Origin: Paramacrobiotus metropolitanus
Taxonomy: Eukaryota > Tardigrada > Eutardigrada > Parachela > Macrobiotidae
Direction of reading: 5' to 3'
Length of the DNA: 64,000 bases
NCBI RefSeq assembly: GCF_019649055.1
Contig: NW_026570243.1
Span: forward strand, 62,001 to 126,000
Within the stretch, counting starts at the first letter, position 1, and every line of letters starts with the position of its first letter. A program made the translations under genes and the position numbers. A model generated the notes under the pieces. That model made no database searches and was not told the origin of the DNA. It saw nothing but the letters and a program-made list of their open reading frames with translations. Shown here piece after piece: positions 1 through 64,000 of this stretch.

Positions 1-18
1 GAGAAATTTTACACTTAC

Positions 19-178
19 CTTAATTCTTTTTCTAAACACCAACCGAGATCCTTGGTAACGCAGCTCATCCGCCGATATCAGCTGACATTTTCCGCGCACA
101 GGCGACTTAATCTTCAGCAGCTGGATAGGTGCTAAGCAAAAGTAACTGGTACTGTTGCAAGGATTACATCGCTTTCTA
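19..178 (-). CDS. Partial exon of a secreted NTR/TIMP-like protein (runs off left edge)
   Basis: Read on the minus strand, this stretch is open and ends exactly at a strong splice donor (AAG then GTAAGT, intron from 18 downwards). A plausible acceptor CAG lies just above 178. The peptide has Cys spacing CNPC, then SYFCLAPIQLLKIK, then GKCQLISADELRYQG and RLVFRKRIK. The C-x2-C followed by YFC-x-A and a later basic strand resembles the start of an NTR (netrin/TIMP) domain, where a Cys pair precedes a beta-barrel. This is known of the family only by pattern; I could not align it. The rest of the gene lies left of the window, and I did not find the signal-peptide exon between 179 and 800. It could be another Cys-rich extracellular protein. 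Confidence 0.4.
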
Positions 179-893
179 CTGAGTATACCTTAATTCTCAA
201 CACATCCATACAGTTTTATTGGTGGAAATTTTAGTTTTTATAATAACGGCTGAATGTCAAAAGATCTCTGATTCTCAGCCGACCGTTTTAACCAACAGGA
301 AATTCTGTTTTCAAATTCCACCTTTTCCTGTGCTAATCGCAGGACGCAAAGCTGTACGAACCTGGTAGCGATTCACGCAGTATCTCCTGGGAGTTTTCGA
401 GGAGTTGCAATACTGGAAATCCACAGTCCCGTTGATCGGAATACTGCTTTTTCCAAATAGAAAACAACGTTACCGTCAGTTACGTAAGCTTATTCTTTAA
501 CACGGTTAAAACGGTTCCGGGGACGCACAAAAAATTTACCCAGGAGACGAAGAGTTACCGCTTATACCCTTGATGCAATTCAGTCCTATTTTACCTGCGC
601 CTTAATCCAGCGGTAGCATTAATCTAATTGGCTTAAAAGGTTTGATCAAAAGCCGATCGCTGTTATCCGAAACAGCTTAGTATGCAAATACATTGAACAT
701 ATAAAATCTGTTTTGCGCCTAGACGTACCGTTGCAGCTGTTATCTGTACAGTTGTGGTCCTAGTTATGTTCTATGACGTGATGCATTGCGCTTTAAATAA
801 TTTATTAGCAAACCGGGAAAAGTCACATTGACGGTTGTGTGTATTATTCCTGTTGTACTATTTGCACTGCCTTACGGATTTAAAACATTCACC
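179..893. other. Spacer, no gene recognised
   Basis: AT-rich spacer between the minus-strand NTR-like exon and the first receptor. It should hold the upstream exon or promoter of the minus-strand gene, but no convincing start codon with a signal peptide is visible. Confidence 0.4.
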
Positions 894-2362
894 ATGATGG
901 ACGGAAAGATGACCAATCTATCCGGATATCTCAACGCATCTGCATACTATTTAAACGAAACCGCGATGCTGGGTACAACAAACGCCAGCAACACCACTGG
1001 AGATAAACTGACAACTTCTTGGTTGATGGGCACATCCACTACCACACTGCTGACCAACTGCGGCGTGCTCCTGCTATTCCTGCGCGACAAATCCCTGCGC
1101 ACGCCCTTCAACGTGTACATCATAGCGCTGCTGGCCACCAATGTCGTCTACACCGGCACCACCGCGACATTGAAAATCCTCCAATACTCGCACGGCGCCT
1201 GGTGGATGGGGATTCCCGCCTGCACCATGAACCTGTACTTCGTGTACATCTTTGGCTCATACGCCGTTCATCTTCATCTGCTGATCACTTTGAACCGCAC
1301 CTGGGCCTTGTTCTGGCCGGTGTCCTACCGTAACCGCCATTCGACAACGATGGCTGTATGTCTGTGTGTGGGAATGTTCCTGTATCTCAATGCTCTGGTT
1401 GTGCCGGGTCTGGTCATCGATGCGCTGCACTATCGTGTTCCCGTGGAAATAGGTAATTGTATAGTTGAAATCAAATTCGAAAGGTCTCCAGTTTTAAGCG
1501 CCGAAGCAATTTTATTAGCCAAATCTAGCACAAATTTGAGTAATTGACCATGCAAAAATTTGAAACAAAAACATTATTTTTTTAAAAATAACTGTATAAT
1601 CTAGCTATTAAATCATAAATAACAATAAAAAACAAAGGTCTGGTGAACAACAACTGATGAAATGTTATGGCTAAGCAGAAAACCGCTTTTCCGGAAGAAA
1701 GCTTCTTCTGGGACGTTTCTGGAAGAAAGTAATGCAATATATTGTGTCAATCTCAAATTTAACTGTATTATCTATTATTGCGAAAATGGATATACCGTGC
1801 ATGCTTGAATTTCAACCTTAGGTTGCTGGGTGAATCTAAAACAGCAGTTCACATGGGCAACTTTCGTCAACTTCTGGGTGTACGATGCACCAAAAGTCTA
1901 CATTGCCGTATGCTATCCATTCTTGCTTCACCGGCAGTTACGACGGCGACGTATGGCGGCTGTTGCTCGCAAAGCGGGAACAACCGCCGGGTCATCGCAG
2001 CCACCTGGAACCTCCATTCAGCCGCTGTCATCCAATCAGGTGGTTCCGTCCAATCAACCACAACAGCCGGCCAACAATGCCCCGCCTACCGCTCGACCAA
2101 CAGCCGGCAGTTCGCGCTCTTTCGTTGTACTGACGCTGTTCACCGTCAGTGTGGTGGTCTGCTGGCTGCCGAGCACGGTCTACTATGATCTCACCCGCTA
2201 TATTTCACCTGAGAAGATGGCGACCTTTTTAAGATTGCCGGCATGATGTACGCACTGCAGGCCCTGGTTGATCCCGTGTTTGCGTGTTTCAGCTTCAAGA
2301 TGGTGTATGATTATATTGCGTACCTGCGCCACCAATGGGCAGCTGGGCGTGGCAATAAATAA
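894..2362 (+). CDS. Class A GPCR with one intron and a one-base frameshift (receptor 1)
   Basis: Two exons: 894-1452 and 1822-2362, with a 369-bp phase-1 GT-AG intron (1453-1821). The splice falls in extracellular loop 2 and joins VPVEIG to CWVN, restoring the conserved loop-2 Cys. ATGs at 894 and 897 are both possible starts; several N-glycosylation sequons follow. TM1 carries LLTNCGVLLLF, the end of TM3 reads LNRTWALFWPVSY (NRTW for DRY), TM5 contains YDAPKVYIAVCYP and TM6 contains CWLP. After ISPEKMATF the frame breaks in the T-run at 2226-2230, where one base is missing. The next frame continues at once with KIAGMMYALQALVDPVF (TM7, DP motif) and ends at 2360-2362. So the coding potential is full-length apart from one base: either an assembly homopolymer error or a very recent pseudogene. 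It is the only member of the main family here with an intron. Confidence 0.8.
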
Positions 2363-3366
2363 GAAGATGCTTACGCTGGTTTTTGAAAGCAATAGTACGG
2401 CAACTAAGTACAACTGCCCTACATGCCCTGAGGTTTGTGGATTGCTGAAACGTGCGGAGTAATGCCACACTGGAATGTCATCAGAGTAGTCTGATTCGTT
2501 CAAAACTCTCCTATGTTTTTAGAATATCCGTTGTCGCGGTCTGTTTTCTCCTTTGCCAGGTATTTAATAATTATATCATTGCGGGATTTTCGGTTATTTT
2601 CTGCCATTCTCGCGGGCAGTCGGAAAACGATTTTTATCCTAATGTAAATTATTCACGAGTTTCTAGCGATTTATTAATTTCGCTCGATATTTCGTAACGC
2701 GAAATTTTCTTTATGTGCGCCTGTTTGATTATAAGATTAGCCTTGCGATGCGTCTGTTTTGCTCTCACTTGGCCGTGCTACAAGTACTAGTACTTTGCTA
2801 CATATTAGCGACACTTATGTAATCATTCCTCATGTGATTACTTGCACAACAAAGCTGTAACATCCGTAGGGAATAACCTAGCGCTCCGCGCCGGTGCACT
2901 TAAATCAGTGTTGCTTGAAATAGTGACATGTTGAAAACTCCAAGAAGATCGCATCACTGAGCAGGGCCATGTTATCAGAAATGACTTTAGAAGAGAAGCT
3001 CATAATAAGGGCACTTAAGTTTATTTGAATTTGCAATTGTGCGGCGGCAGATAACACTCTGATGCCGCTATGTACGTCCTTTTTTTACAGCATCCTGAAT
3101 CCCTGGACAGAAAGATTTCTCAGCTCAAATTAAACAAGAATTCCTCAAATGTGTACACTGTAAGCAGCAGATAAAACTAAGAAGAACAGTATAATATGTA
3201 TGTACAACAGCCTATATTTAACTTTGAGGTACATACTTGGACCATTTATCCTGTTGCAAATTGCAACCAAATCAAGCACGCATTAGGCCAGCGCAAACAG
3301 CAAAAATAAAGGTCAAACCACGCAATGGGTAATCAGACGGTCGTGTAATACCCAGGAATAGTTTCT
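2363..3366. other. Spacer, nothing recognised
   Basis: AT-rich sequence with only short random-looking open frames. No repeats or RNA genes noticed. Confidence 0.4.
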
Positions 3367-4352
3367 TTAATGTGCGCCAATGATCTGATTGTTTTCGTTT
3401 CCCCGATTGACAAGACCGTCGCCAGCGCAAGTATAATTGCTTTTCAAATCGTTTATGATTCCATAGTTGCTTCTGTAAGCGTAAACTTGCGGGGATCAGT
3501 AATTTGCCCCAATCATCAGATACAAAGATGTGCCTTGCATTCAACGTTTTGTGAGCCCAGTACCAACACTTTCCCAAAGAAACTATATATGGTTAATCAA
3601 GCAAATAACCTTAGCAGAAACGATATTTACGGGAGTTCTACTTAGTGCACCTCAAGTGTTCCTTTATCTGATTGACGCGGGTTGTTATAGCGACCTTTTC
3701 TGGCATTTTCGCACATTTTAGGAATCATTATGTAATTATATTTGCCTATTAAATGTACTCACGGGATCAGGCTGCACCACTATCAGACCGAGCGCTGCCT
3801 TGTCCCAACCGGGCACCGCACACGTTGCGTCGAACATGCGAGCAGCGTCCGCGACTTTTTCCGTGAAACAAACTCTGTGGTGCAGTTTTACCAAGCAGGT
3901 ACACTAAAATTTTCTATTGATAGCCAGAGAGGAAATGCGGCGTCTGCTTCCGATACAGTCGACAAAACCAGAGTGGACAACTTAACATAGTGCAATTTCT
4001 TCGAGCTTTGTTTTCCTAGTAACACAGTCTCTCTGTGCTCCGATGATTGTGTAAAAATCTTCATTAATTAGGGTGAGCTACTGCGCATAAAAATTATAAG
4101 TTTAACCCTTGACAATCTTTAATTTTTTCGGTAGCAAGCGGCCTGGCGTTAGGTTCTGGTGAATGAATTTGAGTGGATTCTGGACGAAGGAAAAATATTT
4201 CCCGGAAACCGCAATTGTGTAGTAATTTATTTGTTGGATACTGCCTCCTGTTTTCAACTGACTAGCTTTCTCTGACGAACAAGACAGCTCACCGGATGAC
4301 TTTGCGAGATCCATAATTGCCGGTAGGCATTTTCCACCGCACTTGTAATTTC
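3367..4352 (-). CDS. Possible multi-exon minus-strand gene, Cys-containing, unrecognised
   Basis: Three segments look coding and are bounded by good splice signals. Exon A (4293-4352) follows acceptor CCACGCAG, encodes NYKCGGKCLPAIMDLAKSSG and ends at donor GTGAGC. Exon B (3763 to about 3872, or 3903) encodes VCFTEKVADAARMFDATC then AVPGWDKAALGLIVVQPDP and ends at donor GTGAGT. With the 3872 start, exon A (phase 1) and exon B are in phase. Exon C (3367-3472) follows acceptor CTTACAG, contains NYGIINDLKSNYTCAGDG and ends IIGAH-stop. The phases of B and C do not match, so another exon is probably missed, or C is wrong. The Cys pairs and a glycosylation sequon suggest an extracellular protein. 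No family recognised. The whole model is inference from splice motifs and amino-acid composition. Confidence 0.3.
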
Positions 4353-4578
4353 CTGCGTGGTGAACATTAGCACTGGCTAATGACGCTGCCATTTACCAAA
4401 ATGCCTCCTTGGTTACCCGTTACGATGCCGCAACGGTGCAAGATGCCCTATAATTTCATTGATTTATCGCTGCCAGAAGCCGAAGGCATTTTTAATGATG
4501 TCCATAGCATTTTATTCACCATCAGAATTTTGGCTTTCTTTGAGAATTGCGGTGTGCTGAACTAGCCTCGACTTAGTT

Positions 4579-5586
4579 ATGAACGGAGATAATGCCAACC
4601 TATCGAATTACAATGTACATCAAGCGTTATTCAATGAGACTCTAAATGGAAAAAATTTCACCAGTAACGTTTTTTCGACAACTTGGATTTTGGGCACCAC
4701 CATCGCAACGTTGTTGAGCAACTGCGGAGCGCTGATCTTGTTTTTGGCTGACAGATCTCTTCGCACGCCTTTCAATGTGTATATTATTTGCCTGTTAACT
4801 ACAAATATAATCTTCGCAGCAATGGACGGTTCGTTTAAAATCGTGACCTTTCCCTACGGGCGTTGGTGGCTCGGAGAAACGGCATGCTTTGTTCACGTGT
4901 ACTGTGTTTATATTTTCACTGCCCTCGCCGTGCACATCCACCTCCTGATCACGGTCAACCGTTCATGGGCGCTTTATTTGCCATTTTCCTATAAAAGCCA
5001 TCACACCACCGCACTGGCGTGGTGGCTGTGTTTTGGCACGATAATTTATTTGCATGTGATGCTTCTACCGGGTGTCGTCATCGATGCTGTGTACTTCCGT
5101 ATTCCGAAAGACAAAGTTTGCCGCTTGGATGTATCGCGGCAGTCTACGTGGGTGACAATTATTACGGTGTGGGTTTTCGACATACCGAAACTGGTGATTC
5201 CAGTTTCCTATCCTGTCCTGCTTCACAAAGAGCTGCACCGACGGAGAACGGTGCGCACCACCTGGCAGATGACGCCACTCACGCCAGTATCCAGTCTTCC
5301 TAGCTCGGTACAACCTGTACCACGACGCATGCGAGGCAGTTCGCGACCATTCATCGTATTAACGTTTTTCGCCATCAGCGTGGTTGTCTGCTGGATACCG
5401 GCCATGGTGTACTATGAACTGATCCGCTTTATTCCGCCCACGAAGCTGGAGACTCTATGGAAAGTTCAGAGCACGTTGTTTGTGTTACAGAGTCTACTGG
5501 ATCCGGTTTTTGTTTGTTTGAGCCTCACGAAAGTGTACCGCTACATATTTTCTTTGCGGAAAAGGTTCGGTAGGCTTCAGGTTTGA
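4579..5586 (+). CDS. Class A GPCR, intact, 335 aa (receptor 2)
   Basis: Single-exon receptor starting at ATG 4579. The N-terminus (1-33) has sequons NLS, NET and NFT. Approximate TM segments: TM1 34-57 (LLSNCGALILF), TM2 66-88, TM3 103-126 starting at Cys103, TM4 144-166, TM5 190-214, TM6 257-280, TM7 295-317. Cys103 can pair with Cys181 in loop 2. The DRY position reads NRSW (127-130), TM6 has CWIP (271-274) and TM7 has LLDPVF (DP 308-309). Loop 3 is about 40 residues and Pro/Thr/Ser-rich. It lies about 2.2 kb downstream of receptor 1, in the same orientation and clade. The inverted, frameshifted receptor at 12.8 kb is a close relative. Ligand unknown; presumably plasma-membrane and sensory or peptide-responsive. 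Confidence 0.93.
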   Translation: MNGDNANLSNYNVHQALFNETLNGKNFTSNVFSTTWILGTTIATLLSNCGALILFLADRSLRTPFNVYIICLLTTNIIFAAMDGSFKIVTFPYGRWWLGETACFVHVYCVYIFTALAVHIHLLITVNRSWALYLPFSYKSHHTTALAWWLCFGTIIYLHVMLLPGVVIDAVYFRIPKDKVCRLDVSRQSTWVTIITVWVFDIPKLVIPVSYPVLLHKELHRRRTVRTTWQMTPLTPVSSLPSSVQPVPRRMRGSSRPFIVLTFFAISVVVCWIPAMVYYELIRFIPPTKLETLWKVQSTLFVLQSLLDPVFVCLSLTKVYRYIFSLRKRFGRLQV

Positions 5587-7343
5587 GCAAGACTTATTCT
5601 TAACGGTTTACCGGTATTGGACATTTCGTGCTGCTCTTTACACAGCACAAGGGCGGATCCTACAGGTGGGCGCGTACACGTTTATTTCTGATGATAGAAT
5701 CCGCTATATCTCTGAATTCTATAGGCATATGGCCGAGAAATTCCCTGGATCTGTTCCCCATGGACTGGGAAGTTGATCACCTTTTTTTCAAGAGAACTTT
5801 ATTTACCAAGCGCTTGCGTTTTTGCTTCGCGATTTGTTCCGAGTTTTATGGCGATTCCGAGCCTCACTGAACATTTTCCTGTGTCGTTCGAGGTTTGCTC
5901 TTGCCGGAAACAAGTTGAACTGATAAATAAATTATGACTAAATGAAAGGGCTTCCACACAGCAGATGTATTGAATAAAATAATTCTGCGGATATACAGAT
6001 AACTGAGATAAGTGATGTTTTGTGCGATTTAGGGAAATTGCAACCCATAACGTCCTTGTAGACAAGATGCTACTATCGACATACTCAAAAAAAAACAAAG
6101 GAATACCTACGTATATCGTGTGAAAGCTGACGAAACAACACCTTCTCTCCCCCTCCCTTGTGCTCCCTTTATCAGCTTAAACAAGCACAATCTACACGCT
6201 CGAGTTTGTTATGGGTTAATGTCATTTTGGTAGAAGTTATAAACCGAATACTCGCACCGATTGAAAATAGAGACAGCAGTCTTTTCTCACATTGAATAGA
6301 GCACTTTATTATCCTATATTTTAATCGCGTACGACTTATTCTTTGTTGAGTTCGCCAGCCCGATACGCTGAACCAAGCTGCCACGACTAAGTATTATTTG
6401 ATAACCCTTAAAGTGTAGATTAGCCATCACAAATCAGTTTTGGAGAAAAAAGATGCGTTTGAAAGAAAACGCTCAATAACTTTAACATACAAAGTCTATG
6501 GGAAAAGCTGAGAACCCACCACTGCTAAACCGACCACCCCATCCCTGTCTCAACAGCTTAAACACGCTTTTACAATTCCGCTGCAGCTGGTTAGAACTTT
6601 ACGTTCTGTCACGACTTGAAGGTGGCGTAATATCTTTAATATTAACCCGCCACTGAGGGCGCACAAAACCAACTGATCGTTGTCATCAGGACAACAATGG
6701 CACACTGCAACCGCAGTTGCCATGCTGGACAACACACCACATAGAGGTCACAGCGGACACAACATTCTCGTGACGTCAGTGCCACTGCACTACGCCACAC
6801 GTTCTATAACAGGTTATTCCGTTGTCGTACTTGCTGTTTGTAAATTAAACATTTCTCATCAAATTCAGTACTTAAAAAACAAAATAAAACTGTACAAACA
6901 TGGCCGCGTAGATTCTGGGACTGTGGGACGGTTTTGCAAGTCTGTTTTCAAGTACCTGACCTCCGCGGTGGTTTTCGCGTAGTTTTACTGTAAAGTGTTT
7001 CACGGGAGGGCGCGGTTGGCTTTCTTGCTGAACTCCCGGTGATTATTTGTAAAAGCCGATTTTTCGAAATTTGCTGCTTTATATCGTAGTTTTCAGGAGA
7101 AAAAGCTGTTCAAGAAAGGCAAGTGGGCAACTCGGCATATATAGGGTTTGCATTGAAGAACAGCAAGCTCTTTGCTCCGCTTCGTACGTGGTGTTCGAGA
7201 TCGTGTGACACATGTTATTAGTGCAAATCCACCGCAGTAAAGCTTCGTGCTAACAATAAGGTGAAATGCTTCATTATTATGTAGCAAGGGACTTGTGGAA
7301 AACTGAAAATCATTTTTCTAAAACTTTGTTGTTATTATTATAG
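5587..7343. other. Spacer, nothing firm
   Basis: No receptor-like or transposon-like frame. A 60-codon minus frame near 6550-6735 (Cys-rich, His-rich) has no splice or family support. Confidence 0.35.
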
Positions 7344-7502
7344 CGCTTTAGAAAGCGGAGCCGCATGCGACGCCGAGCTGTGGCGCAAGCGAAGCTCGCG
7401 GAGCAGCAAGCATGCAAGAAATTTTACATAACCGTTCCCGATTTTAAAGAAGAGCGAAAAAGCGGGGAAAGAAACACAAGAAATGCTTATGTCTTTATTT
7501 GA
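7344..7502 (+). CDS. Possible terminal exon, unrecognised basic protein
   Basis: A T-rich acceptor (TTATTATTATAG) is followed by 52 open codons ending TGA. The peptide is strongly charged: RSRMRRRAVAQAKLAEQQ, then KKFYITVPDFKEERKSGERN. The composition and the GC-rich patch at 7355-7415 look coding, in contrast with the AT-rich flanks. No upstream exon was found that joins convincingly, so this may be a gene relic. Function unknown. Confidence 0.22.
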   Translation, partial: RFRKRSRMRRRAVAQAKLAEQQACKKFYITVPDFKEERKSGERNTRNAYVFI

Positions 7503-8479
7503 TAAAATTGGTTTGACTGTGTTCTGTGGTCAAAGCAGTAGTTAAAAAGGTGACTATTACTCTATCAGGGTACTGATTGTTAAACTAGGATATAAAGGGC
7601 AGCAGTGGTGCTGTTGGGCAAACTGGGATTCAAAGTTAGTATACTGTTGTCGGGTAGTATACTGCTTCAAAAATCGCAGAACGACAAAAAACAGGAAGGG
7701 ATAACAGGTTCTAAAAATAACCTATAAAGTCTCTAAGCAGCAACTGCACGAACTTTAAATGATTGGTGACAGATCTGGAAATAAAGAATTACGTCGGAAG
7801 CTAAATCCCCCTTTGGGGAAAAATTTTACATTTCAGGTCTTATGTCATTTCTGCAGTCAGTTATAGGGAAATTCAAATTTTCCAGAAAATTGTACCGTCA
7901 ACTGTGGACTCTGGTATACAACAGAATTTTACGCTTCGTTCATAAAACCTACTCTACCCGTAGCCGTAGGCCCTATATCTGTACTTACCTGCAGTTATGA
8001 GTTTTAATTTTTGCACTGGGTTATGATTTGTCGAATCGCGTTACTTATTCCGCGCAATTTGCGCGGGGTCTGCTAGTTGACAACTAGTATTAGTCAGAGT
8101 AAAGCGTCCAGTGTTGACTTTATGCAGATGTTCAGTATTTGAGGTGGCCAACCTGGGCCTGTGTCACAGTCTACGGAACGCGCCGGTTCCTAGCCGGATG
8201 TTCAGTTCCATGTAGCCGGGTAAAGCACTGTTCAATGTTCGCACATGTTCACGCAAAGCCGTCGTCTACAGGTGCATATGCACGCTGAATGGGCTTTAAA
8301 AGAGCTTCTTAATTTCGGGACAAAACAGTAACAATCAAAATACCCCGATCAACAGGAAAATTTGCCGGAACCGGAGCACATGCAGCATAGGTAATTCACC
8401 AAGAAGCACAGGTTTGCTTTCATCGATACTTTTAGCTCCTCTCACAATGAAAGATGCGTCAACGACAAAAATCGCATCA
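7503..8479. other. Spacer, nothing recognised
   Basis: Non-coding, no repeat noticed, until the palindrome at 8480. Confidence 0.4.
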
Positions 8480-8515
8480 CTGCTAACTGAGCGCAATTTT
8501 GCGCTCAGTTAGCAG
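8480..8515. repeat. Perfect 17-bp inverted repeat (hairpin) upstream of receptor 3
   Basis: The left arm CTGCTAACTGAGCGCAA is followed by TT and then its exact reverse complement. It sits about 170 bp before the ATG at 8686. A regulatory palindrome, a transcript hairpin or a transposon footprint are all possible. Confidence 0.85.
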
Positions 8516-8685
8516 CATAACTGCGGCACGCAGTGGGCAAGAATATCACCGATCGATAACGTGATATCGACAAAGCGACTTGGCAGTACATAACTGGTAC
8601 AAGATTTCGTGAGTGTGTCTCTTTTTGCTCGCATAAAGCTTTTTAACTTTCTTGACATCCACGGGTAGCCGACAGTCTGATCGGA

Positions 8686-9684
8686 ATGGATGCCACTGAA
8701 CTCCTTAATACCTCTACACGGAGTATCAACGGCACCCTGCTTCTGGAAAGGTCAACAAATGCTACTGCTGACGTTTCGCCGTCAGCTGGCATAATTGTTT
8801 TGACTGTGTTCACACTGCTGCTCAACGGCGTCGTTCTCTATCTGATGCTACAGGGAAATGTTCGGCGTGCGCCTTTTGATATCTACATTATTTTTCTCCT
8901 GGGTACCAACTTTCTGTACACACTGATCTTTAATCCACTGAAACTGATGATCTTGTCCCATAATTACCGTACTGGCAACTCAACATGCACCTTTTATCTG
9001 TACTGCATTCATCTCCTTGTCGCTATCATCTTGCACACTCACTTATTAATTGTTATCAATCGCGCATGGGCAATTTTCTTGCCGGTGTCCTACCGGGATC
9101 GTCACAACAGCCGCATCGCATGGTTGTCGTCCCTCATAACCGTTCTCTACGTGCATGTCCTGTTTTTACCGGGTCTCATCCTGGATGCGTTGTACTACCG
9201 TGTCCCTCTAGAAAAAGGCTGTTTTTTGAATGCCCCGCCGCAAATAGTGTGGTACCATTTCGTCGGTGTGGTTCTGTTTGACTTTCCAAAATTCTGTATT
9301 CCAGCTGCTTACCCATTCCTGATATGGAAAATTATCCGCACGCGAAGAATCAACCGTACACGATTAGCGGTACAACAAGCCGGTATTCCGCATCCACCGG
9401 TAGCTGTTAATGCGCATCAGGACAACGGCCGCACCCGACCGTTCTACGTTTTCAATCTCTTCACATTCTCGGCGCTGGTGTGCTGGATTCCCGCCGCGAT
9501 CTACTATTACATGTTGGACTTTATCCCACCCAGCCAGCTGAAGTCGCTGCGGGAAGTAGTGAACCTACTGTTCTCACTGGAACTCATACTGGATCCAATT
9601 TTCGTTCTCTGCAGCCTTACCAAACTAAACGAATACATTAAGCATGAATGGAACCGGATTCGAGGCACATTTCGAAATAGATAA
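8686..9684 (+). CDS. Class A GPCR, intact, 332 aa (receptor 3, divergent)
   Basis: Single exon from ATG 8686. The N-terminus has four sequons (NTS, NGT, NAT and so on). TM1 is about 35-56 (the usual NCGVL is NGVVL here). Cys101 opens TM3 and can bond to Cys179 in the loop YRVPLEKGC. NRAW is at 125-128, followed by AIFLPVSYRDRH. TM6 has CWIP at 266-269 and TM7 has LILDPIF (DP 303-304). Loop 3 is short and basic (RTRRINRTR). It is more divergent than the group-B receptors at 4.6 and 15 kb but keeps all structural landmarks. It faces away from the upstream palindrome and converges with receptor 4, with only 322 bp between their stop codons. Confidence 0.92.
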   Translation: MDATELLNTSTRSINGTLLLERSTNATADVSPSAGIIVLTVFTLLLNGVVLYLMLQGNVRRAPFDIYIIFLLGTNFLYTLIFNPLKLMILSHNYRTGNSTCTFYLYCIHLLVAIILHTHLLIVINRAWAIFLPVSYRDRHNSRIAWLSSLITVLYVHVLFLPGLILDALYYRVPLEKGCFLNAPPQIVWYHFVGVVLFDFPKFCIPAAYPFLIWKIIRTRRINRTRLAVQQAGIPHPPVAVNAHQDNGRTRPFYVFNLFTFSALVCWIPAAIYYYMLDFIPPSQLKSLREVVNLLFSLELILDPIFVLCSLTKLNEYIKHEWNRIRGTFRNR

Positions 9685-10006
9685 ATCGCAGTGCAATAGT
9701 GAACTGAACGACCAGACTCAACGACATTGCGTTGGACGGCGATACAGTTGTTGTTCGTGTTAATACCTATGGGTAGTAATATTGACTGTGTTTGTGTCAT
9801 CTTGATACTGCCCTTTTTTTGCCCGTTTATTGTTACATTCGCATTATCATGGACAACGCAAACTTGATCCATTGTATTATTATCACCATGATTTTGTAGA
9901 GATTTGCTCTTGTACGGTAGTTATTTCTTAGCAAACAATTAGTTTATTATTTCAAAGCCAAGAATACACAGCTAACCACAAGGCGGCAGTTGCTTGTTGA
10001 TGTTCA
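9685..10006. other. Convergent 3' spacer
   Basis: Shared 3' flank of receptors 3 (plus) and 4 (minus). No gene. It presumably holds both polyadenylation sites. Confidence 0.5.
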
Positions 10007-11020
10007 TCACCGGGGTTGCTGGTGAACGGCCATCCTTGGCCGGTAATTACAGCTTCCCCACAGCGCCACCATATAGCTGCTTAGGTTGCGGAAATTCAAG
10101 CAGAGTATTATGGGATCTAGCAGAGATTGTAGACTGAAAAGGGTATTTGCCATACTGCGGAAAGTGTTTAGCCTGGCTGGTGGCACAAAGTCAAGCAATT
10201 TGAAATAAATCATGCTCGGGATCCAGCAGACCGTTACGCATAAGGTCAACAGCGTCAGCATAACAAACGGCCGCGACCGCTCCTTCTGGCGGCGGTTGAC
10301 GTTCTTCGGTCTCTCGGGTCCTTCGGTCTCATGACTGGTTGTTGCATCGGTCCGAAAAATGGACAATCTTCTCCGACGAACCGCTTTCCATAACAGCACA
10401 GGATAACATGCGAGAATCAACGCTTTGGGTACGTCGTAGACAGCAACAGACATGAACATGTACCAGGCGAAATGCGCTTTTGAATTCATCCAACATCCTT
10501 TTTCTTCTGGAATTCGATAATAAGCAGCATCCAGAACTATACCAGGCAGCAGTACAATGTGCAGATAAATGACCACGCACAAACACACCAGCCAGGCAAG
10601 GCCGAAAGTGTGACGCGCTTTATATGACAGCGGCCAAAACAGTGCCCATCCGCGAACGATACTGATAAGGAGATGGATGTGTACCGTAACAGCGGAGAGA
10701 ATGTAATTGAAGTAAAGATTAATCGTGCATGCCACGCTTCCAATCCGCCATGAATTGTATGGCAAAGTGACGATTCGTAGGGGATTAGTTATTCCGACGT
10801 AGAGGACATTACTGGCCAACAGAGCAATGAGGTACACGTCGAAAGGCGTTTGCTGTTTTCTTCCGTGCAGGAGGATTGCCAGCACTCCACAGTTAAAAAG
10901 TAGAGTTACCACTGTGAAACTGATCAGAGCGGGGGAAAGCGAACTCTCAACCGCATTTGTCATAGTAAAAGTGGAATTCACTGCCGCTGCCGACGAATTT
11001 AGCGATATGTTACTGGTCAT
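10007..11020 (-). CDS. Class A GPCR, intact, 337 aa (receptor 4, group A)
   Basis: Single exon, ATG at 11020, TGA at 10007-10009. It begins MTSNISLNSS, almost the same start as the receptor at 26.9 kb, which fixes the start codon. The TM1 core is LLFNCGVLAIL. Cys98 (TM3) pairs with Cys176 (EEKGC). The DRY site reads VRGW (122-125), so the Arg is kept while the preceding Asn is Val. TM6 CWIP is at 265-268 and TM7 LLDPII has DP at 302-303. Loop 3 is rich in Glu, Arg and Lys (about 215-250). It is the only intact minus-strand member of group A; the others are plus-strand at 18-39 kb, so it was probably moved by an inversion or an inverted duplication. Confidence 0.93.
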   Translation of the reverse strand: MTSNISLNSSAAAVNSTFTMTNAVESSLSPALISFTVVTLLFNCGVLAILLHGRKQQTPFDVYLIALLASNVLYVGITNPLRIVTLPYNSWRIGSVACTINLYFNYILSAVTVHIHLLISIVRGWALFWPLSYKARHTFGLAWLVCLCVVIYLHIVLLPGIVLDAAYYRIPEEKGCWMNSKAHFAWYMFMSVAVYDVPKALILACYPVLLWKAVRRRRLSIFRTDATTSHETEGPERPKNVNRRQKERSRPFVMLTLLTLCVTVCWIPSMIYFKLLDFVPPARLNTFRSMANTLFSLQSLLDPIILCLNFRNLSSYMVALWGSCNYRPRMAVHQQPR

Positions 11021-12770
11021 TTTGATCTCAGATGACCGATACGACAGTTAGTTAGTATGATTTGTTTTACGAATTTACGCTGAAAAAAGCGAATACACTT
11101 GGCACCACAGGTTCTGCAAAAAAATAACATGTTGGTACACCATGACCGCACACGTTATATTCGGTTATAAGCCAAGCTGTGACAGCCAAGAGCATCTGCC
11201 TATTACTCTGGCCTGCGCCGGTATGCCCCTAGAGGCATCTAAATTGCTGGTTCTTTCTGCTTCGAACCGCTATTATCCGGAATTATGGCGCACTTTACAG
11301 GAAAGAAGTGGGAACAAGCTGTAAATTACGGCTTGTTAACCTTGTTTTATAAACGTCAGACGTATCCCAGGAGGCGGATTTAGGCGGTACTATGTCTGTA
11401 ATCAGACTCCTCACTTATACACTTACAGAGTTAATACGTTACAGAAAGTAGAACAACAGCGGTAATGTGCCAGGTGAAATTATATACCATTAACCACAAA
11501 ACGCAGGCTAGGCGTATCTCAGGGTACCCCACATTAATCCGTCTTTACACTATCATTGACTAGTAATTGCCTGATGCAACATCAGAAACGTTAACAGGTG
11601 ATATCTTGGTGTTACGGAGTACCGACCAGACGTCGAAATCCCGTTAATCGAGTTGTCTGCTCTTGATGTAGTCTTTGCTCTCTTAGCCTTCTCCGCGGCT
11701 GCCGGTAGTGGCTGCGGTCTGAGAAAAATACCAGAAAACGGTGGCAAAGTACCTAAATAACCTAACTGTTAAGACCGACCGAAATAGCAGATTACTGTAT
11801 ATCGTTTTCAACTGTAATTATAAATTAAATCACTACGCAGCTACCAGAGGTTTCAGCCTTATACTACAGTATAAAAATTGCTCTCCGAATCCTGCTCGGA
11901 TAATAGTTCACAGTGAAAAGTGTGATTGGTACATAGCTACAATTCAGTATTTCAGTTCCTAAAAATTGACCTGTTCAGTTTGTTAGCAAAATTCCAGCGT
12001 TTTCTGTGGTTTTCAGTTGCAATAAATCACCCTTCGTTTTTGCTGCAACAGAGCCAGAAACTATGGAGAATTTGGTAGCCCCACATTTTAAACTTTGTGA
12101 TTGAACTGGAACCAGTTTCCTTACAGGACACGGCCGGTGCCGGTGGAGTATAACTGCCTGCTTATGCTTAGAAATTCCTGAATACTAAAACTCATATTTT
12201 GATGAGAATGATTCTTTCTTCAGAGTATGAATCCCGAGGGGAATGACTCCCTTGGGAATGGTCTGTTCTCCATAGAACGACTGGTAAAAACGTTCCGTTA
12301 CAACGGGCGAGAGTGGCTCCGCTTGTCTTTTTTTGTTTTAGCGTTGCAAGTTTGGAAATAATGCGCTGGAATGCGGTGAGTGTATTGTGTACGGTCCATT
12401 CTCCTGCTTGCTGGGACAAATTTTTCATTTGCAGGTATTTTTGTGAGCTGTACTCGTCTCCGTAAATATCGTGGTAGTCATCGTCCTAAGCGCTAAGTAA
12501 GTACAACAACTTACAAGGCTTGTACATGGAACACTCCACTGTACGAGTAGTGCGACCGCAACCAGTTTTCATTACTAACCGCAACCGCAACCAGTAATTT
12601 TCTCATAGCCTAAAATAAAACGCATCAAAGTTAAACAAAAGATATTACTTACTTAAATGATCTGCCCATCTGCAGGACCGTTATACCGTTATAATTAATC
12701 TCTGTGTGGTCAAAAAATGCCCGGGAAGTGTCTAGAACACAACTTACAAGTATATGCAGCAAGCAGAATT
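11021..12770. other. Spacer, nothing recognised
   Basis: AT-rich, 1.75 kb. Short frames only, with no splice-bounded coding pattern found. Confidence 0.4.
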
Positions 12771-13780
12771 TTATTCAACCCGCGGATTGCTGCACCTTTT
12801 CCGCGAAGAAAATATGTAGCGGTACACTTTCGTGAGGCTCAGACAAACAAAAACCGGATCCAGCAGGCTTTGCAGTCCAAACAAGGTGCCCTCGACTCTG
12901 TGCAGGATTTCCAGATCAGCTGCCGGAATAAAGCGGAGCAGTTCGTAATACACTGTCCCCGGTATCCAGCAGACAATTACGCTGATGGCAAAACAAGTTA
13001 ACACGACGAACGGACGAGAACCTCCTCGCTTGGGTTGCGCTGGATGCTGTACCAGGCCTGGGCCGGATCTAATGTTTCCGTGGGACTACGCGCAACATGC
13101 GCAGCAGCCATCGTCTTCCGCCTGCGTAACTCTTTGTAGAGCAGAACTGGATAGGACAGCGGAATCAGCAATTTTGGCACGTCGAACACCCCCACCGTGA
13201 TAATTGTGGCCCATGTAAACTGCCGTGATAAATTTAATCGGCAACCTTTCTCAAGCGGAACGCGATAGAACGCAGCATCGATCATAATACCAGGTAGAAG
13301 CATCACATGTAGATAAATTACCGTACCGAAACACAACCACCAGGCCACCGCACGGGAATGGTGGTTTTTATATGCAAAGGGCCAAAATAATGCCCATGCG
13401 CGGTTGACCGTAATCAGAAGGTGAACGTGAATGACAAACGCGGCAACGACATAAACACAGTACAGGTGCATCATACATGCTGTTTGCCCAGTCCACCAAC
13501 CGCCATAAGGATAAGCCAGGATTTTCAGCGGCCCGTCCACACCCGCAAAAATTATATTGGCAGTTAACAGAAGGATAATGTACACGTTGAAAGGCGTCTG
13601 AAAAGACCTGTCAATCGCAAACAACAGAAGGGCACCGCAGTTGCTCAACAACGCTGCGACAGTTGTGCCCAAAAGCCATGAGGTGGCGAGTGCCGCATCG
13701 GTGGAGCCCTTTTCATTCAGCGTGTGATTCAGTGGCAATGGATTCGCGTAGTAAGACAGGTTTGCAATAACCGCGTCCAT
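12771..13780 (-). CDS. Class A GPCR with a one-base frameshift in loop 3 (receptor 5, group B)
   Basis: ATG at 13780. The first frame runs to 12998 and covers TM1 to TM5 plus loop 3: LLSNCGALLLF, then VNRAWALFWPFAY (NRAW), loop-2 VPLEKGC, and VFDVPKLLIPLSYP. It then breaks near 13023-13028, where one base is missing (AGC GAG GA- GGT TCT). The second frame resumes at once with GSRPFVVLTCFAIS, CWIP in TM6 and LLDPVF in TM7, ending at TAA 12771-12773. Everything else is intact and close to receptor 2 at 4.6 kb, including the C-terminal VYRYIF. The single lost base may be an assembly error or a fresh null allele. Confidence 0.8.
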
Positions 13781-15013
13781 TACTGTGGCCTAATATCAGC
13801 GGAATCCAGATCCCCAGATAGCGCACAAGTGTGTGTAACAATGCATAATAGCAAAAGAATTTTTCTACAAATGAACATATAAACAAAACCTTATTGTTTC
13901 AATAAAATATTATTGTAATTTTTACAAATGATTCTCATCAAGCCGAGTGGTGTCTGATCTCAGCTTTTTGTGCTAACATTTGTATTTACTAAATAAATAA
14001 ATTATACCTGTATGGTGTGTTTTTTGTTTTTGCAGACTGCAACCACTGAGCAGCGGTGGTGCGTGGCAGCGCCGTTAGCAAGTGATTAATCCGGAATTTT
14101 CATTAGGTAGTGAAATCCATTCGGGAAATATGGATTTGCGCAAAAGACCACATAAAATCTTCGTGTCCTTCGTCTGGTAGCAAAGTCAACCCGAGGGAAC
14201 ACGATGCGGGATTGGAAAACAATCACCACGACAGTTTCAGGTTATAATGCTGGTAGTTTTACTGACGCGGACAGGCTTTCAATCGATGAAACGAAAACAG
14301 CCCGATAATTAGGCTAGTACGCCAAATCGAACTGAAATTCAATTACAACCGTTCGTTGTTATGACACTGCTGACCTTATCCGCTTACTATTTCTGTGTAC
14401 TGTACTAACTCTGCTTGTCCCGGTAAATTCCGCATCTTTGCAGCTTCCGGTTGCTCTGCGACGGAAGCAGGATGAAAAGGATTCTCCAGACGTTAATTAT
14501 TGTCGCTGTTAATTTGTGAATTTTGCACGTCAGGGCAGTCAGTACTGCACAGTACAATTGCTCAGGTGAATTTGCTACTCTATTTGTGCTCTCTTTCTTT
14601 TAAAACTATTCGAAGAAAAAAGCAACAAACCTTACAAAATGTGTATAATCTTCGTACTAGGACGATCGCCAACCCTTCAGTTGCAATCAATATTAACAAT
14701 GTGCATGCCGCTTTGGTGTGTGCTGAGCGACATATTTTTTCACTGAATTACGGATACCGGATGCAAGTTAGTAAACCCAGGCTGCCCGTCGAAAACAGTA
14801 AAATTAAGGTTCCCTTTGATGTTAACTGGCACAAACCTTCTTTATTTCATGCCTTGCCATTAAACAGTTACCCAATCGTTTAACTACCCAGTAACGAATA
14901 ATAAATTTACGTTTAACAGTAAGGAATTTTGCATATATTCACATCAAATGATCAGATTAGAGCAGAAATCGCCCCAAAATGCACGAATTTATTCACGTAC
15001 AGACACTTAAATC
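13781..15013. other. Spacer, nothing firm
   Basis: AT-rich. A 127-codon plus frame at 14500-14883 starts with a non-ATG codon and has no family resemblance or splice support, so I do not call it. Confidence 0.4.
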
Positions 15014-16057
15014 CTAGTGCTCGGCAGCATCCTTCTGCTGTGCCACCTGACAAGTACCACACATCCTCCCCAAACGCATCACGTGGTGGTACACCTTACT
15101 CAGACTCAGACAGACAAAAACCGGATCCAGTAGACCTTGCAGCGAATATAAAATGTCCGCGACTTTCCCAAACGTCTTCAGCCTGTCCATCGAAACGAAA
15201 TTCAGCAGTTGGTAGTACATCAGACTCGGCATCCAGCAGACGATAATGCTGATGGTAAATAAAGTCAACACAATGAATGGTCGCAAATGGCTCCGTTGCG
15301 GACGCGTGGTGGCGGTCGCCATGTCCGCTGGCACCGGAGGTGTCGACGTCATCGTCAACTCCGCAAACTGCTGAGCGGCCACAATCCGTCTTCTTCGACG
15401 CATTTCTTTTCTCCAGAGTAGAGGATAGCAAATGGGAATGAATACTTTTGGGACAATAAATACCAACCACGAGGTAAACGTTGCCCAGGCGAACTGCGGC
15501 GAAGAGTCCAACCAACAACCTTTTTCAACAGGGATGCGATAGTAGACCGCATCCAGTAAGATGCCAGGTAAAAGCAGCACATGCAGATAAAATACCGTGA
15601 CGCCAGAAACCCACCACGCCACGGCGGTGGAGTGGTACTTCCGGTAGGACAGCGGCCAAAACATTGCCCAGGCGCGGTTCAATGTGATCAGCAAGTGGAA
15701 ATGGATGGCCATGGCGGCGATGATGTATACGGTGTAGATGCGCAATGTGCATACGGCGGCTCCCAGCCGCCAGTCGGGGTACGGATACGTCAACAGTTTC
15801 AGCGGACCATCGACGGCGACAAAGACAATATTGGCAGACAGCAAAGCCATGATATAGACGTTGAACGGCGTGCGGAGAGATTTGTTGATGATGAACAGCG
15901 AAAGAACTCCACAGTTAGCTAATAGCGTTGCTGCGGTTGTGCCAAAAAGACAGGAGATGGCGAATGGGTAAGGAGTCGCGTTGCTGGCGTTGGTCATCCC
16001 CTTGAGCAGGGTTTGATTCGCGTATCGTTCCAGCAGGTAGGAAATGTTGGCCTCCAT
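15014..16057 (-). CDS. Class A GPCR, intact, 347 aa (receptor 6, group B)
   Basis: Single exon. ATG 16057 is chosen because MEANISYLLE aligns with METNFSEMLE of the paralog at 24382; an in-frame ATG at 16138 would add 27 non-conserved residues. Landmarks: TM1 LLANCGVLSLF, Cys103, NRAW 127-130 with AMFWPLSYRKYH, loop-2 Cys181 (VEKGC), basic loop 3 (MRRRRR), CWMP 274-277, LLDPVF with DP 311-312. The last part of the gene (15065-15267, TM6 to TM7) is nearly identical to the paralog's, while the region just before it differs at many sites. That points to gene conversion. Both genes lie on the minus strand, 8.3 kb apart, with unrelated receptors in between. Confidence 0.93.
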   Translation of the reverse strand: MEANISYLLERYANQTLLKGMTNASNATPYPFAISCLFGTTAATLLANCGVLSLFIINKSLRTPFNVYIMALLSANIVFVAVDGPLKLLTYPYPDWRLGAAVCTLRIYTVYIIAAMAIHFHLLITLNRAWAMFWPLSYRKYHSTAVAWWVSGVTVFYLHVLLLPGILLDAVYYRIPVEKGCWLDSSPQFAWATFTSWLVFIVPKVFIPICYPLLWRKEMRRRRRIVAAQQFAELTMTSTPPVPADMATATTRPQRSHLRPFIVLTLFTISIIVCWMPSLMYYQLLNFVSMDRLKTFGKVADILYSLQGLLDPVFVCLSLSKVYHHVMRLGRMCGTCQVAQQKDAAEH

Positions 16058-18529
16058 TATTTTGAGTGAAAAGAGAATGTCTCGACTAGCTGTTGCTGCA
16101 GACTGAATGTATTTGTTACAGTCATGCAGAGTGAACATTGAAAATGAGCCTAAAAACAATTCGTTTCAAATTACACTCGGTGAAGAGCTAAAGATATAGG
16201 CTGTTGGTCGCCTTTAGCAACCTGAAGTGCAAGTGGCTAACAATAATAATTTAGCAAGATTCACAACGAATGGAATTTAATATCTACGGCTAGAATGCAG
16301 AAAGAATAGTGTGGGTCAATGGCCACCCTTGAGCTATGTTTTGCTGAAGCAGGTTTTGAACGCTTTAATACAATCATACAGCTCGTACCACAGTTCAACA
16401 CCGGTGCCAAAGAGATTTACGGAACTGGCTGTTAGATACGAAGCACCTACGATGTACCTACGATAACTAAGTACAAGTGCGTATATCGCCGTATGCATGC
16501 ATATGGCAGAACTTAAGCAATCAGCTTTGCTAAATAAGCTAACAATAAGATGATTGCTTGAGTTCTACCGTTAAATAACGGATGGACAAATATTAGCGGC
16601 ACAGGTTGTTTTTCCACAACTAAGCAAGTGTTGCCTATGTTAGGTTACGGTGTTATCTACTACCAAACAGGCATATTATGTGCTTTGTTTCAAATATTAA
16701 TTTAACAAAATGGCTGTGTGCCCCATCGAACGGGGCGCATTGAATAGGCTACGCGTCCAGGTTGTCCGGGCGCACAGACTTTGACTTTGCGCTTCGTATG
16801 TCTGGACGGATCGAGGTTTAATTTCAAAAAAATTGAAATTTCCATGTTTTTCCGGTAGATTTTGTTTTTGCTTAGTTTCTTTACTTTCTATACCTGTTGT
16901 CGTTACCCTTACAGGTTCCTTGTTTTATCGCCTGGTTTATTGAAAATGTCTTTTAAAATTAAACGTCACACGCCGAGTTTGGCACCTTGATTCTTAGCAA
17001 AATTGCACGAAAAAAAATGCACAGGTTGAGCCACGATAGATCGTCCTGCTCTCATGCGCGTTACCGCTTTCAAAGCTATAGAGGTTGAAGTCGAAATGCG
17101 CCTGAGGAGTGGTACAATAAAGCTAGCACTTTCCCATGCTGTCCAGATTCCGCTTTCTGGGAAGCGTGCATCACCAGTCACCTAACGTTTGGATGTTTCG
17201 TATGTTCTTATAATCTTATCGTTCTTTATCTTCGAACAAATAGGCTGTGCCGTATTTGATGGTATCACAAGACAAAGCCAACTGTGCTAAGCTTTGCATT
17301 AACAATAGTGCAAAACAAGAGAAAACGCGACTGCCGCTTGTTCTGGCCAGCTGACCCTGCCTTTACTTCTGGAAGTTGATACTCGTACTGATTTTGAAAT
17401 CTTCTTAATTTGAGTAGCTAACTAAGCAATAAACCCTCATGACAAAAACACAGTTGTTAAAAAAATCGAAAATAGTCGATATTTCTGCACCCGAAAACAG
17501 GAGGCGCAAAACCAAATTCAATGCGCCCGAAGACCGGGCGTACAGCAAAAGTCTATGTTGGCCGGGACGCATAGCAGCCACCTGATTTTAATTACTGTAC
17601 ATCGAAATCTCAGTATCATCGAAAACAATTAATTCTGCTGCTTTCATACACTACCCTAGAGTGTTTAATCGAACGCTGCATCAGGTATAAGGCAGTTAAA
17701 TTCGATTCAGGCTGACGAGCTGACAATAACCCAACCTGCTTTTGTGGCAGGGGATGTGAGAATAATAACCATAATTTCACCTTTTCAGTTGTTGTTGTTG
17801 TCGTAGATGCTACCGAATTCCATTTCTCAAAATTCTTACGCCTGAATTCCCTTTAGAAGTGTCTCTTTGCAGACATAGTTCCGCGCAAATAAGCATTTGG
17901 TGCAACGAACGAGTGCGGCTGTACAACAGTTTTTAGTGTTTCCGTAAGCACGGGCGGAGGTCAGGAAAATACGTTCAACAGCGTCCTTAAACCGGCAGGG
18001 GTTATAGGTCTTCACGGTTCGCCAAGTTACAAGTTTTTTGCACTGCAGGGCAAGGAAAAATTCAGATCATATAAAATAAGACAGATTGACATGATTCACG
18101 AATGCTGGCTGCTCCTGGTGGTCTGCGCACTCAAAAGTAGTGGCAGTGTAACATCGTTCAGAACACTGTACGTTTTCTACGAAGCAAAAGTTTACAGGTA
18201 AATTTGTGTTTTTGGAAATTCAAACAATTCCTTTAGAAATTTTTTATATGCTTTCTGACGCCGTTCTGCTGCCGTCTTTTGGAACGTTAATTGATACCAA
18301 CATCACCTACAGAGTACACTGAAGCACAGCTCGGGCTTTCTCCTGTTCCCGCAGTGCTTTGAGTGGTATATTTTTTAGCTTGAACACTACCTACTATTTG
18401 TCTCATATTTCGGTCACGTTGAGAGCGCTTTTTTATCAGCTGGACCCGGTCAGACGTGTAACATCATTGACGTGTCACTGGAATAACCGCCGATCGCCTA
18501 TACGCTTCTGGATTTGGTAATTCTTGCAC
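16058..18529. other. Spacer with a possible degenerate inverted repeat
   Basis: No gene seen. The 13-mer GGGCGCATTGAAT near 16733-16745 recurs inverted near 17515-17527, with looser similarity around both. This may be the ends of an old ~0.8 kb DNA transposon. Confidence 0.35.
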
Positions 18530-18634
18530 AAAATGCAGCCGAGGTGGAGGAGGTGGAGGATAGCGTCCTGGTCTGCCGTGGCTGCCAAAATGCAGCCGAG
18601 GTGGAGGATAGCGTACTGGTCTGCCGTGGATAAT
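18530..18634 (+). repeat. 57-bp imperfect tandem duplication at receptor 7's 5' end
   Basis: A unit beginning AAAATGCAGCCGAGGTGGAG occurs twice (18530-18586 and from 18587). The first unit also carries an internal GAGGTGGAG doubling. Its length is a multiple of three, so the frame is kept. A single, diverged unit is found upstream of the sister pseudogene near 22069. Confidence 0.8.
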
Positions 18635-19362
18635 GCCACCAATAATCTTTCGTTGCATCTTTCGGCAGCAAGAATGAATACAACAGCAACTACGGTAAAT
18701 ATGAGCGAGAACTCACTTTCCCTCGGGCTGGTCAGTTCTACAATCGTGACCTTATTGTTTAACGGCGGAATTCTTGGTGTCCTCCTGCGCGGAAGAAAGC
18801 AGCAAACGCCCCTGGATGTGTACATGACAGCGCTGCTTTTGAGCAACATCCTCTTCGTCGCCATCAACAATCCCCTGAAAATGCTCACTTTCCCGTACAC
18901 CTCATGGTGGATTGGCAGCGCAGCATGCATGCTTTACATTTACTGCAATTACGTCATCTCAGCGATTACGATACATGTCTATCTCTTAATCAGCTTCTGT
19001 ATTGGATGGGCACTGTTTCGGCCGTTGTCTTATAAAGCGCATCACACTTCCGTCTCTGCCTGTTTGCTGTGGTTATGCACGGTAATTTATTTGCATATTG
19101 TACTGCTGCCTGGAATAATCATGGACGCCACCTATTATCAAAGTTTAGAGGATAAAGGATGTACGGTGGACTGGAAAGCACAGTACACCTGGTACATGCT
19201 GGTGGCAGTCGTGGTATATGATGTACCAAAATTGCTAATTCCCGCAGTTTATCCGCTGCTGCTATGGAAAACAGTACGTGGAAAAACGCGTGGCATTTCT
19301 TGGACTGGTACGACAACCTGTGGCACTGAATGCGCCGGGAGGTCAACAAACATCACACCCCG
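18533..19362 (+). pseudogene. 3'-truncated class A GPCR (receptor 7, group A)
   Basis: TM1 to TM5 are present: SLGLVSSTIVTLLFNGG, then SFCIGWALFRPLSYKAHH, loop-2 EDKGC, and YDVPKLLIPAVYP. Homology to the 22.1 kb copy stops abruptly at about 19361 (shared CACACCCCGAC), and TM6, CWIP and TM7 are missing. The frame stays open to 19474 with unrelated residues. The DRY position reads CIGW, so the conserved Arg is gone. The start is unclear. ATGs at 18533, 18590 and 18674 are in frame. The codon aligned with the family's usual start appears to be GTG, and the first two ATGs lie in a 57-bp tandem duplication. It is probably dead. A tRNA-like unit lies 190 bp downstream. Confidence 0.8.
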
Positions 19363-19548
19363 ACGTTATTATTACTGTCGACCGAACATGAAACTTTCAG
19401 AGTTGTGTATCGTCATGTGTTTGTCTGGTTGTTTGGGCAAACACAAGCGACATTTTCATGTAACTGTGAATTGAACACGTATTGGTACTGTGAGCGGAGA
19501 AGCGGCTCACGTACAGCGACAAAATCTTTCAAAGGATTTCAACGTATT

Positions 19549-19620
19549 GCGCCGTGGTGCAGTGGTACTGCCTACGCGGATCTAACGACGTAGCCGGGGT
19601 TCGATTCCCCCATCGGCGCC
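19549..19620 (+). tRNA. tRNA-like Pol III unit (tRNA pseudogene or SINE head)
   Basis: Exactly 72 nt. GCGCCG at the 5' end pairs with CGGCGC at the 3' end. An A-box-like TGGTGCAGTGG and a perfect B box (GGTTCGATTCC) are present, and a TTTTT terminator follows directly. The T-stem keeps four G-C pairs and the candidate anticodon stem is CTACG/CGTAG. However, that stem encloses 12 nt instead of 7, the seventh acceptor pair is T-T, and positions 8-9 do not register. No anticodon can be assigned with confidence. I therefore read it as a tRNA-derived pseudogene or the head of a SINE, not a working tRNA. Confidence 0.45.
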
Positions 19621-20813
19621 TTTTTCAGCCGTTTCTCGATTTCCCTTGGATTGCGCCCTGCTTAGAGTACGATATCGTCAATACATTACAATTAAAGCTA
19701 CACCGGGCCGTCATTTTGTGACGCGACCAAAGCCCCGTAACATGTATTTCATCAGTTAGGGGCCTTTCATGATTTATGAATAATTAGACGCCCCTAAAAT
19801 AAAGGCTTCTGTAAGGGGTCGTTTTGCAATACTCCATCTCTGTCAAGCTTTTTTGGTAGCTTTTTGCAGAGCAAAACTTGATAGGAAGTGAATTTAATAG
19901 GTTCTTCACATATACAGTCCGATCGGAAATCACAAATCAACAAGGGAGGTGATTTGAAATTTTGAACTGACTTTTGTAGTGAGCGATCCTTTACGCAGTT
20001 TAAATTGTAGAGCAACCGGAAGCAGCAAAGATGCGGAAATCGCCGGTACAGCAGAAGCAAACGCATAAAGTCAGTTCTGCAGACAAATAGTTTTCTATTT
20101 TTGTTGAAATAGAAAACCGTCGCTACGCTCCGGTCATAACCTACATGAGATACTTTTATCTTCACGTCGTTATTTATCTGGACGATGTCGTAATTGTTTT
20201 ACAAAAGCAGTTCGGCTCTAAATGTCAACTCTGAGTGCCTTGACATAATTCATTGACATATTATGGAGTCTCTCGAATGTTTTTGCTTTTCCAATTTCCT
20301 GTTGAATCGATAAACCACAGATTTTCATCGACCACCTAAAAGTTTAACCAAACATCCGAAGTTTTAACCAACCATCAGCGGTAGCGGATTGGAATGCGGT
20401 TCTTAGGTTTTAAACCATTAACTTGTAAACGTGTCTGCCGGCTGCAAGTGCGGAAACTCCATTTACTCTGTCAGCGATAGTTGACTTTATCACGGTGCTG
20501 TTTGCGCTCTCATGGTTATCCTTTGAACCGGATGTTAGTTTGTGGCATGTCGAAGAAATTTCGATGAACCCCTCAAAGCGCTATAATTATTTTAAAAGGC
20601 CTTCTTGGCGATAATATCAAGCACGCAGTGTTGATTTTGTCTTAAACCTATTTTACCTTGCCCGAGAACCAAACGTTCGTGCCGTTAATTTTACTGTCTC
20701 CTCCCAAGGTACCGTACCAGTAATACTACTGACCATAATTTCTTCTGTTTTGCTTGCGCAAACATTCTGCAAAAGCCCTTTGATAATACAGTACATTAAT
20801 TTTATCATCGCAA
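19621..20813. other. Spacer, nothing firm
   Basis: Possible body of a tRNA-derived element followed by plain spacer. There is a small A/T-rich hairpin near 20090-20118. A 123-codon minus frame (19794-20165) has a non-ATG start and no support. Confidence 0.35.
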
Positions 20814-21860
20814 ATGGATGGCAACATAACAACAGCTCAAAATCTGTCTACCCTCTCGGTACACCGCAATAACTCAATGGGATCTTTCCCACCGCCGTAC
20901 AACACATCAGTTGGACGCTCATTACCTGCCAGTCTCTTCAGCACCGGGATACTTGCTTTGACGTTCAATCTCCTGGCGCTGCTCTTAACGCTGACCAAGA
21001 CCTCACTGCGGTCGCCCTTCAATATGTACGTTGTAGCTTTGACGTGCAGTAATGTGTCGTTTGTCTCTGTGAACCGTATAATGCTCGCCATCGCGGACTC
21101 TTACGCCCCGTCTTGGCTGGGCCCTACCCTGTGCACCTTACGCTTGTATTCCTTGTACGTATTCGTCCCTCTGATCTACCACTTTCATTTGCTGATCACG
21201 CTAAACCGCGCTTGGGCGCTTTTCGTACCGGTCTCTTACCGTGACCGGCATAACAGCACCACCGCCGGCATACTTTGCGGCGCGGTGGTGACTTATGTAC
21301 ATGCGTTTATGCTGCCGCAACTGGTTCGCGATCGCTTATACTATCGTCTGCCGTTGGAGAAGGGCTGCCAGCTGAATACTGCCAGTCAGTTTGCTCTAAC
21401 ATTGTTCACGACCATTTGGGTTTTCACCGTACCCTGTCTGATAATTTATGTTGCCTATCCCATCCTGCTGTGCAAGATGTTGTTCCGGCGACGGACGACG
21501 AATAGGCCGAATAACAGTACCGCTAACCATGAAGCTTTCAACCGTCCCTTCTTACTGTTGACGTTGTATACCTGCAGTACGATGGTGTGCTGGTTGCCTA
21601 GTATTTGCTACTACACTATTCTCAGCAGTTCCACTGTCCACATGGGCCCGGTCGTGTTCCAAATCACATCAAATCTGTACAGTTTACAACCGATCCTTGA
21701 TCCACTAATATTTTGTCTCACTTTGGACGATGTACGGGTTTACGCAATCCGACTCTTCGGCAGAACAAGAAATAATCAAGTTGGCGTTCCGAGTGACACC
21801 GCCCAGCGGCCATCGGGGAGCATGGAGAATCCGAACGCTGCGCCTATGACGTCCTCATAA
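20814..21860 (+). CDS. Class A GPCR, intact, 348 aa (receptor 8, divergent)
   Basis: Single exon from ATG 20814. The long N-terminus (1-38) has sequons NIT, NLS and NTS. TM1 is about 38-60 (FNLLALLLTL in place of NCGVL), Cys107 opens TM3, NRAW is at 131-134 with ALFVPVSYRDRH, loop-2 Cys185 (LEKGC), TM6 CWLP 259-262 and TM7 ILDPLIF (DP 296-297). Loop 3 is short (RRRTTNRPNNST). The C-tail is long and Ser/Pro-rich. Sequence around TM2 (VNRIMLAIADSYAPSW) differs from both main groups. It sits between the truncated group-A gene and its decayed sister, so it was either present before or carried along in that duplication. Confidence 0.93.
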   Translation: MDGNITTAQNLSTLSVHRNNSMGSFPPPYNTSVGRSLPASLFSTGILALTFNLLALLLTLTKTSLRSPFNMYVVALTCSNVSFVSVNRIMLAIADSYAPSWLGPTLCTLRLYSLYVFVPLIYHFHLLITLNRAWALFVPVSYRDRHNSTTAGILCGAVVTYVHAFMLPQLVRDRLYYRLPLEKGCQLNTASQFALTLFTTIWVFTVPCLIIYVAYPILLCKMLFRRRTTNRPNNSTANHEAFNRPFLLLTLYTCSTMVCWLPSICYYTILSSSTVHMGPVVFQITSNLYSLQPILDPLIFCLTLDDVRVYAIRLFGRTRNNQVGVPSDTAQRPSGSMENPNAAPMTSS

Positions 21861-22029
21861 CACATTTCCTCCGTTTTTTCTCATATTTCGGACACTTCCA
21901 GGCTACAGCTATACGGCTATACCTATTCCGGCTATACGTTCTCATCAACTGATCACGTGTCAGATGGTCGTCACCATGTCACTTGAATAGCTGTACCACT
22001 TGATGTTTCAACTAACCGCCGATCGCGTA

Positions 22030-23080
22030 AGCTTCTGGATCTGGGCACAGTATCGATGATCCTTAAATAAAATGCAGCCGGGTTGGAGGAAAGCGTATTG
22101 GTCCGGCGTGACTAAAACAACTAGTAATCGTCCGCTGCATTTTTCGGCATTAAGAAAGAAACCAACAGTAATTTCGGCAAATATGAGCGAGAACTCACTT
22201 CGCTCGGGCGGATCAGTTCTGCCATCGTGATTTTATTGGTTAACTGGAGTTCTTGCTATTCTCCTGCGTGGAAGAAAACAGCAAACGCCCCTAGGCGTAT
22301 ACATTACAGCGCTGCTATTCAGCAACAATACAGCGCTGCTTCGTCGCTGTGAACTGGAGTCGCCGCGTGCATGCTTTACATATATACTTAAGTTACATCA
22401 TTTCAGCGATTACACAACAGGTCGTTCTCTGGATTAGCGTCAACATTGTATGGGCATATAAAGCGCGTCCCACTTCCGTCTTTGCCTGTCTGCTGTGTTT
22501 ATGCACGATCTTCGCATTATTTATCTGCATATCTCATTTATTTGCTGCCTGGAATAATCCTGGACGGCACTTATTATCAAAGTCTGGCGGATAATGGATG
22601 TACATAGGACGATGAACTGCAAGGCACAGCACACCTGCCACATGATGTGCCAGAATTGTTAATTTTCGTCGTTTATATGGTGCTGCTATGGAAAGCAGTT
22701 CGTGGAAAATCGCTTGGTACAACATTTCTTGGACTGGTACAACAACCAGCGGCAATGAATGCGTCGCCAGATCAACAAACGTCACACCCCGACAAAAAGA
22801 ACGTTCGCGGCCGTTTGTTGTGCTGACATTGCTGGCCCTATGTGTTACGATTTGCTTGATTCCGACTTCCGAGCCATGATTTATTACATATTCCTACGGG
22901 TAGGTTTCGTTTCACCGGCAAAGTTGGAGACTTTGCGCAGGGTGTCGAGTATTCTTTTTGGTCACAGGGTTTGCTTGACTCGATATTTCTTTGCCGAAGT
23001 TTCCGAAAACTAAGCAGCTATGTTGCTGCGTTGTGGAAAGCTGGGATAATCGAAATGTCGTGCACCAGCAACCGTTGTAA
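22030..23080 (+). pseudogene. Decayed class A GPCR (receptor 9, sister of receptor 7)
   Basis: Recognisable fragments lie in different frames, with stops and small deletions: SENSLRSG near 22190, ILLRGRKQQTPLGVYI near 22255, CLLCLCTIF near 22480, PGIILDGTYYQSLADNGC across 22548-22600, RSRPFVVLTLLALCVTIC from about 22808, then TM7 with LLDSIFLC near 22968, and an end that matches family C-termini (QQPL-stop, 23078-23080). Most of TM2 to loop 1 is deleted (around 22330-22360). Unlike receptor 7 it still has TM6 and TM7. Similarity to receptor 7 extends upstream of the coding region (CCGCCGATCGC...TTCTGGAT), which shows a segmental copy, not a retrocopy. Confidence 0.85.
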
Positions 23081-23317
23081 ATCGCAAGAACTGTCGGCTG
23101 GACATGCTATTTGCGGAATTTGCGTATATCGTTTGTATGTTAAGCACGGGCACAAACACGAATATCATTTTCATTTGCTTAACTGCTTTGCTTTTTCACT
23201 GTACAATTGATAAATGCATTACGTATTGCTGAGATATCATCGATAAAACATAAGTAAAACTTCAGTGAACCATCAATCCGTAACGCGATTAAAGCCAGAA
23301 ATAATGCATGGATTGTA

Positions 23318-24382
23318 TCAGTTATTGTATTGTAACTTTTCGCATAAATCTTGGCGAGCGGCCTTGTATGGCTCTGCCTGCGAGACGCACACCCTCCCCA
23401 AACGCATCACGTGATGGTACATCTTACTCAGACTCAGACAAACAAAAACCGGATCCAGTAGACCTTGCAGCGAATATAAAATGTCCGCGACTTTCCCAAA
23501 CGTCTTCAGCTTGTCCATCGAAACGAAATTCAGCAGTTGGTAGTACATCAGACTCGGCATCCAGCAGACGATAATGCTGATGGTAAATAAAGTCAGCACG
23601 ATGAACGGTCGCAAACGGCTTCGTTGTGGACGCGCCGGGGCGGTCGTCATGTCCGCTGGCGTCGGAGGAGTCGACGTCATCGTCATCTCCGCAAACCGTT
23701 GACCGGCCGCTATAATTGCTCTTCGACGCATTTCTTTCCTCCAGAGAAACGGATAACAAATGGGAATGAACACTTTGGGACCAATGAACACCCACCACGA
23801 CGTAAACGTTGCCCAGGCGAACTGCCGTGAGAAATCCAGCCAACAGCCTCGTTCAACAGAAATACGATAATACACCGCGTCCAGCAGGATTCCGGGTAGC
23901 AGCACCACATGCAGATAGAACACCGTGCCGCCGCATAAACACCACGCCAGGGCGGTGGAGTGGGAGTTACGGTAGGACACTGGCCAAAACATTGCCCAGA
24001 CGCGGTTCAGGGTGATCAGCAGATGGAAATGAATGGCCATGGCGGCGATGATGTAGACGCTGTAAATGCGCAACGTACATACTGCCGGTCCCAGTCGCCA
24101 GTCGGGATACGGGTAGGCTAGCAGTTTCAACGGACCATCGACGGCGGCAAAGATTATGTTGGCAGATAATAGAGCCATGATGTAGACGTTGAACGCCGTG
24201 CGAAGAGATTTGTTGATGAGAAATACTGCAAGAACTCCGCAGTTCGTTGCCAGGGTCGCGACGGTTGTGCCAAGAAGGCAGGAGATGGCGAACGGAACAT
24301 TTGGAGCGCTGCTGGCGTTCATCCCATCCTTCAGCGTTTGATTTGCGTGTTCTTCCAACATTTCTGAAAAGTTAGTTTCCAT
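23318..24382 (-). CDS. Class A GPCR, intact, 354 aa (receptor 10, group B)
   Basis: Single exon, ATG 24382, TGA 23318-23320. TM1 TNCGVLAVF, Cys102, NRVW 126-129 with AMFWPVSYRNSH, loop-2 Cys180 (VERGC), loop 3 with MRRRAIIAAG, CWMP 273-276, LLDPVF (DP 310-311). It is the closest paralog of the gene at 15.0 kb. The block 23393-23595 (TM6 to TM7) is about 98% identical to that gene by eye, then identity falls sharply upstream. After the shared block the C-tail is different and longer (ends KLQYNN), so the conversion or exchange tract ended just after TM7. Confidence 0.93.
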   Translation of the reverse strand: METNFSEMLEEHANQTLKDGMNASSAPNVPFAISCLLGTTVATLATNCGVLAVFLINKSLRTAFNVYIMALLSANIIFAAVDGPLKLLAYPYPDWRLGPAVCTLRIYSVYIIAAMAIHFHLLITLNRVWAMFWPVSYRNSHSTALAWCLCGGTVFYLHVVLLPGILLDAVYYRISVERGCWLDFSRQFAWATFTSWWVFIGPKVFIPICYPFLWRKEMRRRAIIAAGQRFAEMTMTSTPPTPADMTTAPARPQRSRLRPFIVLTLFTISIIVCWMPSLMYYQLLNFVSMDKLKTFGKVADILYSLQGLLDPVFVCLSLSKMYHHVMRLGRVCVSQAEPYKAARQDLCEKLQYNN

Positions 24383-25264
24383 CAGTTTGAGTTTAAGACA
24401 TGAGTAAGAAGGTACTGCTGCTGTTTTTATAATAAAATACGTCGAAGTATGAATATTAGCTTTCAGATTGGTTTAAAAAAATGCAATACAGTTTTATTGG
24501 GTTAGGAGATACTCATAGGATGTTGCAAGCGGCTAACAAGGTATCGTACTCGTGCTGACTGGTGAGACTCGCAGTGCATAAAAAATTATCACGTCGGACA
24601 GTGGCTTCGCTCTGCCCTCTAGCTACGGCATTCAGTACACCGTCTGAACGCATTATATTCAATGTACGAGTGCGATGATACTGTACTCGCAGTCTCGCAC
24701 TGAGCCGCTTTATCCAATACACTGAAGAATACTCTCAAGCATTGGTTGGTTGGTACTACGTTGGTACTACGTACAATACATACAGTACTTCGAAGTTAAA
24801 ATCCATTGTCACATGCCGCCGGTTTAAACCGAGCACACTAGCCGACTTGTCAGCTTGCTGAACGATACGAGGCTAAAAAAGTACTGTATATTGCACCATT
24901 CATTGGCATTCAATACAGTATTCGATTGTGATTTACTCGTATAAATCATACACTTATGTAAAAATGTATTTGTGTAAGGAATTACACTAATCACTTCAAA
25001 TAATTGTATGTGAATGAAGAGCAAAAAAAGGGGATCCCATTACACCGATAATTGGATAAAACAATAATGTTGCTTTGTTAATTTTGTTTTGGTTTTGTGG
25101 ATGTATACGTTTACAATAATTGTATTTCGAAATGCAGCAACACCCCTGGCTTACTTAAATTTGTTTAAGTTTGTTGTTCAACCGATATACGAATCCTAAG
25201 AAATAGCTGCATTATTTATTCTAAAAATGTTGTGCAAATAACGGGGCGTTAGATATTTCATGCA
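24383..25264. other. Spacer, nothing recognised
   Basis: AT-rich; no coding or repeat signal noticed. Confidence 0.4.
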
Positions 25265-26101
25265 ATATATAATAATAATAATGGAAGTTTATTGTCCTTT
25301 GCACGGAGCAGTTGCTCCCTCTAGGCTACAGACACAGAAGTCAAACAAAGTAGAGAGATGAAACATTAAGAAGTTTAAGCGCAAAACCAACAATGGTATG
25401 TACTATGTAGGTAAAACTTGTCGGCGGCATGCAGTAACATTCGAACATAGGCGGAAAAGAACATTCGTAACTCGGTTGCGATCAGTTGATGCTACTTATT
25501 GAAATAAAGGGAGGGAGACGATCGCGCTGGGGTCGATGCATAAAACCAAAACCCACACAAAGTTAAATTCATTAATTTTCAAAAGTAAAATTTTCAAAAG
25601 AAACTGTGGGAAAAAGGAAAGCAAGGACACTTACGCACGTAATCGCCTTTCTGTTCGGTTTCAACTGACGATAAATCGCAACGGTATTATGTAACAGTTT
25701 CTTAATAGAACCAATTTACACCAAACACAAGAGAAAACAGATAAGCGGTATTCTGAGGAACGGTTAGTTTTTAAAATTTTAGTCGATGGCAGCTCATTCA
25801 ACTTCACGGTTTCCAGGGCTTCGGAAAAGGCTGTTAATGTGACATAGGCTATCGGCGGCAAAGGAAGCTCATTCCAGATGGAGACGAGGGTGTTGACATA
25901 GGATTTGTGGTCAGTGGTCACCTTTATTCCACAGAGAGTCGTTGGGGCCGGTTTTATGGGACATGGATGTTTCATTAGACGCTCGGAGGATCTAGTGTTA
26001 CCTGCAACAGACTCAAGCGCAGACACCGATATTGTGAGATGTTTCATACAGCACGGTGAAACAGGCAGTTGGCTATTGCCAACAATGTACCGGTACTTCA
26101 C
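25265..26101 (-). mobile_element. 3' relic of a non-LTR retrotransposon (LINE)
   Basis: A minus-strand frame (25661-26101) contains NTRSSERLMKHPCPIKPAP, then VNTLVSIWNELPLP and FSEALETVKL. This is the pattern seen at the C-terminal end of many LINE reverse transcriptases (Arg-rich stretch, then W-N-x-L-P and a helix). On the same strand the sequence runs on to an AATAAA-like signal and a short (ATT)n tail at about 25268-25285, typical of a LINE 3' end. The reverse-transcriptase catalytic region is absent, so this is a 5'-truncated, inactive copy. The match is from memory of the pattern only. Confidence 0.45.
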
Positions 26102-26859
26102 ATTTAAGTTAAGCAGTCGAATGCTGGAATCAAGAATAATAATAATAGCATTTTAGTTCTGATTGACAACGTGGTAAACATGATAAACATCATCTTTTTT
26201 GTTGTGGCAGTCAATGTGGAGTTTTACGTTGCTCGTTACCGAGATTGTCCCTTGTTCTGATTAAATTTTTCTGCTAATTTTTCCGAAAGTGTCGTATTAC
26301 CCACAGCAGTTTCCGCTAAGATCAGTCTCCTTTGAAATGAAAGGGTAAAAGGGTTGAAAAACAAAAATCAATTACCGGTTGTTCTCTTTCTTTTCCTGTT
26401 AATAACGGCTCGTTTTCGAATACAAGCGGTTCTAAGGCAATCCAAGCTGAAACGACGCCATGATTTTGGGAGTTCCCGAAACGCAGGACAAGAATTACCG
26501 TGTACAGGATGTCTCAAATGTCTCTCAATCTGGCTCGGTAATAAGGGGTGATGCCGATTACCAAATCAGTGTAAAACCATCGAGCCATCCACCTCTATCA
26601 TGTACTTCTTTCACGGATCATTTTGAACGGATACTGGGTGTACACAATTACAGTGCTTGCAGCTCACCCAAGAATATAACCACAACCAGTATACTGTAGA
26701 GAGATACTTTTTAAGCTCACTCATTTTTCTTGCCACCTCGTACAGCAACGCATCAAAGCTTTTTTTAAAAATCTTTGAACCTGTCTTTTTGCCTAGTGGG
26801 GCGTATTTTAGTTCCCGCACTGAACTGGATACTCTTGTGGTCACGCAGCTGCGACAAAA
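26102..26859. other. Spacer, nothing recognised
   Basis: No gene or repeat noticed between the LINE relic and receptor 11. Confidence 0.4.
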
Positions 26860-27870
26860 ATGACCAGTAATATTTCGCTGAATCTTTTGGCAGTGTTAGA
26901 GAATTCAACGTTGCTTACGGCGAAGACAAGTGAGCAGTCACTTTCTCTCGGCCTGGTGAGTACTACAGTCGTGACTCTATTGTTTAATTCCGGAGTGCTT
27001 GCTGTTCTTCTGCGTGAACGAAGACAAAAAACTTCCTTCGATGTATACATCGTTGTGCTGTTATTGAGCAACATTTCCTACGTCGGCATAAACAACCCTC
27101 TGAAAATTGCTAATCCGTATACGTCATGGTGGATTGGAACCGCGACATGTACCGTTAACATTTACTGTAATTACGTCATCTCAGCCATTACGGTACACAT
27201 TCATCTGCTCATCAGCATCAGCCGCGGATGGGCCTTGTTTTGGCCGCTGTCATATAAAGCGCGTCACACTACCGCTTTTGCCTGGCTGTTATGCTTTGGC
27301 ACGATCATTTACCTGCATATTTTATTGTTGCCTGGAATAATTCTGGACGCCACTTATTATAGAGTTTCAGCTGTGAAAGGATGTTGGATGAATTCCACGG
27401 CGCAGTTCACCTGGAGTATGTTCGTAACCGTTGCTGTGTATGCTGTGCCCAAGTTGCTTATTCCGGCTTGTTATCCTCTACTGCTATGGAAAGCGATACG
27501 GAGGAGAGCACTGGCTATTTCTCGAGTTGATGCAGCTATCAGCGACACTAAAGGAAACGGAAGATCAACAGACGCTTCGTCCCGTCAGAAAGGGCGTTCG
27601 CGGCCGTTCGTTGCGCTAACGCTGCTGACCATTTGTGTCACCGTTTGCTGGATTCCGAGCTTGGTTTATTATATAATGACTGGCTTCGTGTCGCCCGCCA
27701 GGCTGGACGCTTTTCGCGGTGTGGCGAATACCCTTTTTAGTCTACAGGCTTTGCTAGACCCGGTATTGCTCTGCCTAAGTTTTCGTGGTCTGAGCAGCTA
27801 CATGGTTGCGTTGTGGAAAGCCTGGGATAATCGGTTAAAAAAGGCCAAAAACCAGCAGTCGTTGCCATAA
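26860..27870 (+). CDS. Class A GPCR, intact, 336 aa (receptor 11, group A)
   Basis: Single exon. ATG 26860 opens MTSNISLNLL, matching the start of the minus-strand receptor at 11.0 kb. TM1 LLFNSGVLAVLL, Cys97, DRY site SRGW (121-124) with ALFWPLSYKARH, loop-2 Cys175 (VKGC), TM5 YAVPKLLIPACYP, a basic loop 3 ending RQKGRSRPF, CWIP 263-266, LLDPVL with DP 300-301, and a Lys-rich C-tail. It is first of the plus-strand tandem run of group A. The extracellular loop 1 is one residue shorter than in the others (KIANPYTSWW). Confidence 0.93.
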   Translation: MTSNISLNLLAVLENSTLLTAKTSEQSLSLGLVSTTVVTLLFNSGVLAVLLRERRQKTSFDVYIVVLLLSNISYVGINNPLKIANPYTSWWIGTATCTVNIYCNYVISAITVHIHLLISISRGWALFWPLSYKARHTTAFAWLLCFGTIIYLHILLLPGIILDATYYRVSAVKGCWMNSTAQFTWSMFVTVAVYAVPKLLIPACYPLLLWKAIRRRALAISRVDAAISDTKGNGRSTDASSRQKGRSRPFVALTLLTICVTVCWIPSLVYYIMTGFVSPARLDAFRGVANTLFSLQALLDPVLLCLSFRGLSSYMVALWKAWDNRLKKAKNQQSLP

Positions 27871-29247
27871 CCTCCGACACATGGTACTTTTTGAGTTATT
27901 GGTAAACTGTATTTTTCTTGATGTATTTTTCTTGGTGCGCAAATCTATTTGTCTGTACAAGCTGATCTTTTGCACTTGTTCTCTGCCTCTCTGTCATGCA
28001 AACCGGGCATTAACTAAAAATTTTCCCGAATGAGGGTTGGTAAAGCTGGAAATTGGAAAAGGCTTTTCTATATCACTGTGTAATGTCAAAGTCATTGTAA
28101 CATTTGTGTTGTTCTTTAACCCATTAAATACGAGTGTCTACGAGTAGATAGAAAGATACGCAAACCAATCTGTTACGTCGACATATATGGCTACATGCGT
28201 GGACGGCATGCGCAAAAAGACACTAACGGCTGTTCTGTGAGTAGAAAGAATAAATCGTACCATAAATTTGGTCCAACAGCTTACACCTGCCCTTGTTGCA
28301 GCCGTGATATAATTTCAGGTTTTCATTTGGTGATATTGTTTTCGGTTTAATTGAAATTGTGAAAACTGTCAAAACCATCGCTGCACCTCTTTCATGTCAC
28401 GAGTGACCTTTAAATTTGTGCTCTTGAATTAGGTACAAGGAACATTGATTTTTCCTGAATCTAGTGTACGAGTAATAAAACACGGTTGTATAATTGTAAC
28501 GAGTAAGCTTATTTTACACTGACTGGCTGGCCTACTTCCAGTCGATGGCTTAGTGGAAATAGTATATTAATACTTTAGAATGGCGGGACCAGTGTTTCCC
28601 TCAAAGATTAAATTGTAATATTCTCTGATTAGAATTGCATACATACTCCTTTTGCTTTCGCCGCTTGGATTTCAAAACAAGCATCGATCGCTCTTGACTC
28701 TCCCCTTCTCATTTTATTGAAAGAATGCTTGTTTTTGACTCCTGCCGGTTACTTCGAAGGTTAGTTGAGGTTGCAATAATTAATCTGTAGCTGCCGGGCC
28801 GCAGACCTCGCAGGCGTTGAACACTGCATTATGCTGTAATTGGACGCGGTATAGTGCGCGTCAGTGCCGCTGTTAATATTACGGTTGTCACGGTCTGGAG
28901 TCCAAATTAATTCATTCCTCTTTTGTATAGGTTGCCGGAAGCCTGGTGTTTTCCGCCCTTGCTCACCGATCAACTGGGCTGGAAACCTGTGCTCGTACTG
29001 TAATGTGAGTTGTGGACACCCGTGATTTTGCACGACAATTAGACAAGTGAGGAATTTTAGAGACAGACACGATCAACGCATTTGCTGGTTTTCGATTAAT
29101 CGAAATGCAGTTTTGATTTACTTTTCGTGTTGTCTAATTATAATGCAGTCTGCTAACAACCAAGTGTTAATTAGCGCTCGGATTTCATGCTTGTGCTCTT
29201 AATATAATCGTTTGACCGATAAAACTGCATTTGCCCGGTGTGACGAA
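27871..29247. other. Spacer with a block shared upstream of receptors 12-14
   Basis: Positions ~28640-28750 (CTTTTGCT...CGCTTGGA...GCTTGTTTTTG) resemble ~31440-31540 and ~37680-37770, which lie at similar distances upstream of the next two tandem receptors. The rest holds no recognisable gene. Confidence 0.5.
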
Positions 29248-30249
29248 ATGAAGAATAATATTTCGCATAATTTTTCCGCAGTCATAATGAATTTAACGTT
29301 AACTAACGAGAGCCCTCTGTCCCTCGGATTGATCAGCTCCACCCTCGTGACCTTACTTCTTAACTGTGGAGTTCTTGTCGTCTTGCTGCAAGGAAGACAG
29401 CAGGTACGGCCTTTTGATGTGTACCTGATTACACTCTTATGCAGTAACATTGTCTACGTTGGAATAAGCAATCCTTTAAAAATAGTCCCTTCACCGTATA
29501 CTTTAAATTCAGCTGGCAGGGCCGCTTGCTCAATGAACATTTACTGCGTCTATGTCGTGGCCGCGATTACGGTGCACATCCATTTGTTAATTAGCGTTAG
29601 TCTTGGATGGGCGCTGTTTTGGCCGCTGTCATATAAAACACGGCACACTTCTGCCCTCGTGTGGCTGCGGTGTTTATGCACGATTATTTATCTGCATATT
29701 TTACTCCTGCCTGGAATAATTCTGGACGCCACGTACTATCGAAACCCGGCTGATAAAAATTGTTTGGTGAATACAACAGCACAGTACACATGGTACGTGT
29801 TCGTGACGGTTGCTGTGTATGATGTGCCTAAATTGCTTATACCTGCTTGTTATCCTGTGCTGCTATGGAAAACGATACGATGGAGAAGCTTAGCTAATTC
29901 TCGGGTCGATACGGCAACCAGCGCCACTGAAGGAGCCGGGATATCAGCGAACGCCCCATCACGTCAGAAAAGGCGTTCACGGCCATTTGTTGTGCTGACG
30001 CTACTGACCTTATGCGTTACGGTTTGCTGGGTTCCGATCATGGTTTATTATATAATGGTTAGTTTCATTTCGCCAGCCCGTCTGAATATTTTTCGCAGCG
30101 TGGCAAATACACTGTTTGGTCTGCAGGCCATGTTAGACCCGATAATGCTGTGTCTAAGTTTTCGCAACTTGAAGAGTTCTATTGTTGCGTTTTGGAAAGG
30201 CTGGAATAAGCGACCAAGAATGGCCGTAAACCAATCGCCGGTGCAATAA
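29248..30249 (+). CDS. Class A GPCR, open frame but DRY-site Arg lost, 333 aa (receptor 12, group A)
   Basis: Start ATG 29248 (MKNNISHNFS) aligned to paralogs. TM1 LLLNCGVLVVLL, Cys94, TM3 end LLISVSLGWALFWP. The position of Arg3.50 is Leu (SLGW 118-121; codon CTT, one base from CGT). Loop-2 Cys172 (ADKNC, where others have DKGC), TM5 YDVPKLLIPACYP, CWVP 260-263, AMLDPIM with DP 297-298. Loop 1 reads SPYTLNSAGRAAC, lacking the W-W/W-S pair seen in the relatives. The frame is full-length with no stops, so it may be expressed, but G-protein coupling through the usual Arg is unlikely. It could be a non-signalling receptor or at an early stage of decay. Confidence 0.9.
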   Translation: MKNNISHNFSAVIMNLTLTNESPLSLGLISSTLVTLLLNCGVLVVLLQGRQQVRPFDVYLITLLCSNIVYVGISNPLKIVPSPYTLNSAGRAACSMNIYCVYVVAAITVHIHLLISVSLGWALFWPLSYKTRHTSALVWLRCLCTIIYLHILLLPGIILDATYYRNPADKNCLVNTTAQYTWYVFVTVAVYDVPKLLIPACYPVLLWKTIRWRSLANSRVDTATSATEGAGISANAPSRQKRRSRPFVVLTLLTLCVTVCWVPIMVYYIMVSFISPARLNIFRSVANTLFGLQAMLDPIMLCLSFRNLKSSIVAFWKGWNKRPRMAVNQSPVQ

Positions 30250-31189
30250 CTGGTGCTTCTACGTATTGAAGCATATTGAAACTGGGTGCCTTCTTAGGCG
30301 TTTGGCTTCTCTTTTCTTCAGCGTTTTTATAAAAATAATTATAGAACACAGTATTATGAACGTTTTGATATCATTTCAAATGGTAAATGTTTTTTGCTTC
30401 TTTGTGTGCCATTTCAAGGCCAGTAAAGCAATGTAATAAAATACAAATGCCAACGTGCGAAACGGGCAGTTTCTGCTCAGAGGAGGTTTAACTGGACAAG
30501 TTAGTTGTTATAACCTGTGTCAAGAAATATGTCTCCAAGCAATACCAATCCACTGCCCGACATTTTCCTGAGACTTTTTCCCATTACGGCTACAAACATT
30601 AACGTTTATCCAAGAACTTGTACTGGTTTATACAAGAATCAATATTCCGGATATGAAAGCTACTAATATTCAGTCCTTAAACTGGCAAATCGTCACTCCT
30701 GCCAAATGCGTCAGCACGTAGATAAAACCGCAAATTTCTGCTGAAAAAGCGGATTGTTACCTGAAAGAATATTTTGCTTTGCGGAAATGTTGGGGAAAAC
30801 GTCAACCGTACTTGATCATTTACAGTACAAACGTGCAAATAACAAACGATAACTGAAGGATGGTTTTTTTATTACTTATAACCTTTTTATTTTTTTACAC
30901 CTTGTGAAGCACACCCTATCCAAACCGCAATTAATGTTTCCAAGTCGGAAAAACTGTTATCTAACTTGTCTCATGTACTGCACGGTACATCTGCATGATG
31001 TTTTGTAGTACATTACATGTACTCGTATTACATCTACAGGTATATCTTGGATTACATTGACTATGGGAGTGCTGAGTGTTTTATTAGCCATAGGTCACCT
31101 GGCAATGATTGGTAATTAAAAAATCTCGATAACTCGTCGTTGAAAATCTGCGTCCGAAAAAAAGCTGTTTGCTCATCTTACTTAGAATT
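30250..31189. other. Spacer, nothing recognised
   Basis: AT-rich 3' flank of receptor 12, ending where the duplicated segment begins. Confidence 0.4.
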
Positions 31190-34095
31190 TGGGTTGGACT
31201 TCTGTAGGAACGTGAGAGCATGGCACCGTGAATAATTATGTGGATCCTCGTAGTAAAGTAATGGTGGTGTCCACCGGTCGACCTTGAAGATATCGGGATC
31301 CTTTTGTACGTTGCGTATATCAGTTATTCTAGTGACTAATCAGGTTGAAATAATAGCGTAACCAGTGATACTGCCACCGATTTGTTGGGAATTACAGAGT
31401 GATTGAATAATTTATTGGGATTTAACAAAATATAACATACCTTTTGCTCCAACCTCTTTAGACTCGAAACAAGATCGATCATCATTTAATCCCATTTGCT
31501 GCTTGTGAAGAGAACGCTTGTTTTTGCCAGCGACCTATTACACATGTGCCTCAACGCTGTCATTATGAATACTGCCGTCATAATGTGAATCCCAAAGAGA
31601 TTTTCTTTTATTTTACAGCGTATGGATTAACTTCCTACACTCTGCTCTCGTTCGTTGAGCAATATAGCCGGAAATTTGAGCATGTCATGTGTTATATTTA
31701 GTGATCACCTGAAATCTTGTACATCCGCTCATCTAGGCGACAATAGACAAATAAAGAATTCTTAAAATGAACGCCCACAAGCGTTTAATGCTTCTCGAGA
31801 AATCGAAACAGGGTCTGGAGGTTACCTTGCATTTCTCATAGTTATAGGTTTACAGTAACAGCGATTTCTGTGTTGCTAACAAGCGTGTGGTCAGTTTTAA
31901 TCTTTATTGTCCCCGTACAGTGGAGTGTGCCGCACTGGTTACCTTAGGCAAAATGCCCAGTAACTGTTCGCTAAATATTTCAGCAGAGACGAATTTAACC
32001 TTAACTACGGGACATGCGATCGAGAATTCTTTATCTCGCGGCCTAATCAGTTCCACACTCGTGACCTTACTTTTTAACTGTGGAGTCCTTATCATTCTCC
32101 TGCGCGAGAGAAAACAACTACGGCCTTTTGATGTGTACATCATTGCACTGTTATGCAGTAATATTCTCTACGTCGGAATAGCCAATCTTTTAAATATTAT
32201 TGTCCCTTCACCGTACACTTCCTGGTCGATTGGGAGAGCGGCATGCACGGTTTACATTTACTGCAACTATATTGTCGCAGCCCTTACCGTGCACATTCAT
32301 CTACTCATCAGCATCAACCGCGGTTGGGCACTGTTTTGGCCGTTGTCATATAAAGCGCGACACACGTCAATCGTCGCTGGGCTGCTGTGTTTATGCACGA
32401 TCCTGTACCTGCATATCCTTTTACTACCCGGCATCATTGTGGACGCCACGTATTACCAAAGTCCAGCTGATAAAGGGTGCTGGGTGGACCCAGCAGCGCA
32501 GTTCACCTGGTACATGTTCATAACCGTAATTGTGTATGATGTGCCCAAGTTGCTTATTCCTGCTTGTTATCCTGCGCTGCTATGGAAAGCTGTGCGACGG
32601 AGGACGCTGGCCGCTTCCCGCATTGACACCGTAACCAGCTACGCTGAAAGAACTGGAAAGTCAGCGAGATCTGCATCTCGCCAGATGGGGCGCTCGCGGC
32701 CCTTCGTGGCCCTAACACTGCTGACCGCATGTGTTACGGTCTGCTGGATTCCCAACATGGTTTATTACATTTTGATTGGCTTCATTTCACCAGCCGGACT
32801 GGAGACTTTAAGCAGTGTTGGAAATACTCTGTTCAGTCTGCAGGCTTTGCTGGATCCGGTGTTACTCTGCCTAAGTTTTGGATACTGGAAGAGATATTTG
32901 CCTACATGGTGCACAGGCAGGATAAAGCGACCAAATCTGGTCGTCAGCCAACAACCGATGCAATGATAGTCGGTATGACACCGTATCATCTTGAGATAGT
33001 CCAATTTACTATTATTAATCATAATTATTATTATGTATACAGATATATTTGTCAGGATAATCGATTTGATGCAAGGAAATAGTGAGTAACTGAGTATGCT
33101 GTTGCTGTCGGATTTTTCTTGGCCTTTCTCATGCAAATAATCACTGCATTTAGCAAAAAAAAAAGACATTAATGATTTTTATAAGTTCAAACTAAATGAT
33201 GCTATTACGCATAAAGGTATTTGAGCAAATCGCGAGCATAATTTGATTATAATAGCATCTGAACTGGAAGGACTGGAAGCTATCACAAAATTTAAGACCT
33301 AATAAATTTCTTCAACTTTTTTCCAGCTGTTTTAGTGGACAAATTCTGGATTATTGATGCTTCACCGGTTTTAATAAACACATAGATTATGTTCAAACAT
33401 CCTGTTATTTTGCAGGCAAAAATACATTCCAGAAAGCCGGCTTTGGGTTATCCTGCTGCCGACAAGCGGTATTTCCTACTATTTGCAAAGATTCAAAGCA
33501 CAGATTTTGATGCATCACAATCGCAATTAATCTGCACCAAACGTGGACCCCTCACGACTGCTGCGCGCGATAGTGCATGGTATTTGAACAATCGTTCCAG
33601 TCTACGAGTCCTTCAAGAAATTGCGAGCATAATTTGATTATAATAGCATCTGCACCGGAAGGACGTGCTATACACGGAAGCCGGCTTTCACCCGCGTCTT
33701 GTACCCGTTAAACTCTAGTAAATGGACACGTGTAGTGGGCATGGTACTTAATTATTGACATTCGACGATGCCGGTCTGCTGAATGTTTACTAATTTGCAG
33801 CTCAATACGGTGCTCATATGTGGCTTGTTCTGGCTACAGGAACCGCAGTATTTAGAATGGTTGATAATAATTATTGTTGTTAAATGCCAGCTCCAAATAA
33901 AACGTAGAGTAATGAACTTCCGTACAAAATAAGCACAGCGGTACTTTGCAACTACTTCCACCAGTGTTTTAAATATGTTTTTGTTACGTTACTGATCGAT
34001 TTCTACATGTGAACCACCTTGCTGATTGTTAAACGGAAAGAAAAACTTTTCCGGGCTTTATTGGTCAAACATAATTTGAAGTGCGCCATTTTTTT
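31190..34095 (+). repeat. Segmental duplication, copy 1 (with receptor 13)
   Basis: Similar in order and orientation to 37370-40595: upstream flank (GGTCGACCTTGAAG, GGGATCCTTTTG), the receptor, and about 1.1 kb of 3' flank (CACGGAAGCCGGCTTTCA, CATTCGACGATGCCGGTCTG, TTAAACGGAAAGAAAAACT). Copy 1 has about 390 bp more in its 3' flank, bounded by a 30-bp direct repeat (33232-33261 and 33623-33652) that is single in copy 2 (40073-40102). So either copy 1 gained, or copy 2 lost, that segment by recombination. Confidence 0.9.
31953..32966 (+). CDS. Class A GPCR, intact, 337 aa (receptor 13, group A)
   Basis: ATG 31953 (MPSNCSLNIS) is the first ATG in frame and lines up with the family start. TM1 LLFNCGVLIILL, Cys98, NRGW 122-125 with ALFWPLSYKARH, loop-2 Cys176 (DKGC), YDVPKLLIPACYP, CWIP 264-267, ALLDPVL with DP 301-302, C-tail YWKRYLPTWC and ending QQPMQ. 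It is the intact partner of the disrupted copy at 38.3 kb and retains the full NR pair at the DRY site, unlike its neighbours in group A. Confidence 0.93.
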   Translation: MPSNCSLNISAETNLTLTTGHAIENSLSRGLISSTLVTLLFNCGVLIILLRERKQLRPFDVYIIALLCSNILYVGIANLLNIIVPSPYTSWSIGRAACTVYIYCNYIVAALTVHIHLLISINRGWALFWPLSYKARHTSIVAGLLCLCTILYLHILLLPGIIVDATYYQSPADKGCWVDPAAQFTWYMFITVIVYDVPKLLIPACYPALLWKAVRRRTLAASRIDTVTSYAERTGKSARSASRQMGRSRPFVALTLLTACVTVCWIPNMVYYILIGFISPAGLETLSSVGNTLFSLQALLDPVLLCLSFGYWKRYLPTWCTGRIKRPNLVVSQQPMQ

Positions 34096-34591
34096 ATAAA
34101 AAATTTCGCGAACGAGGGTTCACAACTTCACAGATGGCTAATGCAGAAATGTTTTTTTGCGACTGAAACAACCGTTGCATAGCTGGTGGAACCGACGAAC
34201 GGGTAAACAGCAATACAACATAACACAGCATACGGAGACGGAATTGGCTATAATGCACGAGCAAGCGAGGTTCAGTGCGAGCCGCGAGGTAACAGCCTCT
34301 GTTGCGGACGCCGAGACCAAATCGGATATTAGTCCGGATGAGATTGGAAACGTGAGAAAGTCAAACGCATAAAAAGGAAATAAGCATTACCTTCGCGTTG
34401 CCAGTGGAGAAACCGAAAACGCTTAACATTTGTTAATTTAATTGCTTTTTTAGTATTATTACTGATGCTGTAATTATTTTTTTGTGACTGGGTTCCCCAC
34501 TGGGGAAGATGTGACCATATACCGGTAGTTGCCACGAATTGTGGTACTCTGTGTGCTGTCAATGTGTGCTGAGCGGTTCTGCAGTAATGTG
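34096..34591. other. Spacer, nothing firm
   Basis: A 71-codon plus frame at 34157-34372 is Thr/Ala/Glu-rich but unsupported. Confidence 0.35.
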
Positions 34592-35320
34592 CTAGGTCGC
34601 GACAGCCTTATGCATGGCGTCCTTCGCTCCCGCATCAGCGAAGTCGTCTCCCAAAACCAGGCTTCCGTACGACGCCACCTCCACGTGTGTCGGTGAAGGA
34701 TCCCTCGTTATCTCGCTGAAACGGACGAAAACCGACCAAGGCAGCGGCGGAGCATTAGTTACCCTCACCGCTACTAACTGGTAAGTCTGCCCTACACGAG
34801 CCGTCACGGCCTTTTACCACCAAAGGGCCCGGCAGGCGGACAACTAGGCTCAGTCCCTCTGATATAGAACGGTCAAAACTCGATGCGCGCTGCGGCGGGC
34901 CGCATCCTGTAGTCGCGGCTACGCGACATAGCCGGACCATGCCCGATTAACACACACAGATTTCGCATCGGAGCGGCGACCGAAGCTGCTGCGCAATCGC
35001 TGCCAAAGAAGTAAATCAAGCGCGCCGGTTGTTGGAAAAGTAACTTCGTTGAGCAATACATCCAACACGCTCTCGGGATCAAACCTCTACGGAGAAAGGG
35101 TTTGTTTGGAGGCGAAGATACCGAGCACCGGCGGAAGATGGCCGGCTTTGAGTGACCTGTACCCACGGGTGAGAACCTTAGCTGCAATTGCGCACCTTCG
35201 GCCATGCCGGCACACTTCAATCTCCAAAAATCGTACGCCGAAGTTGCTCGCAGACATATCCCTCGTAACGCTTATTAACGAATTAGCGGTAAATTTGATT
35301 GTGCGGCTCTCATCAGCCAA
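34592..35320 (-). CDS. Candidate GC-rich minus-strand gene or relic, unrecognised
   Basis: This ~730-bp patch is clearly GC-richer than its surroundings, and its minus strand reads like coding sequence in pieces. From ATG 35320: MADESRTIKFTANSLISVTR and on to FGVRFLEIEVCRHGRRCAIA. After a strong acceptor (CCCTTTCTCCGTAG, just above 35090): RFDPESVLDVLLNEVTFPTT, then GALDLLLWQRLRSSFGRR. Near 34880-34790: DRSISEGLSLVVRLPGPLVV. Finally, in another frame: TYQLVAVRVTNAPPLPWSVF and LVLGDDFADAGAKDAMHKAV, ending TAG at 34592-34594. The pieces do not all join with clean splice sites. It is either a gene with short introns that I have not resolved, or a decayed insertion of foreign origin. No family recognised. 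Confidence 0.3.
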
Positions 35321-35909
35321 AGCAGTAAACTCAATATAGCAGTGGAATTAATTAGGAAGGATATCATATGAATGCAGAACTGCGATACTACAAAGAAGAA
35401 GAATTTCTTGGAATAAATTGCTGATCGGGATTAGGGCGTGGAAGTAATCTAACTAATGTTGCATGCAGGATGGTTGTATCTGTTGGATACACTTCCGCTT
35501 GGACAAAGTATAAGATATTGGATACAGCATACGGGATATTGGGTGCAGGAGGATTAAACTTCCGCTGCAGCTGGTGCTTCGAAGCGTCGAGCAGTTCTCA
35601 CGCTTTCTTTTCTGTAGAGTGAGGAGAAACCGCCGCGCAACCAAACTCTGAGCATGCATATGTCATCGCTAACTATAGTAGGGGAACAGCAGCACAAGAA
35701 TTATCATGTTAATCAGATTTTGTTTTCTGTTAAGATTAAAATAATTTATTAATCGCCACTCGAGGATCAGGCAACTCGTGGCCTTATTCCGTGCGCTGTT
35801 TACTGTTTCCCAAATAACCGTCACTGCAGCCGAATTTCTGGCGGGATATGACTGAACAGTTATTTATCGCTGCGAGTAATAGGACAAAACTAGAAGCAAT
35901 CCAGTTGTA
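35321..35909. other. Spacer, nothing recognised
   Basis: No gene or repeat noticed upstream of receptor 15. Confidence 0.4.
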
Positions 35910-36824
35910 ATGGCCGCCGTTTCGAACACAACCAACACCAATGCCACTGTATCTGTAAAAGCAACTTTTGATACCCGCAGCATGGCTTCTAGCGCCGTTG
36001 CCATTGCCGCCCTGATATGCAACAGTGTGGTGCTTTTGGTCTTTCTTATCCGCAGAGAACTGCTGACCTCGTTCAACCTGTATCTGGTCAATATTCTCTT
36101 GGGTAACATCCTGTACATTTTGTCCGGTGCCTTACTCGACATAGTGGCTGGGCTGTACCCGGCATGGTGGCTGGGGCCCAGCTGGTGCATTTGGTACACC
36201 TACGGTATCTGGACGTTGGCTTGTATCCCGATATTATCCCATTTATCCATTGCCTTCAACCGCATCTGCGCGTTATATGCGCCACTGTTATATCGAGTTG
36301 CCCAGAGCATGAAGGCTTCGGTGTTCGTTTGTGCAGCTGTGTGGACAGTGGCGCACGCCCTGACTTTGCCGATTGTTGTGACGAAAGCCGTTTATTAGGT
36401 TTATGACAATTGTGACCCCAATGCGGAAGAATCACCGTTTCTGCATGTGTGGGAATTGCTGATCTTTGTCGTCAACATTGTCAGCGCAAGTACAATTATT
36501 TTGACAGCACCTCTGGTGTTGTGCCGGTTACAATGGCGCACTAGGGTGACGGCCGGCAATGGTCCCCTTCAGCGTCTGCGAGCGGAGGAAAGCACCCGAA
36601 AATGGCAGACTGTGGTGTTCTTAATCTTAACTATGAGTATCTCTGTCTTCTGGACACCGCTGTTTTTGACATTAACGGTGGCTAACTTTGTGGAAGTCAG
36701 CGGCGAACTGATATCGGGCTTGGCAATTTTGTATAATGTGCAGATGTTCATGGATCCCATTCTCTTTATTTGCACCATGAAGGGTTTACGCACTGCTCTG
36801 ATGTCGTTGTTTTATATGGTGTAG
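35910..36824 (+). CDS. Class A GPCR interrupted by one in-frame TAG (receptor 15, divergent)
   Basis: From ATG 35910 a single frame of 304 codons encodes a whole receptor, with one TAG at codon 163 (36396-36398). Upstream: sequons NTT and NAT, TM1 LICNSVVLLVF, Cys93, NRIC 117-120 with ALYAPLLYRV, TM4 TVAHALTLP. Downstream in the same frame: loop-2 VYDNCDPNAEE with the conserved Cys, TM5 VVNIVSASTIILTAPLV, basic loop 3, TM6 with FWTPLF in place of CWIP, and TM7 MFMDPILF (DP). There is no frameshift and no other stop. The stop falls exactly where relatives have Tyr-Tyr/Arg (AVYYRIP). A sense codon such as TAT or TAC would be one base away. Options: recent null allele, sequencing error, or readthrough. 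Confidence 0.82.
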
Positions 36825-37369
36825 CACCACCAGAATTCTTTCATCGGCAACGGCCAGATCACTCCGCCGCGAGCCGAACCTGTACCGTTTGCAAAAACAC
36901 ATTCATGGATCATCATCAGTCGCTTCGTCATAAAGTCTGTCGTCTAGGCTGCTCGTGGACTATTGTAACGTTATTCTAATTTCCCCTGGTTTCCCCTGGG
37001 CGGGTGACCTGTGATGGCATTCCGTTAAGCCGTTCCGGCCGCACAAGCGTCCCTGAGAAGCAGACGGATTCTACCAAGTCACTTAACTTACGATGTACAG
37101 TGGCAACAGTGCTGATGTCACGGAAAGCGGCTTCCGTTGCTGGAATTTAACGAAAAGTTACCTATTATGCAGTATTACTTAAACTTTCGTAACTACTGGA
37201 GTTATTTAGTGTGCCGAATGGATAACTACGCTACTGGATTTCTCCAGTTCTTACTGCTCGTACGTCGACAATTATCTCCATTTACTATTTTTCAAAGTCG
37301 TTATCGTTTCTGGATATACTGCTAATTTTTGTAATTTACCTACATTTATTGGACAAATTGTTTAGGGAA
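36825..37369. other. Spacer, nothing recognised
   Basis: No gene noticed between receptor 15 and the second duplicate. Confidence 0.4.
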
Positions 37370-38271
37370 GTCACTAGATGAGATCTGCGAGCATGGGACC
37401 GTAAATAGTTACGTGAATCATTGAATATATTAATGTAATGGTGTCGGCCGAACAATCGATCCGGTTTTCAATCTTTAATCTTCAATCAGATTGAAGTCTT
37501 CAATCTTCAATCTCTTCGATCCGATTGGCCGGTCGACCTTGAAGTTACGGGATCCTTTTGCATGTTAAGTATGTTGGTTGTTCCGGTGCCTAATCAGGTG
37601 GAAATTGTAGCGGAAACCGAGTAAACCAGTGATGCTGCCACCTAGTTGGGATTTTTGATTACAATAACAAAATGTAACATACGTTTTGCTCCAACCGCTT
37701 GGGACTCAAAATAAATCGATCAACGTTTAATCCTACTCTCTTCTTGTTAAAAGAATATTTGTTTTTGCCTGCGACCTACTACACATGTGCCTCAATGTTG
37801 CAATATTGCCACTGATATTTGCCGTCACATTGTGAATTCAAAAGGAATTATTATTCCCTGTACAGTTTATAGAAACCTCCTGCACTCCACCCTCGCCCGT
37901 GGATCAATAGAACCGGAAATTCGAGCATGTCATGTGTTGTATTGAGTGATTAGTTGGAATCTTCATATACGTGACAACAGTCAAACAAACGATTATTACA
38001 ATGAACATCCACAAGCGTTTAATGCTTCTCGATAAATCAAAACAGGGTCTCGGCGTTACCTTGCATTTTTCACAGCTATAGCTTTATAGTAATCTCCCAA
38101 TCTTCAATTCGATTCGTAAATATCACGGCAGTAACCAGACAATACTGTTTCAAAATTAAGCTAGATGTGTAGCATGAGTAGCAATTTCTTTGTCGCTAGC
38201 TAGCGTGTGCATTCAGTTTGATTTTTTAATATTGCCGTACAGTGGAGTATACCGTATACCGCACAGGCGAC

Positions 38272-39807
38272 ATGGCACATAATCTTTCGCTAAACATTTC
38301 AATTAGAGACGAATTAGAGACGAATTTAACCTTAAATACGGCATATGCGATCGAGAACTCTTTATCTCGCGGCCTAATCATTTCCACAGCCGTGACCTTG
38401 TTCTTTAACTGTGGAGTCCTTATCATTCTCCTATGTGAGAGAAAACAACTACGGCCTTTTGATGTGTACATCATTGCACTGTTATGCAGCAATATTCTCT
38501 ATGTCGGATAGCCAATCCTCAAAATATTGTTGTTCCTTCACCGTATACTTCCTGGCCCATTGGAAGAGCGGCCTGCACGATTTATATTTACTGCATTTAT
38601 GTTGTCGCAGCCCTTACCGTAAATATTCATCTGTTCATCAGCATCAGTCGCGGTTGGGCATTATTTTGGCCGCTGTCATAAAAAGCGCGCCATACTACGG
38701 TCCTCGCCGGGCGCTCCGTTTGGGAACGATGATCTACCAGCATATCCTTTTACTACCCGGCATCATTGTGAAAGCCACTTATTATCAAAGTCCAGCTGAT
38801 AAAGGATGTTGGGTGGATCCATCAGCGCGGTTTACCTGGTACATGTTCATAACCGTGACTGTGTATTGTAGCGATAGAAATTAGATGTACCGCCCGTAGG
38901 AGTGTTAATTACTTTTCTCTACTGTTTATTGGTTGTTGTGTTATGAAGATCAGAATCCTTATTTTCCTACTTTTACTGACCGCATCTCACGGTCAGAAAC
39001 ATCTTGAAATTAGTCTTGCTGCAGCTTGCTCTGAACTTGCTCCACGCCTTCCGCGCTTCTTGCTAATGCGCTTCCCGCGCTTCTTGCTCCCGTGCTTATG
39101 CACTTCTTGCTCCTCAGCTTGCGTTGCTCGCTGATTCTTGCTACGTTGTACTTGCTAATAAACACTTGCGAATGACCTAATGACCTTGTGTTGTGTTGCG
39201 TAGTCGCTATGGGATGATCGTGCATCTCCCATCATTGTCACCCTATAAACGCTAGTCAGCTTCCGGTCAGCATCGCTGCCGACCGTGCCAGCCTTTCCCA
39301 CACTAACAGCCGACAGATCGGGGTAAGGTGGATTAACCAACCCAACAGCAGTCAAACCGGCGGCTGTTACAGTATGATGTGCCCAAGCTGCTTATTCCTG
39401 CTTGTTATCCGTTGCTGTTATGGAAAGCGGTACGAAGGAGGACACTAGCCAATTATCGCATTGACACCGTAACCAGCTACGCTGAAAGAAGTGGAAAGTC
39501 AGCGAGAGCTGCATCTCGCCAGATGGGGCGCTCGCGACCCTTCGTTGCCCTCACACTGCTGACCGCATGTGTTACGGCCTGCTGGATTCCCAATATGGTT
39601 TATTACATATTGGTTGGCTTCATTTCACCAGCCAGACTGGAGACTTTAAGCAGTGTTGGAAATACTCTTTTTAGTCTCCAGGCATTGCTGGATCCGGTAT
39701 TACTCTGCTTAAGTTTTGGATACTGGAAGAGATATTTGCCTACATGGTGCAAAGGCAGGATAAAGCGACCAAAGCTGGTCGTCAGCCAACAACCGATGCA
39801 ACAATAG
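38272..39807 (+). pseudogene. Class A GPCR pseudogene split by a solo LTR (receptor 14, group A)
   Basis: ATG 38272 (MAHNLSLNIS). TM1 to TM2 are open to 38511. There one A is missing relative to receptor 13 (GGA-ATA-GCC became GGATAGCC), which makes a TAG. Further on, TCATATAAA became TCATAAAAA, turning a Tyr into a stop after the NRGW-equivalent (SRGW). More indels follow near 38700. At 38866 the gene is split by a 505-bp insertion, and the rest (39372-39807: VPKLLIPACYP, ACWIP, ALLDPVL, QQPMQQ) is intact and open. The good preservation of the 3' half suggests the disabling events are recent. Confidence 0.9.
38867..39371. mobile_element. Solo LTR (505 bp) with 4-bp target-site duplication
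   Basis: The insert starts TGTAGC and ends GTTACA, so it has TG...CA ends with the inverted tetramer TGTA/TACA. It is flanked on both sides by GTAT (38863-38866 and 39372-39375), which occurs once at the empty site in receptor 13 (GTGTATGATGTG). An AATAAA signal lies at about 39157. There is no internal coding region. This is the usual result of recombination between the two LTRs of an LTR retrotransposon. The family is not identified. Confidence 0.8.
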
Positions 39808-40919
39808 TCGATATGACACCGTGCCATTTTGAGATAATCCAATTTGCTATTACTAATTATATTTATTATTATGTACATTTGTCAAGATAATCGATTTTAT
39901 GCAAGAAAAAGGTGCGTATGCTGTTGGACTTCCTATGCCTTTCTCATTCAAATAAACATTATATCCAGCGAAAAAAAATATTAATGATTTTTATTATTCT
40001 AAACTAACTAAATGCTATTACGCAGAAGGTTATTTGAACAATCGTTCCAATCTACGAGTAGTTTAAGAAATTGCGAGCATAATTTCATTATAATAGCATC
40101 TGAACTGGAAGGACGTGCCATACACGGAAGCCGGCTTTCATCCGCGTCTTATACCCGTTAAACTCATGCGTTGTGTTAGTAAATGAACACGTTTATTTTG
40201 TTGTGTGCATGGTATTTAACTGACATTCGACGATGCCGGTCTGTTGAATGCTTACTCATATGTGGCCTGTTTTGGCCACAGAAACCGCAGTATTAATTAG
40301 AATGGTTGTGTTAAATGATAATAATTATAATATATAATTATTGTTGATAATAATTGTTGTGTTAAATGTCGACCCTAAATAAAACGCAGAATAACGAACT
40401 TCTGTAAAAAATAAGCGCAGCGGTACTTTACAATTGCTGTGAAGCTGTAAATATGTTCCACCAAAGCTTTAAATATGTTCTTGTTTCGTTACTGAGCGAT
40501 TTCTACATGTAAACCATCTTGCTGATTGTTAAACGGAAAGAAAAACTGTTCCGGGCTTTACTGGTCAAACATAATTTGAATTATGTCATTTTTTAATCAA
40601 CTGGCTCGGACAAGGAAATTCTCCTTGGTGTAATATAGACGATGAACAAATAGGACAGCAATTTCCTGGTAGGCGTTTACATAACTGCTGTTGCGGCCAG
40701 TTTACAAATCTGTACAGTGCAATCTCATAAAGTTGCAGTTTTTGGCTGTTTCACGGCTTGTCCACTGTCGTACTGCTTACGGCTTGCACGGACGACCGCG
40801 GCTATCCTGCCACGAGCCATCAGCACACGCGGGATCGACTCGGGAGTTTCCAGCGTTACCTACGAAAATCAATAAAATGACTTACTCTATCGATAGCGAA
40901 GCAATTTGGATTTTGGACC
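39808..40919. other. 3' flank of the duplication, then plain spacer
   Basis: The duplicated flank ends near 40595; beyond it nothing recognised. Confidence 0.4.
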
Positions 40920-41623
40920 TTAGCGTGCAATTCGATTCACCTTACTAATAACAATAATAATAATTTGCGCTTCGTGCAGTAAAGTTATTAAAAGAAAATT
41001 CCCGTTGTTAGCTATATGCATACCAGTTTGCTTGGCTGACGTGATACTCCCACAGCGGACGGAATTCGGCACCACTCCGGCCCATGTTCCTCCCACAAGC
41101 CGGCCACCCGTATTAGCCACACCGCCCAAACCCGACCTGTCACTATCGTCCTGGCTCTCGTCCCCGCTGGCTGCGGCAATGGCACCAGAGTTGGCACTGG
41201 GCGGCGCAACGGCGCCAAATGCACCGCCAAAGAAACCGCCGATATTCTGCCCAATGCTGTCGGTGGCGCCTGCTATTACGCCCCTATCTACAAGACACGG
41301 ACATTTAGTTCGCTTCATTACATCACTTTGCTGCTGTTTATTGAAAGAAGGATAATCAAAAGCCAAGATAAAATTGCAAAATTTGAAAAAATCTGGAAAA
41401 AAATATGTCCGGTTTGAATCGCCCCGAACATTAGAATATTAATTAATATGGGATGCATAATCAAGTCAACGTAATACTGCGTTTCTGCGGTTATATAATC
41501 ACTTATATAATCACTTTTAAAAGCTTCCTTACCTTTCTTAACCCATTTGCAGTTGTTGTTGGGCGCAGCGGAAGCATAGGTGACCGCCAAAACCAGGAAG
41601 ACGAACATTGCTAACTTGGCCAT
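40920..41623 (-). CDS. Secreted Gly/Ala/Ser-rich small protein, two exons
   Basis: Exon 1 (41533-41623) starts at ATG 41623 and encodes a signal peptide (MAKLAMFVFLVLAVTYASA) followed by APNNNCKWVKK. It ends in phase 1 at donor GTAAGG. Exon 2 starts at 41287 after acceptor GTCTTGTAG, in the matching phase. It reads DRGVIAGATDSIGQNIGGFF, then GGAFGAVAPPSANSGAIAAA, an acidic SGDESQDDSDRSG, then GRLVGGTWAGVVPNSVRC. The frame ends at TAA 40920-40922, but a donor-like GTATGC at 41023 suggests exon 2 may stop there and the Ile-rich tail may be intronic. The mature protein would be about 100 residues, low-complexity, with two Cys. No family recognised; a cuticle, mucus or antimicrobial role is only a guess. 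It is unrelated to the receptors around it. Confidence 0.65.
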
Positions 41624-43332
41624 GGTTGCAGAGAGCCGCCTGTGATGCGTTAGCTTGTTAGACGAATGTCGGCGATTGAGAGTATTGATCGAGCCCAACT
41701 GAATGTTTTGCAAGTCAGTCATCGGTTTTTAAGGGGAATTATAGCCGCTCTATTTCTTTGTGTAACAGACACGCCGCGGGTGCTATTTGTTGTATTGGCT
41801 GCCAAGCGTAATCAAGGTTGGAACTTCCATGGTTGCCAACTTTCTGGCTGTCCATTGTTTATGCGCGCTGATTGGCGGGTGGCTTTTCTTTGAACAATGC
41901 CGGCAATCTGCAACCTTGAAACGAAGTTGTGTAACAAACGAGATGGGTTGGTCTTGGTTTTTTTAATAACAAGGCTCGTCGATCGAAACTGCCACGCGTT
42001 TAGATCCTTAATGGCGCCACATGAAAAACAAGAAAAAATGAACATTCCGGAAATTTCTAGCAAATTCAGCGCAGGCCGATTTTCATACGCGTTATTGTAG
42101 CAATGTTACTGGTAGAAAAAGACGATCGCGTGATAGATACAGATACAAAGAACGATGCACCGTGACAAGAATAAAAAATAATAATTAATAAGCTTGAATT
42201 TTTTAAACAGTATTTAACCACCACTGCTTCTTCAACGGAGAAAGAAATAAGTCACGATGTGTTGAACCGAGTCGCCATGATAAAGTTTATTCCTACAAAA
42301 TACGAGTGCTTTAGACACTTGAGTGAAGCATTTCTAACGGCATATCGCTACCATAAACAGCGACCGCAAAACTAATTTTGTTTTGAGTGGAGAAAAAAGT
42401 ACCAACTGTATTAGAGATTGCCCAATTTTTGTCTAAGTGCCGCAGGCTGTACCACAACTGATGCGGTAACCGCAAAATAAATTTCTAAAATTTTGCCGCA
42501 TCTTAATCAGTATATTTTTTTATTAAGTTAGGTGTTCAAGAATCATCAGGGAAGCGTGCAGGAAATATAACAGTACAAATACTTTGCTTATTGATAGCCG
42601 GGTAGCTTTGCAATGTCCGAGTTACCTAATCATAATTTTCGATTAAACATTTAAGCTATTACCGCAGTACCTTTTTGTCTTTAATACCGCGGCAGTTAAA
42701 GCAGTTTTCGCAAACAAAAAAGAAAATTCCGGTATATTGAACAAATTCCGTGAGGAATACATGTACTATCCAACAAAATCAAAACATCTGATACCAGCTC
42801 TAATTGCGGTAAAAACAGGAAAGCAACTTGCATCTAGGTGCTAAGACAATTTAAAACCTTGTACCTTAATGGTCTTCCGTTTTTTTATCAATTACGCTAT
42901 TGAACTGTGCAGGTTTAATTCCTCAGTATTCACTTTATTTTATTTTAGGAACCGACTCCGAAAACTTGCCATTATTCAATCCGAGCTAAACCAAGCATTT
43001 TACGAGGTAATTATCACGACACTCAACACCAAAATTTCCATCAGAAAACGCCGCAGTTATTAAGACAATTAAAAGTGATCCAGCGACCATCAGCCTCACA
43101 AGAGATTTTATGTGTGCAAAATATAAGCATGTAGAATTACTTTTATATTTTGACATTTTGAATTTAAGCTTAGCACCTTATTTTCAAAATTTGCTGTTAG
43201 CACCAAAAGCTGCATATAAATATGATCATATGATACAGTGACACCTACGGGAAAACAACTCGCCTTTCCACTCAGATCATACATACAGTATAACGCAGAG
43301 CTGTTATTTTCTCTCTTACCTGCGGCGCCAAT
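41624..43332. other. AT-rich spacer, nothing recognised
   Basis: Long AT-rich stretch with only short frames; no splice-bounded exons found. Confidence 0.4.
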
Positions 43333-45583
43333 AAGCCAAGGCCTGCACAGTTGGTCGGAATGGAATATGGAATCGGAATGTAACAGTCGGAACGGAATAC
43401 AAATATTCGGAATTAAATTTCCGGAATAGGAATCGGAATACTAATTTTTTAACGGAACGGAATATATTAAATTAATCGGAACGGAATCATGTTTGCTCGG
43501 AACGGAATATGAACTGCTTGTGTATTACGTATTATTAGTATTATCGACTGTACATGGCGAATTGACACGGTACTCGTACCGCATAGGTTAATAATAACAA
43601 TAAACTTGTAGAATAATGGCTTTCCTTTAATTGCATTAAGTACTGCAAGCGCGCATCAATAAGTTCGCTAATGCCTTGTAACATAAAAACGCGCTAAAAC
43701 CCAGTAAGGAACGCAAAACAAAAACAACCATTTTAAAACGTAAAATTACGCAGAACAGGCGAGTACATGAGCACACACTGGAAAGTATTTAAAGCTAGTA
43801 ACGAACAAAAAGTTGAGATGCAACCATTTTAAAACGTGCAAATACGCGAAGCAATTATTACTCGTACTAGCGAGTATATAACAAAATATTTGTAATTGTC
43901 TGCCATACAGAAACTTTTCCATTCCGGTCGCTAAAACAATGATACCCATTCCCGCGTTGTTACGATCCGTATCCCTAATCTAGCAACATAGACTGTATAT
44001 CAACAAATTTACATTAAACTGTTAGAAAGTAGTTCTACTCAGCGGAACCGCATTTATACGCAATACCGTCTACCTGGATCCGCAAAGTTGGCAATTTTCT
44101 TTTGTATATTTTATGCACTTATGCTAACTACCAAAAACTGCGCTATTGTAATGTTTTCATAACGGAAGTGAAATACGGGATGACTTCGCTTTTCCTGAAG
44201 CATGCATGCATCGTTGCCATCTCCCTTAACTGTTTCTCCTATTATTTTCGCTTTCTTCGCACTTGTCACCAGAGAACATTTTGGAAGGGAAGGGGGCATA
44301 AAACATGCATAAAATAGCAGCTTTTCCACACTTTTCTATCGTAATTTTGGTGCGGCCGCGCTAGTTCCATTTTTCGCGGTAGCCATTTGCGCCAGCTAAT
44401 GGCGCATCATTTTCTTTTCTTCCTTCGGAAGGGGGCACCAGTGCGCCCCGCCCTTAAAGAAGGGCTCGCAGGAAAGAAATCGTTAATCAGTAATAAAAGA
44501 ATATGTGTTATAATTTGTTTAAATATTCAGTCTGGGTTAAAAAACAAACGTTTCGTTCTGAGAATTCCAATTCATCAATTTGCTGCCATGCATAAAGCCA
44601 AGATAAATCAAATAGCTGAACACCTCATCATTATTCCTAACCATACTATCGTCTCAAGTTAATAGAACCATTCCACTTAAGCAGAACAAACAGTCAGTGC
44701 TTTCTGGTGGTTGTTACCTTATTTTCGGCAAGACTCAATGAATTTCTGTAATGCCTCTTGATCGTCAGCATCCAAGTCACAGTTTTCGATAATGGTTTCG
44801 GTAAAACGCGATACGCTGTTCAGCACAAAATCGCCGTGCCGCTTACGGACACGCATCCGGCTGAAGTGGTACGTGGTAGGACGAGCCGGCGTGGCTGTTT
44901 TGCCGAGCCGGTCAAGCCGGACATGTAATGCGGTTCATTAAGCACGAGAACTATCTTGGGAATCCCATTCACACACAGTTTTTTGCCGCATCCGTAGCAC
45001 CTGGATCCTGTATGATCTGGCTCACAGGTCTCAACCCGAAAAGGACCAGGTGGGGTTGAGATCCACTTTCACCCCAATGCTGTGCTGAATCTGTGTAATT
45101 TGGGCAACCTACAGTACAGTCGAACACTTATAATAAAAGTATAAATCTGCAACGATCCGCGCAACTTAAAATTTTTCACGTTCATATATTTCCTGATTAA
45201 CCGGGTAACGCTCAGGAGTTTATTTTACATAAACTTATTTATGGCGCGTGGTTGGTGTGATATGCGCCCGGAAATTCATTGCCGCAAATTGTTACGACTA
45301 GTGCACATTTATTAATCCAACGCACACTGCCCTTTAAAAAACATTCTTATATTTGGAAGATTATTGCACTGTTACTGTTACATATGTTATTGTTTGTAAG
45401 TTATAGATATATAAGGAAAGAAAAGCTGTTTACAAAAGTGCAGGTTACAATTGAATTTTTTAAGGTGAAAGCTCCGCACACCGCCTTTCACCACCCTTTG
45501 GTTCATAAAATCTCTCGGCCTGTCGTCCGGCGCGTCTTTTTAATGAAAGCAGTTCCTTTTTCCTTGAACCGTTCTAAAATTCA
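43333..45583 (+). repeat. Left arm of a large inverted repeat (~2.25 kb)
   Basis: Reverse-complement match to 47331-49598, nearly continuous and highly similar. It begins GGCCTGCACAGTTGGTCGG and a run of GGAATCGGAAT/CGGAACGGAAT motifs (43355-43510). Its minus strand carries a frameshifted copy of the Cys-rich terminal exon that is intact in the right arm (near 44728-45055; the break lies at GGCAAAACAGCC, versus GGCAAGAGCAGCC on the right). Confidence 0.9.
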
Positions 45584-45836
45584 TTTTTCGATACCTTTGC
45601 CGGTATATAATGTCTCTGACAGGTTTTGTTGAAAAGGTCACTTGCGAATACCACAGCAAATGGTCTCCAGTCAAAACCATTTTTTTATTTTTGACGTTTG
45701 AGCTTAGTTTTGGATTTTCTGTCGCAACCTTTTTAAGTATACGGAGTCCGACAGCAGTGCAACCTTGTCTGTGCTTTCCGCCTGAGTTGGCACGTGGTGC
45801 CATAGTGAAGTCAGATGAAATACTGCCGGATGTCCA

Positions 45837-46632
45837 TCAGTACTCTACCACCGCATAATTCAAAAGAAAGTTTGGTTCCCCATTCTGGAGTTCATACACA
45901 TTTTTGCGGAAATTTGGGCAGTCGTCACTTTTGTAATATGTGCATTTTGCCGGGCCAACCACTTTTTTCGACCCATCGCTTCTCCAGTTTGCGACACCGT
46001 CCAGCCGAAAGGTCGACAAATCATCCATTGGTTTTTTCTGGACCAAAAACGTGCCGTTGCGTTTAAATCCGACAGGAGCCGTTGTATTCAGGCACTCTTC
46101 GGTCGCTTCAGGATCATCTTCCAATAACTGAATACAGAGGCTAAATCTATCACGTTCCCGCGCCGGGAGCGTCAGATATACGTAATCTCCCAACCTGAAT
46201 AAAATTACGGTGTAAATAGCGATATCGTTTCAAGTCGAAAAAATAAGCAACAGATGACACGATGAAAGTGCAACACACATTAGACAGGGCTTTGAACTTT
46301 GCACTCTTTTGCAAACAGTTTCTTATTATTACTTTCTATTCTTTTGTAAACAAATAGCAAACAATTATGATGAAAGTAAAACATGTGAAAATGTTTTTGC
46401 ACTCAGAATGTGGCTTCAAATAACTCACTTGCGTTTCTTGTAACCCCCATCCCACTGAATTTCTTCGTCATCCGATGCTTCAACGGCATCGACAAGGGAT
46501 ACTTCGTTATGGTTGGTGCGCGCGGAATTAGTTGAAGCATCCAGCACTTCCGGTTCATCTTCAAGCATGGTGTTATCACTTTCGTCATGATCCGTGTGGT
46601 CGCTGCCAGGATTGCGGATACCGCTCGTATCC
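45837..46632 (-). CDS. Spliced gene in the centre of the inverted repeat, unrecognised
   Basis: Exon (46429-46632) follows acceptor TTATTGTAG and encodes an acidic region: SDHTDHDESDNTMLEDEPEV, then VEASDDEEIQWDGGYKKR. It ends in phase 2 at donor GTGAGT. The next exon (45837-46194) follows acceptor TTTTATTCAG in the matching phase and encodes KLGDYVYLTLPARERDRF, then TTAPVGFKRNGTFLVQKK, FRLDGVANWRSDGSKKVV and KCTYYKSDDCPNFRKN, ending at a stop. At least one upstream exon is expected because the first exon shown starts mid-codon. The W-x-S-DG-x-K stretch and nearby Cys residues could be a DNA-binding module of a transposon protein. That is inference from its position between transposon-like arms. 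Confidence 0.55.
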
Positions 46633-46749
46633 CTACAATAATTATGTGTCTACAATAAGTACAATAAAAATAAGTGCAATAACAATGTCCACAATATGTT
46701 AATGTATACTGTACAGTTAAAATAGGCATGTGGCATTACGTTAACCTTG

Positions 46750-46930
46750 CAGCAACTCGGCGGAAGTCTCTGACGGCCACGCACCACCCGCTCGGTACTG
46801 GGTGGAAGTAACTGACGGCCGTCCACCACCCGCCCGGTACTAGGCGGAAGTCACTGACGGTCGTCCACCACCCGGCACTGACAGCCATCCACCACCCACC
46901 GGGTACTGGAGGGAAGTTACTGACGGCTTA
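46750..46930. repeat. Minisatellite, ~45-bp unit, about four copies
   Basis: Diverged tandem copies of a unit like GGCGGAAGTCACTGACGGTC followed by GTCCACCACCCG and GGTACT. A second small tandem (GTTTGCCGTCTTCTGG, two copies) lies near 47024-47070. Confidence 0.8.
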
Positions 46931-47267
46931 GTGTAACAAGATATGATTACAATAGACACATCTGCAGACTGCTGTTTGTGTAATGTGATCGTAGATTCAT
47001 CTCCTAACTGCTGTTTGCCGTCTTCTGGCCTTTCCGTAGGTTTGCCGTCTTCTGGTCTTTCCGAAGTTTGATTAAGCTTTCAACTATTCGCAATCAGCTG
47101 TTAATTTGTTCTCATCGCTAGCGCGAATACTGTCAGTTAAGGGAGGCCGAGGCGGTGTTCAGTTGTTATTGTTTTAAAACAAAAGATGTTTTCGCTTTTG
47201 GGTAATAAATCGGCGTGTTAGACATACGCAGTAACGGCAGTGTAATATCAGACGGCGAACGGAAGGG

Positions 47268-49598
47268 GCCTGCACAGTTGGTCGGAATGGAATATGGAAT
47301 CGGAATGTAACAGTCGGAACGGAATACTGAAAATGAATTTTAGAACGGTTCAAGGAAAAAGGAACTGCTTTCATTAAAAAGACGCGCCGGACGACAGGCC
47401 GAGAGATTTTATGAACCAAAGGGTGGTGAAAGGCGGTGTGCGGAGCTTTCACCTTAAAAAATTCAATTGTGACCTGCACTTTTGTAAACAGCTTTTCTTT
47501 CCTTATATATCTATAACTTACAAACAGTAACATATGTAACAGTAACAGTGCAATAATCTTCCAAATATAAGAATGTTTTTAAAGGGCAGTGTGCGTTGGA
47601 TTAATAAATGTGCACTAGTCGTAACAATTTGCGGCAATGAATTTCCGGGCGCATATCACACCAACCACGCGCCATAAATAAGTTTATGTAAAATAAACTC
47701 CTGAGCGTTACCCGGTTAATCAGGAAATATATGAACGTGAAAAATTTTAAGTTGCGCGGATCGTTGCAGATTTATACTTTTATTATAAGTGTTCGACTGT
47801 ACTGTAGGTTGCCCAAATTACACAGATTCAGCACAGCATTGGGGTGAAAGTGGATCTCAACCCCACCTGGTCCTTTTCGGGTTGAGACCTGTGAGCCAGA
47901 TCATACAGGATCCAGGTGCTACGGATGCGGCAAAAAACTGTGTGTGAATGGGATTCCCAAGATAGTTCTCGTGCTTAATGAACCGCATTACATGTCCGGC
48001 TTGACCGGCTCGGCAAGAGCAGCCACGCCGGCTCGTCCTACCACGTACCACTTCAGCCGGATGCGTGTCCGTAAGCGGCACGGCGATTTTGTGCTGAACA
48101 GCGTATCGCGTTTTACCGAAACCATTATCGAAAACTGTGACTTGGATGCTGACGATCAAGAGGCATTACAGAAATTCATTGAGTCTTGCCGAAAATAAGG
48201 TAACAACCACCAGAAAGCACTGACTGTTTGTTCTGCTTAAGTGGAATGGTTCTATTAACTTGAGACGATAGTATGGTTAGGAATAATGATGAGGTGTTCA
48301 GCTATTTGATTTATCTTGGCTTTATGCATGGCAGCAAATTGATGAATTGGAATTCTCAGAACGAAACGTTTGTTTTTTAACCCAGACTGAATATTTAAAC
48401 AAATTATAACACATATTCTTTTATTACTGATTAACGATTTCTTTCCTGCGAGCCCTTCTTTAAGGGCGGGGCGCACTGGTGCCCCCTTCCCGAAGGAAGA
48501 AAAGAGAAAATGATGCGCCATTAGCTGGCGCAAATGGCTACCGCGAAAAAATGGAACTAGCGCGGCCGCACCAAAAATTACGATAGAAAAGTGTGGAAAA
48601 GCTGCTATTTTATGCATGTTTTATGCCCCCCCCCCTTCCCTTCCAAAATGTTCTCTGGTGACAAGTGCGAAGAAAGCGAAAATAATAGGGAGAAACAGTT
48701 AAGGGAGATGGCAACGATGCATGCATGCTTCAGGAAAAGCGAAGTCATCCCGTATTTCACTTCCGTTATGAAAACATTACAATAGCGCAGTTTTTGGTAG
48801 TTAGCATAAGTGCATAAAATATACAAAAGAAAATTGCCAACTTTGCGGATCCAGGTAGACGGTATTGCGTATAAATGCGGTTCCGCTGAGTAGAACTACT
48901 TTCTAACAGTTTAATGTAAATTTGTTGATATACAGTCTATGTTGCTAGATTAGGGATACGGATCGTAACAACGCGGGAATGGGTATCATTGTTTTAGCGA
49001 CCGGAATGGAAAAGTTTCTGTATGGCAGACAATTACAAATATTTTGTTATATACTCGCTAGTACGAGTAATAATTGCTTCGCGTATTTGCACGTTTTAAA
49101 ATGGTTGCATCTCAACTTTTGTTCGTTACTAGCTTTAAATACTTTCCAGTGTGTGCTCATGTACTCGCCTGTTCTGCGTAATTTTACGTTTTAAAATGGT
49201 TGTTTTTGTTTTGCGTTCCTTACTGGGTTTTAGCGCGTTTTTATGTTACAAGGCATTAGCGAACTTATTGATGCGCGCTTGCAGTACTTAATGCAATTAA
49301 AGGAAAGCCATTATTCTACAAGTTTATTGTTATTATTAACCTATGCGGTACGAGTACCGTGTCAATTCGCCATGTACAGTCGATAATACTAATAATACGT
49401 AATACACAAGCAGTTCATATTCCGTTCCGAGCAAACATGATTCCGTTCCGATTAATTTAATATATTCCGTTCCGTTAAAAAATTAGTATTCCGATTCCTA
49501 TTCCGGAAATTTAATTCCGAATATTTGTATTCCGTTCCAACAATTGCATTCCGATTCCGTATTCCATTCCGACCAAATGTGTAGGCCCCAAAGAATCA
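47268..49598 (-). repeat. Right arm of the large inverted repeat; may be a separate internally deleted element
   Basis: It matches the left arm in inverse orientation from 47331 outward. Its inner edge (47268-47330) also carries a direct copy of the left arm's outer terminus (GGCCTGCACAGTTGGTCGG and on to CGGAACGGAATAC). So 47268-49598 has its own terminal inverted repeats. It reads as a 2.3-kb, internally deleted copy lying head-to-head with, or inserted in, a longer relative starting at 43333. I could not find a clear target-site duplication. Confidence 0.8.
47848..48198 (+). CDS. Intact Cys-rich terminal exon within the right arm
   Basis: 116 open codons ending TAA. The peptide has CEPDHTGSRCYGCGKKLCV (C-x8-C-x2-C-x4-C), then GIPKIVLVLNEPHYM, a basic middle and an acidic C-terminus (DLDADDQEALQKFIESCRK). 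The C-x2-C-x3-LC pattern is reminiscent of C-terminal zinc modules of some transposases such as piggyBac, but the rest does not fit from memory. The left-arm copy is frameshifted; there it lies downstream of, and on the same strand as, the spliced gene of the centre, so the two may be parts of one transposon gene. The upstream splice acceptor is unresolved. Confidence 0.45.
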   Translation, partial: KWISTPPGPFRVETCEPDHTGSRCYGCGKKLCVNGIPKIVLVLNEPHYMSGLTGSARAATPARPTTYHFSRMRVRKRHGDFVLNSVSRFTETIIENCDLDADDQEALQKFIESCRK

Positions 49599-49613
49599 AC
49601 AGCACTTTCAGCA

Positions 49614-50300
49614 TTAAGGGATTTGGCCCGGTACATAGCACCAAGTTCGTGTACATCCATGGGAACTTTCGCTGTTGCGCGCTCCCAAACACTTTTCTGA
49701 ATTGCTTTATGGTATTTTGTAGCCAGAAGAATTGTATACCTAGGTGAGACAACCGTTTGCGCGCGCAACATCCGGTTGCGAAGTTATGAGGGTATCAAAA
49801 TTCCAAAAAGTTTAAATGCATTCAGGTGTACTAAAAGTCTCATTATGGACCGATTCCTTTCAAATTTTGCACGTAAATGCACGTAACCATGAAGACCGTT
49901 TTTACACAGATCCAGACTTCCACGATTTTTTTCAAATTTTAAAATGAATTTTAAAATTTTTGAAATTCATTTTAAAATTTGAAAAACATGCTAGAAAAGT
50001 GGATCCGTGTCAAAACGATCTTCATGGTTACGTGCATTTACGTGCAAAGTTCGATTGGGATCGGTCCATGATTAGACTTTTGGTACACCTGAATGCATTT
50101 AAACTTTTTAGAATTTTGTTACTCTCATAACTCCGCAACCGGATGTTGCGCGCGAAAACGGATTTCACGCCTATGTACACCAATCATTCGGCTACACAAT
50201 GTCAAAAAGCAACCCAAAAAAGTGTTTGAAAGTGCGCGAAAGCGAATATTCCCGTCAATGTACACGATTTTAGCGCTATGTACCGGGCCAAATCCCTTAA
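49614..50300. mobile_element. 687-bp fold-back element with TTAA at both ends
   Basis: Near-palindrome: TTAAGGGATTTGGCCCGGTA at the left end and its reverse complement at the right, with inverted similarity throughout (TGCACGTAAATGCACGTAAC near 49870 against the mirror near 50030). It folds around an AT-rich centre at 49929-49985. No coding capacity. It is a MITE or fold-back transposon, inserted or generated just outside the right arm of the large inverted repeat. TTAA may be the target duplication. Confidence 0.8.
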
Positions 50301-52463
50301 GATCTGTTTATGTACGAAGTACAAAAATAACTACTGAGTGATTTCTGTGAATGAAAATTTGCCGACAGTTACTGTATGTGAACGGACCGGACCCTTAACA
50401 ATGTTCAGGTCTCACACTGCACTCTGTTTTACGCAACAGTCAAGATCGTTACTCGATTACTGCTTGACATACACAGCAACGAACGCTAATTAATGCCTTA
50501 CACAGAAAGAGATACACATACGGCAGCCGCTGTCAAGCCTTTATTTTTCACGTCGTTACATAGTTTTTTTCTTAATGAAGATTTTTATTTATACCATTTG
50601 AGCGAAAGGCAACTGTAAGTGTTAGAGATTAATGACAACGTGTTTGTGATAATTCTGTGTGATGAACCCACAACTTTAAAGTCAAATGCGTGATCAGAGC
50701 TCAGTGTCAATCTGCGTGTTTGTACGAGTAGTGCAGTCTTAACAGAGTGCCGTGTTTTACTGAATTTGCAACATGATGGTCACGCTTTTTATAAGCACTT
50801 CTGCAGTATAGGGAGTTTCAAATTTTCCAGCCTACGAACTGGTTACGTACGTGTGTATTGCGCGGGCATATATTGTGGTCTAACACGTATAATCGATTTT
50901 GTTGTATCACCTATTTTGGGTGAAGCGAATACGGATGGAATGTAAGCTGACAAAACATTTGGGTAAAACAAAACTTTCCTGTAACACTGTCTTTTGTGCA
51001 TGACCATGAAACTTGGTTATTATTTAGAAGTTACACAGACTGTGCTGACGTTGCTGCAGTAATACAGCAAGCAGAACGGTCGTGCAGCACCAGGAAGCAC
51101 CTTAAGTCAAGGCATCTTGCACCATCACGAGATTTCCTGACGCTGGGGGATCATTAATTATCATCTAATTATGACCGAAACGGGGGCTTCTCCGTTAGCT
51201 GCGTAACGTGGTCAGTTGTATGTGAAGCGGGCTTGTATAACTGCAGAGTGTAAAAATAAAATAATATCAGTCACACCAGTCACGTAGACAGCAAGTTGCT
51301 GCGGTCTGGCTCTCACGGTGATCACGCCCAGCATGAACAGCGCCCAGCTTCTTCCAACCAGACGGCTTTTCATCACATTGCGCTCTTAAGGAGGAAAAAA
51401 ATTATCCCTGTTTTCCGTCTGGAACGTCACGGTTATCGACAAACAATTATCCACCACGTTTTTACCTGCAGAATAATACAGAGCTGAGTTCCGACAGAGC
51501 TATATCGATCGCTGTGTGTACGGATAAAACAACATGTACAGTATAATGCAATGTACAAGCCCATCCAAGCAATCACAAAAGTCCAAAACATACCGTAGTT
51601 TACGACTACAATTATTTACACGTCACGCCAGCCCTGGAATATTAATGAACGACGTTGTGAATGCATCGTACGTTAAATAGTAGCAATGCTTAATTTTATC
51701 ATGTTGACTGTGGCCAATCAATACTTTAGTGCATTTCGGTGTCTGGTTATGTTGTACATGGAAAGGGTGATTTTCCTACAGTAGGTCCTGTTTTATTATT
51801 CATTGTGCTCGGATGTGTGTACAACGCATGGAAAGCAATGTGTGACACGGTGTGTAGATCGGCATAATGTATCATAAGATATTTCTTTCCGACCCAGTAC
51901 ATCCTGATCCACATCCAGCAGTGTTCATGATTTATCCACCAGGATTAGATATCGACGTCAATTAGCCTGTAGCAACAACTGGTGCCTTGTAACGAGATCC
52001 AGATGTTTGTTATCTAATGACCGGCAGTCCGGCACCACATATCCAGAATACTGCCGTTTCATTGCTTTAGCGGCAGGAAATCTTAAGCAATCTAGAGAGC
52101 GATGGTAGAGCAAAACTTGGTTAATTAATAACGGCGGCTGCCCACGACGTGCCTGCAGGCGATGATTACCAAGCGGGCCCTTCTCTGCAATTGATATTCC
52201 CGTTGCGGGCGCTGCAGCTTGCTGGCTGAATTTGGATGAATTAATAGAACAGCTTGCTGTAGAGAGATGTAATTTCTACACTCCCGATCTTTAAGGTATC
52301 AATTTTTGTGTTTTAAAGACCGTATGATGCACGCAAGCGTGGCAAGCCGGTCCGTAATCAAACACCATAGTACTGTGGACGGTAGTAAGCGTAACCGATA
52401 AAACGGAGTGTTACGCTACGCTACACATCCCATTTCGCGAAATACTGGCACTGATTGCAGAGA
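50301..52463. other. Spacer; one weak signal-peptide frame
   Basis: Nothing firm in about 2.1 kb. On the minus strand ATG 51373 opens MKSRLVGRSWALFMLGVITV with a signal-peptide-like core (53 codons to 51212), but there is no second exon or family to support it. Confidence 0.35.
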
Positions 52464-53570
52464 ATGCTGGCAAACAACGACACCCATCCCGGGAATTCTT
52501 CCCTACCGGCCAACATCAATGCGTCAGCCGTGGCCATTAATGTTTGGCATACCTATCACAGCATCATGACACTTTGGTCCGCCACCAGCATCCTGGTTTT
52601 CCTCGCAGCCGCGGTTCTCTTCATCCTGTTACTCATGGTGATCGCCGGGTTGAAAGTACACAAACGCGGTTCCGGCGTCCTGATCATCCACCTAGTTGCA
52701 ATTGAAATGCTGGTCGTCATGGTCCTCTTGCCGTTCCAGTACATCTCCATCTACATCGGCCAGTTCAACATCATCCAAGCACATCACTGCATCTACATTA
52801 AAATTATCCTCCAAATGGCCATCCAAGCCGGGAATTACGCGCAACTGTGTCTGGGATGCAATCGTTTCGTTGCGGCATGTTATCCCCATAGCTACAGGGC
52901 GTGGTCCACCAATCGCGTGCTGGGCGGGATGATGCTGTTGGCGTGGCTAATCCCGGTGGCTATCAGTGTGCCAGATGCACTGGAGGATCATTACAAACTG
53001 ACACCGCCGTGGAACGCCTGCAGCGCCACCACGAACCGCGGTTGGATTATGATACGAGTGACCATGCTGATTCCCATCGGGAATTATCTGCCCATGGCGG
53101 TGACGCTGATCTTGTATATCGTCTTATTGGTGAAACTTAAGCGCGCTTGTGTGTTCGACGCGGCCGGGCCCAACGCCACAGAACTGTCAAAACGCCGGTG
53201 TCGTCTGTTTCAAATGTCGCGGGTCCTGTTTGCTTCGATGCTGTCGTATTGCGTCTGTTATTTCTTCATACAGCTTGTGTTCTATTTGATGCGTCCGTCC
53301 ATTATTAAGGAGATTGTCGTGTTGTGGACGAGGATTGCGCACGTGTGTGCCTATGCCATGACACCGGTAAGGTTACGAAAAGCAACTGTAGTGTTAGATT
53401 CTACTGAAATATTATTTTAACCTGCGTGGTGTATTATAAAGACTATTGTTTCTGTTTTTTAGATATTGTTCTTCGCATTGAATGCCGACTACAGCAATAA
53501 GCTATGGCAAATTTTATCACGCAGAGAGAAAACATCGCGCGATGTCAGCTTGGAACTCGGGCGGTCGTAA
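52464..53570 (+). CDS. Class A GPCR of a different family, two exons, 336 aa (receptor 16)
   Basis: Exon 1 is 52464-53366 (ATG 52464, MLANNDTHPGN). A 96-bp phase-0 GT-AG intron (53367-53462) sits in TM7. Exon 2 (53463-53570) adds ILFFALNADYSNKLWQIL and ends LGRS-stop. TM1 is about 37-62, Cys109 opens TM3, NRF at 133-135 replaces DRY (GCNRFVAACYPHSYR), and the conserved TM4 Trp is W161. Loop-2 Cys186. TM6 has SYCVCYFF and no CW-x-P, and TM7 has MTPILFFALNADY. It lacks the family signatures of its neighbours (no WALFWP, no YLH-LLLPG). It is nearer to ordinary rhodopsin-like amine or peptide receptors, but the subtype is not recognisable. Confidence 0.9.
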
Positions 53571-54477
53571 ATACCGTACGGCTAACAATAAATACAGTTG
53601 TTCGATCCCGCGCGCGCTAGCTGCCATGCTCCATTTTTAACAAGAAATTACAAGTATTTTTTACGCGCTCTTTTCCTTTATTTGGATTTTGCCCATGCAG
53701 ACAGGGTTCCTGAATAAATTACTGTCCGATCGTAGTGCGCCAGCTTAAACCACTGTTGTGACTGAAATTGTATAGGCTGTGGCAAGCGGCGCGTATAAAT
53801 ATCGTGTAGGTTTTACTGCAGTTGTAACCAGTTGCGCCATCATGCAAGAAAAGCATAGAAAGATCTAAATGAAATGCTTTAGACTAATCATAAAGACTGA
53901 ATGTACGACGTTGTGTCGATCAACCAACATTAAATGTCTAAACTTCAAAGTGATTTGACATTACGGACCGAAAGTAAAACAGTAGTAAATTATGGTTGAG
54001 CACTGCACACGCAAGATAAAAAGTTTAAACTGTCCATACCAATGGTAAGCTACCTTGAAATAACTGCAACGAATGGCGGATTCTGGATTAGCTGTCAACC
54101 TCTGCATACGGCTGTCAACCTGCTGTCAACCAGCTTAAGCAAAAAACCTTTTGCGGTAAAATATCATCATGGTAAGAGTTCCGACCTTTACTCTTTCCGT
54201 AGATAGTCAGGAAACCACAACAGCATCTCACACATACAACGGAAATAAACCTATTTCCTGTGTACGGACGCTGCATACTCTTTCTCTGTATCCGGCCAGG
54301 ATACGGTTTAAATTCGTGCCTCCTTCACTAGGAAGACTTGAAATAGGTCTCTATAAACCATTAACAAAAGCTTGACAACAGTTTATACTATCTTGATGAG
54401 GCACTGGTACATTTACCTTTGAAGTCTTAATTACCGTTGTAACGCTCCCTTAGCCTTTCATAAACAATTCAGATGCT
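53571..54477. other. Spacer, nothing recognised
   Basis: Contains only a short GCTGTCAACCT triplication near 54090-54130. Confidence 0.4.
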
Positions 54478-55440
54478 ATGTTCTTCATGAATCATTCAAA
54501 CGCTTCTTTTAATCAGACATTCGACTGGGACTCCGGGGCGACCATCCAGACCATCATCTCCTTTACAACCGTCGCTGTTAACGGCTTTGCGCTGGGATTG
54601 TTGATCCAAGTTCACATGCACCACAACGCTCCCTTTAATATTTATCTCATGCACCTGCTGTTGGCTAACATCTACTTGACTCTGCCGGACGCTTGCCGCA
54701 TCATGGGTTACATAAACTACCCCGGTTACTTCGGCTCGGTGTGGTGTCGTCTGGCGATGTACAGCGATGAAATCGGCAGCGCCATGGTAAAGCACGCGCA
54801 CCTCCTTATCAGTGTCAATCGCATCTGGGCGCTGATTTTCCCTGTCTCCTATCGCAACTGCCACACGACGACGGTGGCGCTATTGATTTGCGCGAGCGCT
54901 GTTGTCTGCTGTCACGTGGTGTTACTACCGCTCTTAATTCGCGATTATCTGTTTTATCAGTACCCGGAGAGCGCCGGGATCTGCGATACGAATGATGTGG
55001 CGCAGAGCGTGTATTCCTTTTCCGTGTACGTTATCTGCTTTATGTTTCCGAATGTGTTCATGTACGTCTCATATCCGTTTCTCTGCTGGAAATACCGCCA
55101 TGGTCGCCGCGTCTTCGTGCATTTTGCGGTATCATATGCGAAGAGCACGACGACATCGGGGGGAAGTCGACGGCATTCGGAAAGGTCACCGCCAAGCCTG
55201 GCAAAGGATCATCAGCGTGGTTTCAGGGTGCTGGCGGTGTTGACGGTGACGATCTTCGTGTGCTGGACGCCATCGATGGTTCGACAAGTTCTGTTGAGAG
55301 TCTGCGGTTTCGGCTTTGATCTTCTGCAGCGGATCGGCGACACCTTGTATGCGGTGCAAGGGATCCTGGATCCAGTATTATTCGCCTTGGTGTTAGGAGA
55401 TCTGCGCAAAAGATTCACGCAACTGTTTAAATGCAACTGA
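54478..55440 (+). CDS. Class A GPCR, intact, 320 aa (receptor 17, divergent)
   Basis: Single exon from ATG 54478 (MFFMNHSNAS). TM1 is about 22-44, Cys90 opens TM3, NRIW 114-117 with ALIFPVSYRNCH, loop-2 Cys169 (ESAGIC), TM5 FPNVFMYVSYP, loop 3 Ser/Arg/His-rich, CWTP 262-265, ILDPVLF with DP 298-299, and a short C-tail ending KCN. Loop 1 has YPGYFGSVWC instead of the group-B W-W-x-G. It shares the NR-x-W and DP signatures with the cluster but is distant from groups A and B. It is 0.9 kb downstream of receptor 16, in the same orientation. Confidence 0.93.
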   Translation: MFFMNHSNASFNQTFDWDSGATIQTIISFTTVAVNGFALGLLIQVHMHHNAPFNIYLMHLLLANIYLTLPDACRIMGYINYPGYFGSVWCRLAMYSDEIGSAMVKHAHLLISVNRIWALIFPVSYRNCHTTTVALLICASAVVCCHVVLLPLLIRDYLFYQYPESAGICDTNDVAQSVYSFSVYVICFMFPNVFMYVSYPFLCWKYRHGRRVFVHFAVSYAKSTTTSGGSRRHSERSPPSLAKDHQRGFRVLAVLTVTIFVCWTPSMVRQVLLRVCGFGFDLLQRIGDTLYAVQGILDPVLFALVLGDLRKRFTQLFKCN

Positions 55441-56427
55441 AATTTTACAGATATACAGTACTGAATTCACGCTGTACCTAGTTTTCCACGCACGAAGTAC
55501 ATAATATCCATAATAAACAATCAAATCAATAATTATTATCAGTTCAGTAATATCAGCATGACTCGTGCCTTGCGTCACACCGCGCAAAAATCGACCTTCA
55601 TGCACATGAGACATAAAAAATCGTTTTATAATTATAAAACCAATGCGGCTTTCTGTGTCTGTGCCGATGGTGATTAATCAAGAGGCTGCACATGTAATGA
55701 CAAGTGACCAATAATAGTCATGTTTCACAGTTACTACAACTTTCACTTTCATAGAACAGTATGTAAAAAGGTTTTAGGGAGTACGCGAAAGCGAAAGTTT
55801 TAGCTCATGTACCCCAATTTTGCACACTTCCTTTTAATCCGTTTATCTCCTTAAAGTTTCCTCTTTATTTTAACTGGGAGGGCAATAAAGTTTTTTAGTT
55901 GCTTCTTTGTTTAACTTAAATTTACGCTGAACTCGATCTGGTGGAGAAATGGATACGGTTGATAGTTTCATAACTTTTAGCTTCGCGCAAACAAAACCAC
56001 ATGACCGACACCAACGTTGGTGAATCAAATTCTTCGCAGTTGAAAATTGTGTTCACAAACAGAAATTTACCGAATGCTAAACACTACATGCTTTTGCTCA
56101 GTTTCACCAGAAAAGTTACAGATTAATTTAATTAATTCTACAGATTAATTTGATTAAAAGCGTACTTTCTCGAAAAGCGTACTGCTGCCTCTTTTAATCA
56201 ATAGGGCATTGCATTAATTTCAATTTCATCTCCGCGTCGGCTTTGATCACGTCCAGTGCTTGCTGTCCACATCACGACAACACAGACGCAGCTTTATCTT
56301 CTCCAGGGCTCATTTCCCTGAGATAAAAGCGGGTCAGCCTGAAATACAGGCAATGACTAAACAGGGCTGTTTCTCCAATAGTAATATGATTAGTATGTAT
56401 ACTGTCAACCAGCGTCATTCTTTGTAC
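55441..56427. other. Spacer, nothing recognised
   Basis: AT-rich; no gene or repeat noticed. Confidence 0.4.
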
Positions 56428-56784
56428 TTATTGGCAAACAGCGTCAACGGCCATTGGCTCCGTTGTGGCTTCCCCAGTGATGTAATTATACTTCAGCTGT
56501 CCGATCACCACGTGCTGTTCGAAATCGCTGGTCCGCGTTTGATTAGAACAGTACTTTGTGGCGTTCCGTATCCGCACGTAACTTGTCACGGCACAAAGCT
56601 TTACCACGGACAAAGTGTCGGCCACTTCGAAGAATGCATAGTCTCGTTTCGAAACTATCGGTGCAAAGATGTATTTGCCGTTTAGGTACAAGAAAAGCCG
56701 GGACTTATTTTCTTGCGCTTCCAGCGCCGCTGCGACTGCGCTTGCTGTATGGAACAGGCTTGTATTTCCAAGGCGACATGGCAA
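56428..56784 (-). CDS. Possible minus-strand exon, unrecognised
   Basis: 118 open codons with protein-like composition: TASAVAAALEAQENKSRLFL, then GKYIFAPIVSKRDYAFFEVA and three glycosylation-type sequons near RNATKYCSNQT, ending DAVCQ-stop. There is no ATG in frame, so it would have to be a terminal exon; the acceptor AAAGCTGCTAAG near 56786 is weak. It is GC-richer than its flanks. Family unknown. It could equally be a chance frame. Confidence 0.25.
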   Translation of the reverse strand: MPCRLGNTSLFHTASAVAAALEAQENKSRLFLYLNGKYIFAPIVSKRDYAFFEVADTLSVVKLCAVTSYVRIRNATKYCSNQTRTSDFEQHVVIGQLKYNYITGEATTEPMAVDAVCQ

Positions 56785-57299
56785 GCTTAGCAGCTTTAAT
56801 GCCTACCCCTGCTTTATTTGCTGGCAAAAAAATCTTGCTGTCGCTGTTCGTGTGCTTCTATATTACAGAAGCACGCAAACAGGTAACTACAAAATTTTTT
56901 CGCCACCAAAAAGCAGGAAATCTAGAAGCGTAAATGCTATAATCGTAGACTATTCGTAGTATATGCAAAGCACTGAATGTGCTTACGACAGTCAATGTTG
57001 GACAGTGCGGTAACTATTGGTTAGCAAAGTTTTTTGAAATGTGTGATAAGGGGCAAGTATTCAGATGCCGTTTCCTTTGTTCAGCTGACCGATGGCGATA
57101 GTATTTTTATACTGTAATTGAGTCTTTACCGGATACGCTACACTAGCACTTTGCGCGTTTTAGTACCTCATGGGGTACAATGATAAAGCCCTAGACAGGA
57201 AAAGTACAGGGGCTACTGTGGCCGATATGGATGAGCATATATAATTTTCCCCGTGCTGTTTTGTGCAAACCTTGACAGTTCTTCCGCTATGACTGGTTG

Positions 57300-57620
57300 A
57301 TGGTATACTGTTCGTCATTGGCAAAGCAGGAAGTTATAGTTATATCATCTCGCGAGTCCGTGATTGCTAAACCAGCACAATGCATAGCTGTTTGTGATCG
57401 AATTGTGACGAATACAAATTCTTACAAAAGCGCACTGCACCTACACTTACGTAAAGTGGCTTCCATAAAAACATTTAATAAAATAAAAATCACCCTTGTT
57501 GTAGAGCGGGACGCTGTATCTATCACTTCCGCTCGTTTTCCCGAACTCCTTTCTGCTGTAGGGAACAATGAATACTACGCCGACGAGCTTACCAATTGCT
57601 CACACACCACGTAGGACTTA
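57300..57620 (+). pseudogene. Relic of a receptor 5' end (promoter plus first codons)
   Basis: Resembles 61400-61640, the upstream and N-terminal region of receptor 18: TTTCGCTCGTTTTCC against TTCCGCTCGTTTTCCC, then AACAATGAATACTACGCCGA against GCAATGAACACTACGCTGAT, with CACCTACA and CATAAAAACA-like blocks in the same order upstream. The similarity ends about 50 bp after the ATG at 57570. It is a broken duplicate lacking all TM segments. Confidence 0.5.
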
Positions 57621-60480
57621 GTTTGTACGGAAACAGGCTACAACATCTTTTTGATACGAAACGGATACAGCGACTCGTAGCGCTATAACGACGTACAAAG
57701 TACACGTGTTTACGCTTCCTTACGTCTGTGCGCTTGTTCGTTGACCGGGACAAAATTTTGTCGATTACGGCGATTAATTTGCCACAGCACAGCAAGTTAC
57801 GCACTAATAACATGTACTGTTCCTGGCACTCCTTACAATTATAGATAAGTCAGCGCGTACCGCTACCAGCTGAGGGGATTGACTTTTATATTGTTGCAAA
57901 TAGAAAGGCCTAAGAAACTTTGTACGAGGTCTTTTGCAGTACGCGATACATATGAATACATTTGAAGCGTTTCGTAATAATGCATTTGAAGCTGCTTGAT
58001 TGCTCACCAGGTAAACAGCAAAGAAAATTAAACTTAAAACTACTGTAGATAGATGTAATGAGAGCTTTCTTTTGATGAAGTAGGATAAGCAGTTGAAAAA
58101 ATATTTTTAAATGAACTAAAAAAATCAGGAGGAGGCTGAAGTTTTCTTATAGCCTTCGACAAAGTGGATTAAAAAGTTGTCGCATACAGTTGCGGCACTT
58201 ACGTGCTCAAAATCAAAAGTTTTTTCTGCTTGCCTTTGTTTTTGCGATTTTTTATGTTTAAAATTTGTGATAGAAGGAGTCAATACGCAGAATGAGTCCA
58301 CTTGGCAAAAGTCAACAAACTGGTCAATCCAAATAAGTAAAGCAGAACAACATGATAAAATTGTTGCTATTAAATTAAAATAAAAACAGATTCAGGAAAG
58401 CTGTGAGTTCCAACGTAACACACTATTTTTGTTGTGTCACTGGTGTGTGCGTCATCTGATTCCCAATCAGGCAAAGAGAGCCGCGTGATCGTTCTGATAA
58501 GGGACCAAAAACAGAGCTAAAAGAACCGCAGAGACGAAATTGTACATGTTATTATTTAAAAGTAGCTGGCAAAAGCAATCTGTCTTCTTGCACAGGTCAT
58601 GTCTGGCAGCAACACATAGTGGGTACAGCCACATTATGTGTATATTGCAAAACTGCAAACCGTTATTAAGTAAGAATATATTACATAGCATACATCTGTA
58701 GATCAGCAAGAGCCGTTTTCGGCAACCGGCGAGAATGTCAGCTAAGTATTTTCTGTTCATAAAAATGAAGGCTTTTCTGGGAGGATGTATCTTTCTGATG
58801 TCTTGCGCCTTGCAGTTAAAGGACGCGATAGTATTTTGGAAATAATGTGATGCCATGAACAGCAGATGCGAGGAAGTGCAGAAAGCGTTAAATATTATAC
58901 ATCAGTGGCCCTACAATGTCAGTTCTGCGGATGAAAAACGGGATAATGATGCGCTGTGCAGGTGCAGTACAACGGGTGACTGGTTAATATAAAATAATCT
59001 ATGTAGATTCCAGGAAAGATGACAGCTGTCCACATTGATTAATAAAGAATTCTTTCTTGCTTCCATCAGCGTACACCACACTCGTAGTTTCTGCCACTAT
59101 TAACTGTGGTCACAATGGTTTATCATAAAATTGGCAAGCAAATTTAAGTTTATAAGAATTTAAGGACCGAATTTAAGTTTATAAGAACATGTTAGTGTTG
59201 CCAGATTGCTTGGTCAAAGTGAACTAAACTTCTTCAAATTATTCCGCTAAAGTGTGCGTATACGACAATATCTACTGTATAAATAAATTCCAGTTCGGTA
59301 CTATACTGTAGCACTGAAAATAAGCATAACATCAGGATAGCCGGTTTAATTATAGACAACTGATTACACAAAGGAACAGATAAATGCGTAGCACAGCTGC
59401 ACAAGTGAAACTTGTAGTGTCACACATAAAAGTTTTTTGAGTCGCCCAACGGAGTGTAGAATCGCTTTACGAATGACAATGGACAAATATGCTTAGTCGC
59501 AGACCCGGGTCCACGCTGGGTTCCGGGTCTACAGAATCGTCCGACAGAACCATGCGAGATTGCGAGCATCCTTAATCTGGTACCGTTTTGGTCGTGCGAA
59601 CGCCTCCTTTACCTGTCGACGTCAACTGCGCTCCCGTGTCCGAAGTACGTCAGTAAACTGTGGGCCCTTGGAGACCGTTCACTATCGCAATTATCGAATC
59701 ACTGGGCAGACGAGTTGAGCAACACACAAGCGGAACCCGTTCTCCTGAATTTCTACGGCAGAGATCGTTGCTGAAGATGCAGCGTGGTAACGCGGCATCG
59801 GTTATGGGAATGATGGAAGGAGTGGAAAAGTTTAAATTCTGATGTTGTAAATAATTCTGATGTTGTAAATGATTCTCATGTTGTAAATAATTCTCATTGA
59901 AATTCTTATGTTGTATAGTTCTCATGTTTCGAATTATTATAAAATTACGTCTGGTATCAGTTTCGACCACAGTCTGCGGAATGTCTTACTAACACGCGAC
60001 AGCTGTTGGCCGTAAACTTCCGTCCTTTTTCCCAATGAAGTAGGCGTGCTTCACATTAGAACGGCCTGGTATCTTAGGGCAAATCTTAAATTTGCTCGGT
60101 TTCCACCTACAACGTTTTACACTTGCAATTTTTTATCTATTCAGATAATTCTAAGTTTGGTTTGCTTTTTTCCCTGCTCGTTGTTCCCCCTTTGCTGTTT
60201 TCTTCCCGCTTCCTGTTTGCTGTTTGCGCATTCAAGCAGAGGTCCCGCTGACATTTTCATTATGCAAAAGCCATTCCGCTTAAATGGTGGCGGTGCGCGG
60301 GATTATCAACTGCTCCAAGGAGTGTCAAAAACAATACTTTGTACATAACCTGTATTATCAAATTAATCGCCGTAATGGCAACCTTCTCAATAACATACAC
60401 TGGTCAACGAGCAAGCGTCCGCATGTGCATGTAGCGTCAAACCGATCTTTTCTAGACATGTACAGACATGTACTTCCTGC
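57621..60480. other. Spacer with a short tandem repeat
   Basis: AT-rich, no gene called. At ~59838-59930 a ~20-bp unit (ATTCTGATGTTGTAAATA and variants) repeats about five times. A 129-codon minus frame at 58467-58856 (ATG start, Cys-rich, hydrophobic C-end) has no homology I recognise. Confidence 0.4.
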
Positions 60481-61334
60481 TAGAGCCCTGCACGAGCAGC
60501 AAAAGTGCTGCTCGACTCGCTCGTTTCAGCTTTCTGAAACTTCCTGCTCGCTCAGCTCGCTCGCGCCGAAACCGCCGCTCGCTCAACTCGCTCGTTTTCC
60601 AATTTTTCTTAGCTTCCGCTCGCTCAACTCGCTCGTAATTTTATTTTGGCAAATCGGCTCGCTCGTGAGATCGGACAAAAATTACGTATCAATTTTTTGC
60701 ACGAATTAATTACACGTGTACCAAACTTTTCACCAAAACAAAAACTCAGTAATTGCAACAGGATGTTCAGAGACAATCACTTATATCTCCATACTGGTAG
60801 TCCGTTTCGTTACAGTTTCATTTTTTCGCTAATACCTTTCTCAAATTTTCAACTGGATGAAGTTTTTTTAATTTAGTCTGAAATAAATACATATAATAGA
60901 ATGCTAGAAAATTAAAATGCACCTTTCTTAGGAGTTAGGAAGCATTCAACTGATTCATAAACCCGTCAAATAATGTTTTTGTTGGCTACAAAATATCAAA
61001 ACTTAGTCCCGAGTCCCAACCAGTCTAGGAAAGTAAGTAAATCACTTCGCGCGAAGCGCGAAGGTGACGGTGCTTTAAGACCGTTTTCAGGTCGTTCAAT
61101 GTAATTTTGGTAATTGTGCAGAAGTGTTTTGTACTAAAAACTTCTCCAGTTCGCACAATGTCAAGCCTGTAGGCTCGCGATCGCTCGCACCCGACCATCC
61201 CGCTCGCTCGGCTCGCTCGCAATTTTTTTTCTGTTGCTCAGCTCGTTCGCAAATTCGCAAAACGACGCCTGCTCGCTCGAAGTGCTCGCGAGCGCCGAGC
61301 GCTCGTGAGCCGGCTCGGCTCGTGCAGGGCTCTG
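60481..61334. mobile_element. Non-autonomous hAT-like element, 854 bp, perfect 8-bp target duplication
   Basis: Ends are TAGAGCCCTGCACGAGC and GCTCGTGCAGGGCTCTG, inverted copies that differ only at the terminal base and fit the hAT end pattern. Both sides are flanked by CTTCCTGC (60473-60480 and 61335-61342), the 8-bp duplication expected of hAT transposons. Subterminal arrays of CTCGCTC/AACTCGCTCG occupy both ends (60500-60665, 61160-61320). No transposase frame. It lies about 270 bp upstream of receptor 18's start, so it may influence that promoter. Confidence 0.85.
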
Positions 61335-61603
61335 CTTCCTGCTGATTTTTACCCACCGTAAGGGTTCAGTAAGTATTAAATTAGCCGTGAGTCTCGTGAG
61401 CACGGAGCTAGCTGCATGCGTAACCCTTTGTTATCGAACACATATCGTGCAAAACAATACCGCACCTACAATTATGTAAAGTTGTCTCCCAAAACACTTA
61501 TAAAATATAAAGAACCTCTGGCTGCATAGTTTGGTGTAGGTTTACTATGTTCAAACCACTTTCGCTCGTTTTCCGGAATTCCATTCGGTTATCAGATTCA
61601 GCA

Positions 61604-62609
61604 ATGAACACTACGCTGATGAACTTTACGTCTGCCACACCGAACGCCAGCGGCTCGCACGCGCCCCCTGTACCCGATCTTATCATTGCATCGTATGTGG
61701 TCTTGGTCGTTCTACATATTACAGCGCTCCCTCTTAATTCTGTACTAGTCGTTGCATTTCTCAGGTCGGACACCCGAAAAGTGCCCTTTGACTTTTATTT
61801 TCTCAGCCTTCTGTCCGTCAGCATCTTCTTCGACTCCACATCCCTGGCGTTCTCGGCCTTCAGCGCTTTTGCACCGAACCTGAATATTCGTGTTCCTGGA
61901 TGCGTCTTCTACGTGTACACCGTCTATTCATTCAACATCGGCCAACCGCTGAATCATGCCGTCATCGCTCTCAACCGCATCTGGGCCATGGTACACCCGA
62001 TCAGATTCTGTGATTTCCAAAGTAGGCGCGCAGTCGGCCGCGTGATCGCCATTATGTGGATCGTGGCCCACGCCATCGCCCTCACATCTGCCACCATCAC
62101 AGCGTTACCGCCCGGCAAGCGCAATACACCAAGTTCAGTTTCATTATCCAAGCAACTCCCTCAATTGTGGAAAGTATTTCGGAGAATTTCCAGAAGATCC
62201 TCGGACTCGTGTCGTTCCTCATCACCTCGACCTCCGCATCCACCTCAAACCGCAGCGGTACGGGTGGTCAACCAACGGGTTCCAGTAATCCCACGGACCA
62301 GAGCGGCCAACAAAATTCACAGCCGGTAGGCGTTCCAGAACCGAACGAAGTCCGGGAGAGGGAAGCAGCGCAGGAAAACCAGGCGAATTGTTCATGGGCG
62401 TTTTGGGAGTGAGCATCGTCATCTGCTGGGGTCCGTATGCCATCTACTTTGGTTTCCAGAATGTGTTCCACTACTTTAGTGCCCAGGCCATTGCCGTGGC
62501 TATAGTGCTGACCACCTGCCAAAATAATGCTGACCCGATTTTGCTGTTCTTGACCGTGCCCAAGTGGAGGAAAGCCGTTACTCATTACTTTGCACGGAGC
62601 AGGGTCTAG
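61604..62609 (+). CDS. Class A GPCR with two one-base frameshifts (receptor 18, divergent)
   Basis: Start ATG 61604 (MNTTLMNFTS, sequon-rich as in relatives); an in-frame ATG at 61547 is an alternative. Frame 1 covers TM1 (LPLNSVLVVAFL), TM2, Cys at the start of TM3 (VPGCVFYVY), NRIW with AMVHPIRF, and TM4 (IMWIVAHAIAL). One base is lost near 62120 (CCCGGCAAGCG). The next frame gives YTKFSFIIQ, TM5 with KILGLVSFLITS, and a Gln/Glu/Asn-rich loop 3. A second base is lost near 62388 (GCGAATTG), and the third frame gives TM6 MGVLGVSIVICWGPY and TM7 NNADPILLF, ending TAG at 62607-62609. No Cys is visible in loop 2, unusual for the cluster. It may be a pseudogene or carry uncorrected assembly errors. 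Confidence 0.75.
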
Positions 62610-62633
62610 AAGGGGCAATTACAACAAATCATG

Positions 62634-62956
62634 GGCCCAGACTCAAACTCTGACTCTGATTCTGACTACTCAAAGTCTGACTCTGATCGCTCAAAGTCTG
62701 ACTCTGACTACTAAAAGTCTGACTCTGATTCTGAAGGTTTCTTAGGTTTTTTTAGGTTTCTTAGGGTTTTCTTAGGTTTCTTAGGTTTCTTAGGTTTCTT
62801 AGGTTTCTTAGGTTTCTTAGGTTTTCTTAGGTTTATTAGGTTTCTTAGGTTTCTTAGGTTTTTCTTAGGTTTGGACAGTCAGAGTCAGACTTTAAATGGT
62901 CAGAGTCAGAGTTTGAGCGGTCAGAGTCAGAGCTTGAGCGTGGGCCCAAATCGGCC
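62634..62956. mobile_element. Short hAT-like element (323 bp) with 9-bp flanking repeat
   Basis: Subterminal inverted motifs (AGACTCAAACTCTGACTCTG on the left, mirrored CAGAGTCAGAGCTTGAG on the right, with GGGCCC near both ends). Flanked by CAAATCATG at 62625-62633 and 62957-62965. The centre (62745-62870) is a simple array of TTAGGTTTC-type units. It begins 24 bp after receptor 18's stop. Confidence 0.7.
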
Positions 62957-62965
62957 CAAATCATG

Positions 62966-63802
62966 CCAGCAATCCGTAGACGTGCGTTGAAGAATGAGTG
63001 ATGTGCTTTTGAATCGACGTGCAAAAAGTACCTTATAACCTCGCAAAATTTCTTTAAGTCGTATCGAATTCCGAAATATACTGAAAGTTCTTGGCATTCC
63101 AGACATGCCTATTGCTACCGCTGCAGCTCGGAAACAAGCTAGTTTATAGTTCATCTCGGTAGCTGGTAACCCATTAACCTGCTGTGTTTTGCATACACAG
63201 CATGGTAGAACTCAATTTCAAATGGTATTTTCCCTCACATTAGCATCCTAACTCCAAGTTGACAGATGCGACAAGTGACGTTTCTAATAATCTTTCGTTT
63301 ATAACGACGGTATTTCCAATGAAATGTAAATGATGGAGCATCGCAACGTTTGCACTACTTCCTGTGCTGTATAAAGGATTAACGGTTAAGCTTTTATCAG
63401 TGCCTAGGCAAATACATCATACGGTTTTCATCCTCCGCCATGATTTCATAATATGCCATTCCGTATGTGTATGCAGTCAGTGCAGCCTTGACGCTTTCTT
63501 TTCCTCGCAGCAGTGTATTCCCAGCATTTGGTAATCCCCAGACAACGGGCACTTCTGCAGCGCCCAATGAGCCGCTTAACGTCATGACTCAATTAGGTTT
63601 TGCATACTTATCCAGTTCTAGGATAAAACCCTTAATCCATGCGTTGCTGGTGCTAAAGTGGAACGAAGACCGGTTGGTACTTACTGAAACGGTTGACGGG
63701 AGATTTCCAACAGCCCGGTATAAATACTGAAACTGAGTGAATTTTATGAACATTATCATTCTTCCGGCTTGTCAACTAATCTTGCCTGACCAATTGTGTA
63801 AA
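62966..63802. other. Spacer; one weak minus-strand frame
   Basis: Minus-strand ATG 63585 opens 62 codons (LGAAEVPVVWGLPNAGNTLL and on to LPRH-stop at 63397) with protein-like composition. It could be a small terminal exon, but nothing else supports it. Confidence 0.3.
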
Positions 63803-63953
63803 ATGCCGGTTATCCAGTCAACATGGACTGCACCGATGGTCAACTTCACTGACCGCCCGTCTGCTTGTGTCAATTTTACCGCTAATGGGATTTGCAACAA
63901 TTTGTCGCTAACAGCTACAGCGGAACCGTACATTTATCTCGAGCATAGCTTAG
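63803..63953 (+). CDS. First exon of a further gene, possibly a receptor (runs toward right edge)
   Basis: ATG 63803 (MPVIQSTWTAPMVNFT) and an in-frame ATG at 63836 open a frame with three sequons (NFT, NFT, NLS) and two Cys: PSACVNFTANGICNNLSLTA. It then reaches a donor-like GTAAAA at 63954. A glycosylated extracellular N-terminus fits a membrane receptor and the position at the end of the cluster, but no TM segment is reached before the edge. The frame also stays open past 63954 to the window end, so the splice is not certain. Confidence 0.35.
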
Positions 63954-64000
63954 GTAAAACAGTGTATAAACTGAGCATCGTTGAGAAAAGCTGTAGAAAG

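Follow-up and report, generated by a model that had tools for sequence, protein, structure and literature searches.

Excerpts of several papers describe the systems closest to the receptors reported here. Activation of class A receptors is described as bringing N7x49 into contact with residue 3x43, a position that is mainly hydrophobic in the class and at which the L3x43A and L3x43R mutations raise basal activity (PMC6954041); in CysLTR2, the L129Q substitution at 3.43 gives a constitutively active receptor (PMC7948404). In GnRH1R, N2.50 and D7.49 make a direct polar contact, and single or double reversions almost abolish signalling (PMC7576152); in the proton-sensing receptors, D7.49 is thought to titrate (PMC7948426). 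With respect to gene arrangement, 12 rhodopsin-like receptors occur in tandem and in both orientations within 140 kb of sea star DNA (PMC5442662), and 18 GPCR clusters are counted among the families exclusive to two tardigrade genomes (PMC5531438).

The window, that is, the whole stretch of 64,000 nucleotides that was analysed, contains 18 receptor loci between positions 894 and 62609 (Table 1). Seventeen belong to one class A (rhodopsin-like) family (R1–R15, R17 and R18), and the remaining locus, R16, is an unrelated class A receptor located among them. The original prediction described a dense cluster of about 17 class A receptors in mixed orientation, in which intact, truncated, frameshifted and insert-split members occur together; each of these points agrees with our count (Pfam 7tm_1 matches far above chance; 13 family loci on the forward strand and four on the reverse strand; every type of member present). 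With ten intact and seven broken loci in a single family, the birth-and-death reading also stands. The genes had been described as single-exon; this is contradicted by candidate GT-AG introns, predicted from sequence, in R1 (1453-1821, 369 nt, phase 1) and R16 (53367-53462, 96 nt).

Table 1. Receptor loci and associated features in the window (positions counted from its first letter).
Feature	Positions	Strand	State	Remarks
R1, family receptor	894..2362	+	broken	two exons; frame shift near 2220-2240
R2, receptor	4579..5586	+	intact	single exon; AF2 model
R3, receptor	8686..9684	+	intact	single exon
R4, receptor	10007..11020	-	intact	single exon; VRGW at the NRxW position
R5, receptor	12771..13780	-	broken	frameshifted; nearest member R2
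R6, receptor	15014..16057	-	intact	single exon; AF2 model
R7, receptor ending after TM5	18632..19474	+	broken	CIGW; Y3.43; start codon uncertain
R8, receptor	20814..21860	+	intact	single exon
R15, heavily decayed copy	22069..23053	+	broken	fragmentary six-frame profile matches
R9, receptor	23318..24382	-	intact	single exon; protein 81% identical to R6
R10, receptor	26860..27870	+	intact	single exon; SRGW
R11, open frame	29248..30249	+	intact	Leu for Arg3.50 (SLGW)
Segmental duplication unit around R12	31274..34100	+		matches 37529-40600 around R14
R12, receptor	31953..32966	+	intact	single exon; R14 is its duplicate partner
R13, divergent family member	35907..36824	+	broken	in-frame TAG at 36396-36398; NRIC
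R14, duplicate of R12	38272..39807	+	broken	stops, frame changes, split by insert; SRGW
LTR-like insert in TM5 of R14	38867..39371	.		505 bp; TG...CA ends; 4-bp target duplication GTAT
R16, unrelated class A receptor	52464..53570	+		E2.50, Q3.43, NRFV, TPILF
R17, divergent family member	54478..55440	+	intact	single exon
R18, most divergent family member	61604..62609	+	broken	frame changes between TM4 and TM6

R15 has stops in all three frames and is recognized by blastn matches to R7, R4, R10 and R11; downstream of R7, a six-frame profile search detected no TM6-TM7. The units around R12 and R14 align in four matching pieces with 73.5-83% identity, and R13, R17 and R18 are just 20-32% identical to the rest of the family. 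Rfam gave no match and a tRNA search called none; a bacterial-type promoter scan of positions 1-2000 was near the shuffled expectation.

The assignment to class A is based on profile and fold. Ten proteins (nine family members and R16) match 7tm_1 with E-values of 9e-11 to 4e-25, and the AF2 models of R2 (pLDDT 84.1, pTM 0.81) and R6 (pLDDT 72) have seven helices; the R2 model matches the folds of M5, 5-HT1B and other class A receptors, with TM-scores (target) up to 0.87 among the 50 matches listed. The listed PDB matches include many active complexes, which may mirror deposition bias only, and an active-state appearance of the models is not used as evidence. All ten intact members have N1.50, C3.25, P5.50, Y5.58, C6.47-W6.48-x-P6.50 and P7.50, and the spacings in R6 between 3.25 and 3.50 (25), 1.50 and 2.50 (28) and 2.50 and 3.25 (27) equal those of the beta-2 adrenoceptor.

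Two other identities were considered and rejected. As to the nematode chemoreceptors, the Srx cut-off of Pfam is passed by four of nine family proteins (R1, R5, R6 and R8) and the Srsx and Srbc cut-offs by none, and 7tm_1 outscores all three profiles in nine of nine; a counter-example is the first R13 piece, where Srx leads 7tm_1 by a narrow margin (40.9 against 40.4 bits). As to a viral origin, a Foldseek search of the R6 model against viral proteins gave nine matches with E <= 0.001, to viral GPCR-like and unnamed proteins, at identities of just 12-16%. Pattern scans for relatives gave 1 and 14 matches in viral_contigs and nine in genome_contigs, none of them a relative; these collections hold viruses and prokaryotes only and, therefore, are silent on the distribution of the family in animals. 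A 43-residue TM3 query found no match among PDB sequences even at E 10, the query probably being too short for phmmer.

For the family counts that follow, R16 is omitted, and R15 is too decayed to be included in either the motif counts or the tree; in the alignment rows of R14 and R5, a double letter at one position each is an artefact of overlapping pieces. The original prediction attributed to nearly all loci NR-x-W in place of DRY, DP in place of the NP of NPxxY, and CW-x-P. All 15 readable family loci have DP at 7.49-7.50, and CW-x-P is found in 14 of 15 (R13 has FWTP), but "nearly all" is too generous for NR-x-W, which occurs in only ten of 16, with variants in R4, R7, R10, R11, R13 and R14 (Table 1); R16 has NRFV for this motif and TP for DP. 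Two loci, R7 and the intact R11, have lost Arg3.50. A shared non-standard core is supported, but the NR-x-W/DP pair is not supported as the common switch, since its NR-x-W part drifts.

The core is better described by residues that had been overlooked, together with the loss of Y7.53, W4.50 and F6.44. N2.50, H3.43 and D7.49 do not vary among the ten intact members; H3.41, H4.55 and Q7.45 complete the signature. When the 174 TM positions are ranked by slowness, N2.50 is 4th, H3.43 6th and D7.49 12th, whereas positions 3.50, 3.49, 6.44 and 7.53 rank 38th, 64th, 82nd and 99th; D7.49 is the sole TM column with an identical acid in the ten intact members. H3.43 is found in 15 of 16 readable loci (R7 has neither Arg3.50 nor His3.43) and D7.49 in 15 of 15, both including the divergent R13, R17 and R18; the core residues of R18 are S2.50, H3.43 and D7.49. 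H3.41 (13 of 16 loci) and H4.55 (15 of 16) are as slow as H3.43; H3.43 is retained despite loss of H3.41 in R13, R14 and R18. In TM4 the numbering may be shifted by one position (H4.55 could be H4.54), with no Trp at 4.50 either way. D2.50, D/E3.49, W4.50, F6.44, N7.49 and Y7.53, which are strong class A tendencies and no strict requirements, are each absent from all ten intact members; position 3.49 is N, V or S, and Tyr7.53 is missing in all 15 readable loci. At the sodium-site position 3.39, none of the ten has Ser, four have Thr and six have a hydrophobic residue. In the open-access literature we found no report of His at 3.43 in GPCRs (other spellings may escape such a search).

We conclude that the short class A receptors of the window form a tandem family shaped by birth and death, whose core departs from the class A standard; our data support both the local birth-and-death reading and the common, non-standard character of the core. 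In the predicted proteins, the conserved acid is relocated from 2.50 to 7.49 (N2.50/D7.49), His occupies the hydrophobic-lock position 3.43, and the Tyr7.53 of NPxxY is absent. Because the members have a common ancestry, their fixed residues represent a single event.

The ten intact members form 45 pairs, 19 of which yield dS, with dN/dS values of 0.18-0.39; the other 26 are saturated. No usable pair includes R8, and those that include R2, R3 or R17 all have dS > 1.5. In the seven pairs with dS < 1.5, formed by R4, R6, R9, R10, R11 and R12, dN/dS is 0.21-0.26; the more recent duplicates are under purifying selection, a conclusion limited to these six genes. An explanation in which the receptors are decaying or non-signalling, with motif loss a result of relaxed selection, draws on the seven broken loci among the 17, the loss of Arg3.50 from R11 and of both Arg3.50 and His3.43 from R7, the top dN/dS among the intact pairs (R4/R17, 0.39, at a dS of 2.1) and the 26 pairs too diverged to judge; given the low ratios of the seven close pairs and the presence of the signature residues among the slowest sites over the ten intact members, we regard it as very unlikely.

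The explanation that we tentatively prefer, while conceding that it may well prove wrong, is that the family consists of G-protein-coupled sensors with an altered core in which an H3.43-D7.49 contact is the switch. By analogy with the contacts described for other class A receptors, a buried His-Asp pair may stand in place of the sodium/NPxxY switch. In the off state D7.49 would be paired with N2.50; upon activation TM7 would shift towards TM3 and D7.49 would meet H3.43, so that the buried contact would take over the roles that Tyr7.53 and the sodium pocket have elsewhere. Such receptors would be expected to depend on sodium weakly or in an altered way, to have appreciable basal activity and possibly to be pH-dependent. 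The more specific proposal, that this switch, with N2.50 as off-state partner, confers sodium-independent and perhaps proton-tuned signalling throughout a lineage-specific sensory family, is unlikely as it stands. Two observations count against the preferred explanation as a whole: four of the intact members retain a hydroxyl at 3.39 (Thr), so a cation could still bind near D7.49, and the R11 frame is open yet without Arg3.50.

It is quite possible, instead, that N2.50/D7.49 is a compensated exchange of the kind found in the GnRH receptor, that H3.43, H3.41 and H4.55 provide packing between TM3 and TM4 in place of Trp4.50, and that activation is otherwise that of an ordinary class A receptor. 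Because H3.41 and H4.55 are as slow as H3.43, the latter may merely help this packing; loss of W4.50 accompanies both residues, the Y5.58, P5.50, C6.47, W6.48 and P6.50 of ordinary receptors are all retained, and GnRH1R is functional with N2.50/D7.49. However, GnRH1R, in the excerpted account, retains and requires Tyr7.53 (PMC7576152), which every readable locus here lacks, the active class A structures described in part in PMC6954041 have the 3.43-7.49 contact, and the three broken loci without H3.41 keep H3.43.

On the preferred explanation, the family members would be sensors of many, probably environmental, ligands. A chemosensory function is plausible: the form of the cluster, N-glycosylation sequons in the short N-termini and a higher evolutionary rate in the outer than in the inner half of the helix bundle (permutation P 0.002) are circumstantial pointers to it. 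Diversification of the pocket was set aside as support; pocket positions are weakly faster than other TM positions (P 0.038) but not faster than the remaining outer-half positions (P 0.18). Both the pocket list and the outer-half borders were our own choice, and we do not lean on this weak test. Asp3.32 is the amine anchor of amine receptors. It occurs in one of 16 readable family loci (R17), which argues against the alternative of a lineage-specific expansion of receptors for internal peptides or amines, with no chemosensory role. In favour of that alternative, most of the solved receptors that rank highest in sequence and fold comparisons are aminergic or peptide receptors, but 17 tandem copies, seven of them broken, resemble sensory receptor sets (compare the arrangement excerpted from PMC5442662), and we consider it rather unlikely.

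As a tandem receptor expansion the cluster is ordinary. Its value lies in ten intact genes with a non-standard core, several of them clearly under purifying selection, which would show by a natural experiment what in the class A switch is replaceable, and how; single reversions in these receptors would allow sodium, pH and basal activity to be tested.

The comparison with known systems, for which we rely on excerpts of the cited papers, identifies partial likenesses. The mammalian (type 1) GnRH receptor shares with the ten intact members N2.50/D7.49, in which the residues of the usual D2.50/N7.49 pair are exchanged (PMC5662886, PMC7576152); it differs in having DR at 3.49-3.50, W4.50, Y7.53, M3.43 and N5.58 (PMC5662886), whereas none of the ten has the DRS/DRx of TM3, W4.50 or Y7.53 and all have H3.43 and Y5.58. 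The proton-sensing GPR4, GPR65 and GPR68 also bury an acid at 7.49, within the region of the sodium site (PMC7948426); theirs is a D2.50/D7.49 pair with a further buried acid, whereas the family has one acid at the pair and the buried His3.43. Oncogenic CysLTR2-L129Q likewise has a polar residue at 3.43 (PMC7948404), in that case a somatic Gln, whereas the family has a fixed, natural His together with the changes at 2.50 and 7.49. In arrangement, likened by description, the olfactory-type clusters of sea star and sea urchin (ApORs and surreal-GPCRs) are also tandem, rhodopsin-like and in both orientations (PMC5442662); and, again by description, kinship with the tardigrade-specific GPCR families is possible if the window is from a tardigrade.

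To locate the receptors we listed stop-to-stop frames, scanned all six frames with a profile derived from ten intact ones, and read the junctions. The cluster comprises 18 loci (numbered R1–R18): 17 belong to a single class A receptor family, and the remaining one, R16, is a class A receptor unrelated to it. Ten family members (R2, R3, R4, R6, R8–R12, and R17) are intact, with open frames of 320–354 residues and 2–4 N-glycosylation sequons within the first 50 residues of each; as read from these full-length frames, they appear to be single-exon. The other seven family loci are broken (see table), and single-base frame changes in some loci (e.g., R1 near a T run) could be assembly errors.

Receptor loci and other elements in the window
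Feature	Position (strand)	Observation
Receptor cluster	894-62609	
R1		Frame change and candidate intron
R5		Frame change
R7		Truncated after TM5
R11	29248-30249	
R13		In-frame TAG
R14		Stops, frame changes, insert
R15		Decayed
R18		Frame changes
Duplicated segment (R12, R14)	31274-34100; 37529-40600	~2.8 kb; four pieces, 73.5–83%
tRNA-like sequence	19549-19621 (+)	Directly behind truncated R7; cloverleaf-like fold (z -1.7), GGTTCGATTCC box; no ARAGORN call; possibly a tRNA-derived SINE
Open frame	41318-41728 (-)	Signal-peptide-like segment MAKLAMFVFLVLAVTYASA; nothing above the Pfam cut-off
Large inverted repeat	43340-49587	Arms ~2.25 kb, 98.9% identity; resembles a young foldback or mobile element
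Open frame between its arms	45837-46229 (-)	No Pfam match up to E 1
Tandem array between its arms	46755-46897	42-bp unit
Palindrome	49614-50300	Arms 343 nt at 84%, 1 nt spacing
Tandem arrays	62641-62940	21-bp and 9-bp units, directly behind R18

Ten proteins, nine of them family members, score 42–89 bits with Pfam 7tm_1; because these scores are above the cut-off (30.5), the cluster is not due to chance. The AF2 model of R6, made first from ten rows, has a pLDDT of 72; the model of R2, from 20 aligned rows from the window, is the better of the two (pLDDT 84.1, pTM 0.81) and matches muscarinic M5, 5-HT1B, TAAR13, and further class A structures, matches that indicate class A without naming a subfamily. 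Read directly, R16 has E2.50, Q3.43, NRFV, and TPILF, that is, neither the DP nor the His common in the family, and it has its own candidate 3′ intron; R16 shows that a second kind of class A receptor is also present in the cluster.

Ballesteros-Weinstein numbering was set on R6 with the canonical residues and then read across the alignment; motif counts exclude R16 and cover every family locus except R15, 16 readable loci in all, 15 of which are readable in TM6–TM7. The original prediction was that NR-x-W (for DRY) and DP (for the NP of NPxxY) form a shared switch; the motif counts and site rates make this half right, because DP is fixed (D7.49 in 15/15) but NR-x-W is not (10/16, with Arg3.50 in 14/16). 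The residues fixed together with DP are N2.50 (15/16; Ser in R18) and H3.43 (15/16; Tyr in R7). H4.55 (15/16), H3.41 (13/16), CW-x-P (14/15), and Q7.45 (14/15) are also common, and Y7.53 is found in none of the 15 loci readable in TM6–TM7. When the 174 TM positions of the ten intact members are ranked by slowness, N2.50 is 4th, H3.41 5th, H3.43 6th, H4.55 7th, and D7.49, the sole TM column with an invariant acid, 12th; positions 3.50 (38th), 3.49 (64th), 6.44 (82nd), 3.39 (92nd), and 7.53 (99th) come further down. At position 3.39, R4, R10, R11, and R12 have Thr, and the remaining six members have Ala, Ile, or Val.

Two further features of the intact members were observed. Lys, a charged residue, occupies the transmission-switch position 5.51 behind Pro5.50 in eight of the ten (R2, R3, R4, R6, and R9–R12). 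In R11, Leu replaces the G-protein-coupling Arg at 3.50 although the frame is intact, so this locus is possibly a non-coupling or early-decaying member.

The dN/dS values, pairwise averages by Nei-Gojobori over each of the 45 pairings of intact members, indicate that the younger duplicates have been maintained as proteins. Synonymous sites are saturated in 26 pairs; the other 19 give 0.18–0.39 (maximum R4/R17, dS 2.1), and the seven pairs with dS <1.5 (among R4, R6, R9, R10, R11, and R12) give 0.21–0.26. No usable pair includes R8, and the usable pairs with R2, R3, or R17 all have dS >1.5; for divergent members, support for retention comes from the slow sites and intact frames. In R6/R9, a recent pair, TM positions have a dN of 0.056 vs 0.188 elsewhere. 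Among pairs with pieces of broken loci, ten gave 0.17–0.41 and one was saturated.

The tree, built from R16 and 16 family loci (17 in total; R15 left out), contains two multi-member groups, R1, R2, R5, R6, and R9 (support 82) and R4, R7, R10, R11, R12, and R14 (support 77), each with both orientations; R15, outside the tree, matches members of the latter. R3, R8, R13, R17, and R18 have long branches; R13 and R18 are joined (support 93), and the remaining deep nodes are weak (47–61). Identity reaches 81% for R6/R9 and 88% for R12/R14, the latter lying within a duplicated segment. R14 is also interrupted by a putative solo LTR, a 505-bp element that is bounded by TG...CA and accompanied by a 4-bp duplication.

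The sodium site of the family is altered (N2.50, no Ser3.39, Q7.45, D7.49), the hydrophobic lock bears His, and Tyr7.53 is absent. For class A receptors, it is reported that the sodium pocket (2x50, 3x39, 7x45, 7x49) collapses, that TM7 shifts towards TM3, and that 3x43 loses its contacts with 6x40 and 6x41 and gains one with 7x49 (PMC6954041). Taken together, the family's changes are read most simply as an arrangement in which D7.49 would lean on N2.50 when the receptor is off and on H3.43 when it is on; the residues themselves are observed, and we infer the contacts. In GnRH1R, N2.50 and D7.49 are described as making a direct polar contact required for signalling (PMC5662886, PMC7576152); Gln at 3.43 is reported to give CysLTR2 constitutive activity (PMC7948404), GPR18, bearing A3.39 and D7.49, to have high basal activity (PMC6539512), and D2.50 and D7.49 to titrate in proton sensors (PMC7948426). 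Basal activity in the family, like any effect of pH or sodium, is presumptive. According to work on chemokine receptors, receptor radiation can go with sodium-site changes (PMC6037435).

Under the spellings chosen, the open-access literature gave no paper on His at 3.43, and, as far as we have checked there, the N2.50/H3.43/D7.49 core in combination with the absence of Y7.53 is undescribed. The cluster is of a known kind, a tandem class A expansion, and GPCR families found only in tardigrades have been published (PMC5531438). Within the helix bundle, the outer half has a higher mean evolutionary rate (0.97) than the inner half (0.77; permutation P 0.002), but pocket positions are no faster than the remainder of the outer half (P 0.18). 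In form, the cluster is like known olfactory-type clusters, e.g., one described in a sea star, where 12 genes in both orientations lie within 140 kb (PMC5442662). On these grounds we rate a chemosensory role of the family as likely.
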